DNA from: Myxococcales bacterium
Lineage (GTDB): Bacteria > Myxococcota_A > Polyangia > Polyangiales > Polyangiaceae
Length of the DNA: 53,916 bases
Direction of reading: 5' to 3'
NCBI GenBank assembly: GCA_013297655.1
Contig: JAAFHV010000020.1
Coordinates: forward strand, 4,779 to 58,694
Shown: piece after piece, positions 1 to 53,916 of the stretch
Position numbering within the stretch: the first letter of the stretch is position 1
Layout: every line of letters starts with the position of its first letter
The notes under the pieces: generated by a model
What the model was told of the DNA's origin: nothing
The model's database searches: none
The model's input: only the letters and a program-made list of their open reading frames with translations
Program-made: the position numbers and the translations under genes

Positions 1-870
1 GCGTGGCTCCCGCTCGGCGACGCCGAGAGCGACCGCGATGGCTCGGACGACGCAGCGGCGGACGGCGGGGGCTTCGACGTGCCTCGTGAGGGCGGCGGCA
101 TCGGACGCGTCGAGACCGTCGGTGGTCCACCGTCCGGTCGCGATCGTGTGCGAATCGTGCGCGGTCGTGGTCGGGCAGCCGGTCGCGATCGCATCGGCCT
201 CGGCTTCGGGGTGTGGCTCTGCCGCGTGCAAGTGGCGATCGTGTACCTCGCCTCCGGGACGTCGAAGCTGCTCGACGCCGACTGGCGCGCGGGCACGGTG
301 CTCCGCGAGCGGTTCGCGCTGTTCGGCGGCGAAGCGTTGGCGCATGGCGTACCGCGCGGGGTCGTCGACGCGCTCGGCTCCGCGATGGGCTCGAGCGTGC
401 TCGCGAAGGTGGCGATCGTGACCGAGATCGCGATCGCGATCCTGCTCTTTTTCCGTCGCACGAAGGCGCCCGCGATTTGGCTCGGCCTCGGGTTCCACCT
501 CGCGATCCAGCTCACGAGCCGGGTCGAGGTGTTCAGCGTGCTCGCCATAGCGATGTACGTGGTGTTCGTGGAGGGCGACGTGCGCGCCCGCTCGTTTCGC
601 TACGATCCGCGGAGCACGCTCGCGACGTGGCTCGCCAAGGTCGTTCGCGCGACCGACTGGCTCGCGCGCTTCGACGTGAAGCCGTGGGAGCCCGATGGCC
701 TCACCCGCGGGCACGTGGTGGTCGTGGTTCGTCGCGACGGATCACGCGCGACGCGCCTCGCCGCGTTCGCGATGGTGGCGCGCGGGATCCCGCTTTTTTT
801 CCTGTTCTGGGCGCCCCTCGCCCTCGCCACGAGCTTCACGAAGGGCGGCGACGTCGGCACCGAGGCGTGA
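1..870 (+). CDS. HTTM-like integral membrane protein (5' end outside window)
   Basis: The reading frame is open from base 1, so the N-terminus lies upstream and about 289 residues are visible. After an Asp/Gly/Arg-rich stretch that is probably a linker, a hydrophobic segment carries the pattern VQVAIVYLASGTSKL followed by DW and a Gly. This is the signature of the HTTM (horizontally transferred transmembrane) domain related to vitamin K-dependent gamma-carboxylase. At least three further hydrophobic helices follow (around the ILLFFRR, HLAIQL and FFLFWAPLALA segments). The domain's role in bacteria is poorly defined and I would not assign carboxylase activity. The stop codon lies inside the first degenerate copy of the 25-bp repeat that follows. 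Family call is reasonable; substrate unknown. Confidence 0.7.
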   Translation, partial: AWLPLGDAESDRDGSDDAAADGGGFDVPREGGGIGRVETVGGPPSGRDRVRIVRGRGRAAGRDRIGLGFGVWLCRVQVAIVYLASGTSKLLDADWRAGTVLRERFALFGGEALAHGVPRGVVDALGSAMGSSVLAKVAIVTEIAIAILLFFRRTKAPAIWLGLGFHLAIQLTSRVEVFSVLAIAMYVVFVEGDVRARSFRYDPRSTLATWLAKVVRATDWLARFDVKPWEPDGLTRGHVVVVVRRDGSRATRLAAFAMVARGIPLFFLFWAPLALATSFTKGGDVGTEA

Positions 871-1087
871 GCTTCGCGACGCTCTGGAGGCGCGAGCCTC
901 GCGTCGCTCTGGAGGCGCGAGCCTCGCGACGCTCTGGAGGCGCGAGCTTCGCGTCGCTCTGGAGGCGCGAGCCTCGCGTCGCTCTGGAGGCGCGAGCCTC
1001 GCGTCGCTCTGGAGGCGCGAGCTTCGCGTCGCTCTGGAGGCGCGAGCTTCGCGTCGCTCTGGAGGCGCGAGCCTCGCGACGCGCTCG
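862..1087. repeat. 25-bp tandem repeat with an internal palindrome, about 9 copies
   Basis: The element CTCTGGAG recurs at exactly 25-bp intervals (882, 907, 932, 957, 982, 1007, 1032, 1057), with a degenerate copy before it and a partial copy after. Each unit contains CGCGAG-C-CTCGCG, a near-perfect palindrome; some units read TTCGCG in the right arm, leaving a G-T pair. Units otherwise differ at only one or two bases (GCGTCG or GCGACG). The array sits between two convergent genes and begins at the stop codon of the left one. It could fold into a series of hairpins and act as a two-way terminator or protein-binding array. This is not a CRISPR: there are no unique spacers. Confidence 0.92.
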
Positions 1088-1103
1088 TTTCGGTCCGCCC
1101 CCT

Positions 1104-1742
1104 TCAGTAGAACCCCTCGCGCCGCGCGTACCGAGCCGCGCGCTCGGCGTCGTAGCCATCGGCGTCGAACGTCTCGCCCTGGATGACCTTGAGGATGTTC
1201 CCGTTCGTCGGGAGCGCCGCGCGATCGAGGTGCCGCGTCGGGTCCCAAAGGCCAGAGCGGATGAACGCCTTCGAGCACTGTGTGTAGGCCTCCTCCACGT
1301 CGACGATCATCCCGAGCTTGGGGATTTTCCCTTCCATTTCGCACGGGGCGAGGAGCTCCTGGTCGGTCGTGAGGGTGGCGCGCCCGTTCACGCGGAAGGT
1401 GTCGCCGACGCCGGGCAGAAAAAAGAGGAGCCCCACACGCGGGTTCTGGAGCACGTTCTTCAGCGTGTCGGCGATGCGGTTGCCAGGACGCTCGGGGACG
1501 AGCAGGGTCGCGTCGTCCAAGATTTTCACGAAGCCGGGAGGGTCGCCGCGCGGGCTCACGTCGCAGCGGCCCTCCGCGTCGGTCGTGGCGACGCAGACGA
1601 AGGGAGAGAGCTCCACGAACGGCCGCGTGAGCGCGTTCAGTCGGTTCGAGAGCTTCGCCAGCACGAGCTTCGTGGGCTCGCCGATCACGGCGACGAGCGC
1701 CTCTTCGGTGTCGAGGGTTCGCGACGTCAATCGATGCGCCAT
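1104..1742 (-). CDS. FMN-dependent PPOX-type flavoprotein (MSMEG_1061-like)
   Basis: This 212-residue protein belongs to the pyridoxamine 5'-phosphate oxidase-like split-barrel flavoproteins. The recognisable block SPRGDPPGFVKILDD, followed by PERPGNR and NPRVGLLFFLPG, matches the subgroup usually annotated MSMEG_1061 family. These are small cytosolic FMN or F420 binding proteins of mostly unknown substrate. I chose the ATG at 1742 because the conserved part begins just after it; an upstream in-frame start at 1796 adds 18 unconserved Arg/Ser-rich residues. The gene lies 58 bp downstream of the solute-binding protein gene on the same strand, so the two may be cotranscribed. Confidence 0.85.
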   Translation of the reverse strand: MAHRLTSRTLDTEEALVAVIGEPTKLVLAKLSNRLNALTRPFVELSPFVCVATTDAEGRCDVSPRGDPPGFVKILDDATLLVPERPGNRIADTLKNVLQNPRVGLLFFLPGVGDTFRVNGRATLTTDQELLAPCEMEGKIPKLGMIVDVEEAYTQCSKAFIRSGLWDPTRHLDRAALPTNGNILKVIQGETFDADGYDAERAARYARREGFY

Positions 1743-1800
1743 CGGCCGAGTATCGCGCGCGCATCGGCTCGCGCAAGGCATGCTCGTATCTACCAAGAAC

Positions 1801-3174
1801 TTATGGCTTTTTTAGCCTTCGCGCCGCACCCCAGTCGACGCCTGGAGCTTGCGGCGAAGTGGGGAGGACGAGATCGGGCGCGCGCCCACCTTGCGCCCTT
1901 ACCTCACCGAGGACACCGACCCGTAGCGTGCGCGCGAGGGTGCGCGCGGGCACGTCGCCGAGGCGTGGAGGGTGAAGCGTGAGCTCGCGCGCGCGGGCAG
2001 GCTCGGAGGCTTGCACGAGGCCGACGAGCGCTCCGAACGCGCCGTGCTGGAGCGGACGAACCACGTCGAGCGCGAGCGTGTACAGGCGTGAGCTTCGTTT
2101 TTGAGACAGCTCCTCGGCGGACACGGGCTTGGCGGTGAGCTCGTGGCCCGGTCGCGAGAGCACGCCGGCGACCGTCTTCGCGAGCTCCACCAGCCACGGC
2201 GCGTCGTCGCGAACGAGGAGCGCGCCGGCGGGGCCTTGCCACCCTTCGCCGGGATCGAGCGTCCACGCGGGGCCGAGGGAGAACTCCTGAAGGCGCGCCG
2301 GCGGGAGCGAGTCGCACACGCGCTGCGCGAGGCCGGGCGAATCCCACGTACCCGCGTCGCGGCCGACGAAGAGCGCCACGTACGCGAGCGCTCCTGCGTC
2401 GAACGGCCGCGCGCCCGCGCGAGGCTCGTAGAGCCCCATGCCGAGCCACCCGAGATCGTCGGCCCCGCTCTCGAACGCGCGGAGCGACGCCTTCATGTCT
2501 TGTGCCTTCGTGATCACGATTTCATCGAGAAAAGAAGGCGCGCGCGCAGACAGGTTGTTTCGCGTGAGGGTGAGCACGCCTTCGCGGAGCGACGCGCGGA
2601 AGGGGCCCGTTCCATCGGGAGCCTCCGCGGCGAACCCGAACGGGACGATGGCGGCGAGGGGCGACGCGAGGGCCTTCGTCACGCGCGCGGCATCTTTCGT
2701 GGCGAAGCGGAGGACCTTGCCCTCGACGCGAGGAGCCGGGATGTCGGCGAGGTAACCGCCGAGGCCGAGCGAGCGCGCACGAGCGATCGACGCAGCGCAC
2801 TCCCGCGCGCCGATGGGACGCCCGCGCCCGGTCTTCAGGCCGTCACGCACCGTGACGCGGACCTCGACCCCGACCAGCTCGGCGTCGTGCTCGGCGAGGC
2901 TGGGCACGAACGCTCCCGCCTCGTCGCGCGCGAAGAGGGTGTCGAAGCACGCGTCCGCGAACAGCGCGCCCGCGACGCTGGACCCGTCGTGGGGATCGAG
3001 GCGATCGAGCGGCCAAGGGACCCGAAACGCCATCCGCCCACCTGGCACGACACGCCCGCGCGCCGCCGCGGGGAGAGAAAAGAGCGAGACGAGCGGGGCG
3101 AGCGACACGGTGGCCGCGATCGCCGCACGCCTAGAAAAGAGGGGAGATCCTCGCTCACGAGGGGGAACGGGCAC
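1801..3174 (-). CDS. Tat-exported family 5 extracellular solute-binding protein
   Basis: This 457-residue protein starts with GTG and has a twin-arginine signal (SRRAAIAA followed by a hydrophobic run and an AAA-type cleavage region near residue 38). The mature part begins with MAFRVPWPLDRLDPHDG, typical of SBP_bac_5 peptide/nickel-binding proteins, and contains the DGTGPFRASLREG-type core with a following NN motif. Such proteins deliver peptides or other solutes to an ABC permease, but no permease or ATPase gene is adjacent, so it is an orphan binding protein here. The sequence is shorter than typical DppA proteins (about 530 residues) and the C-terminal lobe seems reduced. It is divergent from the SNF2 helicase gene, with only 93 bp between the two starts. 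Confidence 0.75.
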   Translation of the reverse strand: MPVPPRERGSPLFSRRAAIAATVSLAPLVSLFSLPAAARGRVVPGGRMAFRVPWPLDRLDPHDGSSVAGALFADACFDTLFARDEAGAFVPSLAEHDAELVGVEVRVTVRDGLKTGRGRPIGARECAASIARARSLGLGGYLADIPAPRVEGKVLRFATKDAARVTKALASPLAAIVPFGFAAEAPDGTGPFRASLREGVLTLTRNNLSARAPSFLDEIVITKAQDMKASLRAFESGADDLGWLGMGLYEPRAGARPFDAGALAYVALFVGRDAGTWDSPGLAQRVCDSLPPARLQEFSLGPAWTLDPGEGWQGPAGALLVRDDAPWLVELAKTVAGVLSRPGHELTAKPVSAEELSQKRSSRLYTLALDVVRPLQHGAFGALVGLVQASEPARARELTLHPPRLGDVPARTLARTLRVGVLGEVRAQGGRAPDLVLPTSPQAPGVDWGAARRLKKP

Positions 3175-3267
3175 ACCACCACGATAGCAAAGAACCGCGC
3201 GAGGACCGCTTCTCCACGCGAGTGGTTGCGATGCCTCGGATTTCGCCGGTATACCCGCTGGGTGCGC

Positions 3268-6200
3268 ATGGACGCTTCGTCACTTTCGCCCGAAGCGCGG
3301 GCGGCCTTGCGAGGGGCCATGCAAGCGCTGCTCGGGAAGATCCCGCGGATGACGCGCCTCCGCGGGCTCGACTACGCGAACGGCGGGCGGGTCACGCGCA
3401 TCACCCACCACGACAACGCGATCCAGGGCCTCGTGCGCGGCTCGCTCACGTACACCACGTCGCTTTTGAAGTCGCGCGACGCGCTCGTCTCGGCGTGCTC
3501 GTGTCCATCGCACCTCGACGGGCCGTGCAAGCACGTCGCCGCGCTGCTCTATGCCGCCGGCGCGGTCGAGGGCGAGGTGCCGACGACGGCGCGCCCACGC
3601 TCGAAGCTGGCGGCCGCGTTCCCGATGGCGCCGCTCCGCTCGGTCGCGAGCCGGCTCGGCCTCTACGCGGGCAAGAGCATCCCCGCCCCGCGCGATCCGT
3701 GGCGCTTTTTGCGCGACCATTTCGACGAACAGGGTCGCCTCGCGAGCACCTCCCTCGTGCTCGACGAGCAGCTCCTCCTCCACGAGGACGCGATCCTGCG
3801 CGACATCGAGGCGCTCCGTGGGTTCGTGCCGCCGACGCACGCCGAGCCGGAGTCCCCGATGGGTGTACTCTACAGGAAGCTCGCGCGGTCGTTCGGCGAT
3901 CTCGCGATGCGCGCGACGCTGCTCGATACGCTGCCTGGCCCGCTCGACGCGAGGCACCCGGGCTTCCTCTTCGAGTACGCCCGCGCGACACGAACGCTGA
4001 CGATTCGAGAGCGCAATTCGCCTGCCGTGGTGCCCGCGCGCCTGCTCGACGTGCGCCTCAGCGTGGTGGGCGACGAGCCGGTGGTGGGCACGCGCTCGTC
4101 GTTCCACACCGCCGCGGATCTGTGGGAAGTGTTCGCCCTCCGTGCCTTGCTCCTCGCCATCCACGAGGGGGTGACCCCCGCCCTCGTCACCTTGGCCGAC
4201 GAGCTCGGGATCCCGATGTGGGAGCGCCTCCTCGAGCTCGTGACCCCCGCGCCGGAGCGGGAAGAAGAGATCCGCGAGGTGCACTTCGCGGTGTTCGTCA
4301 TGGGCCCGACCCACCTCACGGTGAAGGCGTTCTCGTACGGCGCGAACAAACGTGGAAAGTACACGTACAAGAAGCTCCTCCTCGTGGAGCTCGCCACCGA
4401 CGCGCGCGGCGACGAGGACGCGCGCCGGCTCGGGCGGTTGCTGTCCGGCCTCATCGGGCGCGAGTCGAGCCAGGCGATCGTGGACACGCTGACCCCGACC
4501 GGACACGAGGTGCTCCGCGCGCTCGCGAGCTACCCGCGCGTGCACTCGGGCGAGCCTCGGCCGAACGAGCCCCAAGTCCCGGTGCGCATCGTCGCGACCG
4601 ACCTCGCGCTGTCGCTCGATCCGGATCTCGGGGGCACGCTGCGACCTACGTTCCGCGCCGGCGACGCGGTGCTCTCGCGCGAGGATTTCCAGCGTTCGGG
4701 CGGCGCCCAGAAGGGCTTCGTGGCGCGCCTCGTCGACGGCGAGATCCTGTCCGTCGCGGTGTCGCCGCAGCTCGTCCCGTGGATCGAGACCTACGTGACG
4801 GTGGGCGACAACCTCTCGTTTCCCCCCGAGGCGCTCGACAAGGTGACGCGCCGGCTCGCGCCGCTGGTCGAGAAGGGGGCCGCGTCGCTCCCGCGGAGCG
4901 CGCTCGGCTTCGAGGTCGCGAACGACGCGCGCCCGGCGCTGCGGGTCGAGTGGCGACCGGACGGCGCCGCGGCGATCGAGCTGATGGTGAGCGTGCACCC
5001 TTCGGCGCCGCTGATTTCCCCGATGCGCGGGCCTGTACTCTACACATTTCACCACGAAGAGCAGCGCGTGTTCGTGGAGCGCGACTTCGCGGCGGAGGTG
5101 AAGATGCTGGAGGCGGCGCGCGACGCGTTTCCGCCCGAGGTCGAGTGGGACGCGGTGCAAGGCACCATCGGCGGCACCGCCGATCTCGATGGCACCCTCG
5201 GCCTGTCCGCGTGGCTCCGCGACGGCGGCGTGATCGCGCGGGTCGAGAGCAAGATGGGGCGGCGACCTTCCGCGATCCCGCTCGGCGCGACGGACCGAAC
5301 GTTGAACGTCTCGCGCGAGGGCGTGTGGCTCGCGGTACGCGGCGACGTGCGCATCGGTGACAAGCGCCTCACCCTCGGCGAGGTGCTCGACGCCGCGCGC
5401 CTCGCGCAAAAATACGTCCCGATGGGTGACGGCACCTACCTCGAAATCCCCGCTGAAATCAGGGAGAAGCTGCGCACCCTCGCCACCGCGACCGATCTCG
5501 CGAAGGCCGCCGACGACGGCGCGCCGATGCTGCACGAGGCGTTCACGTCGACGTTGGCCGAGCTCGAGGCCACCTTCGAGCGCTCGACCGGGCTCGACGT
5601 TCGCGCCTACGCGAAGGAGCTCGAGGCGGCACGGAATCGCAAAGGCAAGCGGCGCCCGAAGGTGGAGAAGGGCGAGCTTCGGCCGTACCAAACCGAGGGC
5701 GCCGCGTGGATGGCGGCCCTCGCCGAGTGGGCCCCCGGGTGCGTGCTCTCCGACGACATGGGGCTCGGAAAAACCGTGCAGACTGCAGCTTTGTTGCACG
5801 CGCGGAAGAAGCTCGGACCTCAGATCGTGGTCGCCCCCGCGTCGGTGACGTCGAACTGGGTCGCCGAGCTCGCGCGCTTCGTGCCGAGCTTGAAGGTCAC
5901 GTTCTTCAACGCCGAACGCGAGCGGGAGCTGTCGACCTTGGGGCCCGGCGAGGTGCTCGTCGTGTCGTACGGGCTCCTCGCGCGGGTCGAGGAGAAGCTC
6001 GCCGCCTGCGATTTTGCGACCTGCGTGCTCGACGAGGCGCAGTTCCTCAAGAACGCCCTCGCGCGGCGGTCGTCGGCGGCGCGCGGCGTGAAGAGGCGCT
6101 TCACGGTCGCGCTCACCGGCACCCCGATCGAAAACCACCTCGGCGATCTGCACGCCCTCGTCGACCAGGTATTTCCGGGCCTTCTGGGGGCCGAGGCCAC

Positions 6201-7053
6201 GTTCCGCGAGCGCTTCCGCAAGCCGATCGAGACCGCCGGCGACGACGAGAAGCTCGCGATCCTCTCGCGCCTCGTCGCGCCGTTCTTGCTCCGCCGCACC
6301 CGCAAGAGCGTGCTCGAGGAGCTGCCCCCGCGCGACGAGACCACCCGCTTCGTGGAGCTCTCGGACGACGAGGCCAAGCGCTACGCCGCCCTCCGCCGCG
6401 CGTGTGAGCTGCAGATGGCGAAGCGAAAGAAGGGCGAAACGGCAGCCCAAACGAAGATCGCGCTCCTCGCTGCCCTCACCCGCCTCCGCCAGCTCTCCTG
6501 CGACGTGTCGCTCGTCGACGAGACGTGGACCGCGCCCTCGACCAAGCTCTCCGAGCTCGTCGACATCATGGTTCAAATCCGCGAGAGCGGGCACCGCGCG
6601 CTCGTGTTCAGTCAGTTCAAGCAGCTCCTCGATCGTGCAAAAATTCGGCTCGAGAGCGCGGGGATGCGGGTGGGCTTCCTCGCGGGGGAGACGCCGACCG
6701 TGAAGCGGGCAGAGCTGGTCTCCGCGTTTCAGGCGGGCGAGTACGACGTGTTCTGCATTTCTCTCATGGCGGGCGGGACGGGTCTCAACCTGACCGGCGC
6801 GAGCTACGTGATTCACCTCGACCCTTGGTGGAACCCGGCAGTCGAGGAACAGGCCACGTCGCGCGCGCACCGCATGGGCCAGCTCTCGCCGGTCACCGTG
6901 ATTCGTTTGGTATCGAAGGGCACGATCGAAGAGGCCATTTTGGATCTTCACGGAAAGAAACGCGATCTTGCGAGCGCGGTCTTGGAGGGGAAAGCGACGG
7001 CGACGAGCCTCACCCCGGACGATCTCCTCCGCCTCCTGCGCTTCGGATCCTGA
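3268..7053 (+). CDS. SWIM zinc finger / SNF2-family helicase
   Basis: This 1261-residue protein is a bacterial Snf2-type ATPase that should translocate on duplex DNA and remodel DNA-protein complexes in the cytoplasm. An N-terminal SWIM zinc finger is visible as C77-x-C79-x7-C87-x-H89. A long central region of about 650 residues precedes the helicase core. Motif I is DDMGLGKT with Lys835, motif II is DEAQ at 922-925, and motif VI is the TSRAHRMGQ segment near the C-terminus. I chose the ATG at 3268 because the SWIM region begins about 70 residues later; the frame stays open far upstream but that part overlaps the opposite-strand transporter gene. Length and domain order fit the family. Confidence 0.93.
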   Translation: MDASSLSPEARAALRGAMQALLGKIPRMTRLRGLDYANGGRVTRITHHDNAIQGLVRGSLTYTTSLLKSRDALVSACSCPSHLDGPCKHVAALLYAAGAVEGEVPTTARPRSKLAAAFPMAPLRSVASRLGLYAGKSIPAPRDPWRFLRDHFDEQGRLASTSLVLDEQLLLHEDAILRDIEALRGFVPPTHAEPESPMGVLYRKLARSFGDLAMRATLLDTLPGPLDARHPGFLFEYARATRTLTIRERNSPAVVPARLLDVRLSVVGDEPVVGTRSSFHTAADLWEVFALRALLLAIHEGVTPALVTLADELGIPMWERLLELVTPAPEREEEIREVHFAVFVMGPTHLTVKAFSYGANKRGKYTYKKLLLVELATDARGDEDARRLGRLLSGLIGRESSQAIVDTLTPTGHEVLRALASYPRVHSGEPRPNEPQVPVRIVATDLALSLDPDLGGTLRPTFRAGDAVLSREDFQRSGGAQKGFVARLVDGEILSVAVSPQLVPWIETYVTVGDNLSFPPEALDKVTRRLAPLVEKGAASLPRSALGFEVANDARPALRVEWRPDGAAAIELMVSVHPSAPLISPMRGPVLYTFHHEEQRVFVERDFAAEVKMLEAARDAFPPEVEWDAVQGTIGGTADLDGTLGLSAWLRDGGVIARVESKMGRRPSAIPLGATDRTLNVSREGVWLAVRGDVRIGDKRLTLGEVLDAARLAQKYVPMGDGTYLEIPAEIREKLRTLATATDLAKAADDGAPMLHEAFTSTLAELEATFERSTGLDVRAYAKELEAARNRKGKRRPKVEKGELRPYQTEGAAWMAALAEWAPGCVLSDDMGLGKTVQTAALLHARKKLGPQIVVAPASVTSNWVAELARFVPSLKVTFFNAERERELSTLGPGEVLVVSYGLLARVEEKLAACDFATCVLDEAQFLKNALARRSSAARGVKRRFTVALTGTPIENHLGDLHALVDQVFPGLLGAEATFRERFRKPIETAGDDEKLAILSRLVAPFLLRRTRKSVLEELPPRDETTRFVELSDDEAKRYAALRRACELQMAKRKKGETAAQTKIALLAALTRLRQLSCDVSLVDETWTAPSTKLSELVDIMVQIRESGHRALVFSQFKQLLDRAKIRLESAGMRVGFLAGETPTVKRAELVSAFQAGEYDVFCISLMAGGTGLNLTGASYVIHLDPWWNPAVEEQATSRAHRMGQLSPVTVIRLVSKGTIEEAILDLHGKKRDLASAVLEGKATATSLTPDDLLRLLRFGS

Positions 7054-7106
7054 GCGCGCACGCGCCTCCCACAACGCCGCGCCCGCGCGGCGACCTGTCG
7101 CAAAAA

Positions 7107-7134
7107 GCCCCACGTCGCACGGCGCTACGTGGGC
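7107..7134. promoter_or_regulatory. Inverted repeat upstream of the hemerythrin operon
   Basis: CCCACGT and ACGTGGG form a 7-bp stem around an 11-base loop, flanked by A-runs on both sides. It lies 54 bp after the helicase stop codon and about 30 bp before the sigma-54-like element at 7164. It could be a weak terminator or an activator site. The T-run expected after a terminator is present only for the minus strand. Confidence 0.35.
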
Positions 7135-7163
7135 AAAACCCGAACAGTCACCGATTCGGCTCG

Positions 7164-7179
7164 TGGCGTGATTCTGGCA
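7164..7179 (+). promoter_or_regulatory. Sigma-54-like -24/-12 promoter for the hemerythrin operon
   Basis: TGGCGTG-ATTC-TGGCA keeps the obligatory GG-N10-GC spacing. Transcription would start near 7190, leaving a 71-nt leader with AGGAGA at 7247-7252 before the ATG at 7261. The -12 part has G for the usual second T, so this is a moderate match. Confidence 0.5.
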
Positions 7180-7260
7180 AACGCGGCCTTACCGCTAGTG
7201 CCGCCCCGCGAGGAGGCGCGCTCGAACGGATGATCTCGCCTCTTACAGGAGAGCCGCTCG

Positions 7261-7419
7261 ATGGAAACAGACAAGAAGGAGCGTCGACCGCGCGAACCGG
7301 GGTTCCCCCGGGTGCTGCTGACCGACCGCTGCGCAACTATGCATGATACATGTACCGCGAGCTGCGACCGGCACGCGCTGCACGCGCGACCACGCGCACT
7401 GGCCAGAGGTGAGCGATGA
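7261..7419 (+). CDS. 52-residue small protein translationally coupled to hemerythrin
   Basis: This short frame has AGGAGA eight bases before its ATG, and its TGA overlaps the ATG of the hemerythrin gene (ATGA). Together these are the signature of a coupled operon leader gene. The product is strongly basic and Arg-rich, with METDKKERRPRE at the start and three cysteines in the middle (C24, C32, C36) next to several histidines. I recognise no family. It could be a metal- or redox-sensing peptide, or a leader whose translation simply delivers ribosomes to the hemerythrin start. Ribosome-binding and overlap evidence is good; conservation cannot be judged here. Confidence 0.6.
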   Translation: METDKKERRPREPGFPRVLLTDRCATMHDTCTASCDRHALHARPRALARGER

Positions 7420-7883
7420 AGGCGAAGGCACTCGGGCTCTTCGAGGCCCTTCACGAGAGCCACGAGCTCCAACGTTCACTTTGCACTGCCCTCCTCGCAG
7501 AGGAGACCTCCCTCACCGAACGTGCGCAGGTGTTCGCGAAGCTGAAGGTCGAGCTAGAGGCGCACGCCGCGGCCGAAGAGCGATATGTCTACGTGCCTAT
7601 TTTGATGTCCGATGCGGGCCTTTGGAGCTCGCGGCATGCCCTCGCCGAGCACCATACGATCGAGGAGCTCGTCGACGATCTGTCGGTCCGCAACAAGAAG
7701 GGCGCGGCGTGGATGAAAAAGGCGCGCCTCCTCGACGAGAAGGTTCGTCATCATCTCAAAGAAGAAGAGCGAAAGTTCTTCAAGGTGGCCGGCCGCATCC
7801 TTACGGACCGCCAAAAGACGAAGCTCGCGAAGGACTACGTGCGAGAGCTCGGTCGCATGCGCACGAAGCTCGCTTCTACGTGA
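7416..7883 (+). CDS. Hemerythrin HHE cation-binding domain protein
   Basis: This 155-residue protein is a four-helix hemerythrin-like domain expected to bind a di-iron centre and sense or store O2, NO or peroxide in the cytoplasm. Candidate ligands are spaced as the family requires: His16 in LHESHE, His50 with Glu54 in EAHAAAEE, His79/His80 in LAEHHTIEE, and His112/His113 with Glu116/Glu117 in VRHHLKEEE. The length matches a single stand-alone domain. Its start codon overlaps the stop of a 52-residue ORF, and a sigma-54-like element lies upstream of that ORF. Confidence 0.9.
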   Translation: MKAKALGLFEALHESHELQRSLCTALLAEETSLTERAQVFAKLKVELEAHAAAEERYVYVPILMSDAGLWSSRHALAEHHTIEELVDDLSVRNKKGAAWMKKARLLDEKVRHHLKEEERKFFKVAGRILTDRQKTKLAKDYVRELGRMRTKLAST

Positions 7884-7900
7884 CCGACGACAGAGGTCCT

Positions 7901-8085
7901 TCGTGGCTCGGGCAGTCCTTCGGACCTTCCTTCCCACGGTCCATCGGGCCACCAGTCCGAGCTGCGCTCGTCCCCTTGGCCCGAGTGGTTCGTGGCTCGG
8001 GCAGTCCTTCGCACCTTCCTTCCCACGGTCCATCGGGCCACCGGTCCGAGCTGCGCTCGTCCCCTTGGCCCGAGTGGTTCGTGGC
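7901..8085. repeat. 89-bp tandem duplication with inverted-repeat structure
   Basis: Two copies of an 89-bp unit lie head to tail (7901-7989 and 7990-8078), followed by the first 7 bases of a third. The copies differ at only two positions that I can see (near 7940 and in the GG/GC after CCTTC). Each unit holds complementary segments, CTCGGGC near its start and GCCCGAG near its end, plus the pair GGACC/GGTCC in copy 1, so each could fold as a long RNA or DNA stem. The array fills most of the space between the hemerythrin gene and a convergent small gene and does not encode a convincing protein. Confidence 0.9.
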
Positions 8086-8139
8086 GACACGGAGGGCCTC
8101 GTATCTCGATTTTGGCGCACGACTCGAAGGATGGGCAGC

Positions 8140-8170
8140 AAAAAGCCCTCCGTCCTGATGAACGAAGGGC
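8140..8170 (-). terminator. Rho-independent terminator of the small coiled-coil gene
   Basis: On the minus strand GCCCTTCG pairs with CGGAGGGC (8 bp, one G-T pair) around a 10-base loop and is followed by five Ts. It lies 21 bp after the stop codon at 8192. Confidence 0.85.
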
Positions 8171-8191
8171 CAGAGCGCACGAGGGCGAAGG

Positions 8192-8512
8192 TCAGCTCTT
8201 CGCGGTAAGGCGCTCGCCGAACGCGCGAACCTTGTCGACGAGGTCGCTCACGATGCTGTGCTTTTCCTCGTCCGAGCGCTCGGCCGTGGAGTGGAAGTGG
8301 TTCGTCTCGCGAATGCTCGTGTCGAGCTTGTCCCACTCCGTCTTCGCTTCCATCGTGGCGAGGTGGAGCTTGAGGGCGATCTCGTCGCGCGCCTGCTCGA
8401 GCGTCTCCAAGCCCTTCTTCCAATCGAGGAGCGACTCCTCCTTCTTGGGCTCGGCGTCGGCGTTCATGGCGTTCTTCTTGGCGGTCTGGGTCGAAGGGTT
8501 GATCGTGCTCAT
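8192..8512 (-). CDS. Small charged helical protein, function unknown
   Basis: The product (106 residues from the ATG at 8512) is hydrophilic, with a central segment SLLDWKKGLETLEQARDEI followed by long stretches expected to form amphipathic helices. I do not recognise a family. The start is uncertain. A sigma-54-like element at 8525-8540 predicts transcription from about 8514, so translation would either begin leaderless at 8512 or use the internal ATG at 8467 (91 residues), which is preceded by AAGAAG. No Shine-Dalgarno precedes 8512. A clear terminator follows the gene, and coding bias is good, so I regard it as real. Confidence 0.72.
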   Translation of the reverse strand: MSTINPSTQTAKKNAMNADAEPKKEESLLDWKKGLETLEQARDEIALKLHLATMEAKTEWDKLDTSIRETNHFHSTAERSDEEKHSIVSDLVDKVRAFGERLTAKS

Positions 8513-8524
8513 ACCGAAGCGCTC

Positions 8525-8540
8525 TGCATACAACGGGCCA
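8525..8540 (-). promoter_or_regulatory. Sigma-54-like -24/-12 promoter for the small helical protein gene
   Basis: On the minus strand the sequence reads TGGCCCG-TTGT-ATGCA, a close match to TGGCACG-N4-TTGCA. The -12 C lies 14 bases before the ATG at 8512, so the transcript would start essentially at that codon, or give a 47-nt leader if the ATG at 8467 is used. Confidence 0.55.
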
Positions 8541-8682
8541 GCGACGAACTCGGCATTCCGCGCCGTTCGGTAGGCACCGCGAGCGGCGGTCTCCTCCGCG
8601 CGCGCAGGGGCACATGGGGCGAAGCACGACCGTTGTCGCAGGCTGACTCATCACGAAGCCGTCGTCGGTGAAAGGGCGCGCG

Positions 8683-8698
8683 CGGCCTCGGGTTTGCA
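8683..8698 (+). promoter_or_regulatory. Sigma-54-like -24/-12 promoter for the SOUL gene
   Basis: CGGCCTC-GGGT-TTGCA has a perfect -12 box and a GGC core at -24. Predicted start near 8709 leaves a 39-nt leader with GAGGAGG before the ATG at 8748. Confidence 0.45.
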
Positions 8699-8747
8699 CT
8701 ACCTCCCTCGCGCCCACATCGGAGCGCCAACCACCGAGGAGGTCGCC

Positions 8748-9596
8748 ATGAGACTGGAAATCGTACGATTCGACCGCGCGCACGAGCACACCGGCACCGG
8801 CGCCGAGGCGATGAGCGGGCAGAGCGCGGGCGAAGCCGATGGCCAGTGGAAGGTGTCGGCGGCGCTTCTCGCGGCGGGAGCAATAGGGCTCGGCGCGATG
8901 ACGTTCTTCGCGACGAGGACGCCGACGAGGCGCAGGCTCGCGTGGGGCATCTTGAAGGCCGCGGCAGGCTCTTCGCTCGTGCGATCGGCGGTATTCTCCG
9001 CCGGCGCGGCGCTCGCGCGGTGGCAGCTCGGACGATTCTTCACGCCTCAAGCCCACTACGAAGTCGAGGCGCGCTTCGGCGACGTGGAGGTTCGCCGGTA
9101 CCCGATGGCCGTCGTCGCCGAGACGAACGTCGTCGCTGCGACCTCCGGCGCCGCATCGAATCGAGGATTCGACCGCCTCGCGAGCTATATCCTCGGGGAG
9201 AACAGACCACTTCACCCCGAGGCGGCGGGCGATAAAGGGGAGAAGATCCCGATGACGGCGCCGGTGCTCACGCAGCGCGACGGACGGAGCTGGCTCGTGC
9301 GCTTTACCATGCCCACCGGCTTCACGCTCGCGAATCTGCCGGTGCCTACGGAGCGAGGGATTCGCTTGCGCGCCATTCCGCCTCACCGTGTCGCCGCGCT
9401 CCGTTATAGCGGGGCGTTCGACGCCGAGAAGACCCGCGCGATGCAGGCGCGCCTCCTCGACGCAGTTCGCGAGGTTGGCCTCGAGAGCATCGGCGAGCCC
9501 ATCTTCGCAGGCTACGATCCGCCTTCGACACTTCCCATGCTGCGCCGGAACGAAGCTTGGGTCGAGCTCGGACGCAGCTCCGCACGCAACGTGTGA
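8748..9596 (+). CDS. SOUL-family heme-binding protein with N-terminal membrane segment
   Basis: This 282-residue protein has a SOUL/HBP domain in its C-terminal two thirds. The signature YEVEARFGDVEVRRYP opens the domain, followed by GFDRLASYILG, EKIPMTAPVL and the FTMP strand, all characteristic of the fold that binds tetrapyrroles. The first 100 residues contain one or two hydrophobic stretches (around AALLAAGAIGLGAMTFFA and SAVFSAGAALARW), so it is probably membrane-anchored. The ATG at 8748 is preceded by GAGGAGG and is preferred over an upstream one at 8694. It is convergent with the CoA-binding gene, only 15 bp away. A tetrapyrrole-binding protein near a bacteriophytochrome operon is suggestive but may be coincidental. 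Confidence 0.88.
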   Translation: MRLEIVRFDRAHEHTGTGAEAMSGQSAGEADGQWKVSAALLAAGAIGLGAMTFFATRTPTRRRLAWGILKAAAGSSLVRSAVFSAGAALARWQLGRFFTPQAHYEVEARFGDVEVRRYPMAVVAETNVVAATSGAASNRGFDRLASYILGENRPLHPEAAGDKGEKIPMTAPVLTQRDGRSWLVRFTMPTGFTLANLPVPTERGIRLRAIPPHRVAALRYSGAFDAEKTRAMQARLLDAVREVGLESIGEPIFAGYDPPSTLPMLRRNEAWVELGRSSARNV

Positions 9597-9611
9597 GAGC
9601 CCCAGCTCGAC

Positions 9612-10037
9612 TCAAGCGAAGCGGCGCGCGTCGACCATGAGGCAGCGATCTTGAACCACGTCGATTCCGGCGTCCGAGAGTACCTTTGCGAAGCTGTCGT
9701 CACGAATGCCGAGCTGGAGCCAAACGCTCCTCGGCTTGGCGGCGAGCAGATCGTCGAGGTGGGCAACCAAATCCTTCGGCCGACGGAACACGTCGACCAT
9801 GTCGACGGGCGGATCGATGTCGCAGACCCTGCGAAACACGGGGCGCCCGAGGATTTGTTTCGCTTCGGGGTAATACACGGGGACCGGCACCACGTCGTAC
9901 CCGAGATCGAGGCAGGCTTTCGCCACGTAGAACGCGGGCTGATCGGCCGCAGCCTCCGTCTTGATACCGAGCACCGCGATGCGGCGCGTTTTGCCCAGGA
10001 GGGCGCGTATTTGCGCGTCACTTTCGAGGAGAGCCAT
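9612..10037 (-). CDS. CoA-binding protein (YccU-like)
   Basis: This 141-residue protein is a stand-alone CoA-binding Rossmann domain. It begins with the usual lead helix, then TRRIAVLGIK, the PAFYVAKACLDLGYDVVPV block, and VDMVDVFRRP, followed by the QLGIRDD segment. Such proteins bind CoA or acyl-CoA and are otherwise uncharacterised; they are often seen in stress-type gene sets. I chose the ATG at 10037 because the conserved region starts there; the frame stays open to 10142 but with unconserved residues. No sigma-54-like element was found upstream. Confidence 0.88.
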   Translation of the reverse strand: MALLESDAQIRALLGKTRRIAVLGIKTEAAADQPAFYVAKACLDLGYDVVPVPVYYPEAKQILGRPVFRRVCDIDPPVDMVDVFRRPKDLVAHLDDLLAAKPRSVWLQLGIRDDSFAKVLSDAGIDVVQDRCLMVDARRFA

Positions 10038-10170
10038 CGACGGACCGTAGCGCGAGATCTCCCTCGCGCCGAGCGTTCGGAAGAACGACCGGAGACTGCC
10101 GACCTCACGTCTCCCGCTCTGCGGCGCCGCCTGTGGCTCCACCGGTTATGGCGCGGCAAAAGAAAGGTCG

Positions 10171-10186
10171 CGGCCCGGTTCTTGCG
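10171..10186 (+). promoter_or_regulatory. Sigma-54-like -24/-12 promoter for the 83-residue gene
   Basis: CGGCCCG-GTTC-TTGCG has GG-N10-GC spacing. The -12 C is 13 bases before the ATG at 10198, so the predicted transcript begins at the start codon. Confidence 0.45.
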
Positions 10187-10197
10187 ACTCGAGGGCT

Positions 10198-10449
10198 ATG
10201 CGAAACACGATTCCGAAGATCACCGTCCGCGACGATCGCCCCTCTTTTGCTTCGCCGGAGGCAGACCCGCCGAGCATCCCCGAAGGGATACCCGTCGTCG
10301 AGCTCGACTCCTCCGAGTTGGAAGACCGTGTGTCGGTCGTGCCGGCTGATGTATACGACGCGCTCACCACGAGCGCGCGCGGCGGAGCGATCGCAGGCCC
10401 AATGGGACCCGGACCTGGGCCTGCCCCCGCGAAGCCGAGCGAAGACTGA
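10198..10449 (+). CDS. Small acidic, Pro-rich protein, function unknown
   Basis: This 83-residue protein begins MRNTIPKITVRDDRP and is rich in Pro, Asp, Glu and Ser, ending in a Gly/Pro run. It looks intrinsically disordered apart from a possible short strand-helix segment (around VVELDSSELEDRVSVVPADVYDAL). No family is recognised. There is no usable Shine-Dalgarno (GAGGG is only two bases from the ATG), but a sigma-54-like element is placed for a leaderless start. It is convergent with the bacteriophytochrome gene, and a hairpin lies in the gap. Confidence 0.6.
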   Translation: MRNTIPKITVRDDRPSFASPEADPPSIPEGIPVVELDSSELEDRVSVVPADVYDALTTSARGGAIAGPMGPGPGPAPAKPSED

Positions 10450-10473
10450 CCTCCGAGAGCGTCGCCGACGTCG

Positions 10474-10491
10474 CGGCGGTTCGGACCGCCG
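10474..10491. terminator. Hairpin between convergent genes
   Basis: CGGCGGT and ACCGCCG form a 7-bp stem with a TCGG tetraloop between the end of the 83-residue gene and the end of the phytochrome gene. No T-run follows on either strand, so it is a possible two-way terminator only. Confidence 0.5.
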
Positions 10492-10506
10492 TGACGGGCG
10501 AGCCTC

Positions 10507-13209
10507 TCAACGAGTCGCGAAGCGGGCGGCGAGGCTCGACACGACGGCGACGAGCTCGGTCGCGTCGACCGGTTTCGGCACGTGAGCCTGGAAGCCCGCC
10601 ATCAGAGCGGCGGTGCGATCGGCAGTCCGGGTGTAAGCGGTGAGCGCGACCGCGGGCGTCCTCCCGCCCCGCGCGGCGTCGCGCGTCCGCAGCTCGCGCA
10701 CGAACTGGAACCCGTCCATTTCGGGCATTCCGACGTCAGAGATGAGCACGTCGAACGCGGAGCGCGAGAGCAACGAGAGTCCGTCGACTGCGTTCTCTGC
10801 CATCGTCACCGTCGCGCCGTACGACTCGAGCACTTGGCGAAGCAGCTCGCGTGCGTCCGGCTCGTCTTCCACGATCAAGAGCCCGAGCCCCTTCAGGTGG
10901 AGGTCGTGATGGCGCGGGCTCGGCGCGTCCGTGTGAATCGGGGCCTCTGCGGCGACGGGGGTAATCCGAACCGCGGACATGGGGAGGCGAACGTGGAAGC
11001 TCGCGCCCTTTCCGATTCCCTCGCTCTTCGCGCTCACCCGACCGCCGTGGAGCTCCACGAGGCGCTTCACGAGCGTGAGCCCGAGGCCGAGTCCCTGCGA
11101 GCGCCTGTTCATGCCCGCGTCCTCCTGACGAAAGAGCTCGAACATGTGCGGCAGAAAATCGGGAGATATCCCCTGCCCGTTGTCCGACACCACGAGCTCG
11201 ATGTCGGACTCGATGCGCTGCAGGAGCACGGTGATCGAGCCATTCTTCGGCGTGAACTTGACCGCGTTGTTGAGGAGATTGGTGATGATCTGGCGAAGGC
11301 GAAGAGCGTCGCCGACGACGGGCGTGGCGCGCGTGTCCAGGATGCGCTTCAGTCGAATCTCCTTCGACTCGAGCGCGAGCTTCACCGACTCGACGGCACT
11401 CTCGACGAGCTCGACCACGTCCACCGTCTCGACCTCGAGCGAGAGCTTGCCGCTCGTCATTCGCGATACGTCGAGCAAGTCCTCGATGAGCTGCGCCTGC
11501 GCTGCCGCGTTGCGAGAAATCACCTCGATCGCGTGCGCGCGCCGGTCCGGCGGGAGCGATCCTTCGCGGAGGAGCCGCGTCCAGCCGGTGATCGCGTTGA
11601 GCGGGTTTCGCAGCTCGTGGCTCACGGTCGCGATGAACTCGTCCCGCGCGCGATCGTTCGCGACGAGGCGCTCGTTGAGCTCGCGGAGCTTCTTCGCGCG
11701 CTGACGAAGCCCTCCGACGAGGACCCGGCGAAGGCTCGACGCGGCCTCGACCTGCCAAGACTCCCAAGCGATGCTCCTGCCCTTTACCGTCTCTCGCCAG
11801 AGGGCGAAAGAACCGCGCGGGCTGAGGCGGGCTTGCTTCTCGCCGTCTGCCGGGACTACCGCTTTGCGTGGATCACCGGCCCAATCGATTACGCGCTCGG
11901 TAGGTTGGCGAAACCAAAGTAGCCACTCGCCCAGCTCGCGAGAGAGCGCGACCGCGATCATCCCGGGGAGCTCGGCCGGGGCGTCGGCCATGAGCTCGCC
12001 GAGGGCGTCGGTCGTGACGACGTCGTCGGCAGTGGAAGACGAGAGCCACGCGACGATCTCGCGAAGCTGGGACTCTCGCGGGGCGACCCCTGCAGTCCGG
12101 CTGCCCTCCGCGAGCACCACCGCAGCGCCGTCGGCTTCGGTGAGGGCCACGAACGAGGGGCCGGGGAGTGACTCGAGCATATCGGGGTTCAGCGCGAGAG
12201 AGCGCACCACCTCGGCCTCGTGGGCGACCGCCCCGCGAGCGCGCAGTGCCTCCTCGGAGCGTTCGAGCACCCGCACGTGCCACGACAGCGTGCGACCGAG
12301 ATACTCGGCCGTCTCGCGCACCGAGAACGGGACCACCCTCGGCCCGGAGTAGTGATGGCAGGCGACGAGTCCGAGGAGCTTCCCGTCGTCGACGAGCGAG
12401 ATCGACATGGACGCCTGGACGCCCATGTTCTTCATGTACTCCACATGTATCGGCGAAACGCTGCGGAGCACGCAGTGGCTCATGTCGAGCGCGGCGTTCG
12501 TCTCCGGATCGAGGGCGGGGACGAGCAGACGAGGCGTGTAATCGACGTCGCCGATGAAGCGGAGCCAATTCACGGTATAGAGCCGTCGCGCCTGGGCTGG
12601 GATATCCGAAGCTGGATAGTGCTGACCGAGGAAGGGCGCGAGGTCGTCGCGTTTGCTCTCTGCGACGACCTCGCCGTTCCAACTAGGATCGAACCTATAA
12701 ACCATGACGCGGTCGAAGCCGGTGACGGAGCGAATCTCCGCCGCTGCTACGGTGCAGAGCGCGTGTGTGGTTCGCGCAGAGGCCATTCGTACGACGCCGC
12801 TTCGAAGGCGTGGATCGAACGCGGCGGCCGCATCGATCGGCCGTTCGGTGCGCGCGGGCTCGAGCTCGGCCACAATCACGTCGACCGGAGCGCTCGGACG
12901 ATGCAGCACGGCGTCGAATGCTCTCCCCACGCGCGACGTGAGCCGGAGCGGGCAATTGTCGCGGATCGCCGGCTGGCGCGCAGCTTCGAGGAGGAGTGCA
13001 GCGGAAGCTTCGTCGAACAGATCTCCGAGAGGGTGGGAGAGCACGTCGGCGGGAGTGGTGGCGAAGTACTCACCGACATTGTCGCTCACCTGCGTCACGC
13101 GGAGCTCGGGCCCGCGCAAGGCGAAGAGCGCTCCGTGGGGCTGAATCGCCCCGGGCACGTGAATCGGCTCGTGCTCACACGTGTCTAGGCTTACGGGCTC
13201 GGTGGTCAC
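10507..13209 (-). CDS. bphP: Bacteriophytochrome hybrid histidine kinase (PAS-GAF-PHY-HisKA-HATPase-REC)
   Basis: This 900-residue protein is a red/far-red light sensor kinase. The PAS domain opens with TCEHEPIHVPGAIQPHG, in which Cys11 sits where bacteriophytochromes attach biliverdin. The GAF domain carries the PASDIP motif and FLGQHYP segment that cradle the chromophore, and a PHY domain follows. The kinase core has SHELRNPLNAI with His531 and an ATP-binding region with GQGIS and GLGLGL. A C-terminal receiver has Asp825 in SDVGMPEMDG. The GTG start at 13209 overlaps the stop codon of the upstream heme oxygenase gene by four bases (GTGA), so the chromophore-making enzyme and the apoprotein are translationally coupled. 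No separate output regulator is adjacent; phosphorelay through its own receiver is likely. Confidence 0.95.
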   Translation of the reverse strand: MTTEPVSLDTCEHEPIHVPGAIQPHGALFALRGPELRVTQVSDNVGEYFATTPADVLSHPLGDLFDEASAALLLEAARQPAIRDNCPLRLTSRVGRAFDAVLHRPSAPVDVIVAELEPARTERPIDAAAAFDPRLRSGVVRMASARTTHALCTVAAAEIRSVTGFDRVMVYRFDPSWNGEVVAESKRDDLAPFLGQHYPASDIPAQARRLYTVNWLRFIGDVDYTPRLLVPALDPETNAALDMSHCVLRSVSPIHVEYMKNMGVQASMSISLVDDGKLLGLVACHHYSGPRVVPFSVRETAEYLGRTLSWHVRVLERSEEALRARGAVAHEAEVVRSLALNPDMLESLPGPSFVALTEADGAAVVLAEGSRTAGVAPRESQLREIVAWLSSSTADDVVTTDALGELMADAPAELPGMIAVALSRELGEWLLWFRQPTERVIDWAGDPRKAVVPADGEKQARLSPRGSFALWRETVKGRSIAWESWQVEAASSLRRVLVGGLRQRAKKLRELNERLVANDRARDEFIATVSHELRNPLNAITGWTRLLREGSLPPDRRAHAIEVISRNAAAQAQLIEDLLDVSRMTSGKLSLEVETVDVVELVESAVESVKLALESKEIRLKRILDTRATPVVGDALRLRQIITNLLNNAVKFTPKNGSITVLLQRIESDIELVVSDNGQGISPDFLPHMFELFRQEDAGMNRRSQGLGLGLTLVKRLVELHGGRVSAKSEGIGKGASFHVRLPMSAVRITPVAAEAPIHTDAPSPRHHDLHLKGLGLLIVEDEPDARELLRQVLESYGATVTMAENAVDGLSLLSRSAFDVLISDVGMPEMDGFQFVRELRTRDAARGGRTPAVALTAYTRTADRTAALMAGFQAHVPKPVDATELVAVVSSLAARFATR

Positions 13210-13814
13210 GAAATTGCCCCACTGTGGCGAAACGACTCTGCGTAATCTCGAAACAGTTGCTCCGCGGCGGCGCAGGTGCGCGCGTGCTCGGCCGGGAGAG
13301 CGGCCTCTCCGAACGCCTCGAACGCCGCGAGGAACGCGCTCCAGTAGGCGCCCGTTTCCTTCCCCCTCAGTCGCAGGAACGAGGTCCCGTCGCCCATGTC
13401 GAGCCCGAGCGCGCGCTCGACCCTCGCCGCGAGGACGAGGCCACCGAGCGCGGAACCTTCGAGCACGTACGCGATGCCCCAAGCCTCCGGAGCAGGCAAC
13501 GGGGCGGGCGGGAGCTCGGCGCGGCACGAGGGCGGGACTCGGCCCATGCGCGCCAGATCACGCTCGATGCAGGCGCTACGGAGCGGTCCCACGCGGTCGG
13601 TGTCGCGAACCCGAGCGCCGACCGTCGCCACGAGCGGCTCGACGCGGCGAACGATGCGCTCGGTGCCGAGGAGGAAGGCCTCGTAGCGGGCGAACGTGAT
13701 GCTCTCGGTCGAGAGCGCCAACGCCTGGTCGAGCGCGGCGTGTGCCACCGACGTCGCTCTACGAACGTCCGAAAGGATGGACGAGCGAGCGAGGGACTGA
13801 CGAATGGGTTCCAT
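13206..13814 (-). CDS. bphO: Biliverdin-producing heme oxygenase
   Basis: This 202-residue protein should cleave heme to biliverdin, the chromophore of the phytochrome encoded immediately downstream. The N-terminal DVRRATSVAHAALD carries His25 at the position of the proximal heme ligand, and YVLEGSALGGLVL is the distal-helix motif of bacterial heme oxygenases. The length is normal for the BphO group. The stop codon overlaps the GTG start of bphP by four bases. The ATG at 13814 has no clear Shine-Dalgarno. A sigma-54-like element lies just upstream (13830-13845). The gene is divergent from a Ser/Thr kinase gene with about 260 bp between the starts. Confidence 0.92.
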   Translation of the reverse strand: MEPIRQSLARSSILSDVRRATSVAHAALDQALALSTESITFARYEAFLLGTERIVRRVEPLVATVGARVRDTDRVGPLRSACIERDLARMGRVPPSCRAELPPAPLPAPEAWGIAYVLEGSALGGLVLAARVERALGLDMGDGTSFLRLRGKETGAYWSAFLAAFEAFGEAALPAEHARTCAAAEQLFRDYAESFRHSGAIS

Positions 13815-13829
13815 CGATCGAATTTTGCT

Positions 13830-13845
13830 AGCATCTTCCGGGCCG
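13830..13845 (-). promoter_or_regulatory. Possible sigma-54-like element upstream of bphO
   Basis: The minus strand reads CGGCCCG-GAAG-ATGCT with GG-N10-GC spacing. The predicted start would be about 5 nt before the ATG at 13814, which is shorter than normal, so this is the weakest of the set. Confidence 0.3.
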
Positions 13846-13938
13846 TCGCCATTCCGCCGAGCGCGGCGCGCCTTTTGCTCTTCGCGAACCGTCGCGACCC
13901 GCGGAGTGCGGATATCGTCGACTCGGAGGCGCGGCAAA

Positions 13939-13967
13939 TTGCCTCGCCCCCCCCCACGGTGGGGCAA
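13939..13967. promoter_or_regulatory. C9 tract and palindrome between bphO and the kinase-receiver gene
   Basis: Nine consecutive Cs (13947-13955) run into a perfect CCCCAC-G-GTGGGG palindrome (13952-13964), with TTGCC/GGCAA as outer arms. It lies in the shared divergent promoter region and may be an operator. The core CCACGGTG also occurs in the inverted repeat at 15680. A C9 run is a plausible slippage site. Confidence 0.4.
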
Positions 13968-14076
13968 ACCGCAACATTCCGATGCCGACCCAAACGCCAC
14001 ACCCCGACCACCCGACCTCGTTCCTGGGCACGTGTCGGAGCGCGCACGCCGCTCCCGAGAAAAAGGGAGCTTGACG

Positions 14077-15459
14077 ATGGCCGCTTGGCACGAAGAACCC
14101 GGGGTCGGCGTCACTGGCGAGCCCCCGCTCGAACCGCGCGCGACGGCGCTCCCGAACGAGCGCGCGAAGGCGTGGTCGGCAGCGGCGGTGGATATGGGCA
14201 CGATCGCCGGGTCCTTCCGCGTGATTCGGCAGCTCGGAAGCGGCGGAATGGGCGTCGTCCTCCTCGCGGAAGACACCACCCTCGACCGAAAGGTCGCCCT
14301 CAAGCTGATTCGGCCCGAGCTCGCGCGCCCTGACTTTTTCGAGCGGTTCGTCACCGAAGCCCGCGCGATGGCGCGCGTGAACCATCCAAACGTGGCGCAG
14401 GTACACACGTTCGGTATCCACGAGGGCGCGCCATATCTCGTCATGGAGCTCGTGGAGGGAAAGACGCTCGACGAATGGCTGATCGAGCAAGGCGGCCCGC
14501 CCGACGTCGACCTCACGCTGCGCATCATCGGTGGTCTCTGCGCGGGGGTATCTGCCATCCACGCGAGAGACACGGTCCACCGCGATTTGAAGCCTGGAAA
14601 CGTGATCCTCGACGAGCGGCTCGAGCCCCACGTCGTCGACCTCGGTCTCGCGGTGCTCGGCTCGGGCCCCGTCTCGAACGACGGGGAGATCATCGGGACT
14701 CCCGGCTACATGGCGCCCGAGATCGTCTTCCCGACCGAGGAGCCCGGCCCCCTCGCGCGTACCGACGTGTATGCGATCGCGTGCATCGCGTACGAAATGC
14801 TCACTGGCGAAGCGCCCTTTTCGTCTCCACACGAGACGGGAATGCTGCTTCAGCACGCGACGCAGCCCATTCCGCTGCCGAGCGCAGTGCGACCCGAGCT
14901 CGGCACTGCCTTCGACGACGCACTCCTTCGCGGGCTGTCGAAGTTGCCCTCGAAGCGGACCCCGACCCCCGAGGCCCTTTATCGCGCGCTCGCGGCGGCC
15001 CGGGCAGGGTCACTCGAGCCGGTTCATATCTTGGTCGCGGAGGACGACGAGGACTTCCGCACTCTCGTTCGAGGCTCGCTCATGCAGGCGTTCCCCGGCG
15101 CGGAGGTCGAATGCGTGGGCGACGGAGAGAGCGCATTGGCGGCGTTTCGCGCGCGCACCCCGTCGATCGCGCTGCTCGACCTTCACATGCCCGGGATCGA
15201 CGGGATGGAGCTCACGCGCCTCTTTCGCACCCACGAGGGCGCCGACATCATGCCGATTCTCATCTTCACCGGCGGCGGCGGGGCGGACGACTGGAAGCGC
15301 CTCTCGAGCCTCGGCGCCGATGGCTTTTTGGTGAAGCCCCTCGCGACGTCCGACATGATTTCACTCGTGCGCCGCACTCTCCACGAGCGCAAGTCGAACC
15401 CGCCCGCGCTCCGCCCCACCGAACGCCCGCGCGCGCCTACCTCGAACGCCCCGCGCTGA
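14077..15459 (+). CDS. Ser/Thr protein kinase fused to a C-terminal receiver domain
   Basis: This 460-residue protein joins a Hanks-type kinase to a two-component receiver. The kinase has the glycine loop LGSGGMGVV, Lys76 in VALKLI, HRDLKPGN with catalytic Asp170, and DLG (Asp188) in place of DFG; the APE motif follows in GYMAPE. After about residue 310 the chain passes into HILVAEDDEDF, a receiver with acceptor Asp368 in LLDLHMPGIDG and a conserved Lys in LVKPLA. There is no transmembrane segment, so it is cytosolic. GGGAG precedes the ATG at 14077. It is divergent from bphO-bphP, which raises the possibility that the phytochrome phosphorylates this receiver. DLG variants are common in active kinases. 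Confidence 0.92.
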   Translation: MAAWHEEPGVGVTGEPPLEPRATALPNERAKAWSAAAVDMGTIAGSFRVIRQLGSGGMGVVLLAEDTTLDRKVALKLIRPELARPDFFERFVTEARAMARVNHPNVAQVHTFGIHEGAPYLVMELVEGKTLDEWLIEQGGPPDVDLTLRIIGGLCAGVSAIHARDTVHRDLKPGNVILDERLEPHVVDLGLAVLGSGPVSNDGEIIGTPGYMAPEIVFPTEEPGPLARTDVYAIACIAYEMLTGEAPFSSPHETGMLLQHATQPIPLPSAVRPELGTAFDDALLRGLSKLPSKRTPTPEALYRALAAARAGSLEPVHILVAEDDEDFRTLVRGSLMQAFPGAEVECVGDGESALAAFRARTPSIALLDLHMPGIDGMELTRLFRTHEGADIMPILIFTGGGGADDWKRLSSLGADGFLVKPLATSDMISLVRRTLHERKSNPPALRPTERPRAPTSNAPR

Positions 15460-15679
15460 GGCTCGCCTTCCGCTTCGGCCTGCGCCGAGTCGCGAGCTCT
15501 GCCCGTCGCCCGAATCACGCCGCGTAGCGTTCCACCCTGCACGCGGGACATTGCGCCTCGTCCCGGCCTCGCGCCCGCGATGCACGCGCCGTCGTGCCGA
15601 CACGTGGTGATTGCTTTCGACGAGGGCACCCGAACGCTGCGCGCGCTGAGGCCCGCTTCCGGGACCCGCGTTCTCGCGC

Positions 15680-15692
15680 GCCACGGTGTGGC
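15680..15692. promoter_or_regulatory. Inverted repeat upstream of the LEA-like gene promoter
   Basis: GCCAC-GGT-GTGGC is a perfect 5-bp-arm inverted repeat centred about 70 bp upstream of the -24 box at 15757. This distance suits an activator site for a sigma-54 enhancer-binding protein. Confidence 0.35.
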
Positions 15693-15756
15693 ACCGCGCA
15701 CCACGTCGGGCCACTGAACGTGCATCGTTCACCGCAAATATCCGCACCATTCGTAC

Positions 15757-15772
15757 TGGCACGAAGGTGGCA
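15757..15772 (+). promoter_or_regulatory. Sigma-54-like -24/-12 promoter for the LEA-YihY-TreZ operon
   Basis: TGGCACG-AAGG-TGGCA has a perfect -24 box and one mismatch in the -12 box. Predicted start near 15783 gives a 38-nt leader with GGAG before the ATG at 15821. It also excludes the upstream ATG at 15773 as the start. Confidence 0.6.
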
Positions 15773-15820
15773 ATGGCCATGAGCACCTCACGAACAATCA
15801 GCCGACCGGAGATAGCCATC

Positions 15821-16561
15821 ATGCGCCTCGACGAAATCCTCGAAACTGCCCAGAGCCTCGTTTCCAACATTCCCCCCGCGGTCAAAGACGGAACGAAGAC
15901 TGTAAAAAAGACGGCATCCGATGCCGCCGACGTCATCGCGACCCGCGCGGAAGACGCGCGCGAGGTGGTGGTCGAGAAGGCAGACGACGTGAAGAACTTC
16001 ACGGTCCAAAACATGTTCCGCGCGTACGACATCGCGTCGCGACTCGTTCCGATGATCCTCCCCGAGCGCGCCTCCCGCGTCCGCAACCGTCGCATCGCCT
16101 ATGCCGCCGCCGGCGGACTCCTCCTCGGCGCGGGCGCGATCGTGATCCTCGAGATGAGGCGGCCGGGTACCCTCGCCAGCTTCGGGAAGCGCGTCCAGCG
16201 CCTCACCGGCCGCGCGGTCGATGGGGTCGAGACCGAGCTCGGCCACGCCAAAGACAAGGTGGTCACCGCCGCGACCGACGCAAAGGAGAAGGTCGCCACC
16301 GTCGCTGGCGACGTGAAGGACACCGTCAAGAGCGCGACATCCTCCGCGACACACGCCCTCGAAGACGTGAAGGACAAGGCGGCCCACGGCGTCGACGCGA
16401 TGAAAGAGCGTGTCGCGCACCTTGGCGCCCGCGTCGAAGACGGAGCCAAGGAAGTGAAGCACGAGGCCAAGAAAGACTTCGAGCAGGCCAAAGACAAGGT
16501 CGCGCAAGCGATCGACGCGGAGAGCGCGCGAACCTTCGCCAACGGAAACCGTCATAGCTGA
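15821..16561 (+). CDS. LEA-like amphipathic repeat protein with one membrane segment
   Basis: This 246-residue protein has repeated Ala/Lys/Asp/Glu-rich helices, clearest after residue 130 (units such as AKDKVVTAATDAKEKVATVA and DVKDKAAHGVDAMKERV). This pattern resembles group 3 late-embryogenesis-abundant proteins and phasin-like helices that coat membranes or proteins during drying. A hydrophobic segment at about 92-111 (AAAGGLLLGAGAIVILEM) probably anchors it. I chose the ATG at 15821 because it has GGAG at good spacing and lies after the predicted transcription start. It is 17 bp upstream of the YihY gene and probably heads an operon with it and treZ. The LEA call rests on repeat character, not on a specific motif. 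Confidence 0.75.
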   Translation: MRLDEILETAQSLVSNIPPAVKDGTKTVKKTASDAADVIATRAEDAREVVVEKADDVKNFTVQNMFRAYDIASRLVPMILPERASRVRNRRIAYAAAGGLLLGAGAIVILEMRRPGTLASFGKRVQRLTGRAVDGVETELGHAKDKVVTAATDAKEKVATVAGDVKDTVKSATSSATHALEDVKDKAAHGVDAMKERVAHLGARVEDGAKEVKHEAKKDFEQAKDKVAQAIDAESARTFANGNRHS

Positions 16562-16578
16562 CATCTGCCGAGGCCACC

Positions 16579-17529
16579 ATGCATTCCTATCTACGCGACG
16601 CCTGGTCGATCACGAAAGAGACATTCTCCGACTGGGACGACGATCGCGCGATGAGCTTGGCGGCCTCTTTTGCCTTCTACACCCTGCTCTCGCTCGCCCC
16701 GCTCCTCGTCATCGCGGTCTCGGGAGCAGCGCTATTCTACGGTCAGGAAGCCGCGCGCGGTGAGATCGCGGCGCAGCTCGCGAGCGTGGTCGGCACGGAG
16801 CCCGCGCGCGCGATCGAAGCCATTCTCGCGAGCGCGCAGGCGAGCGACTCCGGCGTGCTCGGTACGCTCCTCGGCGTGGTCGTGCTGTTCTTCGGTGCGT
16901 CTGGCATGTTCACCGAGCTCCAGAGCGCCCTCAACGCGGTCTGGAACGTACAGACCAGGCCCGGTCGTGGCGTTCGCGGGCTCGTCCGCGACCGCCTGTT
17001 CGCGTTCTTGATGGTCATCGCGTCCGCCGTAGTGCTGTTCGCGTCGCTCCTCCTCAGCGCGGCGCTCAGCGCGGTGGGTACGTTCGTGGGCGATACGCTC
17101 CCCGGCGGCGCCACGCTATGGCAAGTAGCGAGCACGCTCGTCTCCTTCGTGCTGACGGTCGGGCTCTTCACGGCGATCTTCAAGGTGCTCCCGGACGCCA
17201 AGGTTCCCTCCCGCGACGCCTTGACCGGCGCGGTGGTCGCCGCCATCCTTTTCACGCTCGGCAAGTGGGTGCTCGGGGTCTATCTCGGCAAAGCGTCGTT
17301 CGGCTCGGCGTACGGTGCCGCGGGCTCGTTCGTCGCGCTCGTTGTTTGGATATATTACTCGGCGCAGATTCTACTCCTCGGCGCGGAGCTCACCCAGGTC
17401 GTCGCCAGGCGGCGCGGGGTCGAGATCGAGCCGACGCCGAACGCGATACGTGTCACGTGCTCCGTGCGGCCCGCGCGCGAGGGAGAGGACGTGCGCGCGG
17501 AGGGCTCTCGAGCGCGGAGCGCGGCTTGA
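16579..17529 (+). CDS. YihY/BrkB family inner-membrane protein
   Basis: This 316-residue protein has six hydrophobic segments and the family landmarks MSLAASFAFYTLLSLAPLLVI, SGMFTELQSALNAVW, and the closing FGSAYGAAGSFVALVVWIYYSAQILLLGAELTQV. The family was once misannotated as ribonuclease BN; the molecular function is still unclear, with suggestions of transport. Its stop codon overlaps the treZ start by one base (TGATG), and the LEA-like gene ends 17 bp upstream, so the three form a tight operon. This places it with osmotic and desiccation protection. Confidence 0.92.
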   Translation: MHSYLRDAWSITKETFSDWDDDRAMSLAASFAFYTLLSLAPLLVIAVSGAALFYGQEAARGEIAAQLASVVGTEPARAIEAILASAQASDSGVLGTLLGVVVLFFGASGMFTELQSALNAVWNVQTRPGRGVRGLVRDRLFAFLMVIASAVVLFASLLLSAALSAVGTFVGDTLPGGATLWQVASTLVSFVLTVGLFTAIFKVLPDAKVPSRDALTGAVVAAILFTLGKWVLGVYLGKASFGSAYGAAGSFVALVVWIYYSAQILLLGAELTQVVARRRGVEIEPTPNAIRVTCSVRPAREGEDVRAEGSRARSAA

Positions 17530-19403
17530 TGCGAGGGCGACACGCGACCGAGGCGCTCCCCGAAGGAGTCCGGTTCTCGCTCACGGCACCGAAGGCGCGT
17601 GGCGTCGAGCTCGTGCTCGAGGGGCCGCGCGTCGGCGAGGGCTACCCGATGACGCCGGTGGACGGCGGGCGCTTCACGGCGTTCGTCCCCGGCCTTCGCC
17701 CCGGCGCACGCTACCGATACCGCGTCGATGGTGGGCCACTGCGCCCCGACCCCGTATCGCGCTCGCAACCGGAGGGACCGCACGGCCCGTCCGAGGTGAT
17801 CGATCCGAATGGGTTCGATTGGAAACATGCCGCGCGCCCGGTCGCGCTCGAAGGTGCCGTCGTCTACGAGCTCCACGTGGGGACGTTCACCCCCGAGGGC
17901 ACGTTCTTGGCGGCGGCGGCGGAGCTACCGCGCCTCGCCGCGCTCGGCATCACGCTCGTCGAGCTCATGCCGGTCGGCGACTTTTCCGGCGACTTCGGCT
18001 GGGGCTACGACGGCGTCGGGATGTTCGCGCCGTATCGCCACTACGGCCGGCCGGACGACCTCCGCACGCTCGTCGACACGGCGCACGGACACGGGCTCGG
18101 CGTCGTTCTGGATGTAGTATACAATCATTTTGGCCCCGACGGAAACTACGTTCGCGACTTTTATGACGCGTTCTTCTCCACGAAGGCGACCGCGTGGGGC
18201 GAGTGCATCGACTTCGACGGGCCGAGCTCTGCCTTCACGCGCGACTTCTTTTGTGCCAACGCGGCGTATTGGATTCGCGAGTTCCGCATGGATGGCCTCC
18301 GCCTCGACGCGACGCAAGACATCCACGACAGCTCGAAGGTCCACATCGTCGGCGACATCGTGCGCGCGGCTCGCGAGGCAGCGGGGGGGCGAGCGATCGT
18401 CGTCCTCGCGGAGAACGAGCCACAAGATCCTCGATTCGTTCGCGCAATCGACGAGGGAGGTCTCGGGTGCGACGCCTTGTGGAACGACGACTTCCAGCAC
18501 GCGGCCCACGCCGCGGCGACCGGGCGCCACGAGGCGTACTTCGGTGACACCCGCGGCACCGCGCAAGAGCTCGTGTCGGCCGTCAAGTGGGGCTTCCTGT
18601 TCCAGGGGCAATACTACCATTGGAAAAAAGGGCCACGCGGCGGGCCTGCCCTCGACCTCTCCGCGTCGCGCTTCGTTACCTATTTACAAAACCACGACCA
18701 GGTCGCGAACTCGACGAGCGGCAGGCGCCTCCACGCGCTCACGTCGCCCGGTCGCCATCGTGCCCTCCGCCTCCTCCATCTCCTCGCGCCCGGCACTCCG
18801 ATGCTCTTTCAGGGCGAAGAATACGATGCGCCGCAGCCGTTTCTCTACTTCGCGGACCACGAAGAAGAGCTCGCGGGCAAAGTCGCCGCTGGAAGGCACG
18901 AGTTCCTTACCCTCTTCCCGAGCGCGCGCGACCCCCGCGTCCGCGGCGTGATCGCGCGGCCCGGAGATCGCGGTACGTTCCTTCGCTGCAAGCTGGACCC
19001 ACGCGACAGAGCCGGCGAGCCACGGATCGGCGCGCTCGAGCTCACTCGCGATTTGCTCGCCCTCCGCCGCGCAGACCCCGTCTTCGCAGCGCAGGCGTCT
19101 GCGCGAATTCACGGCGCCGTGCTCGGGGACGAGGCGTTCGTCCTTCGCTTCTTTGGAGAAGACCGCTTCGACGACCGGCTCGTGATCGTGAACCTCGGAC
19201 GCGACCTCGATCGCATGCCCACGTCGGAGCCGCTCCTCGCGCCCTCGCCGCTCGGCCGGTGGGAGCTCGTGATCTCGAGTGAGGATCCTCGCTACGGTGG
19301 AGGCGGGACACCACCGTTCGACGGCGACGGGGAGGCAGTGCCGGTGGTCGCGGGGCACTCCGCGATCGTGCTCGCCCCACACGCTCGCCCGCGTCGCGGA
19401 TAG
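17529..19403 (+). CDS. treZ: Malto-oligosyltrehalose trehalohydrolase
   Basis: This 624-residue GH13 enzyme releases trehalose from maltooligosyl-trehalose, the last step of the TreXYZ route from glycogen. An N-terminal carbohydrate-binding beta domain precedes the barrel. Catalytic residues are visible as Asp260 in [10 protein letters not shown] (nucleophile), Glu295 in LAENE (acid/base) and Asp390 in QNHDQ. The family-typical [14 protein letters not shown] and [17 protein letters not shown] blocks are present. The ATG at 17529 overlaps the previous stop codon. The partner activities TreX and TreY follow 146 bp later as one fused protein. Confidence 0.96.
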
Positions 19404-19522
19404 CCCACGACGGCACCGGCGCAAGGAGCGACGCGCTAGAGCTGGCGCAACTTTCCCCAGATGTCGCAGGTTGCCTCACGCCGGTGAGGCCGAAAGATGC
19501 GGGCAGTTCGGCCTTTCTTTGC

Positions 19523-19538
19523 TGGCACGCAAGTCGCT
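19523..19538 (+). promoter_or_regulatory. Sigma-54-like -24/-12 promoter for treX-treY
   Basis: TGGCACG-CAAG-TCGCT has a perfect -24 box and one mismatch at -12. The -12 C is 13 bases before the ATG at 19550, predicting a leaderless transcript; no Shine-Dalgarno precedes that ATG. Confidence 0.5.
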
Positions 19539-19549
19539 ATTGGCGCGAA

Positions 19550-22500
19550 ATGACGAGCCGCGGGAGTGCGCACCCACTCGGTGCAACATGGGACGGTGAG
19601 GGGACCAACTTCGCCCTCTACTCGGAGAACGCCACGCTCGTCGAGCTCTGCCTCGTCGACTCGGAGGGCACCGAGACGCGGCACGCGATTCGCTCGCACA
19701 CCGGCTTCGTGTGGCACGTATACGTGCCGCGAGTCGGCCCCGGACAGCGCTATGGCTATCGCGTGCACGGCCCCTACGAGCCTGCGCGCGGCCTGCGCTT
19801 CAATCCGGCCATGTTGCTCGTAGACCCGTACGCGAGAGCGATGGACGGGACGGAGCGTTGGGATGCTGGCGCCTTCGCCTACACGATCGGCGATCCGAGT
19901 GAGGACTTCGCTCGCGCGGAGGGCGACCTTCGTGGCGCGCCGCTCGGAGTCGTCGTCGACTCGAGCTTCGACTGGGAAGGCGACACGCTCCCGAAGATTC
20001 CACTTCACCGCTCCGTGATCTACGAAGTGCACGTGCGCGGGCTGACGAAGCTGCACCCCGAGGTACCGGAAGAGCTGCGCGGAACTTACGCGGGAATGGC
20101 TCACCCCGCCGTAGTTCGGCACCTGAAGGAGCTCGGCATCACCGCCGTGGAGCTCATGCCGGTGCACGCTTTCGTCGACGACAAGATGCTCGTCGACCGC
20201 GGGCTGCGGAACTACTGGGGGTATTCCAGCATAGGCTTCTTCGCGCCCGACGTGAGATACCGAAGCGGCCCCGCGCTCGCGAGCGAGGTTCGAGAATTCA
20301 AACACATGGTCAAGGCGCTCCACCGCGCCGGGATCGAGGTCATTCTCGACGTGGTCTACAACCACACCGCGGAGGGCAATCACCTCGGCCCCACCTTCGC
20401 GTTCAAGGGCATCGACAACCCTACGTATTACCGCCTGGTCGAAGGCGACCCGCGCCACTACTTCGACTACACCGGGACGGGAAACACGTTGAACGTGCGC
20501 CACCCTCAGGTGCTGACACTCATCATGGATTCGCTCCGCTATTGGGCGGGCGAGATGCACGTGGATGGCTTTCGTTTCGACCTCGCGTCCGCCCTCGCGC
20601 GAAATCTCCACGAGGTCGACAAGCTGTCGAGCTTCTTCGCGCTCATCCATCAGTCGCCCGATCTTCGTGACGTGAAGATCATCGCCGAGCCGTGGGACGT
20701 CGGCGACGGAGGCTATCAAGTCGGCAACTTCCCGGTCCGATGGGCGGAGTGGAACGGACGCTTCCGCGACACGATCAGGAAGCTCTGGGCCCATGGCGAG
20801 AACACTGGCGAAGTGGGCTATCGCCTCACCGGCTCGAGCGATCTCTACGAGTCGAGCGGGCGGCGCCCCTCTGCGAGCATCAACCTCGTGACTGCCCACG
20901 ATGGCTTCACGCTCGACGATCTCGTCACCTACCAGCACAAGCACAACGAAGCGAACGGGGAGGACAACCGCGACGGCAACGACCACGAGCATAGCCAGAA
21001 CGGAGGCGTGGAGGGCCCGACCGACGACGCGGTGGTGAATGCCTTTCGGCGTCGCCAACGGCGTAATTTACTCGCCACGCTCATCCTCTCCCAGGGCACG
21101 CCACTCCTCGTCGCGGGCGACGAGATGGGCCGCACCCAGCGCGGGAACAACAACGCGTACTGTCAAGACAACGAGACGAGCTGGGTCGATTGGGACCTGG
21201 ACGACGAACGAAGGGCGCTCCTCGAGATTACGAAGCGACTCCTCCGTTTGCGTCGGGAGCACCCCGCCCTCCAGCGCGCCAAGTTCTTCCAGGGGAGGGC
21301 GATCTACGGGACGTCGCTCACCGACATCATGTGGTTCCACCCCGACGGTCGACGCTGGGAGACGGCGGAGGACGCGACCTCGGCGGCGTTCATGGTGTTC
21401 CTCGCCGGGCGCGGCATCGACGACACGGACGAGCGCGGGAGGCCCATCGTCGACGACGACTTTTTACTGGCCTTCAACGCCTCGCCGAACGAAGTCACGA
21501 TGCGATTGCCAATGCCGGGTCCCGCGCTCGAGGCATGGACTTGCCTCGTCGATACGGCGAACGACGGCGCCGAGGAGACCGTCGCCGGAGGTGCCGAGAC
21601 GACGCTCGTCGGTAGCTCGCTCAAGTTCTTCCGCGCACCGTCCCGGGTGGTGCGAACGGGCGGCGCGCGCCATTCGCTCGGCGCGACGTACCGATTGCAG
21701 CTCGGGCCTACGTTCGGCTTCGCGGCTGCGGCTTCCCTCGTTGGGTATCTGGCCGACCTCGGGGTGACCGACCTCTACGTATCTCCGGTGATGGGCGCGG
21801 CGGCGGGCAGCACCCACGGCTACGACGTGGTGGACCACCAGCGCGTCGACGCGGCCCTCGGCGGGGAAGAGGGACTCGTACGTCTATCGGACGTGCTCCG
21901 CGAGCGCGGAATGGGGCTCGTCATCGATTGGGTCCCGAACCATATGGGCATCCAAGGCGGGCAAAACCTCGCTTGGGACGACGTGCTCGAGAGCGGCCCG
22001 AGCTCCGTCCATAGTGACGCATTCGACATCGACTGGAACCCTCCGAAGGCAGACCTCAAGAACCGAGTCCTACTCCCCATCCTCAGCGAATCGTACGGTG
22101 AATCGCTCGAGAGCGGGTCGCTCCGCGTCGCGTGGGACGACGAGCGCTTCCGAGTCGTTTACGGTACTCGCAAGTTGCCACTCGGACCGAAGACGATCTT
22201 GCCCATTCTAGAGACGGCCCGCGCGCGCTGCGGGCTCGAGGACGAATCACGGGAAATGCAGGAGCTCGCGAGCATCGAGTTCTCCCTTCGGAGCCTACCT
22301 TCCGCCTCCGACACGACGCCCGAGCAGCGAAGAGAACGTGCGCGCGAGAAGGAGGTCGTCAAACGTAGGCTCGCGACCCTCGTCGAAGCGAACCCCGCGG
22401 TCCGCGCCGCGATCGACGAAGCGCTCGTCGTGCTCAACGGACGCCCGGACGACACGCGGAGCTTCGACGCGCTCGACCAGCTCTTGATGGCGCAGAGCTA

Positions 22501-24517
22501 TCGGCTCGCATTTTGGCGGGTCGCAGCAGAGGAGATCAACTACCGAAGGTTCTTCGACGTGAACGATTTGGCGGCCATACGGATGGAGAGTGAGCCCATC
22601 TTCGACGCTGCTCACGCGCTGGTCGGTCGTCTCTACGAGGAGGGTCGCTTCGAGGCCCTTCGCCTCGACCACACCGACGGGCTCTATGATCCCAGCGGCT
22701 ACTTCGAGGCTCTCCAACGCACGCTCCGCCCGGCGGCACGGAGCAGCGCCGCCGACAACCCCGACGATCGCGCGCGGCCGGTGCCGATCCTCGTCGAGAA
22801 GATCGTCGGGAGGGGCGAGGTGCTGCCGTCGTCGTGGGCGGTCGACGGAACGACGGGATACGAGCACGCCGTCGCAGTGCAGGGACTCTGGGTCGATCCG
22901 GCGGCGGAAGAGACGTTCACGCGCCTCTACCGGCGCTTCACCGGCGACGACGCGTCGTTCGAGGAGCACGTTCGCGCGAGCAAGAAGCACGTCCTCACGT
23001 ACTCGCTCTCGAGCGAGCTCAATATGCTCGCGCGGATGCTCGAGGGGATCGCTGGCAAGAACCGGCGCTGGCGCGACTTCACCCTCATCTCGCTCACGCG
23101 CGCCCTCCGCGAGACGCTCGCCGCGTTCGGTGTATACCGCACCTATATTCGCGCCGGAGAGCGCCCCTCCGCGGAGGACCGGCGGCACGTAGAAGAGGCG
23201 ATCGCCCTCGCGCGAAAGGCCGCGCCGTCGATCGCGGGCGAAGTGTTCCAATTCCTTCGCGACGCGATGCTCGTCAGCGTCGACGTTCCAGAGGAGGAGC
23301 GAAGGCAAATAGAGAGGTTCGCGCTTCGTGTACAGCAAGCGTCCGCCCCGGTCATGGCCAAGTCGGTGGAAGACACTGCGTTTTACCGGTACGCGCGGCT
23401 TTTGTCGCTCAACGAGGTCGGCGGCAGCCCGGAGATCTTCGGACGCTCGGTCGACGACCTTCACGCTCTCAACGCACTGCGCGCGCGCTGTTGGCCACTC
23501 TCGATGACCTCGCAGTCCACCCACGACACGAAGCGCGGGGAGGATGCTTCGGTACGCATCTCGGCCCTTACGGAGGTTCCCGAGGCGTTCACGCGCGCGC
23601 TCGGTCGCCTCCGGGAACGCGCGCGTCACTTCGAGACCATCGTCGACGGAAAGCGGGCGCCGAGCCCCACACTTCAGTACGCGTTCTGGCAAGCGCTCGT
23701 CGGCACTCTCCCGTTCGGATGGGACGGGCAGTCCGGTATCGCCTCCCTCGTATCACGAATGAGCGATTACCTCCTCAAGGCCGCAAAAGAGGCGAAACAA
23801 GAGACGTTGTGGACGCACCCGAACGACGCGTTCGACGCCGCGATCGGCCCGTTCGTGAAGGGCGCGATCGAGGACGGCGGGGTACGCGAAATCTTGCTCG
23901 AGCTCACCACGGCGATAGAGCCGATAGCGATTCAGAACGCGCTCGCGCAGACCACTCTCAAGATCACGAGCCCAGGGATCCCGGACACGTATCAAGGCTC
24001 GGAGACGTGGAATCAGAGCCTCGTCGACCCCGACAACCGCGCGCCCGTCGACTTCGCTTCGCTGCGGGCTCGGCTCGGCTCGCTTCGCGCACGGATCCGC
24101 GCCGCCGGCGACGATCGCACGCCTTTGGTGCGCGAGCTCGTCTCCTCGGCGAGCGACGGCACCATCAAGCTGTTCGTCACGCACCTCCTCTTGGCCCTCC
24201 GCCAGCGGGAGCGAGAGCTCTTCTTGCGGGGAGACTACGAGGCCATCGCCGGCACCGGGCAGGTGGTCGCGTTCACCCGCGGCTTCGGCGAGTCGCGCGT
24301 CGTGGTCGTCGTCCCACGCCTCGTCGCGACGCGCAGCACGCCCTTCGCGATCGGAGCCGACGCTTGGGGCGACACGTGCTTGGCGATCGGGCATCGTGGC
24401 GTGTACGAAAACGTTTTCACGGCGCGCGAGGTGCACCTCGAAGACAGCGTGAAGCTCGGGGAGCTCTTCGCGGAGTTGCCGATCGCAGTGCTGGTTCGCC
24501 GCGGACGGGCGGAGTGA
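19550..24517 (+). CDS. treX-treY: Fused glycogen debranching enzyme TreX/GlgX and malto-oligosyltrehalose synthase TreY
   Basis: This 1655-residue protein carries two GH13 enzymes in one chain. Residues 1 to about 705 are an isoamylase-type debranching enzyme beginning [19 protein letters not shown], with catalytic Asp344 in GFRFDLA, Glu380 in IIAEPWD and Asp451 in TAHDGFT. From about residue 705 the chain restarts as TreY ([16 protein letters not shown]), with Asp1040 in LRLDHTDGL, Glu1083 in LVEKIVG and Asp1326 in STHDTKR. Together they would debranch glycogen and convert chain ends to maltooligosyl-trehalose for TreZ. I see no frameshift at the junction. The ATG at 19550 is chosen because homology starts immediately after; it has no Shine-Dalgarno. 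An ATG at 19484 is possible if transcribed from treZ. Confidence 0.95.
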
Positions 24518-24623
24518 GCGCGTCACGTCGCGGCGCGTAGCCGCCCCGCGTCGCAAGAAAAGCTGGAGACATTCGCGGGCGAGCGTACTCTCGGAAGGAC
24601 CACGCTGGCGGGGGCCTGTCTTG

Positions 24624-25658
24624 GTGTGCACGAGGGCCACTTTGTTTCGTCACCGATTTGCAACGTTCAGACTGTTCGCGCTCCTCCCCCTCCTCGCCCT
24701 CGCCCTCGGAGCGCCTACCGCGTGCGGCGACTCCGGAGACACGGGCAGCGACGGCGCTGCTCCCGTGCCGAGCGAAGAGGTCGACGCGGCTCTCCTCCCG
24801 GAGGACGCGTCGACGAGCGATGCGGCGACGAGCGACGCGCGGCCACCTTCCGACGGAGCAGTCGAGTGCAGCGACGAGCGCCTCCGCGTGGTCGCGGGCA
24901 ACCTCTCCGGCGCAGGAGGAACATACGACGACGGTCGCGGGACGCGTATCTTCAAGGGGCTCCGCCCGGACGTCGCGCTCGTACAAGAGCTCCGCGTCGG
25001 CGACAACTCCACCGCCGCGCAGCGCGCGTTCGTCGACGCCGCGTTCGGCACCGGGTACGCGTTCGTGCGCGGGTCGCTCTTCGGAGCGGTCGACATTCCG
25101 AACGCCGTCGTATCTCGATTCCCTATCGTCGAGTCCGGAGAGTGGACCGACCCGCTCGTGAGCAATCGAACGTTCGTGTGGGCACGCATCGACGTGCCGG
25201 GGGCGGCCGATCTGTGGGCCGTCAGCGTTCACCTCCTCACCACCAACGCGACCGAGCGTGGCAACGAGGCGGCGGCGCTCGTGACGTTCATGAAGGGCGT
25301 TCCAGCCGGGTCGCTCCTGTTGGTCGGCGGCGATTTGAATACCAACTCCAGAGCCGAACAGGCAGTCACGAACCTCGGGGCGGTGTTCGTGACGGAGGGG
25401 CCATATCCAATGGATCAGGCCGGTAACGCGAACACCAACACCCCTCGATCGCGACCCTACGACTGGGTGCTCGCCGGCGGCGCGCTCGAAGCGTGCAAGA
25501 CGCCGGTCACGATCGGCGCGGATAGTTACGTCGGCGGCCTCGTATTCGACTCGCGTGCCTACGCGCCTCTCTCGGACGTCGCGCCAGTGGAGCTCGCAGA
25601 CAGCGACTCGCCGCTCCAACACATGGCCGTCGTGCGGGACTTTTTCGTTCCGAGGTGA
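24624..25658 (+). CDS. Endonuclease/exonuclease/phosphatase-fold lipoprotein
   Basis: This protein (344 residues from GTG at 24624; TTG at 24621 is also possible) has a hydrophobic N-terminus ending in a cysteine near residue 34 (GAPTAC-GDSG), followed by an Asp/Ala/Ser/Pro-rich linker to about residue 75. The rest has the EEP fold: LRVVAGNLSG with the metal-site Asn, VALVQELR, a long strand with NAVVSRFPI, LLVGGDLNTN with Asp and Asn, and the closing DSPLQHMAVV with the catalytic His. It could be a secreted phosphodiesterase or nuclease; the exact substrate is unknown. The lipobox has Pro at -3 and is imperfect. Confidence 0.8.
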   Translation: MCTRATLFRHRFATFRLFALLPLLALALGAPTACGDSGDTGSDGAAPVPSEEVDAALLPEDASTSDAATSDARPPSDGAVECSDERLRVVAGNLSGAGGTYDDGRGTRIFKGLRPDVALVQELRVGDNSTAAQRAFVDAAFGTGYAFVRGSLFGAVDIPNAVVSRFPIVESGEWTDPLVSNRTFVWARIDVPGAADLWAVSVHLLTTNATERGNEAAALVTFMKGVPAGSLLLVGGDLNTNSRAEQAVTNLGAVFVTEGPYPMDQAGNANTNTPRSRPYDWVLAGGALEACKTPVTIGADSYVGGLVFDSRAYAPLSDVAPVELADSDSPLQHMAVVRDFFVPR

Positions 25659-25670
25659 GGCGACGCAGCA

Positions 25671-25698
25671 CGAAAACGCACGTGAGCGCGCGTTTTCG
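25671..25698. terminator. Perfect 9-bp stem hairpin between two lipoprotein genes
   Basis: CGAAAACGC and GCGTTTTCG form a perfect 9-bp stem around a 10-base loop, 13 bp after the EEP gene. The T-run is inside the stem rather than after it, so it is a probable but not classical terminator. It lies 20 bp before the next ATG. Confidence 0.55.
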
Positions 25699-25718
25699 AG
25701 TCGTGTTACCGTGGAGCG

Positions 25719-26591
25719 ATGGTGGTTCGGCGCCTCCTCGCGGTTCTGTCGTTCGTAGGGGGCGGCGTCGTGGTGGCGGCGTGCCTCTTTCCGGGCCTCG
25801 CGGAGCTCGGAGAGTGCGCAGGCGGCGCGTGTGAGGACGGCGCGGTCGCCGCTGGCGATACCGCACCACCTCCCGCCGACGGCGCCCTGCCTCCCAGCGA
25901 CGGCGGTACGGGCGACAGCGCCTCGAACGCGGACGGCGCGCCGATCGGGTGCCCCCTCGGCACCGTCGCTGTCGCCGACTACTGCATCGACGCGACCGAG
26001 GTCACGGAGGGCGATTGGGACGCTTTTCGTGCCGCGCTCGACGTACCCAAGGTCACGACCCCGGAGTGTGCGTGGAAGAACGACGTCTGGAACGCGCCAT
26101 TTCGCAAGCTCGGGCCTAAATTTCCGGTCACCGGCATCGACTGGTGCGACGCCTACGCCTTTTGCAAATGGAAGGGCAAGCGGCTCTGCGGCAAGGTTGG
26201 CGGGGGCGCGAACACGAGCGACACGGAGTTCACGGCGCAGTCGGCGGAGTGGGTGCGCGCGTGCAACGGCGGCAACGCCTCCCGCGGGTTCCAGTATGGC
26301 GCCGACTACGACGCGGGCGCCTGCCACGAGAACGCGACCCCGCTCGAGGTCGCGACGAAGGTGACCTGCCAAGGCCCGACCCCAGGGCTCTTCGACATGA
26401 ACGGCAATGTAGGCGAGTGGGACGACTCCTGCGACCCGGTCGGCGCGGAGCCAAAGACCACCGTGTGCCGCTTCCGCCCGCCTGGCTCGTTCGGTCGCGG
26501 GGCGAATCACTGCACGTTCGTCAACCAGAACTCCAAAGCCGCGCGCGAGGGTCGCACCAACGCGGTCGGATTTCGCTGCTGCGCTCAGTAA
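25719..26591 (+). CDS. SUMF1/formylglycine-generating enzyme-fold lipoprotein
   Basis: This 290-residue protein has a signal ending in VVAAC (Cys22) and an Asp/Ala/Pro/Gly-rich linker to about residue 75. The folded part has SUMF1 (FGE-sulfatase) landmarks: YCIDATEVTEGDWDAF, FPVTGIDWCDAYAFCKWKGKRL, a segment like TEFTAQSAEWVRAC, GLFDMNGNVGEWDD and GFRCC at the end. Many bacterial members of this fold are not formylglycine-generating enzymes but ligand-binding or signalling-associated surface proteins. About ten cysteines suggest disulfides outside the cytoplasm. No sulfatase gene is nearby, so enzymatic activity is doubtful. Confidence 0.85.
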   Translation: MVVRRLLAVLSFVGGGVVVAACLFPGLAELGECAGGACEDGAVAAGDTAPPPADGALPPSDGGTGDSASNADGAPIGCPLGTVAVADYCIDATEVTEGDWDAFRAALDVPKVTTPECAWKNDVWNAPFRKLGPKFPVTGIDWCDAYAFCKWKGKRLCGKVGGGANTSDTEFTAQSAEWVRACNGGNASRGFQYGADYDAGACHENATPLEVATKVTCQGPTPGLFDMNGNVGEWDDSCDPVGAEPKTTVCRFRPPGSFGRGANHCTFVNQNSKAAREGRTNAVGFRCCAQ

Positions 26592-26612
26592 CGTGCGCGT
26601 GCGCGTGCACGC
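26591..26612. other. Alternating purine-pyrimidine tract
   Basis: Twenty-two bases alternate strictly purine-pyrimidine (mainly GTGCGC units) directly at the end of the SUMF1-type gene. Such a tract can adopt Z-DNA under supercoiling. A role is not implied. Confidence 0.5.
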
Positions 26613-26773
26613 CCGCTTCGGCGTCGCCGGCAGGCCCGGAAAGTAGCTTCGATCGTCGCGTTTTGGCGTGGCTCGGACCTGCTCGCTCGCCCGCGCCTCG
26701 GCGAGACCCGCACGAGACCAACCAAATCGGGCGTTCGCGCGTAGTGTTCGTCCGCTACGCTCGAAGGATAGGG

Positions 26774-28252
26774 ATGGCCGAAGCCTCCACTGGCACGAAG
26801 AAGCTCGGACGATACCAACTCCACCGCGAGGTCGCGCGCGGTGGCATGGCCACTGTCTACCTAGGTCGCCAAGTTGCTGCCGTTGGGTTCGCGCGCACGG
26901 TCGCCATCAAGCGCCTCCACCCCGAGTACGCTCGCGATCCCCAGTTCGTCGCGATGTTCCTCGACGAGGCGCGGCTCGCGGCGCGCATCCAACACCCGAA
27001 CGTGGTGTCCACCCTCGACGTCGTCGCGACGAGCGGAGAGCTCTTCTTGGTCATGGAGTACGTCCAGGGCCTCAGCCTCGCCAAGCTCGCGCGCGAGGGC
27101 CACCCACCCCCGGACGTCGCGGTGGCGATCGTATCTGGAATGCTTCACGGGCTTCACGCCGCGCACGAGGCCACGAACGAGCGCGGTGAGGCGATGAACA
27201 TCGTGCACCGCGACGTCTCGCCCCACAACGTGCTCGTCGGCAAAGACGGAGTCGCGCGCGTGATCGACTTCGGCATCGCCAAAGCGGAGACCCGCCTCGG
27301 TTCGACCGCGACCGGAGAAATCAAGGGCAAGCTCGCGTACATGGCGCCAGAGCAGCTCCACTCCGAGCCCGTCACGCGGCGCACCGACGTGTTCGCGGCG
27401 GGCATCGTCGTATGGGAGGTCCTCATGCGCCGTCGGCTCTTCCTCGGCGCGAACGAAGGCGCCACCGTGCGTAACGTGATCGAGGGAAAGGTGCCCCCGC
27501 TCGTGGTCGAGGGGCGCGACGTGTCCCTCCTCGACGCCGTCGTGAGGAAGGCGCTCGCGAGCTCCCCCGACGATCGCTACGCGACTGCGAAAGAGTTCGC
27601 CGTCGCGCTGGAGAAGGCCGAGAGACCGGCGCTCCCGAGCGAGGTGAGCGACTGGCTCGCGCGAACGGTCGGTCCTTCGATCGAGCGCATGGCGGTCGAG
27701 ATCGCCGAAGTCGAGAGCGGTTCGCTGCCGACCGAGAACCTCGAAGAGGCCATTCGTAAAATCCAATCGACTCGATCCGACGCGCCGCCGCCTCTCCCCG
27801 CACCCGAGGAGAGCGCGGCCGCCGCCGTCCCCGTCGTCGCGCCGGACGCCGCCAGCGAGGTGCCGCCGATCACGGCGACCGCGACGAGCCGCGCGTCACG
27901 GACCCCGCGGTGGCCATTCGCGTTCTTGCCTGTCGCGCTCCTGTGCGGATTCGGGGCGAGCCGCCTGTTCGGCGCGACGGGCGGGCCGAGCACCTCCGAC
28001 CACGGGGCGCCCCCTCCTACCACGGCCGAAGCGAGCACACGAACGGAGCCCTCGACACCTCTGCCGGCGGCCCCCTCGGCGCCATCGGTGGCGGTCACCG
28101 CCGAGCCTCCGGTCGCCTTCAGCGCCCACGGGCCGCGCTCCAAGCCCCCCGTCGCGACCCCACCGCCGAAGGCTCCGAAAGTGGACTGTTCGAACCCCAT
28201 CGTCGTGAATCCCGACGGGACGAAGACCTACAAAAGGGAATGCTTGAAATGA
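26774..28252 (+). CDS. Membrane-anchored Ser/Thr protein kinase
   Basis: This 492-residue protein has an N-terminal Hanks-type kinase: VARGGMATVY loop, Lys46 in VAIKRL, HRDVSPHN with catalytic Asp147, DFG at 165 and the MAPEQ motif. This HRDVSPHN variant is typical of myxobacterial kinases. A Pro/Ala-rich linker leads to one transmembrane helix near residue 380 (WPFAFLPVALLCGFGASRLFG) and an extracytoplasmic Pro/Ser/Thr-rich tail. The ATG at 26774 follows AAGGATAGGG. Its stop codon overlaps the start of the next gene (ATGA), so the kinase and the secreted protein encoded downstream are coupled and probably functional partners. Confidence 0.94.
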   Translation: MAEASTGTKKLGRYQLHREVARGGMATVYLGRQVAAVGFARTVAIKRLHPEYARDPQFVAMFLDEARLAARIQHPNVVSTLDVVATSGELFLVMEYVQGLSLAKLAREGHPPPDVAVAIVSGMLHGLHAAHEATNERGEAMNIVHRDVSPHNVLVGKDGVARVIDFGIAKAETRLGSTATGEIKGKLAYMAPEQLHSEPVTRRTDVFAAGIVVWEVLMRRRLFLGANEGATVRNVIEGKVPPLVVEGRDVSLLDAVVRKALASSPDDRYATAKEFAVALEKAERPALPSEVSDWLARTVGPSIERMAVEIAEVESGSLPTENLEEAIRKIQSTRSDAPPPLPAPEESAAAAVPVVAPDAASEVPPITATATSRASRTPRWPFAFLPVALLCGFGASRLFGATGGPSTSDHGAPPPTTAEASTRTEPSTPLPAAPSAPSVAVTAEPPVAFSAHGPRSKPPVATPPPKAPKVDCSNPIVVNPDGTKTYKRECLK

Positions 28253-29088
28253 GCCACGTGATCAAGCGCGGTTCGGCTCTCGCTCTCGCCGTCACGATCG
28301 GCGCGAGCGCGCTCCATCCGTCGCCTGCCCGCGCCGACGGAGCCGCCTGCGCGGACGCTGCCGAGCGCAGCCAAAAGGCTCGAAAGGCCGGAAAGCTCCT
28401 CGAAGCGCGCGCCCTCGTCTCCACCTGCGCCGCTCCATCGTGCCCTGCCCTCGTCCGCACGGATTGCCAAGCATGGGTGCTCGAGCTCGAGAAGGAGCTG
28501 CCCTCGATCGTGGTCCGCGCCCGCCGCGCCGGCAAGGACGTGACGGAGGGTAAGGTCGAGGTCGACGGGCGCCCGCTCGAAGGGGCGCTCGATGGCCACG
28601 CGACGCCGCTCGATCCGGGCCGTCACGAGGCCCGTTATCGCCGAGGTGACGTCACGCTCGTCGAGCCGATCGTGCTCTCGCCCGGCGAGAAGAACCGGAT
28701 GGTCGTCTTCGAGCTCGAAGGTCCGAAGGAGCCCCCGAAGCCCACGAAGGACAGCACTCCGAGCGCTAGCGCAGCACCGCCGCGCGAGAGCAGGAACACA
28801 CTCGGCTGGGTGTTCGGGGGCGTGGCGATCGCCGGAATAGGCACGTTCGCCGTGTTTCAGGGAATGGGCCAGAGCGAGTACGCGAGCGCCAAAGAAGGCT
28901 GCGGCGCGGCGCGTACGTGCGACGAGGAGACCCTCTCTCCCATTCGCACGAAGCTCACGATTTCGGGAGTCGGCCTCGGTGTTGGGCTCGCGGGGCTCGC
29001 CGCTCTCGGCGTCTTTTTGCTCGTTCACGATAGTGCGGGGCCGAGGAGCAAGACGGGCTGGGTCGCCCCCAGCACGTTCGTATTCTAA
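28249..29088 (+). CDS. Exported PEGA-like protein with C-terminal membrane helices
   Basis: This 279-residue protein begins with a cleavable signal (ALALAVTIGASALHPSPARA-D). The mature N-terminal part is Cys-rich (CADAAERSQKARKAGKL, then STCAAPSCPALVRTDC) and looks like a helical repeat. A beta segment from about 85 to 155 (IVVRARRAGKDVTEGKVEVDGRPL to PGRHEARY) resembles PEGA or carboxypeptidase-regulatory domains. A Pro-rich linker and two hydrophobic helices near 187 and 240 follow. AAAAGGGA precedes the ATG, which overlaps the kinase stop codon. Such proteins are common next to myxobacterial kinases; a specific function is unknown. Confidence 0.8.
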   Translation: MSHVIKRGSALALAVTIGASALHPSPARADGAACADAAERSQKARKAGKLLEARALVSTCAAPSCPALVRTDCQAWVLELEKELPSIVVRARRAGKDVTEGKVEVDGRPLEGALDGHATPLDPGRHEARYRRGDVTLVEPIVLSPGEKNRMVVFELEGPKEPPKPTKDSTPSASAAPPRESRNTLGWVFGGVAIAGIGTFAVFQGMGQSEYASAKEGCGAARTCDEETLSPIRTKLTISGVGLGVGLAGLAALGVFLLVHDSAGPRSKTGWVAPSTFVF

Positions 29089-29342
29089 ACACGGGGCGCC
29101 GCGCCTCGACCGTGACATGCGGCCGCGAAGGACGACGACGTTCGCCGAGCGCGAGCGCCTTCGCCGCGCACCGAGCTCTGCCACCGGCCGAGGCACGGAT
29201 ACGACGCAGAGTTGGAGTCGCCATTGCCCACGAACGACCTCTTGGCAAACGCGCGACCGGCGCCCGTCGCCGTCGAACGTGGGAGCTCGCCTTCGAGAGA
29301 ACTAGAGCGCCGCACGCGCATTTTGCACGATCACGAATGGCG

Positions 29343-29585
29343 TCAGCTCGCGCTTCGTTCGTGCCCCTCGGCCTCGGGCGACTCTTGCCCGTCGCGGACG
29401 ATGAGCTGCGTGCGCTCCTCACGCGCGTAGATCATGCCAATTTTGATGGCCTCCGCTTTGCTCGACTTTACGCGGCTCGGACGCTTGTTGCCTTGGCGCA
29501 AGACCGCCCATCCGCCGCGCGGGGAAGGCGCGACGATCACGTCTCTGCCCGTTTCGCGTCGGCGCGTGTCATTTGCTCGATCCAT
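29343..29585 (-). CDS. DUF2188 domain protein
   Basis: This 80-residue protein carries the DUF2188 pattern: an N-terminal strand (VIVAPSPRGGWAVLRQGNKR), SSKAEAIKIGMIYAREE helix and the closing QLIVRDGQ. It resembles small stress-associated proteins with no known biochemical role. The ATG at 29585 has AAGGA eight bases upstream, so the start is well supported. A sigma-54-like sequence lies about 220 bp upstream and may or may not belong to it. Confidence 0.85.
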   Translation of the reverse strand: MDRANDTRRRETGRDVIVAPSPRGGWAVLRQGNKRPSRVKSSKAEAIKIGMIYAREERTQLIVRDGQESPEAEGHERSAS

Positions 29586-29789
29586 TCTTCATTCCTTTCG
29601 TTCGTGGCGACGAGCGGGTTCGTCCACGCGCGTCGCCGAGGCTCGACTCCGCGTCGCGTCGTTCCCATTCGTCGCAATCACCCGCGTTGGCACGGAAGGG
29701 CTCTCTGCAGCACCGACCAAAGGCGATGCCATCCGCGCGATCGCCGAGATTGGGTCCGGGACGTGGCGACCATGCTTTCGTTGCGTCCA

Positions 29790-29811
29790 TAGGTGCACGC
29801 TAGGTGCACGC
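29790..29811. repeat. 11-bp direct tandem repeat
   Basis: TAGGTGCACGC occurs twice in succession. GTGCAC is itself a palindrome, so the pair forms two phased 6-bp palindromes 11 bp apart, about one helical turn. It could be an operator. Confidence 0.6.
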
Positions 29812-29816
29812 TTCAA

Positions 29817-29832
29817 TGCAAACCGCGAACCA
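29817..29832 (-). promoter_or_regulatory. Weak candidate sigma-54-like element upstream of DUF2188
   Basis: The minus strand reads TGGTTCG-CGGT-TTGCA with correct spacing and a perfect -12 box. The predicted leader to the DUF2188 start would be about 220 nt, unusually long compared with the others here. Confidence 0.3.
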
Positions 29833-30259
29833 TGGGCATGGGCCAGGCTCAATCGCGAGGCGAGGCACGGCCTCGCTCCGTCGGGACGGATGACGCACGA
29901 CCGCGTCCGCCCGCGCCTTACGGCCGAGTCCGATGCCGGGGTGCCTCGCCTAACGCCGCAACTGAGGCGAAAGAGTACGGGCGGCGCACGGCGGCGTCCG
30001 CTGACGTGGTTCACCTGGCCTTGGCGACGGGTCTACTTCAGCGTCTCTCGGCGACGGGTGAGCCCGAAGCTATCGTATCCGGCGCCGACACTCGCGTTCG
30101 CCGGATACCCGCTCTCAGCCCGAGCCGTCGCGCGCGAAACCTTTCCGCCGAGGATCTAGGTTTTTCGGCCGAGCCCGCCGCTGCCCTCCTCGACCGAGGC
30201 GACACGAACGCGGCACATCGTCTCACTTTGCCAATCGACGAATCGCGCCGTCAGCGGGC

Positions 30260-32677
30260 TCAAACCTCCGGCGGGTCCATCGCCCGCTCGAAGTGACGGT
30301 GACGGCCGATCGCCTCGATGAACGCCGGGATCGCTTCGTTCACGTCATCCTTCACGACGAGCCCAGGATCGTGGTCACCCGACCGCAGAACCGAGGGGAT
30401 CCCCGCGCGTTCCAGCAGGGCGAGCGAAGCGCCGAGCGCGAGGATCGGCTTCGCGTGGCGATACTGATCCTTCAAGAGCTCCGCGGCGTGCCCCAGGTTG
30501 GCGAGTAGCTTGATTCCCGCTTTTCCTCCAGGGAGCGCGACCGCGTCGTAGAGAACGGAAGGCGTCGTTTCCAATGTCGCTTCCACGTCGATTGGTTCTC
30601 CGATTTCGGGGGTCACTTTTCCGAGCCGGGGACCGATGAAGCGCGGGACCGCGCCCTCGGCGACGAGCGCGGCGTGGAGCGCCTTCGCCGCGTCGCCGTC
30701 GATTCCGTCCGCGACCAGGATCGCAATACGGCGCGTGGCGATTCTCTTTTCCCCCGGCTGCGAGAACACGGACAGCGCGGGCGATATCTCGATCTCGGCC
30801 GCGCGCGGGTTCTCGAGCGCGCGCGGCATCGGCGGGGGCATGTCGAGCCCGAGCTGCGCGGCGAGGGTCTCGGCGAGGCCCATGTCGACGTTCGCGAGCA
30901 TGGAGACGACCCGCTCCCGAATCGCCGGTGTCTGCACCTTGGTCAGCTCGAAGCGGAAGGCGCGCAAGATATGGTCCTTCTCGATTGGCGTTTGACTACG
31001 CCAAAAAAGCGTAGCCTGGGAGTAGTGGTCCGCGAAGCGCTCCGGATTCCCACGAACCTTGTCGCCCGTGGCGGGCTCGCGGAACGACGTGAAGCCTGCG
31101 GCACCGGCTTGAAATGGGCAGCCCCCGCCGAGCGAGTTGGGCTCGTATGCGACGCGGCCACGGTTCACCGCTTTTCGATGCATGCCGTCGCGCTGGTTGT
31201 TGTGGGTCGGCGCGATCGAAGCGTTGATGGGAATTTCGTGAAAATTCGGACCGCCGAGGCGCGTAATTTGAGTGTCGGTGTAAGAGTGGATACGTCCGGC
31301 GAGGAGGGGGTCGTTGGAGAAGTCGATCCCGGGGACCACGTGCGCGGCGCAGAACGCGACCTGTTCCGTCTCCGCAAAGAAGTTGTCCGGGTTGCGATTG
31401 AGCACGAGCCGGCCTACGGGAGTGAGCGGAACGAGCTCCTCCGGCACGAGCTTCGTCGCGTCGAGCACGTCGAATGAGAAGCGCTCGGCGTCCTCCTCCG
31501 AGAAGAGCTGGAAGCTGAGCTCCCACTCCGGAAACGCGCCCGCCTCGATTGCCTCCCACAGGTCACGGCGATGATAGTCCGGATCGGCGCCCCCGAGCTT
31601 CACCGCTTCGTCCCAATCCAAGCAGTGCGTGCCCGCGACCGGGCGCCAATGAAACTTCACGAAGGTGGAGTTGCCGTCTGCGTTCACGAGGCGGAACGTG
31701 TGCACCCCGAACCCCTGCATCATACGATAGCTACGTGGAATTCCTCGATCGGACATCGCCCACATGAGCATGTGGGTCGACTCAGGCATGAGCGACACGA
31801 AGTCCCAAAACGTGTCGTGCGCCGTCGACGCTTGCGGCATCGCGAAATGCGGCTCCGGCTTGGCGGCGTGAACGAGGTCGGGGAACTTCATCGCGTCTTG
31901 AATGAAGAAGACGGGCATGTTGTTGCCGACGAGGTCCCAGTTGCCTTCGTCGGTATAGAACTTCACCGCGAAGCCGCGCACGTCGCGGGCAGTGTCGGGC
32001 GAACCGCGCTCGCCGACGACGGTGGAGAACCGAACGAAGACGGGAGTGACCTTACCCTTTTCACCGAAGATCGACGCACGAGTGACCTCGGTCCTCGGCG
32101 CGTAGCACTCGAAGAATCCGTGTGCCCCCGAGCCCCGCGCGTGGACGATTCGCTCGGGGATTCGCTCGTGGTCGAAGTGGGTTATTTTCTCGCGGAGAAT
32201 AAAGTCTTCGAGGAGGGCAGGTCCGCGGAGACCGGCCTTGAGAGAGTGCTGATTATCAGCAACGGGCACCCCCTGGTTCGTCGTCAGCACCTGCCCGGTC
32301 CCGTCGGCGCGCGCGGCGTCGAGCGATACGCGGCCAGGGTCTTGTCCGAGGGGCGGACGCCCGCTACCGACTTTGGGTGAAGCGCTCCGTTCCGTCAGAG
32401 TGCTACCGGTGACGGCGTCGTTCGGGGGCTCCGTGGTGAAGCCGGGCTGCGGCGTCGCCGATGCAGGGCCATACTCGGTGGCCTTGTTGGGGTTGTAGGG
32501 AACGGAGCGCGCGACCGCGTCGACCCCTTCCATTTTTTCGGTCGCGGCGTTGGCCGCCGAGCCAGGAGCTGGCTCCCCGTTCGACAGTCCGGCGATCGAC
32601 TGCGCGCTAGTCGTCGCGGGCGCGACGCCCGATCTCGTGGGAGCTGCGGTTGAAGGCGATTTCTTTTTGGCGGCCAT
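30260..32677 (-). CDS. katE: Large-subunit catalase HPII
   Basis: This 805-residue protein is a large-subunit heme catalase that disproportionates H2O2. A disordered Ala/Ser/Pro-rich N-terminus of about 130 residues precedes the core. [13 protein letters not shown] carries the catalytic His179, and RIHSYTDTQ carries the proximal Tyr. After the core, a flavodoxin/DJ-1-like domain typical of HPII enzymes runs from about 675 ([14 protein letters not shown]) to the end. The ATG at 32677 is preceded by GAGAGAGAG at suitable spacing; an upstream ATG at 32794 would add Arg-rich residues and would overlap the predicted promoter. A sigma-54-like element lies 47 bp upstream. Confidence 0.96.
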
Positions 32678-32723
32678 AGACTCTCTCTCAAGGGCGCCAG
32701 AGCCGGCGCGGGCGATGTCGACA

Positions 32724-32739
32724 AGCAACTGTCGCGCCA
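32724..32739 (-). promoter_or_regulatory. Sigma-54-like -24/-12 promoter for katE
   Basis: The minus strand reads TGGCGCG-ACAG-TTGCT, one mismatch from TGGCACG-N4-TTGCT. Predicted start near 32713 gives a 36-nt leader before the ATG at 32677. Confidence 0.6.
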
Positions 32740-32819
32740 CGCTCCGAGGAAAGGACGAGCGCGCGCCGCGACGAAGCGAACGACGCTCGGCCATCCGAGG
32801 GAGACTGTTTTGCCTCAGA

Positions 32820-32831
32820 GGTCGTTCGACC
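32820..32831. promoter_or_regulatory. 12-bp palindrome upstream of katE
   Basis: GGTCG-TT-CGACC is a perfect inverted repeat about 80 bp upstream of the katE -24 box, a suitable position for an activator or repressor site. Confidence 0.35.
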
Positions 32832-32990
32832 GAGACCGAACTGCGTCCCTCGCGCGCGACCCCATCGCAAGGCCTTCGCGTCGCCGGAGCCCAGCGGCCA
32901 ATCTACGACCGTTGCTCGATCCGACGCGCTCGACCTGCGTAGCGACGGACGGCCGACTCGTGCGTCGTGGGCGCCGGCGCGAAGGGTGCG

Positions 32991-33719
32991 TTACCCGGCA
33001 ACGTTCCCACTCGGCTTTCCCCACTCCATGATCAAAAAATAGGGAGCCTTCAAGTACCGCCGCACTTTCTCTTCGGGTCCACCGTGCGGCCGCGGCTCGG
33101 CGAAATGGCAAAGCTGCAAGCCGGCGCCGAGGAGCAACTGCATGTACGTCTCGAGTGGGCGGTGCCAGTTCGTGACGCTCACGCCGCGCCAGCGCGCCTG
33201 GCTCGCGTGCTCGTCCAAGTAAGTGGCACGTCGGTCCGCGCCTCGCGGGCGCCTTCCGCCGAACACCATTCCGGCCGTGGTGAAGCCAGTGAGATTGGCA
33301 ATGAGAAGCGTGCCTCCGGGGCGGAGTACCCTCGTCATCTCCGTGAGCCCAGCTCCGAGGTCCGGGATGTCGATCAACGACAAGTAGCTCACCACGAGGT
33401 CGAACGAATCGTCTTCGATGTCGAGCCGCTCGGCGAGCCCTATTCGATAGTCTCCCGCCGGGTCGACGGTGCGAGCGCGCGCGAGGAGGGCCTCGGTCGG
33501 ATCGACGCCGACCGTGCGAATGCCGAGCGCTTGCAGCATGCGACAGAACCGCCCCTCACCACAGCCCACGTCGAGCGCGGACGCGTGAGGCCGCATTCCG
33601 ACGCGCTCGAGCATTGGGCGGTCGAGCACGAACTGGCGGCCGAAGTCGCCAAGGTCGCCCTGCTCCGCGATCCAGGCTTCGGCAGACTCGTTCCATCCAT
33701 CGGATGCGGTGGGGGCCAT
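32991..33719 (-). CDS. Class I SAM-dependent methyltransferase
   Basis: This 242-residue protein is a Rossmann-fold methyltransferase of the UbiE/Methyltransf_11 type. Motif I is ALDVGCGEGRF near residue 50, followed by VGVDPTEALLA (acidic ribose-binding residue), FDLVVSYLSLIDI, and the RVLRPGGTLLIAN strand after it. The substrate cannot be told from sequence. The ATG at 33719 lacks a clear Shine-Dalgarno. It reads toward katE but a 313-bp gap with a separate katE promoter suggests independent transcription. Confidence 0.9.
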   Translation of the reverse strand: MAPTASDGWNESAEAWIAEQGDLGDFGRQFVLDRPMLERVGMRPHASALDVGCGEGRFCRMLQALGIRTVGVDPTEALLARARTVDPAGDYRIGLAERLDIEDDSFDLVVSYLSLIDIPDLGAGLTEMTRVLRPGGTLLIANLTGFTTAGMVFGGRRPRGADRRATYLDEHASQARWRGVSVTNWHRPLETYMQLLLGAGLQLCHFAEPRPHGGPEEKVRRYLKAPYFLIMEWGKPSGNVAG

Positions 33720-34193
33720 GGGTGAGGAGAGCTCGAGGAGGAGAGATAGGACGGCCGCGACCGGCCTTCGTGCCGTGTACCACGTTTGCCCGCCGTTCGG
33801 GTCGGCGCTCGAGGCGCCGCCGGCATCGTGAGCGCCGCCTCCCTTTTGGTAGGCGCCAGAAAGTACAGCTCGCTATCGCAGAATTCGACAGGTCGCGTCC
33901 GCCGACCGGCCAGCCTGCTTGCGGGCGATCTTGCGACATGTCCCGCGGGGCTCCGCGATCACTCCCGCCTGTTCCAGAGACGTCCGCACCGGGCGACAGA
34001 CGAAAACAGCGGATCCACGTTACGGGCAAGGAGCGGGCTCCCGCGCGCGAGCAAGACCGAGGGAGGCACTCTCGGCGCTGCGGACACACCACGCCGCGCG
34101 CGGCCCCGCGATTGCATATCGCACGGCATCGGTACGTGCCTATTGCACGCGTGCCGCACCGCGCGCAACCCGCGCAATCGAAGGCCATATCCC
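33720..34193. other. 474-bp intergenic region upstream of the DUF4142 gene
   Basis: No gene is supported. The right end holds a sigma-54-like element at 34101 and the leader of the DUF4142 gene. Confidence 0.65.
34101..34116 (+). promoter_or_regulatory. Sigma-54-like -24/-12 promoter for the DUF4142 gene
   Basis: CGGCCCC-GCGA-TTGCA has a perfect -12 box and a GGC core at -24. Predicted start near 34127 gives a 67-nt leader with GAAGG ahead of the ATG at 34194. Confidence 0.4.
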
Positions 34194-34952
34194 ATGCGCA
34201 TTTTCACCTCACTATCCATTCTTGCCATTGGCCTGTCGGTCGCGGGTTGCGGCGACAACCATGGCGCAAACGACGCCACCGGCCAGTCGGCGTCCCCGCA
34301 GGGCGGCCAAAGCACGCAGGGAGGCCAGAGCTCGGGGGGCGGCGGTCCGTTCCACGGCGCCAGCGACACCACTCCCGAGCACACCGGGACGCGCGATGGT
34401 GGGTCCGGCCCCGGCTCCAGCCTGGGCGCCGATAGCGGGGCGAGCATGACATCGACCTCCCCGGCGCCAGCCTCGGAGCCCCTCACCGACGGGCAGATCC
34501 TCGAAGTGGTTCGTACGGCGAGCACCGTCGAGATCGAACAGGCGAAAATCGCGCAGTCGAAGGCAAGAACGGCGACGGTGAAGGCGTTCGCCGCGATGAT
34601 GGTGAAAGACCATGGCGCCGCGAACGCCAAGACCGAAGCGCTCGCCAAGAAAGGCTCTCACGAGGCGAAACCGAGCACCCTCAGCACGACCCTCGCTTTG
34701 GACGCGAAGCAGGCCACCTCCGAAATGTCGTCACTCACGGGAGGCGCTTTCGACAGGGCCTACGTCGATGCGCAGGTCAAAGAGCACCAAGCCGTGCTCG
34801 ACGCGATCGAGACCAAGCTCGGACCCGCCGCCGAGGCTCCAGAGGTCAAAACCCTCCTCGATTCGGTTCGCAGCAGGGTCGCACATCACCTGACCGAGGC
34901 CAAGTCGATGCAGGCGAAGCTCTCGAAGGCGACGACCACGTCGACGCGGTAG
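34194..34952 (+). CDS. DUF4142 lipoprotein
   Basis: This 252-residue protein has a lipoprotein signal (LSVAGC, Cys19) and a Gly/Ser/Gln-rich linker to about residue 95. A DUF4142 ferritin-like helical domain follows, opening LTDGQILEVVRTASTVEIEQAKIAQ with FAAMMVKDHGAANAK and later DRAYVDAQVKEHQAVLDAIE. The two conserved His-containing segments (KDH, KEH) fit the family, which is widespread and often stress-induced but of unknown activity. It would sit in the periplasm or on the outer membrane. Confidence 0.92.
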   Translation: MRIFTSLSILAIGLSVAGCGDNHGANDATGQSASPQGGQSTQGGQSSGGGGPFHGASDTTPEHTGTRDGGSGPGSSLGADSGASMTSTSPAPASEPLTDGQILEVVRTASTVEIEQAKIAQSKARTATVKAFAAMMVKDHGAANAKTEALAKKGSHEAKPSTLSTTLALDAKQATSEMSSLTGGAFDRAYVDAQVKEHQAVLDAIETKLGPAAEAPEVKTLLDSVRSRVAHHLTEAKSMQAKLSKATTTSTR

Positions 34953-35283
34953 CGAGGGCATGCCAACGGTGGCCCGACCCGGTACTTCGGAAGAGACTCT
35001 CCGATGAAGCGTCCGGCGCAGCGCGCCCCTTCCTGTTCTGTTCGTGCGTCGAAGAATGCACAATACATCAACGGCGAGGTCCTGGGCGTCGCGGGGGGAA
35101 CGCGCGTGAGACAGGCCGACCGCCCCTCGTGCCGAAGTGAGCTGCCCTCCCGCGTGCGCGGCAACGAGCACTCACGCGAGCGACCCTGCCGCGACCTCGC
35201 CACCCGCAATGGCGTTTCGCGTTCCCCACCAACCCGCGGCAGTACCCCAGAAGCTACCGCGCGCGCGAAATCACGGAGGCATC
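34953..35283. other. 331-bp region between the DUF4142 and DUF6328 genes
   Basis: No gene or clear sigma-54-like element is seen. A good GGAGG lies at its right end, before the TTG at 35284. Frames here are Arg/Ser-rich and not convincing. Confidence 0.6.
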
Positions 35284-35784
35284 TTGTCCGACCCACACGA
35301 AGCCGTAAGAGAGACGGTCGCCGAAGACGTCGAGACGACTCTCGTCGAAGGGCGGCTCATACTACCTGGTGTGCAGACGTTGTTCGGGTTTCAGCTCTCG
35401 GTCCTCTACACGACGACCTTCCAAGAGAAGCTATCGTCGCAAGACCAAGCGTTCCACGTCGCGTCGCTTGCGCTCGTCGCGGTAGCGATCGCGTTGATGG
35501 TGTTCCCTGCGGCGTACCACCGCCAGGTGACGCCGGGAGTCGTGTCCCGCAACTTCGCGCGCCTCGTGAATCGGGCGATGCAACGTGCGCTCGGACTTTT
35601 GGCCCTCGCGATGACGCTCACGATGTACGTCATCATCGACGTGGTGTTTCGAACGACCGTCGCTTCGGCGATTGGCGCCCTCGCGACCTTCGCGGTCTTC
35701 GTCGGGCTTTGGTTCGTCGTGCCGCGCCGCGCGCGGACCCGCCGCACCCACCAAGAGGTCGTCGCGGAGGGCTCGCAAGCGTAG
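35284..35784 (+). CDS. DUF6328 family four-helix membrane protein
   Basis: This 166-residue protein has the family pattern: a short charged N-terminus, RLILPGVQTLFGFQLSVLY helix, then SSQDQAFHVASLALVAVAIALMVFPAAYHR and two further hydrophobic helices before a basic tail. The role is unknown. I chose the TTG at 35284 because GGAGG (35275-35279) precedes it and the conserved part begins about 20 residues later; an ATG at 35208 gives extra unconserved residues. The spacing to the Shine-Dalgarno is short (4 bases), so the start is not certain. Confidence 0.8.
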   Translation: MSDPHEAVRETVAEDVETTLVEGRLILPGVQTLFGFQLSVLYTTTFQEKLSSQDQAFHVASLALVAVAIALMVFPAAYHRQVTPGVVSRNFARLVNRAMQRALGLLALAMTLTMYVIIDVVFRTTVASAIGALATFAVFVGLWFVVPRRARTRRTHQEVVAEGSQA

Positions 35785-35839
35785 AGCGCGAGCGCCGCTG
35801 CGCGCATCGCGCCCGTTCACGGCGTTCGGGCTGCCCTCG

Positions 35840-37300
35840 TCAGCGCTTCATGACGAGCTGCACCGCCGCGAGGCACATCTCGTCGAGGGTGCCTTCGCCG
35901 AGCCGAATTTCGGACGGCGAGCGCCTCCCCTGCGCGACGAGGCCCCTCTTGAGCTGCACGTTCGCGAGGCTGTTGTCGTAGGTGCACCGCACCTCGAGCG
36001 AGTCCCCCGCGCCCACGCTCGGAAGCGACTCCAACGGCGCGTCGTACACGTACATCCGTTGCCAGTCGAAGGCCCAGCTCGGCTCTTGAAGCAGGCACTC
36101 TTCTCTCGGCTCGCCGGCGAGCACCGTGCCTCGCTTCAACGTAAGCTTTTGGTCGACCCCGGCGAGGTGCATATGCGCACCGACCCCCAGAATCCGCATT
36201 CGCGGAAGAGGGAGCCCGGCGAGCGAGGACGGCAACGTAAAAACCATCGTTTCCGTGTGGCGCGGCGCGTTCACGGGAATGGCAAACACCGGACCGGTCG
36301 GCGGGTCCGACGGTCCGCCGAGGAGCCCTATGCCCGCCGTAGCCGCATGCCGAAAATTGCCTATCAGGCGCGGGACCATCACCCAAGCGGGAGCCTCGTC
36401 GGACAGCTCCATTCGGAACGTGGTCCGATCGGGCACCCTCGTCGCGTTGGCGTGCGGGTGGTAGTGTACCTGAAGGACGAGCTTCGTTCCCGCGTCGACC
36501 GGGAGTGCCACCCCTGGCGGAAGGGTCGAAGGCACCCCGCCCGGGGCCCAAGCCGCGACGAGGGTGGCGCCGGCGGTGTTCGGCCCCCCCGGGCAATCGT
36601 ACGCCACGTCGTGGGGAGCCTTCGCGCCGGGAGGGATGGCAAAGGCGATCGCGTGATGAACGATACTTCGATTGCCGGGCACGAAATCGCTCCCCGTCAT
36701 GTAACGAGCGCGATCGAGCTTCGGGTCGAGCACGAAGCAGCGCACGATGTCGTCGCGCGCACCAATGGGGAACACGAAGCCGTCTCGCGGGGTGAGCGCG
36801 ACCGTCTCCCCGAGGCGCGCTCCGGCGACGGGCTTCTGCGGCGGCGGCGGGGCATCCCCCTCTTTTGCGCCTCCACGGACCCAAGCATCGACTGTGGCGA
36901 TCTCGTCGTTCGATAGGCGCTCGTCGTTACGCCAGCCGAAACGAGGCGTGCACTCGTTCGTCTCGCGCGCACCCCAGGGGGGCATTCGGCGTGTTCGAGT
37001 CTCCTCGGCGATGGCCGACGCCTCGTCACGAACCTCGGCGAACGTGGTGAGCGCGAACGGGGCAATTCCGCCTCGCACGTGGCACCTCTGACAGTGTGCT
37101 TCGAGGATCGGACGAACGTCCTGGCTATAGGTTACTTCGCGCGGGCGGGCTGCGCTCGCGTCCAACGCAGCAACAGCGGCGCTCGCAACGCGCTCGCGAA
37201 CTGCGCTCTCGGAGGGTGTTTTTCGCGAGCAACCGACGGCGGCCACGGCGACGACAGCCCCGAAGATCAGGGACGAGGCACGTGGGGACGGTATGGCCAT
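35840..37300 (-). CDS. Cytochrome c / copper type II monooxygenase-like lipoprotein
   Basis: This 486-residue protein has a lipobox (VAAVGC, Cys24), then a c-type heme site C70-Q-R-C73-H74 in a short cytochrome domain (TYSQDVRPILEAHCQRCH) with a later MPPW motif that often supplies the Met ligand. The remaining 300 residues resemble the copper-binding core of ascorbate-dependent type II monooxygenases: HHAIAFA, VHYHPHANA and GAHMHLAG are the likely copper ligand segments, with paired cysteines. It should be periplasmic and redox-active, with unknown substrate. The ATG at 37300 starts the signal peptide and has no Shine-Dalgarno; a sigma-54-like element predicts a leaderless transcript. Confidence 0.85.
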   Translation of the reverse strand: MAIPSPRASSLIFGAVVAVAAVGCSRKTPSESAVRERVASAAVAALDASAARPREVTYSQDVRPILEAHCQRCHVRGGIAPFALTTFAEVRDEASAIAEETRTRRMPPWGARETNECTPRFGWRNDERLSNDEIATVDAWVRGGAKEGDAPPPPQKPVAGARLGETVALTPRDGFVFPIGARDDIVRCFVLDPKLDRARYMTGSDFVPGNRSIVHHAIAFAIPPGAKAPHDVAYDCPGGPNTAGATLVAAWAPGGVPSTLPPGVALPVDAGTKLVLQVHYHPHANATRVPDRTTFRMELSDEAPAWVMVPRLIGNFRHAATAGIGLLGGPSDPPTGPVFAIPVNAPRHTETMVFTLPSSLAGLPLPRMRILGVGAHMHLAGVDQKLTLKRGTVLAGEPREECLLQEPSWAFDWQRMYVYDAPLESLPSVGAGDSLEVRCTYDNSLANVQLKRGLVAQGRRSPSEIRLGEGTLDEMCLAAVQLVMKR

Positions 37301-37311
37301 GTAGCACTGGT

Positions 37312-37327
37312 CGCAAACCAAGTGCCA
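37312..37327 (-). promoter_or_regulatory. Sigma-54-like -24/-12 promoter for the cytochrome/copper lipoprotein gene
   Basis: The minus strand reads TGGCACT-TGGT-TTGCG, a very close match. The -12 C is 13 bases before the ATG at 37300, predicting transcription from the start codon itself. Confidence 0.55.
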
Positions 37328-37391
37328 ATCGCGTTTGGGCACGATTCCGACGATCGACGGACAACCTCACGTGACGCGCGAGATTGCACCA

Positions 37392-37407
37392 TGGCACACG
37401 CGTTGCT
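37392..37407 (+). promoter_or_regulatory. Sigma-54-like -24/-12 promoter for the 67-residue gene
   Basis: TGGCACA-CGCG-TTGCT differs from the consensus at one position. Predicted start near 37418 gives a 32-nt leader with AAGGAG before the ATG at 37450. It is divergent from the element at 37312. Confidence 0.65.
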
Positions 37408-37449
37408 GTGCTCGACCGGACACCCACCGAAGTCCTCAAGGAGTCGGAG

Positions 37450-37653
37450 ATGAAGACGTACGTAACGTTCGAGGTCCTCGTGTCGACGTCCGCGCACCGT
37501 TTACCGCGTGAAAAGACGCTGGAGAACGCCACCGGACACCATGGGGTCCGCGAAGCTCGCGCCGGCGCGAGCGTCGGGTTTGCCGCCCCGACGCGCGACG
37601 ATCGCGAGCCGGCCGACGCGCACGAAGACGGGCTCTTCGCTCGATCGAACTGA
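37450..37653 (+). CDS. 67-residue small protein, function unknown
   Basis: The frame begins MKTYVTFEVLVSTSAHRLP and becomes hydrophilic, rich in His, Arg, Asp and Ala. AAGGAG (37438-37443) precedes the ATG with six bases between, and a near-consensus sigma-54-like promoter lies at exactly the right distance, which together make a strong case for a real gene despite its size. The N-terminal strand-like segment could pair with another protein or form a small dimer. No family is recognised. Confidence 0.65.
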   Translation: MKTYVTFEVLVSTSAHRLPREKTLENATGHHGVREARAGASVGFAAPTRDDREPADAHEDGLFARSN

Positions 37654-37764
37654 GCGCGGTCGGATGCGGAACACACCTGCGCCCTTATGCCTCAGCGTGG
37701 CGAGCGCGAACGGTGGGCTCGCTACGGCGACCGTGGAAATGCGGGAAAACCCCATACTCGACAT

Positions 37765-37780
37765 TGGCATCTGGATTGCT
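37765..37780 (+). promoter_or_regulatory. Sigma-54-like -24/-12 promoter upstream of the 100-residue gene
   Basis: TGGCATC-TGGA-TTGCT is a close match. Predicted start near 37791 implies a 150-nt leader to the ATG at 37941, longer than for the other genes. Confidence 0.5.
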
Positions 37781-37940
37781 GGTGACGGAGGCGGGGGCAC
37801 GTCCCGCGGCGCGAAGTACGTGACCGTGCGAGCCGCATCGGACGACCCCGAGCGAGCTCCACGCGGCGAGCGACGACGACGGATACGAGGTCTGCCCGCG
37901 AGCCACGAAAATCTCGCCAGCCAACGTCAGGAGAATTGCC

Positions 37941-38243
37941 ATGACCGAAGAAAACACCAAGAAGACCAAGGGCGAATCGCAGGAGCCGAAGGCGACCGAG
38001 ACGGGGGATCACCCCCGCCATCCGCAGCCCATCGAACCGTCGGTGCCCGCCTCGGTGCGCCCGCGAACCGATCCCGAGGCTGCCCCATTCAACCCGCCGC
38101 GCCCACATCACACCGGCAAGGACGTCTCTCCCGGAATGCGCAAGGCGCCTCCCCCGCGCCCGCAGCAGCCCTCTGTCGAGTCGATCTCCCGCGCCGAGGA
38201 CGAGGGAATGACAGCGCCGGTGTCACGCCCGTCGAAGGTCTGA
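37941..38243 (+). CDS. 100-residue Pro-rich disordered protein
   Basis: The product begins MTEENTKKTKGES and is rich in Pro, Glu, Lys, Arg and Ser with no hydrophobic core, so it is probably disordered. AGGAGA lies seven bases before the ATG, giving good support for a real gene. It resembles in style the 83-residue protein at 10198 and the 79-residue protein at 53622, without detectable identity. A possible terminator follows at 38309. A protectant or linker role is conceivable but not shown. Confidence 0.75.
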   Translation: MTEENTKKTKGESQEPKATETGDHPRHPQPIEPSVPASVRPRTDPEAAPFNPPRPHHTGKDVSPGMRKAPPPRPQQPSVESISRAEDEGMTAPVSRPSKV

Positions 38244-38275
38244 CGCCGGCGACGTGGCCTGCCGCGCCCCGAGTG

Positions 38276-38289
38276 CCCAAGCGCTTGGG
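38276..38289. promoter_or_regulatory. 14-bp perfect palindrome upstream of the poly-HAMP kinase gene
   Basis: CCCAAGCGCTTGGG is fully palindromic and lies about 95 bp upstream of the -24 box at 38385, the usual distance for an enhancer-binding protein site. Confidence 0.45.
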
Positions 38290-38308
38290 GCAGCGGCTGT
38301 GGCGCTTT

Positions 38309-38326
38309 GCCCCAGCGGGGCGTTTT
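38309..38326 (+). terminator. Possible terminator of the 100-residue gene
   Basis: GCCCC-AGC-GGGGC forms a 5-bp GC stem followed by GTTTT, 65 bp after the stop codon at 38243. Confidence 0.5.
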
Positions 38327-38384
38327 GGATGGGCTCGCTAGCGTAAAACCAAGGCAATATTGCAGGCGACCCGTGGCTTCGCTT

Positions 38385-38400
38385 TGGAGCGTCTTTTGCT
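38385..38400 (+). promoter_or_regulatory. Sigma-54-like -24/-12 promoter for the poly-HAMP kinase
   Basis: TGGAGCG-TCTT-TTGCT has a perfect -12 box and two mismatches at -24. Predicted start near 38411 gives a 26-nt leader with GGGAGA before the ATG at 38437. Confidence 0.5.
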
Positions 38401-38436
38401 CTCGGACCGAACGTATCGCTCGACCCGGGAGACCTC

Positions 38437-41400
38437 ATGGCGCTTGCTGACGCGACACCTGCAAAACGAAGCCGCTCACGGAGCGGTACCAGCACGAAGG
38501 GCAAAACGCCTGCGAGCGCGTCATCACGCTCGCGCGACGCTCGCCGGCTGGAGCAGCTCGTCGTCGCGCTCCGAGCGATGGAAGCGGGCGACTTCTCCGT
38601 TCGTCTCCCGCTCGACGCACGCGCCGGTCGCTTCGGCGAGCTCGCCGAGGCGTTCAATGGAGTCGCGATGCGCAACCAAGCGCTCACACGGGAAACCGTG
38701 CGCGTGGCGCGCGTGGTCGGCCGCGAGGGTCGTATGGCCGAGCGGGTCGACCTCGGCTCCGATATCTCCGGCGACTGGGCGACCTGTGTAGGATCCGTGA
38801 ACGCCTTGATTGGCGACTTGGTTCAGCCCACGACCGAGGTGGCGCGCGTCATCGGCGCGGTCGCAGAGGGCGATCTATCGCAGAAAATGGCGCTCGAAAT
38901 CGAAGGACAGCCCGTAAAGGGAGAGTTCCTCCGAATCGGCACGACCGTAAACTCGATGGTCGACCAGTTGAGCTCGTTCGCCGCCGAAGTCACCCGCGTC
39001 GCGAAGGACGTCGGCACGGAAGGCAAGCTCGGCGGCCAAGCCGACGTGAAGGGCGTGTCCGGCATTTGGAAAGAGCTGACCGACGACGTCAATCAACTCG
39101 CGAACAACCTCACCGCCCAGGTGCGAAACATCGCCGAGGTGACCACCGCCGTCGCGAAGGGAGACCTCTCCAAGAAAATCACCGTCGATGCCAAGGGCGA
39201 GGTGCTCGCGCTCAAGAACACCTTCAACACGATGCTCGTGCAGCTCAACTCCTTCGCGGCGGAGGTTACCCGCGTCGCGAAAGAAGTGGGCACCGAAGGA
39301 AAGCTCGGCGGGCAGGCCGACGTGAAGGACGTCTCCGGTATTTGGAAAGACCTGACCGACAACGTGAATTTCATGGCGTCGAACCTCACGACGCAGGTGC
39401 GCGGCATCGTCAAGGTGGTCACTGCCGTCGCGAACGGCGACCTCTCGATGCGCCTCAAGGTCGACGCCAAGGGCGAAGTGGCGGCCCTCGCGAACACGAT
39501 CAACGACATGACGGACACGCTCGGCCAATTCGCAGAGCAGGTGACCCGCGTCGCAAAAGAAGTAGGAACCGAAGGAAAGCTCGGCGGCCAAGCCGACGTA
39601 AAGGGCGTATCGGGAGTCTGGAAAGACCTCACCGACAACGTGAATTTCATGGCGACGAACCTCACCGCCCAAGTGCGAGGTATCGTCCGCGTCGTCACCG
39701 CCGTCGCGAACGGCGATTTGTCGCAAAAGCTGGTCGTCGATGCCAAAGGCGAAATCGCCGCGCTCGCCGAGACGCTGAACAGCATGACGAAGACGCTCGG
39801 CATCTTCGCCGAGCAGGTGACCAGCGTCGCGAAGACGGTAGGGGTGGAAGGAAAGTTGGGGGCGCAGGCAGAGGTCCCGGGCGTCGCCGGGACGTGGAAA
39901 GACCTCACCGACAACGTGAATTTGCTCGCGAACAACCTCACCGCTCAGGTGCGAAATATCGCGGAGGTGACCACCGCGGTCGCGAACGGCGACCTCTCGC
40001 GCAAGATCAGCGTCGACGCGAAGGGCGAGGTCAACGAGCTGAAGAACACCATCAACACGATGGTGGATCAGCTCCGTTCGTTCGCGGGGGAGGTCACCCG
40101 CGTCGCGAAGGAAGTAGGCACCGAGGGCAAGCTCGGCGGGCAGGCCGAGGTCCGCGGCGTGTCCGGAACATGGAAAGACCTCACCGACAACGTGAACGTA
40201 CTCGCCGGAAACCTCACCGACCAAGTGCGTAATATCGCCAAGGTCACCACTGCGGTCGCCAATGGCGACTTGTCGCAGAAGATCACCGTCGACGTTCGCG
40301 GCGAGATCCTCGAGCTGAAGAACACCATCAACACGATGGTGGATCAGCTCCGTTCGTTCGCTTCCGAGGTTACGCGTGTCGCGAAGGAGGTAGGCACCGA
40401 AGGAAAGCTCGGCGGCCAGGCGCAGGTTCCCGGGGTATCGGGAACCTGGAAAGACCTCACCGACAACGTGAACGTGCTCGCCGGAAACCTCACCGACCAA
40501 GTGCGCAATATCGCCAAGGTGACTACCGCGGTCGCCAATGGCGACCTGTCGCAGAAGATCACCGTCGAAGCCAGGGGCGAGATCCTCGAGCTCAAGAACA
40601 CCATCAACACGATGGTGGACCAGCTCAACTCGTTCGCGGCGGAGGTTACCCGCGTCGCGAAGGAGGTAGGCACCGACGGCAAGCTCGGTGGCCAGGCCGA
40701 GGTCCGCGGCGTATCCGGCACCTGGAAGGACCTCACCGACAACGTGAATTCGATGGCGTCGAACCTCACCGGGCAAGTGCGAAACATCGCTCTCGTCACC
40801 ACCGCCGTTGCGCGAGGAGACCTCTCGAAGAAGATCACGGTCGACGTCAAAGGCGAGATCTTGGAGCTCAAGATCACCATCAACACGATGGTGGACCAGC
40901 TCAACTCGTTCGCTTCGGAGGTTACCCGCGTGGCGCGCGAGGTAGGCACCGAGGGCAGGCTCGGCGGGCAGGCCGAAGTCAGCGGCGTCGCCGGAATTTG
41001 GAAGAACCTGACCGACAACGTGAACTTCATGGCGTCGAACCTCACGACGCAGGTGCGTGGCATCGTCAAGGTCGTGACCGCCGTCGCGAACGGCAACTTG
41101 TCTCAAAAGCTGGTCGTCGAGGCGAAGGGCGAGGTCGCCGCGCTCGCGGAGACCATCAACAACATGACTGGCACGTTGGAGGTGTTCGCCGAGCAAGTGA
41201 GCACCGTCGCGCGCGAGGTGGGTATCGAAGGCAAGCTCGGGGGCCAGGCGAAGGTGCCTGGTGTCGCGGGCACCTGGAAAGACCTCACCGACAACGTGAA
41301 TTTCATGGCGTCGAACCTCACGACGCAGGTGCGCGGCATCGTCAAGGTCGTCACCGCCGTCGCGAACGGCGACCTCTCCCAGAAGCTCGTCGGGGTCGAA

Positions 41401-43698
41401 GCGAAAGGCGAGATTCTGGCCCTCGCCGACACCATCAACAGCATGTGCGACACCCTCGGAACGTTCGCCGATCAGGTGAGCACCGTCGCGAGCGAAGTCG
41501 GTATCGAAGGGCAGCTCGGGGGGCAGGCCAAAGTGCCCGGGGCGATGGGGACGTGGCGCCAGCTCACCGACAACGTGAATCAGCTCGCCGCCAACCTCAC
41601 GAGCCAAGTCCGCGCGATCTCCGACGTCGCGACGGCGGTGACGAAGGGCGACCTGACGCAGTCGATCGACGTGCAGGCCCTCGGCGAGGTCGCCGCCCTA
41701 AAAGACAACATCAACCAGATGATCGTCAATCTGCGCGAGACGACACAAAAGAACATGGAGCAAGACTGGCTGAAGACCAACCTTGCCCGTTTCTCGAGCA
41801 TGATGCAGGGGCAAAAGCACCTCCAAGCCGTGTCCGACATGATCATGTCGCAGCTCACCCCGCTCGTGTCGGCTCAGCTCGGCGGCTTCTTCATGGTGGA
41901 GACGGAAGAGGGCCAGCCGGTGCTCGCGCTGACGAGCAGCTACGCCTATACCGAGCGCAAGGGGGTGCCCACTCGCTTCAAGCTGCGGCAAGGCCTCGTC
42001 GGTCAGTGCGCCTACGAGCGCAAGCCCATCCTCGTCTCCAAGGCACCTGCAGATTACATTCAAATTTCGTCCGGTCTCGGCGAGGCGCAGCCGATAAACC
42101 TGCTCGTATGGCCGGTGCTCTTCGAGGGTGAGGTCAAGGCGGTCATCGAGATAGCGTCGTTCGCGACCTTCAGCCCGATTCACCACCTGTTCTTGAGCCA
42201 GCTCACCGAGAGCATCGGCGTAGTCCTCAACGTCATCACCGCGAACATGCGCACCGAGGAGCTCCTCCTCCAGTCGCAGGGGCTCACCCAGGAGCTGCAG
42301 AGCCAGTCGCGCGAGCTCACCACGCAGCAGGGCGAGCTGAAACGCTCGAACTTGGCACTCGAGAAACAAGCCATCGAGCTGGAAGAGAAGGCACGCCAGC
42401 TAGAGACCCAAAACGTCGAGGTAGAAGAGAAGAACCGCGAGGTAGAGCAAGCACGCGTCACCGTGGAGGAGAAGGCGCGCCAGCTCGCGCTCATCTCGCA
42501 GTACAAATCCGAGTTCCTCGCGAACATGTCGCACGAGCTCCGCACGCCGCTCAACAGCCTCCTCATCCTCGCCCGCCTCCTCGCCGACAACTCCGAGGCG
42601 CGCCTCAGCGAGAAGCAGGTGGAGTACGCGCGCACGATCTACGCGTCGGGAGTGGACCTCCTCTCGCTCATCAACGAGATTCTCGACCTCGCCAAAGTCG
42701 AGTCCGGAAAGATGCGTATCGAGCCGCGCTCGGTCGACCTCGACCACGTCGCGGATTTGGTGCGGCGAAACTTCGAGCCGCTCGCGGAGCAGAAGGGGCT
42801 CGCGCTGGAGGTCGACGTCGTCGCCGGATTGCCGACCCTGCACACCGACTCCCAGCGCCTCCACCAGGTGCTCAAGAACCTTCTCTCGAACGCCATCAAG
42901 TTCACCGACACGGGCTCCGTGCGACTGACGGTGACCGAAGCGAGCGAGGGTGTGCGCTTCACCGCCCCGGGACTCTTCGACACCAAGGTGGTCGCGTTCT
43001 CCGTCACCGACACCGGCATCGGCATCCCGGAGGACAAACATCGCATCATCTTCGAGGCCTTCCAGCAGGCCGACGGCACTACCAACCGCAAGTACGGTGG
43101 GACCGGCCTCGGCCTCTCCATCAGCCGCGAGATTGCGCGCCTCCTTGGTGGCGAAATCCAGCTCGAGAGCGTCGTGGGCAAAGGCAGCCGGTTTACCCTC
43201 TTCTTGCCGATTCGCAGCCCCGAAGTCGTCGACACCAGCGCTACACTCGATCTCGGCGAGCATGCTCCGGTTGCAGAGCGCGCGATGGCAGCCGCCGCTC
43301 CCGGCCCCGGTACGCGCGCGCCCGTTCCCGGCACGCGCGTCCTCGTCGTCGACGACGACTTCCGAAACATCTTCGCTATCAGCAGCGTCCTCGAGGAGAA
43401 GGACGTCGTCGTGCTCTACGCGGAGAACGGTCGCGCTGCGCTCGACGCCCTCGAGCAACATCCGGTCGACGTGGTCCTGATGGACGTCATGATGCCCGAG
43501 CTCGACGGATACGAGACGATCCGTGCCATCCGCGCAAAAGAGAAGTTCGCCAATCTGCCCATTATCGCCGTCACCGCGAAGGCCCTCGTCGGCGACAGGG
43601 AAAAGTGCATCGCCGCGGGGGCGACCGACTATCTACCCAAGCCCCTCGACGCAGAGCGCTTGCTCCGGCTCGTAGGCGCCTACGGGGCTTCGCCTTGA
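38437..43698 (+). CDS. Cytosolic poly-HAMP hybrid histidine kinase (HAMP array-GAF-coiled coil-HisKA-HATPase-REC)
   Basis: This 1753-residue protein has no transmembrane segment. After a basic N-terminus, a degenerate first unit ([12 protein letters not shown]) is followed by eleven tandem units of 92 residues, each with a TAVANGDLS-type and a [10 protein letters not shown]-type segment, so the array would hold about 22-23 HAMP modules. This is the arrangement of group III fungal osmosensing kinases and related bacterial enzymes. Then come a GAF domain (about 1120-1270), a long coiled coil, HisKA with His1366 in [11 protein letters not shown], an ATPase domain with GLGLS, and a receiver with Asp1683 in [17 protein letters not shown] precedes the ATG. 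The next kinase gene overlaps its stop codon. Role in osmotic or stress sensing is inference. Confidence 0.95.
38830..41755. repeat. 276-bp tandem coding repeats (poly-HAMP array)
   Basis: Eleven in-frame units of 276 bp, each 92 codons, are arranged head to tail and are highly similar at the DNA level. One unit near 41390 carries an extra codon (LVGVEAKG instead of LVVEAKG), shifting the period to 279 there. Such an array is prone to recombination and to misassembly. Confidence 0.9.
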
Positions 43699-45752
43699 AA
43701 GAGGCCAGTCCCGTACAGACGAGCGTCGGGAAGGCGAGGTATGGCAGCGATGCCCCGGAGCCCGCTCGCCTCCTCCTCGTCGACGACCACCTGCCGAACC
43801 TGGTCGCGCTCGAGGCCGTGCTCTTGCCGCTCGGTCACCCGCTCGTGGTCGCGACCTCGGGGGAGGAGGCCCTCCGCCGCCTCCTGGCCGACGACTACGC
43901 CCTCGTGCTGCTGGACGTGCAAATGCCGGGCATGAACGGCCTCGAGACGGCCTCGCTCATTCGATCCCACTCTCGAATGCGCGCGATCCCGATTATCTTC
44001 ATGACGGCGATCGACGGGAGCCCCGCGCGCGCATTCGAGGGATATGCGGCTGGAGCGGTCGATTACATCGTAAAGCCGGTCGAGCCCGAGATCTTGCGCT
44101 CGAAGGTGGCCGCGTTCGTCGCGATTCACGTACGGAACGAAGACCAAAAGGCTCGCGCGCGCGCCGAACGAGAGAAACAGATCGCCGCCCTCCAGCGGTC
44201 GAACGAGGACCGCTATCGGAGCTTGGTCGAGGCGGTCCCGCTCCCTATCTGGTCCGCCCTCCGCGACGGCTCGCCGTCGTCGGCCAATCGCGCGTGGATC
44301 GAATACACGGGCTCTACGCCAGACGACCTCGCGAGCTTCTCGACCCCCGGCCTCGTGCACGCCGACGACATCGAACGTATGCAGACCGACTGGCAGGCAG
44401 CGCTCGCCCGCGCGCAGCCGTTCGAGGCCGAGGTTCGCCTCCGTCACGCGTCGGACGGCGAATACCGATGGCACCTCGTTCGCGCCCTCCCCGAGAGGCG
44501 CGCTTCTGGTCAGTCTTCCGGGTTCATCGTCTCCGCGACCGACATCGAGGAGACCAAACGCGCAGAGGCACAGAAGGCGGCCCTCCTCCTCCAAGAGCAG
44601 CGCGCACGCGAGGCGGCAGAAGAGCACAACCGAAGCAAGGACGAGTTCCTCGCGACGATTTCGCACGAGCTGCGGACGCCACTGAATGCCATTCTCGGGT
44701 GGGCGGAGCTCGTCCAGTCGGGCGAGCTCGACGAGAAGGCCACCTCCCGTGCATTGGAGACGATCGTACGTAACGCCCATTCGCAGGCGCGTCTCATCTC
44801 CGACCTGCTCGAGGTTTCGCGAATCGAGTCCGGGAAGGTGCGCGTCGATCCTCGTCCGATCGATCTGGGCGCCGCGCTCAGGTCGTCGCTCGATTCGCTG
44901 CGTCCTGCCGCGGCCGCGCGCGACGTCTCCCTCGTCGTCGAGACGGCGCCAGACACCTCGGAGCCCGTCGTCGTCGACTCTCAGCGCTTCCAGCAGGTCG
45001 TCGGGAACCTCATCACGAACGCGATAAAGTTCGGAGCGAAGAACGTAACGGTGACCCTCACCCGCACGCGGCGCGAGGCCGTACTGCGCGTCGTCGACGA
45101 CGGCCAAGGTATTGCCCCCGAGTTCCTCACCAAGGTGTTCGACCGTTTCCAACAGGCCGACACCCGGAGCACGCGCCAACACGGCGGGCTCGGCCTCGGC
45201 CTCTCGATCGTGGCCCATATCGCGCGCCTCCACGGGGGCTCGGTGAGCGCGACGAGCGACGGTGTCGGCAAGGGAGCGACGTTCGAGGTTCGATTCCCCG
45301 CGACCCAGAGCGGCGTCTACCCGCGGCCTCCCGAGATCGAGTTGGAGCGCCGCCCGAGCGCCCCCTCCCTCGCTGGGATAGACGTGCTGGTCGTGGACGA
45401 CGAGGAGGAGGCGCTCGAGCTCATGCGCACGATCCTGGAGAAGTGCGGGGCCACGATCCGTGTCGCCTCCTCGGTCGCCCGTGCGGTGGAAGAGGTGACC
45501 CGCGCGACTCCCGATTTGGTGATCACCGACATCGGAATGCCGGGAGAAGACGGATATTCGCTCTTGCGCCACATTCGCGAGCTCGGTCGCAGCGGCCGCG
45601 TCGCGCCGCCCGCGATCGCGCTCACGGCCTACGCGAGCGCAGACGATCGCGCGCGCCTCCTCGAGGCTGGCTTTCTCGCTCACCTCACGAAGCCACTCGC
45701 TTCCGGCGAGCTCTTCTCCACCCTACGACGGGTCCTCCACCTCGAAGGCTGA
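43695..45752 (+). CDS. Hybrid histidine kinase REC-PAS-HisKA-HATPase-REC
   Basis: This protein (685 residues from the TTG at 43695) starts with a receiver ([11 protein letters not shown], Asp74 in [11 protein letters not shown]), then a coiled-coil segment, a PAS domain ([15 protein letters not shown] to [14 protein letters not shown]), HisKA with His324 in [11 protein letters not shown], an ATPase domain ([16 protein letters not shown]) and a second receiver with Asp612 in [11 protein letters not shown]. It is soluble. The start is inferred: TTG overlaps the preceding stop (TTGA), fitting coupling with the poly-HAMP kinase, and no ATG or GTG lies before the first receiver. A multi-step phosphorelay between the two kinases is likely. 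A strong hairpin terminator follows. Confidence 0.88.
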
Positions 45753-45782
45753 CCTCGACCGAAGCCGCGTTCGAACGCAAAC

Positions 45783-45804
45783 GGCCCCGACCTGGGTCGG
45801 GGCC
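45783..45804. terminator. Bidirectional terminator between convergent genes
   Basis: GGCCCCGACC and GGTCGGGGCC form a perfect 10-bp stem with a two-base loop, between the hybrid kinase and the PP2C gene, with T-rich sequence after it on the plus strand. Confidence 0.8.
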
Positions 45805-45830
45805 TTCGTTCATGCTTCGCTCGTTCGCGC

Positions 45831-46745
45831 TCAGCTCGCGGGGAGAGAGAGGGACTCTTCCTCGAACGCGACGACGATGACAGTGACGTTGTCGCGCGCG
45901 GCCCCACGGAGCGCCGTCTCGACGAGCTCACCGCAGGCGTCGCCGGCGCTGGTGGCGGCGTCGAGCACGACCTCGATTTGAGGATCGGTGACCGCGTCGG
46001 TGAGCCCGTCGGAGGCGATCAAGAGCCGATCCCCGCCCTTCACCGGAAAGCTCGTGACCTCGGGGTCGACTCCCAACGTCCCACCGCCGACAACGTTCGT
46101 GACGATATGCTTCAACGGGTGATCGTTGGCCTGGTCGGCAGTGAGGAGGCCCTTTCGCTTCAGCTCGGCGACGAGCGTGTGATCGCGTGTGATGCGATAG
46201 AGCTTACGCTCGCGAAGTAAGTAGGCACGACAATCGCCCGCGTGGGCGACGTGGAGCGTGCGGTCCTGAAAGAGCGCCATCGTCATGGTCGTACCCATTC
46301 CGTTGAGCCGCTCCCGCGACTGGCCCTTTTCGTGGACGGCTGCGTCGGCCTTACGGAACGCGGCGGTGAGCACGTCGGTCGCGGCGGAGCCCCCCAACGG
46401 CTCGACGTGCCCTAGCACGTCGAGCACGAACGACTCCACCGAGGCGAGCGCGATCGCAGAGGCCTTCTCCCCGGCGGCGTGCCCGCCCATGCCGTCGGCG
46501 ACGACGAAGAGGGACGCCGGCTTCGAGCCGAAATACGTGCGCTCCTCGCAAGACGTAGCCTTGATGACCTCCATCGCCGACGTGAGATTGGCGACGAGGA
46601 ACTGGTCTTCGTTCGTTCGGCGCACATTGCCGACGTGCGTCAGCGCGCTCGCTTCTGCCTTCAAGCGCCCGGGAGGCAGAACACGACCGCCCTCCGGGGC
46701 TTCGAGGGTGCCGTTCGTCGGTATCTCGGCAGGGGCTGGCAACAT
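45831..46745 (-). CDS. PP2C-family Ser/Thr protein phosphatase
   Basis: This 304-residue protein is a PPM/PP2C phosphatase that would reverse Ser/Thr phosphorylation in the cytoplasm. Metal-binding motifs are visible: VGNVRRTNEDQF, VADGMGGHAAGE, HAGDCRAYLL, IASDGLTD and RDNVTVIVV, all in order. The ATG at 46745 has AAGGAG six bases upstream, which fixes the start; an upstream frame to 46859 is not needed. It lies 53 bp downstream of the coiled-coil lipoprotein gene and may be cotranscribed from its sigma-54-like promoter. Two Ser/Thr kinases in this window are candidate opponents. Confidence 0.95.
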   Translation of the reverse strand: MLPAPAEIPTNGTLEAPEGGRVLPPGRLKAEASALTHVGNVRRTNEDQFLVANLTSAMEVIKATSCEERTYFGSKPASLFVVADGMGGHAAGEKASAIALASVESFVLDVLGHVEPLGGSAATDVLTAAFRKADAAVHEKGQSRERLNGMGTTMTMALFQDRTLHVAHAGDCRAYLLRERKLYRITRDHTLVAELKRKGLLTADQANDHPLKHIVTNVVGGGTLGVDPEVTSFPVKGGDRLLIASDGLTDAVTDPQIEVVLDAATSAGDACGELVETALRGAARDNVTVIVVAFEEESLSLPAS

Positions 46746-46798
46746 AGGAGACTCCTTGAATTGACTCGAGAGATATCGCGAGAGATAGGACGGAGCGC

Positions 46799-47281
46799 TC
46801 AGCTCCCCTTGGAGGCGTTCTCGAGGTCGCGCTCCACACGTTGCTTGAACGCGAGCCATTCGCCCTCGACGACCGTGTCCACGTGCGCGAGATCGTTGGA
46901 GAGCGAGTCACGTGTCGCGCGCGCCTTCGCGATCGCGACCTGCTTCTGGGCGAGGGCGTCGCCCTTTGCCGTCTTCGCCTCGAGCTCGAGCTTCTCCAGC
47001 CTGGCTTGCACCGACGCGAGCTCTTTCTGGGCCTTTTCGCGGAGCTCGATGCGCTCGCGCTTTCCGGCCTGGTCCGCCGTCGCTTTCGCTTCGGTGGCCT
47101 TCTGCTGCATCTCGGCGACCTTCTGATCGGCTTCCTTCGCCGACTCGCGCGCGGTCTGCTGCGCTTTGGCGTTGGCTTCTTCGGCTTCACGCCGTGCTTC
47201 GGTGGCTGATTTGTCGCAGGCGGCGAGGGTGAGGAGCGAGGCGACGCCAGCGGCCGAGAGAGTGAGGAGCAAAGAGCGCAT
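46799..47281 (-). CDS. Ala/Glu-rich coiled-coil lipoprotein
   Basis: This 160-residue protein has a lipoprotein signal ending LTLAAC (Cys22), with Asp at +2, which in enterobacteria keeps lipoproteins in the inner membrane. From residue 28 to about 125 it is a long Ala/Glu/Lys/Gln-rich coiled coil (EARREAEEANAKAQQTARESAK and similar). No specific family is recognised. GGAGA precedes the ATG at 47281 with good spacing, and a sigma-54-like element lies 41 bp upstream. It could be a periplasmic stress or envelope-spacing protein. Confidence 0.85.
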   Translation of the reverse strand: MRSLLLTLSAAGVASLLTLAACDKSATEARREAEEANAKAQQTARESAKEADQKVAEMQQKATEAKATADQAGKRERIELREKAQKELASVQARLEKLELEAKTAKGDALAQKQVAIAKARATRDSLSNDLAHVDTVVEGEWLAFKQRVERDLENASKGS

Positions 47282-47321
47282 TCGAGTTCTCCAATAGGGG
47301 TTCGGGGTGTCCCGGCCGAGT

Positions 47322-47337
47322 AGCATCGCGTGTGCCA
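47322..47337 (-). promoter_or_regulatory. Sigma-54-like -24/-12 promoter for the coiled-coil lipoprotein gene
   Basis: The minus strand reads TGGCACA-CGCG-ATGCT. Predicted start near 47311 gives a 30-nt leader with GGAGA before the ATG at 47281. Confidence 0.6.
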
Positions 47338-47425
47338 GCGCGGACTCGGCGCCATTCGAGGCGGACGTCCGAGCTTGTGCGGGGGCATGCTCGCCCCGAT
47401 GTCGCGTTTTGGCCGAGCACGCGCA

Positions 47426-47442
47426 CGCCATACAAAATGGCG
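47426..47442. promoter_or_regulatory. Inverted repeat upstream of the coiled-coil lipoprotein promoter
   Basis: CGCCAT-N5-ATGGCG is a perfect inverted repeat about 90 bp upstream of the -24 box at 47337. Confidence 0.35.
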
Positions 47443-47514
47443 AGAGCGGGAGTCGCTGATGCGTCCTCCCGCTCCGTGAGCTGCGTAGATTCGTGGCTGC
47501 CGCGACCGTTCGTC

Positions 47515-47679
47515 TCACGCCGGCGCGCGACGGCCGAGCACGAGCGAGACCAGGGCGAACACCAGGAATACGACGAACAAGACCTTGGCGATTCCGGCAG
47601 CTCCGGCGGCGATTCCGCCGAATCCAAGGATGGCGGCGACGAGCGCGACGAAGAAGAAAACGACGGCCCAATACAACAT
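47515..47679 (-). CDS. DUF1328 small membrane protein (YtjA-like)
   Basis: This 54-residue protein has two transmembrane helices and the DUF1328/UPF0391 pattern: [20 protein letters not shown], then [21 protein letters not shown] and a final LGRR. Its biochemical role is unknown; homologues are often induced by stress. AGGAGG precedes the ATG at 47679 with ideal spacing, so the start at 47724 is rejected. A sigma-54-like element lies 58 bp upstream. Confidence 0.92.
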
Positions 47680-47736
47680 GGCGATCCTCCTGGTGGGGAC
47701 GCGAGCGGCGAGCCCGCGAGACATACGTCAGGACGT

Positions 47737-47752
47737 TGCATCGGCGGTGCCA
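47737..47752 (-). promoter_or_regulatory. Sigma-54-like -24/-12 promoter for the DUF1328 gene
   Basis: The minus strand reads TGGCACC-GCCG-ATGCA. Predicted start near 47726 gives a 47-nt leader with AGGAGG. Confidence 0.6.
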
Positions 47753-47837
47753 ACGCGAACCGCGAACCCGCGGCGCCTGGGTTCGCGCCTTTGCGGCGGA
47801 GGGAGCGCGACGGTCGAAGAGACACATTGGGTCGACG

Positions 47838-47854
47838 TGTGGCTCTTTGCCACA
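47838..47854. promoter_or_regulatory. Inverted repeat between the DUF1328 and NtrC-type regulator genes
   Basis: TGTGGC-N5-GCCACA is a perfect inverted repeat about 90 bp upstream of the DUF1328 -24 box and 50 bp upstream of the regulator start. It is a candidate binding site for the adjacent enhancer-binding protein. Confidence 0.45.
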
Positions 47855-47904
47855 GAACGTTAGATGAGGTTGGCGGGGCGCTTTGGCGTGTTATCGTTTT
47901 CGCC

Positions 47905-49314
47905 ATGACCACCGGACGCCTCCTCGCGGTAGACGACGACGAAGACGTTCTCGAGCTCGTGTCCTCCGTCCTCAAGTCGGCCGGGCACAAGGTGACGACG
48001 ACCACGTCTCCGAACGATGCCCTCGAGCAAATAGTCGCGACCGACTTCGACTGCCTGATCACCGATCTCGGGATGGACGAAATGGACGGCCTCGCGCTTT
48101 GCGAGCGCGCCCTCGGTCGGCGACCGGGCCTCCCGATCGTCGTGCTCACCGGGCAGGGAAGTATGGAGTCGGCGATTGCCGCCCTCCGCGTCGGCGCGTA
48201 CGACTTCCTGACGAAACCGGTCGACGCGAAGCTCCTCGGTCCGAGCATCGGCCGCGCGGTGCAGACGCGGGCGCTCCAGCACGAGGTCAAGCGCCTCGCC
48301 AACCTCGTCGAGCGAGGCACGCGACCGGCGAACCTGGTCGGCTCGAGCACGGCGATGTCGAAGGTGAACGACCTCGTCGGACGCGTGGCGTCGAGCGAAG
48401 CTTCCGTCCTCGTCTGGGGCGAGACGGGCACTGGCAAAGAGCTCGTGGCTCGCTCGATTCACTCGCAGTCGCGGAGGGGCGACGGTCCGTTCGTCGCCAT
48501 CAACTGCGCGGCGGTTCCGGCGAACCTCCTCGAGAGCGAGCTCTTCGGTCACGCCCGCGGCGCGTTCACCGACGCAAAGACGCCACGTACGGGCATATTC
48601 GTCCAGGCGACGGGCGGCACGCTCTTCCTCGACGAGATCGGCGAAATGCCGCTCGAGATGCAGGCCAAGCTCCTTCGCGCGCTGCAGGAGCGCACGGTTC
48701 GCCCGGTGGGCTCGAACACCGAAGTTCCTTTCGACGCCCGCATCGTCGCGGCGACCAATCGTGACTTGGAAGAAGAGATCTTCCACAAGCGCTTCCGCGA
48801 AGACTTGTACTTCCGGATCAACGTCGTGAAGATCGATCTTCCTCCCCTCCGCGAACGAGCGAAGGACGTCCTCGAGCTCGCCACCTACTTCATCGAGGCG
48901 ATGGCGCGGCGTACCAACCGCGACGAGCCGCTCGCGCTCTCCGTCGCCGCCGCCGAGAAGCTCCTCGCGTACGAGTGGCCCGGCAACGTGCGCGAGCTCG
49001 AAAACTGCATCGAGCGCGCCGTCGCGATGGCGCGCTTCCGCGAGATCACTCCCGAAGACCTCCCCGAGCGTATTCGTGCATACCGCAACAATCGGGTCGT
49101 CATCTCCGCCGAGACGATGAACGAGATCGTCACGGTGGACGAGCTCGAGCGCCGCTACATCGGTCAGGTATTGAAGCTCGTGGGCGGCAACAAGTCGAAG
49201 GCCGCCCAAATGCTGGGCCTCGATCGCCGCACGCTCTACCGCAAGCTCGATCGCTACGACGTAACCAACCCCGCCGGCGGCTCGTCGGCCTCGAGCGGCA
49301 CGCGGGTGGACTGA
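47905..49314 (+). CDS. NtrC-family sigma-54-dependent response regulator
   Basis: This 469-residue protein has a receiver (LLAVDDDEDV, acceptor Asp54 in ITDLGMDEMDG), a sigma-54 AAA+ domain and a Fis-type helix-turn-helix (NKSKAAQMLGLDRRTLYRKL). Walker A is GETGTGKE with Lys178, Walker B is LFLDEIGE with Asp243. The sigma-54 contact loop reads GAFTDA (219-224) rather than GAFTGA; this variant is seen in some active members. The small histidine kinase encoded two bases after its stop is the likely cognate sensor. It is divergent from DUF1328, whose promoter is sigma-54-like. The ATG at 47905 has no clear Shine-Dalgarno. Confidence 0.95.
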   Translation: MTTGRLLAVDDDEDVLELVSSVLKSAGHKVTTTTSPNDALEQIVATDFDCLITDLGMDEMDGLALCERALGRRPGLPIVVLTGQGSMESAIAALRVGAYDFLTKPVDAKLLGPSIGRAVQTRALQHEVKRLANLVERGTRPANLVGSSTAMSKVNDLVGRVASSEASVLVWGETGTGKELVARSIHSQSRRGDGPFVAINCAAVPANLLESELFGHARGAFTDAKTPRTGIFVQATGGTLFLDEIGEMPLEMQAKLLRALQERTVRPVGSNTEVPFDARIVAATNRDLEEEIFHKRFREDLYFRINVVKIDLPPLRERAKDVLELATYFIEAMARRTNRDEPLALSVAAAEKLLAYEWPGNVRELENCIERAVAMARFREITPEDLPERIRAYRNNRVVISAETMNEIVTVDELERRYIGQVLKLVGGNKSKAAQMLGLDRRTLYRKLDRYDVTNPAGGSSASSGTRVD

Positions 49315-49316
49315 AC

Positions 49317-49979
49317 GTGCGCTGGATCTACACCAAAGACGCAGACGGTTTCGAACGCCTCATGGACCCGTTCCTGCGTCGGCTCGCGCACGATCTCCGC
49401 GGCCACGCCGGGATCGTCAGCTCGTCGCTCGATCAGGCCCGCGAGCCAGGCGCCCCCCTCGACACTCTCCTCCCGATCGCGATGCGAGGCGCGCAGAAGC
49501 TGCTCCGGCTCTCCGAGAAAATTGCCCTCTTCTCCGAGATTCAGCGACAGGGCGTGGTGCTCATGCGGGCGCCGACCGACGTTGGGCTTCTCCTCGCCGA
49601 CGTCACCAAGAAGACGAACGAGTCCTCCAGCAAGAAGTCCATCGCGCTCACCCACCAGAGCGTGGAGCTCCCTCCCCTCTCTCTCGACGGGCGCCTCCTC
49701 GGCAATGCCCTCGTGGAGATTGGCCTCAATGCCATTCGGTTCGCGAAGACCCAGGCGCACCTCGATGTCACGAAAGAGGGCGACGGGATCGCGTTCTCCT
49801 TCCAAGACGACGGCCCGGGTTTCGCGGACGACTTCGACGTCGACTCGCCGGCTACCACGAACGGCCTCGGCATCTCGCTTCCCGTCGCGGCCGAGATCGT
49901 ACGCGCACACGGCGGGACGTTGACGACCCAGTCCTCGAAGGGTGCGCTCGTGCGGGTCCGCATCCCCAAGCTGCTCTGA
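49317..49979 (+). CDS. Small soluble histidine kinase partner of the NtrC-type regulator
   Basis: This 220-residue protein begins with GTG at 49317, two bases after the regulator's stop codon. It has a short dimerisation helix with His25 in RRLAHDLRGHAG and an ATPase domain with DDGPGFADDF and NGLGISLPVAAEIVRAHGG. There is no sensor or transmembrane region, so input must come from a partner protein. GGTGGA precedes the GTG. The histidine motif is an HDLR type rather than HELR. It would phosphorylate the adjacent regulator. Confidence 0.88.
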   Translation: MRWIYTKDADGFERLMDPFLRRLAHDLRGHAGIVSSSLDQAREPGAPLDTLLPIAMRGAQKLLRLSEKIALFSEIQRQGVVLMRAPTDVGLLLADVTKKTNESSSKKSIALTHQSVELPPLSLDGRLLGNALVEIGLNAIRFAKTQAHLDVTKEGDGIAFSFQDDGPGFADDFDVDSPATTNGLGISLPVAAEIVRAHGGTLTTQSSKGALVRVRIPKLL

Positions 49980-50338
49980 CTTGGTAGCCGTAACGGGCCT
50001 CGGCGTCCTCGCCGCGCGATCACGGTCCGTCGCCTGTATTCACCCGTGACGTGACAACGGTGACCCGTGCCCCGAGTACGCCGTAAGTCCGCGCGACCGC
50101 GAACGGTCCGCAGCACACTGCGTGGCAGTCGACCCGACGCTTCTTCAAGCGAGGTCCTGCGCCCGGGTGCCAGCGCCTTCATCGATGTTCGATTCGTCGG
50201 ACACTGGACATCCGAACATTGAACGGCGAAATGGCCAGTCGATGTTGGATATCGAGAGATTCGCAGCTAGCCTTTCGGTGATAGGCCGTTCGTGCGGTGA
50301 GCACGAGGCCGAAACAACGAACGAGCGAGAGGGAACCG
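49980..50338. other. 359-bp intergenic region upstream of the GAF-PAS gene
   Basis: No gene is supported. It contains an imperfect hairpin with outer arms ATGTTCG (50185-50191) and CGAACAT (50213-50219), and GAGAGGGA before the ATG at 50339. No sigma-54-like element was found. Confidence 0.6.
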
Positions 50339-51187
50339 ATGCGAGCTCCGGCCAGTCCTGCGAACGAGTCTGCCCGAATCAAGGCGCTCCACGGCTATAA
50401 CGTGTTGGACTCCGCGCCGGAGGCTTCGTTCGACGCGCTGACACGGCTCGCAGCTTATGTGCTCGACGTCCCGATCTCGCTCGTTTCGCTCGTCGACACC
50501 GACCGCCAGTGGTTCAAATCCCGCCACGGGATGGAGGCTCCCGAGCTGCCACGCGAGACGTCGTTTTGTGGCCACGTCGTCGCCGACGACGCGCCCGTCG
50601 TGGTGGCCGACGCCAGAGACGACCCGCGGTTCTTCGACAATCCGCTCGTCACGGGAGGGGAGCGCGTGCGCTTTTATGCGGGTTTTCCGCTCCGCACACC
50701 AGATGGCTACGTGATTGGCAGTCTGTGCGCAATCGATCGAAAGCCGCGCATGGTCGCCGCCGAACGGCTCGCGATCCTCGAGGTGCTCGCGCGGCAGACG
50801 GTGAACCAGATCGAGCTGCGCCGCGAGCATCGCATCACGAGCGCGACGGCCGAGCGCCTCGACGTGTACCGTCGCCATTTCGAGCTTTTCCCCGCGCTGC
50901 TGGCTACCCTCGACGAACGCTTCGCGCTCCACCACGTCAACGAGGGGTGCACGTCGATCCTCGGATGGCCGGCGCATGCCCTGGTCGGCATCGCGCTCGC
51001 CGATTTGTTGCACGCCGACGATCGAGAGAAGGGCTGCGAAGCGATCGTCGATCTCGTTCGCGGCAAGATTCCCACGCTACGAACGCGGCTTCGTTTCCGC
51101 CACTACGACGGTCACCACGTGCGCATTCTACTCGTGGGAAAGTTGGCCGACGGAGAGATCCACCTTCAGGGCCAAGAGATCGCGTAG
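50339..51187 (+). CDS. GAF-PAS sensory protein without output domain
   Basis: This 282-residue protein has a GAF domain of the type found in many signalling kinases: ALHGYNVLDSAPEASFDALTRLAAYVLDVPISLVSLVD, FCGHVV and RVRFYAGFPLRTPDGYVIGSLCAID. A PAS domain follows (from about residue 182, LFPALLATLDERFALHHVN with ILGWPAHALVG). No kinase, cyclase or DNA-binding domain is present, so it may act as a regulatory partner, for example of the kinase encoded upstream. I chose the ATG at 50339 because GAGAGGGA precedes it; a GTG at 50297 is possible. Confidence 0.85.
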   Translation: MRAPASPANESARIKALHGYNVLDSAPEASFDALTRLAAYVLDVPISLVSLVDTDRQWFKSRHGMEAPELPRETSFCGHVVADDAPVVVADARDDPRFFDNPLVTGGERVRFYAGFPLRTPDGYVIGSLCAIDRKPRMVAAERLAILEVLARQTVNQIELRREHRITSATAERLDVYRRHFELFPALLATLDERFALHHVNEGCTSILGWPAHALVGIALADLLHADDREKGCEAIVDLVRGKIPTLRTRLRFRHYDGHHVRILLVGKLADGEIHLQGQEIA

Positions 51188-51220
51188 CGCACGGCTTCGC
51201 GCTCTCGGGCCGTCGCGACC

Positions 51221-52246
51221 TCATTTCGGACGTTCGGCGACGTAGATGCGATACGGCCCCGCGACCGCGTTGCCGCGGGAGAAGTAGGTGCGACAACCGT
51301 CGGCCGATACCCAGTTCACGAAGTTGCTCGTCGTCGCGTCGTTGAGCGTGGCGACGAGCCGCGGCCCGAGGGTGCTCCACGTGGCGCCCGTGCGCTCGGA
51401 TGTATACGTCACGCGACGTCCTCCCTCGATTTTCGCGAGGAAGAGGAGCGACTCCGCGTTGCCCGGGACGTCGGCCATCACCGGATCGAGGCCCGTCAGA
51501 TCGGCCGCGAGCTGGCGCGCGGCGTCGATCGAAGTCGCGCTAACCGTTGCATAATGCACGGTTCTTACGGAGGCTGTCCCGCGCATGAAGTAGAGCTTGC
51601 CGCTCCGCGCGAGGAACGGGTCCGTGTCGAACTGAGCGCCGCCGCCGATATCGAGCGAATCGACGACGACGGGCGCAGGAAACGCGGAGAGGGGGTCGTT
51701 TCGCTGCGCCGTGTGGATGCGCGTGCCGCGGAGCAAAAAGACGCGCTTGCCGTCCGGCGAGAGGGTGGGGTGCCGCTCGAAGATCGTGCCGGAGCTCAAG
51801 GAGTCGACTTTGCGCACGTTCGTCGCCGAGCCGGCCGCCATGTTGGCTTGCCAAATGTCGCACGTGGCGTCGACGTTGCTGTCCGAGTTGCACGCAGAGA
51901 AGAACAGCAGGGCTTCGTCGTCGGTGAGGGTCGCGTCGAGCCATTGGCGCGCTCCCGCCCCGACGAGGGGCGTCTCTAGCCCCGGCACGAGCCGGGGAGC
52001 GCCGAAGTCGGCAGTCGGGTTGCATCGCGGGCCGGGCGCAGCATCGCCGCCGCCATCGGAAGGGAGGGGCAGCGAGCCATCCGGAGCGGGGGCCGCGTCG
52101 TTGGTCGGGGGAACGGGAACCGACGTATCGGGCTTCGCTCCCGCGTCGCCGTCGGTCGTGGAGGCGGGCACGGGCTCGTCGCCTACGCAGGCGAACACGG
52201 TGGCGGACGCAGCGACGACGAGAGCCGGTACGTAGAAGAAGCGCAT
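51221..52246 (-). CDS. Secreted lipoprotein with PD40/WD40-like beta-propeller repeats
   Basis: This 341-residue protein has a signal ending ATVFAC (Cys20), an Asp/Ala/Pro/Ser-rich linker to about residue 72, and a folded region with propeller-type strands: ERHPTLSPDGKRVFLLRG, FDTDPFLARSGKLYFMRG and WVSADGCRTYFSRG. These are TolB-type PD40 repeats, which often fold as a beta-propeller and bind ligands. The linker style matches the EEP and SUMF1-type lipoproteins at 24624 and 25719. A specific role is unknown. Confidence 0.82.
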   Translation of the reverse strand: MRFFYVPALVVAASATVFACVGDEPVPASTTDGDAGAKPDTSVPVPPTNDAAPAPDGSLPLPSDGGGDAAPGPRCNPTADFGAPRLVPGLETPLVGAGARQWLDATLTDDEALLFFSACNSDSNVDATCDIWQANMAAGSATNVRKVDSLSSGTIFERHPTLSPDGKRVFLLRGTRIHTAQRNDPLSAFPAPVVVDSLDIGGGAQFDTDPFLARSGKLYFMRGTASVRTVHYATVSATSIDAARQLAADLTGLDPVMADVPGNAESLLFLAKIEGGRRVTYTSERTGATWSTLGPRLVATLNDATTSNFVNWVSADGCRTYFSRGNAVAGPYRIYVAERPK

Positions 52247-52440
52247 GTCCGTAGACTACTCGGAACACGCCGCCGCGGCATCCCGAGGGATGCGCCCGAA
52301 CGGACGACGCGACCGCCAAGAGCGCTTGGCCATCGCAAAGCACTCGTTATCGCAGGACAATCAGCGCTTCTCGAATCTCGACGCGACCGGCCCACGCGAA
52401 ACGCGTGCACACCTCATGCACCTGGATCGCTGTCCCGGGC

Positions 52441-53112
52441 TCAGCTCAAGATCGTGTACGGCCCGCCTTTTTCGAGGGCACGCTTGTACGCTTCGCGCGA
52501 CTGGAGCTTGGCGACGAAGGCACGAATCCGCGGGCGCGTGTCGGCGATCCCGGAGCGACCCGACGCCGCTTCGAGCGGGAAGCTCATCATCACGTCGGCG
52601 GCGCTGATCTCGCTCCCCGCGAACCACTCCGACTCGGCGAGCGCGGCCTCGATGAAATCGAAATGGGTCGCGAGCTGGGGGTTCACGAACGACGACTCGA
52701 GCTGGCCCGCGATTCGCTTCGTGATCGGCTTGACGAAGAACGGCACTGGCGCCTTCGCGATGCGACTGGCGACGAGCTTGAGGAGGAGCGGGGGCATCGC
52801 CGACCCCTCCGCGTAGTGCATCCAAAAGGTATATCGGCGATGCTCGTTGGTGCCAGCCGCCGGTCGGAAGCGTCCTTTGCCATAGGTGTCGACGAGGTAC
52901 TCGGCGATCGCCGCCGACTCGACGATCGTCACGTCACCGTCGGTGACGATCGGCGCCTTCCCGAGCGGGTGGACGGCGCGGAGCTCCGGCGGGGCGAGCA
53001 TCGTCTTTTTGTCGCGCGCGTAGCGCTTCACTTCGTACGCGACGCCGAGCTCCTCGAGGAGCCAGAGGATACGTTGCGAGCGGGAGCTCTCGAGGTGATG
53101 AACGATGACCAT
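52441..53112 (-). CDS. Glutathione S-transferase
   Basis: This 223-residue protein has the thioredoxin-like N-terminal domain (MVIVHHLESSRSQRILWLLEELGV, then HPLGKAPIVTDGDVTIVESAAIAEYL) with the glutathione-binding cis-Pro and Glu-Ser residues, and an all-helical C-terminal domain with FAGSEISAADVMMSFPLE, which contains the N-capping box. The Ser in SRSQR is the likely catalytic residue. The start at 53112 fits the family; an upstream ATG at 53130 adds six residues. Confidence 0.93.
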   Translation of the reverse strand: MVIVHHLESSRSQRILWLLEELGVAYEVKRYARDKKTMLAPPELRAVHPLGKAPIVTDGDVTIVESAAIAEYLVDTYGKGRFRPAAGTNEHRRYTFWMHYAEGSAMPPLLLKLVASRIAKAPVPFFVKPITKRIAGQLESSFVNPQLATHFDFIEAALAESEWFAGSEISAADVMMSFPLEAASGRSGIADTRPRIRAFVAKLQSREAYKRALEKGGPYTILS

Positions 53113-53208
53113 GAGCCATCGTGAGGCCACGCGGCGCGCGGGTGGGAAAAATCGTATCGAAGGCGGTCTTCGTGCGCCCCGAGCGCTCTCGTTCGGCTCC
53201 TTTCACGC

Positions 53209-53421
53209 TCAGCGCTTGCACGTGGCAGAGGCGGGCTCGTAGCGAAGACCCGGGGCGCAAACTACGTTTCCGTTCGTGTCGCGGCAGAACGTCTGCCCTT
53301 CCCCGCCACACACATGGCACTTCGCGTCGCGCGACTCGAACCGATGGCCGGGGTTGCAGATCGTGCTGCCGTTCTGGTCGCGGCAAAACGTCTGCCCGTC
53401 GCCCCCACATACATGTGGGCC
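53209..53421 (-). pseudogene. Cys-rich repeat protein remnant without a usable start
   Basis: Two adjacent 33-residue units share the pattern CGGxGQTFCRDxNGxxxCxPGxRxExxxxxC (about 53212-53412). The frame is open further upstream but has no ATG, GTG or TTG close by and no signal peptide, and it soon overlaps the well-supported gene at 53622 in another frame. Cys-rich repeats of this type are normally found in secreted or lipoprotein chains, so the 5' part has probably been lost. A perfect CCCACAT-AC-ATGTGGG inverted repeat (53404-53419) lies at the boundary. A CTG start is a remote alternative. Confidence 0.55.
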
Positions 53422-53621
53422 TCGAACGCTCGATTTCAGGGCGGAATGACTGGCACGCGCAAAGGCAGCGGACGGCCAGGCAACGAGTGGACTGAAGACG
53501 TCGCCTACGCCTGCACCTCGAGCGAGCTCCAGAAGTTCGCCCTCATCTGCTTCGGGCCCATGTAGGCCACGGCGCGCCACACATGGCGCGCCATACGACA
53601 GATTGTCTGCGCTGACTGCTC

Positions 53622-53861
53622 TTACGGAGGCGGGCGCAACGTGGGGACGCGATCGTCCTCGATTTCTTCCGCGGGCGCGGGCTCGGGGTCGATCGGGGGC
53701 GGCCACGGCTCCGTTGGTCGGGAGGGGACGCCAGACTCGATCTCGGGCTCGATCTCGGGGGTCGTCGCGCGTCGCTCGGAGACGGGGCCTTGTTCGTGCG
53801 CCTCGACGCGGCCAAGCTTGCGGGTAGGCCGTTGTTCGTAGGGCTTCGGAGTCACGATCAT
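53622..53861 (-). CDS. 79-residue Pro/Glu-rich small protein, function unknown
   Basis: The product begins MIVTPKPYEQRP and is dominated by Pro, Glu and Arg with no hydrophobic core, so it is probably disordered. AAGGAGG lies seven bases before the ATG, a nearly ideal ribosome-binding site, which supports a real gene. No family is recognised. It belongs in style with the 83- and 100-residue proteins elsewhere in the window. Upstream sequence is cut by the window edge. Confidence 0.72.
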   Translation of the reverse strand: MIVTPKPYEQRPTRKLGRVEAHEQGPVSERRATTPEIEPEIESGVPSRPTEPWPPPIDPEPAPAEEIEDDRVPTLRPPP

Positions 53862-53916
53862 TTTTTGCCTCCTTCGCAGGTGAGCGCGGCGCCCGTCTCG
53901 CCGCTGTCGAGGACAC

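Follow-up and report, generated by a model that had tools for sequence, protein, structure and literature searches.

Sigma-54-like elements in phase with the start codon point to a probable conserved class of leaderless promoters in Polyangia

The window, that is, the whole stretch of 53,916 nucleotides that was analysed from the 9.9 Mb, 546-contig assembly of a Myxococcales bacterium (GCA_013297655.1, contig JAAFHV010000020.1), encodes stress and storage functions that include a GlgX-TreY fusion, a catalase, DUF4142 and DUF1328 proteins, and a phytochrome kinase, together with one sigma-54 activator. Strong sigma-54-like sites are concentrated here: a 1.885-Mb sample contains 58 sites scoring >13, and nine of them fall in the window, where 1.44 would be expected. 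Site scores rest on weights that follow the sigma-54 consensus, and d denotes the distance in bases from the -12 C of a site to the start codon's first base. Four genes in which such a sequence lies immediately upstream of the start codon are listed below, with Shine-Dalgarno (SD) pairing energies in kcal/mol.

8192..8512, minus strand: 106-aa protein of a small family, plausibly leaderless, SD -2.1; alternative start at ATG 8467
8525..8540, minus strand: sigma-54-like element TGGCCCGTTGTATGCA, -12 C at 8526, 14 bases before ATG 8512, score 13.2
10171..10186, plus strand: weak sigma-54-like sequence CGGCCCGGTTCTTGCG, 13 bases before ATG 10198, score 7.5 (background level)
10198..10449, plus strand: 83-aa ORF with no family match, SD -5.3; leaderless claim not supported
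19523..19538, plus strand: sigma-54-like -24/-12 element TGGCACGCAAGTCGCT, -12 C at 19537, 13 bases before ATG 19550, score 14.6
19550..24517, plus strand: GlgX-TreY fusion of 1655 aa (TIGR02100), predicted leaderless, SD -1.5
35840..37300, minus strand: lipoprotein with copper mono-oxygenase-like domains (Cu2_monooxygen, E 6e-7), predicted leaderless, SD +0.4
37312..37327, minus strand: sigma-54-like element TGGCACTTGGTTTGCG, -12 C at 37313, 13 bases before ATG 37300, score 13.0

The distances from the -12 C to the ATG that the initial annotation had given for these genes (14 for 8512, and 13 for 10198, 19550, and 37300) are exact. The elements of 8512, 19550, and 37300 are close to TGGCAC-N5-TTGCW (scores of 13.0-14.6), whereas the sequence at 10198, CGGCCC-N5-TTGCG, is weak and lacks this likeness. 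Similarly, the assertion that none of the four has a convincing SD holds for the same three genes (-2.1, -1.5, and +0.4) but not for 10198, where a moderate SD-like match is present (-5.3). The start of 19550 is supported by the alignment of positions 2-687 of the TIGR02100 GlgX model, i.e., the full-length model, to residues 5-695 of the product, and that of 37300 by a lipoprotein-type signal peptide with a lipobox-like VGC that starts at ATG 37300. Of the four window examples, 19550 and 37300 are thus regarded as firm and 8512 as plausible. For 10198, a leaderless sigma-54 gene is not supported: of the 826 ATG genes called outside the window, a single one has a site scoring 7-11 at d=13/14, where 0.75 are expected, making the 10198 site indistinguishable from chance.

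Further genes of the window carry the element at a greater distance from the start codon, and the activator is encoded close to some of them.

32724..32739, minus strand: sigma-54-like element of the catalase gene (katE) 30260-32677, score 14.1, d=48, SD -4.5
37392..37407, plus strand: sigma-54-like element TGGCACACGCGTTGCT of the leadered ORF 37450-37653, score 18.3, d=44, SD -7.5
47322..47337, minus strand: sigma-54-like element of the leadered ORF 46799-47281, score 16.7, d=42, SD -6.4
47737..47752, minus strand: sigma-54-like element of the DUF1328 gene 47515-47679, score 14.4, d=59 to ATG 47679
47905..49314, plus strand: sigma-54 activator with response regulator, AAA+, and Fis-type HTH domains (Sigma54_activat, E 3e-70)

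Genes with longer predicted leaders had been described as carrying an SD, and such sequences are indeed found at 37450, 38437, 47281, and 47679 (DUF1328), with energies of -6.4 to -10.3; the weakness remarked upon at katE (-4.5) and DUF4142 (-2.6) is likewise evident. A fifth leaderless candidate, ATG 47724 (d=14), was discarded as a false start, given that ATG 47679 has an AGGAGG (SD -10.3) and begins the DUF1328 domain. The product of 47905-49314 is a candidate activator of nearby promoters, and the genome encodes RpoN (one PF04552 match, E 1.5e-63), which most resembles the RpoN of metagenome genomes titled Labilithrix, Polyangiaceae, and Myxococcales, in keeping with a myxobacterium of the Polyangia. 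A search of locus L116 and the window against Rfam at gathering thresholds returned no match.

Since loose elements are common and the four genes were chosen by eye, the arrangement could in principle be due to chance. TGGC-N7-TTGC is rarer in the genome than its reversed pattern (243 versus 394), suggesting that most loose matches are unselected, and 10198 itself is at background. The reversed matrix also yields more matches scoring >13 than the forward one (135 versus 58), which speaks against over-representation of the element as such, although the reversed matrix was dropped as a null because it is probably enriched through codon bias. Nevertheless, a peak at d=13/14 recurs in sequence that was not used in forming the idea, as well as in comM orthologues (see below). 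In a genome sample of approximately 1.83 Mb beyond the window (1520 genes called with a simple codon model, those of the window included), 12 of the 32 sites scoring >14 outside the window have an ATG at d=13/14 against a mean of 0.42 per other distance, as do 7 of the 57 sites scoring 12-14 against a mean of 0.56; the peak fades already below 12 and is absent among sites of this sample that score below about 11. When counted by gene, a site scoring >11 precedes 13 of the 826 called ATG genes outside the window at d=13/14, versus an average of 0.25 over four other distance pairs, with corresponding values of 8 versus 0.25 for sites >13 and 14 versus 1.0 for sites >7. Across the whole genome, 24 of the 56 matches listed for TGGCAC-N6-TGC-N(4-34)-ATG have d=13/14, where 3.6 would be expected of a flat distribution; it should be noted that a few of the listed matches are nested and that two come from the window, one of which is the false start 47724. 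A narrower pattern gave 26 matches at d=13-14 and 0 at d=20-21 in the same genome. The view of the initial annotation that the spacing is hard to explain by chance is therefore upheld, 10198 excepted. Chance is scarcely credible as an account of the pattern; genome-wide it is already ruled out, and 10198 is the one gene to which it may still apply.

A second explanation is that the sigma-54 promoters are real and that translation begins at downstream codons, such that the mRNAs have ordinary leaders. This is true of the DUF1328 gene and is possible for 8512, where a second ATG is present at 8467. For the genome at large, the nature of the encoded N-termini bears on this explanation. Of 20 leaderless candidates (sites scoring >11 at d=13/14 from an ATG, window excluded), 15 have a signal-peptide-like start. 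Such starts number 259 among 829 called ATG genes (p=9e-5) and 4 among 14 leadered sigma-54 genes; the contrast was obtained with a crude home-made rule, and mis-called background starts may inflate it. Under a strict lipobox rule, the corresponding numbers are 4 of 20 candidates and 80 of 829 called genes. Because a downstream start would destroy these signal peptides, they support the ATG at d=13/14. The base preceding the start codon is C in 15 of the 20 sample genes and in 24 of 28 comM loci, the share among called ATG genes being 50%; such a bias agrees with initiation at the A of the AUG, yet proves nothing.

The same candidates have a median SD energy of -2.9 (n=20), compared with -6.1 for sigma-54 genes with d=25-150 (n=14; p=0.010). 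Measured against all called genes (median -3.8), neither the leaderless (p=0.087) nor the leadered group (p=0.097) differs significantly, and six of the 20 leaderless genes have an SD-like match of -5 or better. The proposed association of short spacing with a weak SD, which is also seen in the 8512 and comM families described below, is consequently statistical and not absolute.

Conservation of the layout is most evident for comM/yifB, the product of which matches TIGR00368 and the start of which lies at d=14 in this genome. A total of 50 comM loci of the family and order were compiled from 50 of 59 genomes, including this one; the gene was partial, weak, absent, or unfetched in the other nine. 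The initial annotation had proposed orthologues as a check for the same 13-base spacing, and for comM the layout is indeed kept within the family and order: in 39 of the 50 loci, a start codon is preceded at 13-17 bases by a site. A start codon is present at the homologous Met in 37 loci; a site scoring >9 lies at d=13-16 in 26 of these, and no site exceeds 9 in the remaining 11. The start is elsewhere in the other 13 loci, where the site is at d=13-17 from an in-frame start by hand count (L257, L276, and L277 offer several starts, of which one was used for d). Seven of these 13 loci begin exactly 16 codons further upstream and nonetheless keep d, indicating that the promoter and the start codon moved together. 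Of five loci fetched from other orders of the class, three were readable and two of these have d=14. Outside the class, 15 loci were fetched, of which ten have the homologous start, four have no start codon there, and one was not alignable; in nine of the ten, a site lies at d=24-101 (with weak scores of 9.2 and 9.9 in two cases) and the SD is always -5 or better, and one has no site. SD energies differ between the 28 leaderless and nine leadered comM loci (p=5e-5), a contrast that coincides with phylogeny. Eight of the 28 leaderless loci have an SD-like match of -5 or better, and L275 and L277, despite having d=14 and 17, have SD values of -9.4 and -8.4. Initiation at downstream codons would truncate the conserved N-terminus of ComM in addition to the signal peptides, and loci with a longer N-terminus keep d=13-17 to their own start; as a general explanation, it is therefore improbable.

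The 8512 family comprises 15 loci in 14 of the 59 genomes, of which 12 have a sigma-54-like site scoring >11 and three (L229, L237, and L238) have none. The three loci with d=14 have SD energies of -2.1, -2.8, and +0.4, whereas the nine with d=23-64 have energies of -6.6 to -11.3. The split of SD by spacing is thus complete (one-sided p=0.0045, with L231 and L233 being near-identical) and persists, with two versus nine loci, when the window gene is left out. Both layouts, leaderless and leadered, are accordingly found within two protein families, that of 8512 and comM. L226 and L236 (d=14) have the N-terminal length that is usual for the family, making theirs the firmest leaderless starts in it. 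The window gene has 46 residues before an LKLHL-like motif when read from ATG 8512 and 31 when read from ATG 8467, which is without an SD (-1.1), compared with 22-33 residues in homologues with one start read; its start is therefore not fixed by homology. For the other window genes, the orthologue comparison went against conservation: the 37300 layout is not kept among 27 other loci, in which sites were found only in L006 and L009, at 32 and 34 bases, and the GlgX (19550) layout recurs in one of 29 other loci (L202, d=13).

Among relatives, matches at d=13-14 outnumber those at d=20-21 by 104 to 23 in 17 family genomes, 103 to 30 in 18 order genomes, and 41 to 16 in 12 class genomes, counts some of which contain, unsubtracted, a conserved coding stretch at d=13. 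In 18 genomes reached via loci titled as other phyla or unclassified bacteria, the peak is absent, with 15 of 140 matches at 13/14 where 14 would be expected if flat, and the conserved coding stretch accounts for five of those 15. Counts for the phylum outside the class (415 versus 256 in 187 genomes, with 13-14 having more in 98 and fewer in 50) were discarded as evidence because this stretch, which starts like TGGCACATCGA.TGCTC and lies at 13 bases, inflates them. Within the genomes sampled, the layout looks specific to this lineage.

What is seen in the DNA is a spacing peak, start codons that fit signal peptides and homology, conservation at comM, and families with two layouts. Taken together, these make it very likely that sigma-54-dependent leaderless transcription constitutes a conserved promoter class in Polyangia, with transcription starts predicted from DNA. 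Sigma-54 promoters are numbered with GG at -24 and GC at -12, according to the available text of PMC4842269; transcription would then start 12 bases past the -12 C, such that d=13-14 would leave a leader of 1-2 nt. In the proposed mechanism, the -24/-12 element would be kept 13-15 bases upstream of the start codon. With initiation by RNA polymerase at the A of the AUG or 1-3 bases before it, ribosomes would have to initiate on a leaderless mRNA; similar genes with the element further upstream would have an ordinary leader and SD. The point at which transcription starts, the requirement for sigma-54 together with an activator, and the leaderless mode of translation are all put forward as inferences. 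A third explanation is that the elements are not the promoters of these genes, being bound by another factor or unproductively by sigma-54 polymerase, and that the mRNAs begin further upstream. The element sequence is, however, that of the sigma-54 consensus in a genome that has rpoN and at least one activator, and a tight phase of 13-15 bases relative to the start codon is what a leaderless promoter, as opposed to a binding site, would be expected to show, rendering this explanation quite improbable. The initial suggestion of leaderless translation of sigma-54 transcripts hence gains from the peak in unseen parts of the genome, the signal peptides, and comM, and loses 10198 as an example while the start of 8512 is uncertain.

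A more far-reaching and rather doubtful possibility is that the sigma-54 regulon of Polyangia has diverged into two branches, one leadered and one leaderless, that comM lost its leader while its promoter stayed, with the phase to the start codon maintained by selection, and that one activator signal could switch both transcription and the mode of translation of genes for exported lipoproteins, storage-sugar enzymes, and a DNA-uptake-type ATPase. If leaderless sigma-54 transcription is real, the lineage can couple tightly switched transcription with SD-free translation, and start-codon prediction in this group should take the sigma-54 signal into account. The comM genes with and without a leader represent a natural pair for studying leader loss.

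No description of leaderless sigma-54 transcripts was recognised in a full-text literature search confined to the main text of open-access papers. The word 'leaderless' is absent from the main text of two sigma-54 surveys (PMC3162934 and PMC12316311), the first of which, in its available text, bins distances by 100 nt; additional literature considered, in the text available, was PMC5243855, PMC4287350, PMC4320627, and PMC5397173. In rhizobia with mapped starts (Sinorhizobium and Bradyrhizobium), leaderless mRNAs and sigma-54 promoters occur in the same genomes, going by the available portions of the two reports (PMC3616915; PMC4842269). The leaderless motif of Bradyrhizobium is given there as an extended -10 box (PMC4842269), and isolated leaderless sigma-54 cases may exist in Sinorhizobium. 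The available text of a genome-wide survey of leaderless genes, which relied on Pribnow-like signals only and argued that few such genes were missed, places delta-proteobacteria among the groups with leaderless genes of the sigma-70 type (PMC3160421). The layout described here shares its element with sigma-54 (RpoN) -24/-12 promoters served by enhancer-binding activators, with rpoN and an activator present in this genome, and differs from known sigma-54 promoters in that the element lies 13-15 bases before the start codon. With sigma-70-type leaderless genes, in which a -10 box adjoins the start, it has in common a promoter element directly upstream and little or no SD; the difference is that the element here is of the activator-dependent sigma-54 type and occupies the region of the Pribnow-like box (TANNNT, ~12 bases upstream).

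Two of the sigma-54-like sites in the window lie between divergent genes, one of which carries a Shine-Dalgarno sequence and the other of which is predicted to be leaderless. Strong sites of this kind are clustered at 8525-47752, among stress and storage genes.

37312-37327, minus strand: sigma-54-like site, one of the two between the divergent genes
37392-37407, plus strand: sigma-54-like site, pointing away from the minus-strand site
47905-49314: one sigma-54 activator, accompanying the cluster

Positions 19550-24517 form one open reading frame of 1655 aa in which a GlgX-type debranching enzyme is fused to a TreY-type synthase.

Upstream of the ATG starts of genes called in the own-genome sample, T is elevated at position -7 (0.23), as is A at position -11 (0.27), enrichments that may also reflect leaderless genes of the sigma-70 type. 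The element-to-ATG pattern counts are inflated by a conserved coding stretch, found in many genomes (for example, G054:C219:25550-25579), that begins like TGGCACATCGA.TGCTC and resembles the element with an ATG 13 bases after the -12 C.

Two strong plus-strand sites in L116, a stretch of the own-genome sample, are spaced 231 bases apart (L116:18215 and L116:18446) and are followed by similar sequence on their 3' sides. No start codon among the own-genome gene calls is close to either site, and an Rfam search of L116 at the gathering score returned no match. These sites possibly serve small RNA genes.

Outside the class, 9 of 10 readable comM/yifB orthologues among loci L295-L309 also have a sigma-54-like site followed by a leader, and this recurrence suggests that sigma-54 control of comM/yifB is old in the phylum.
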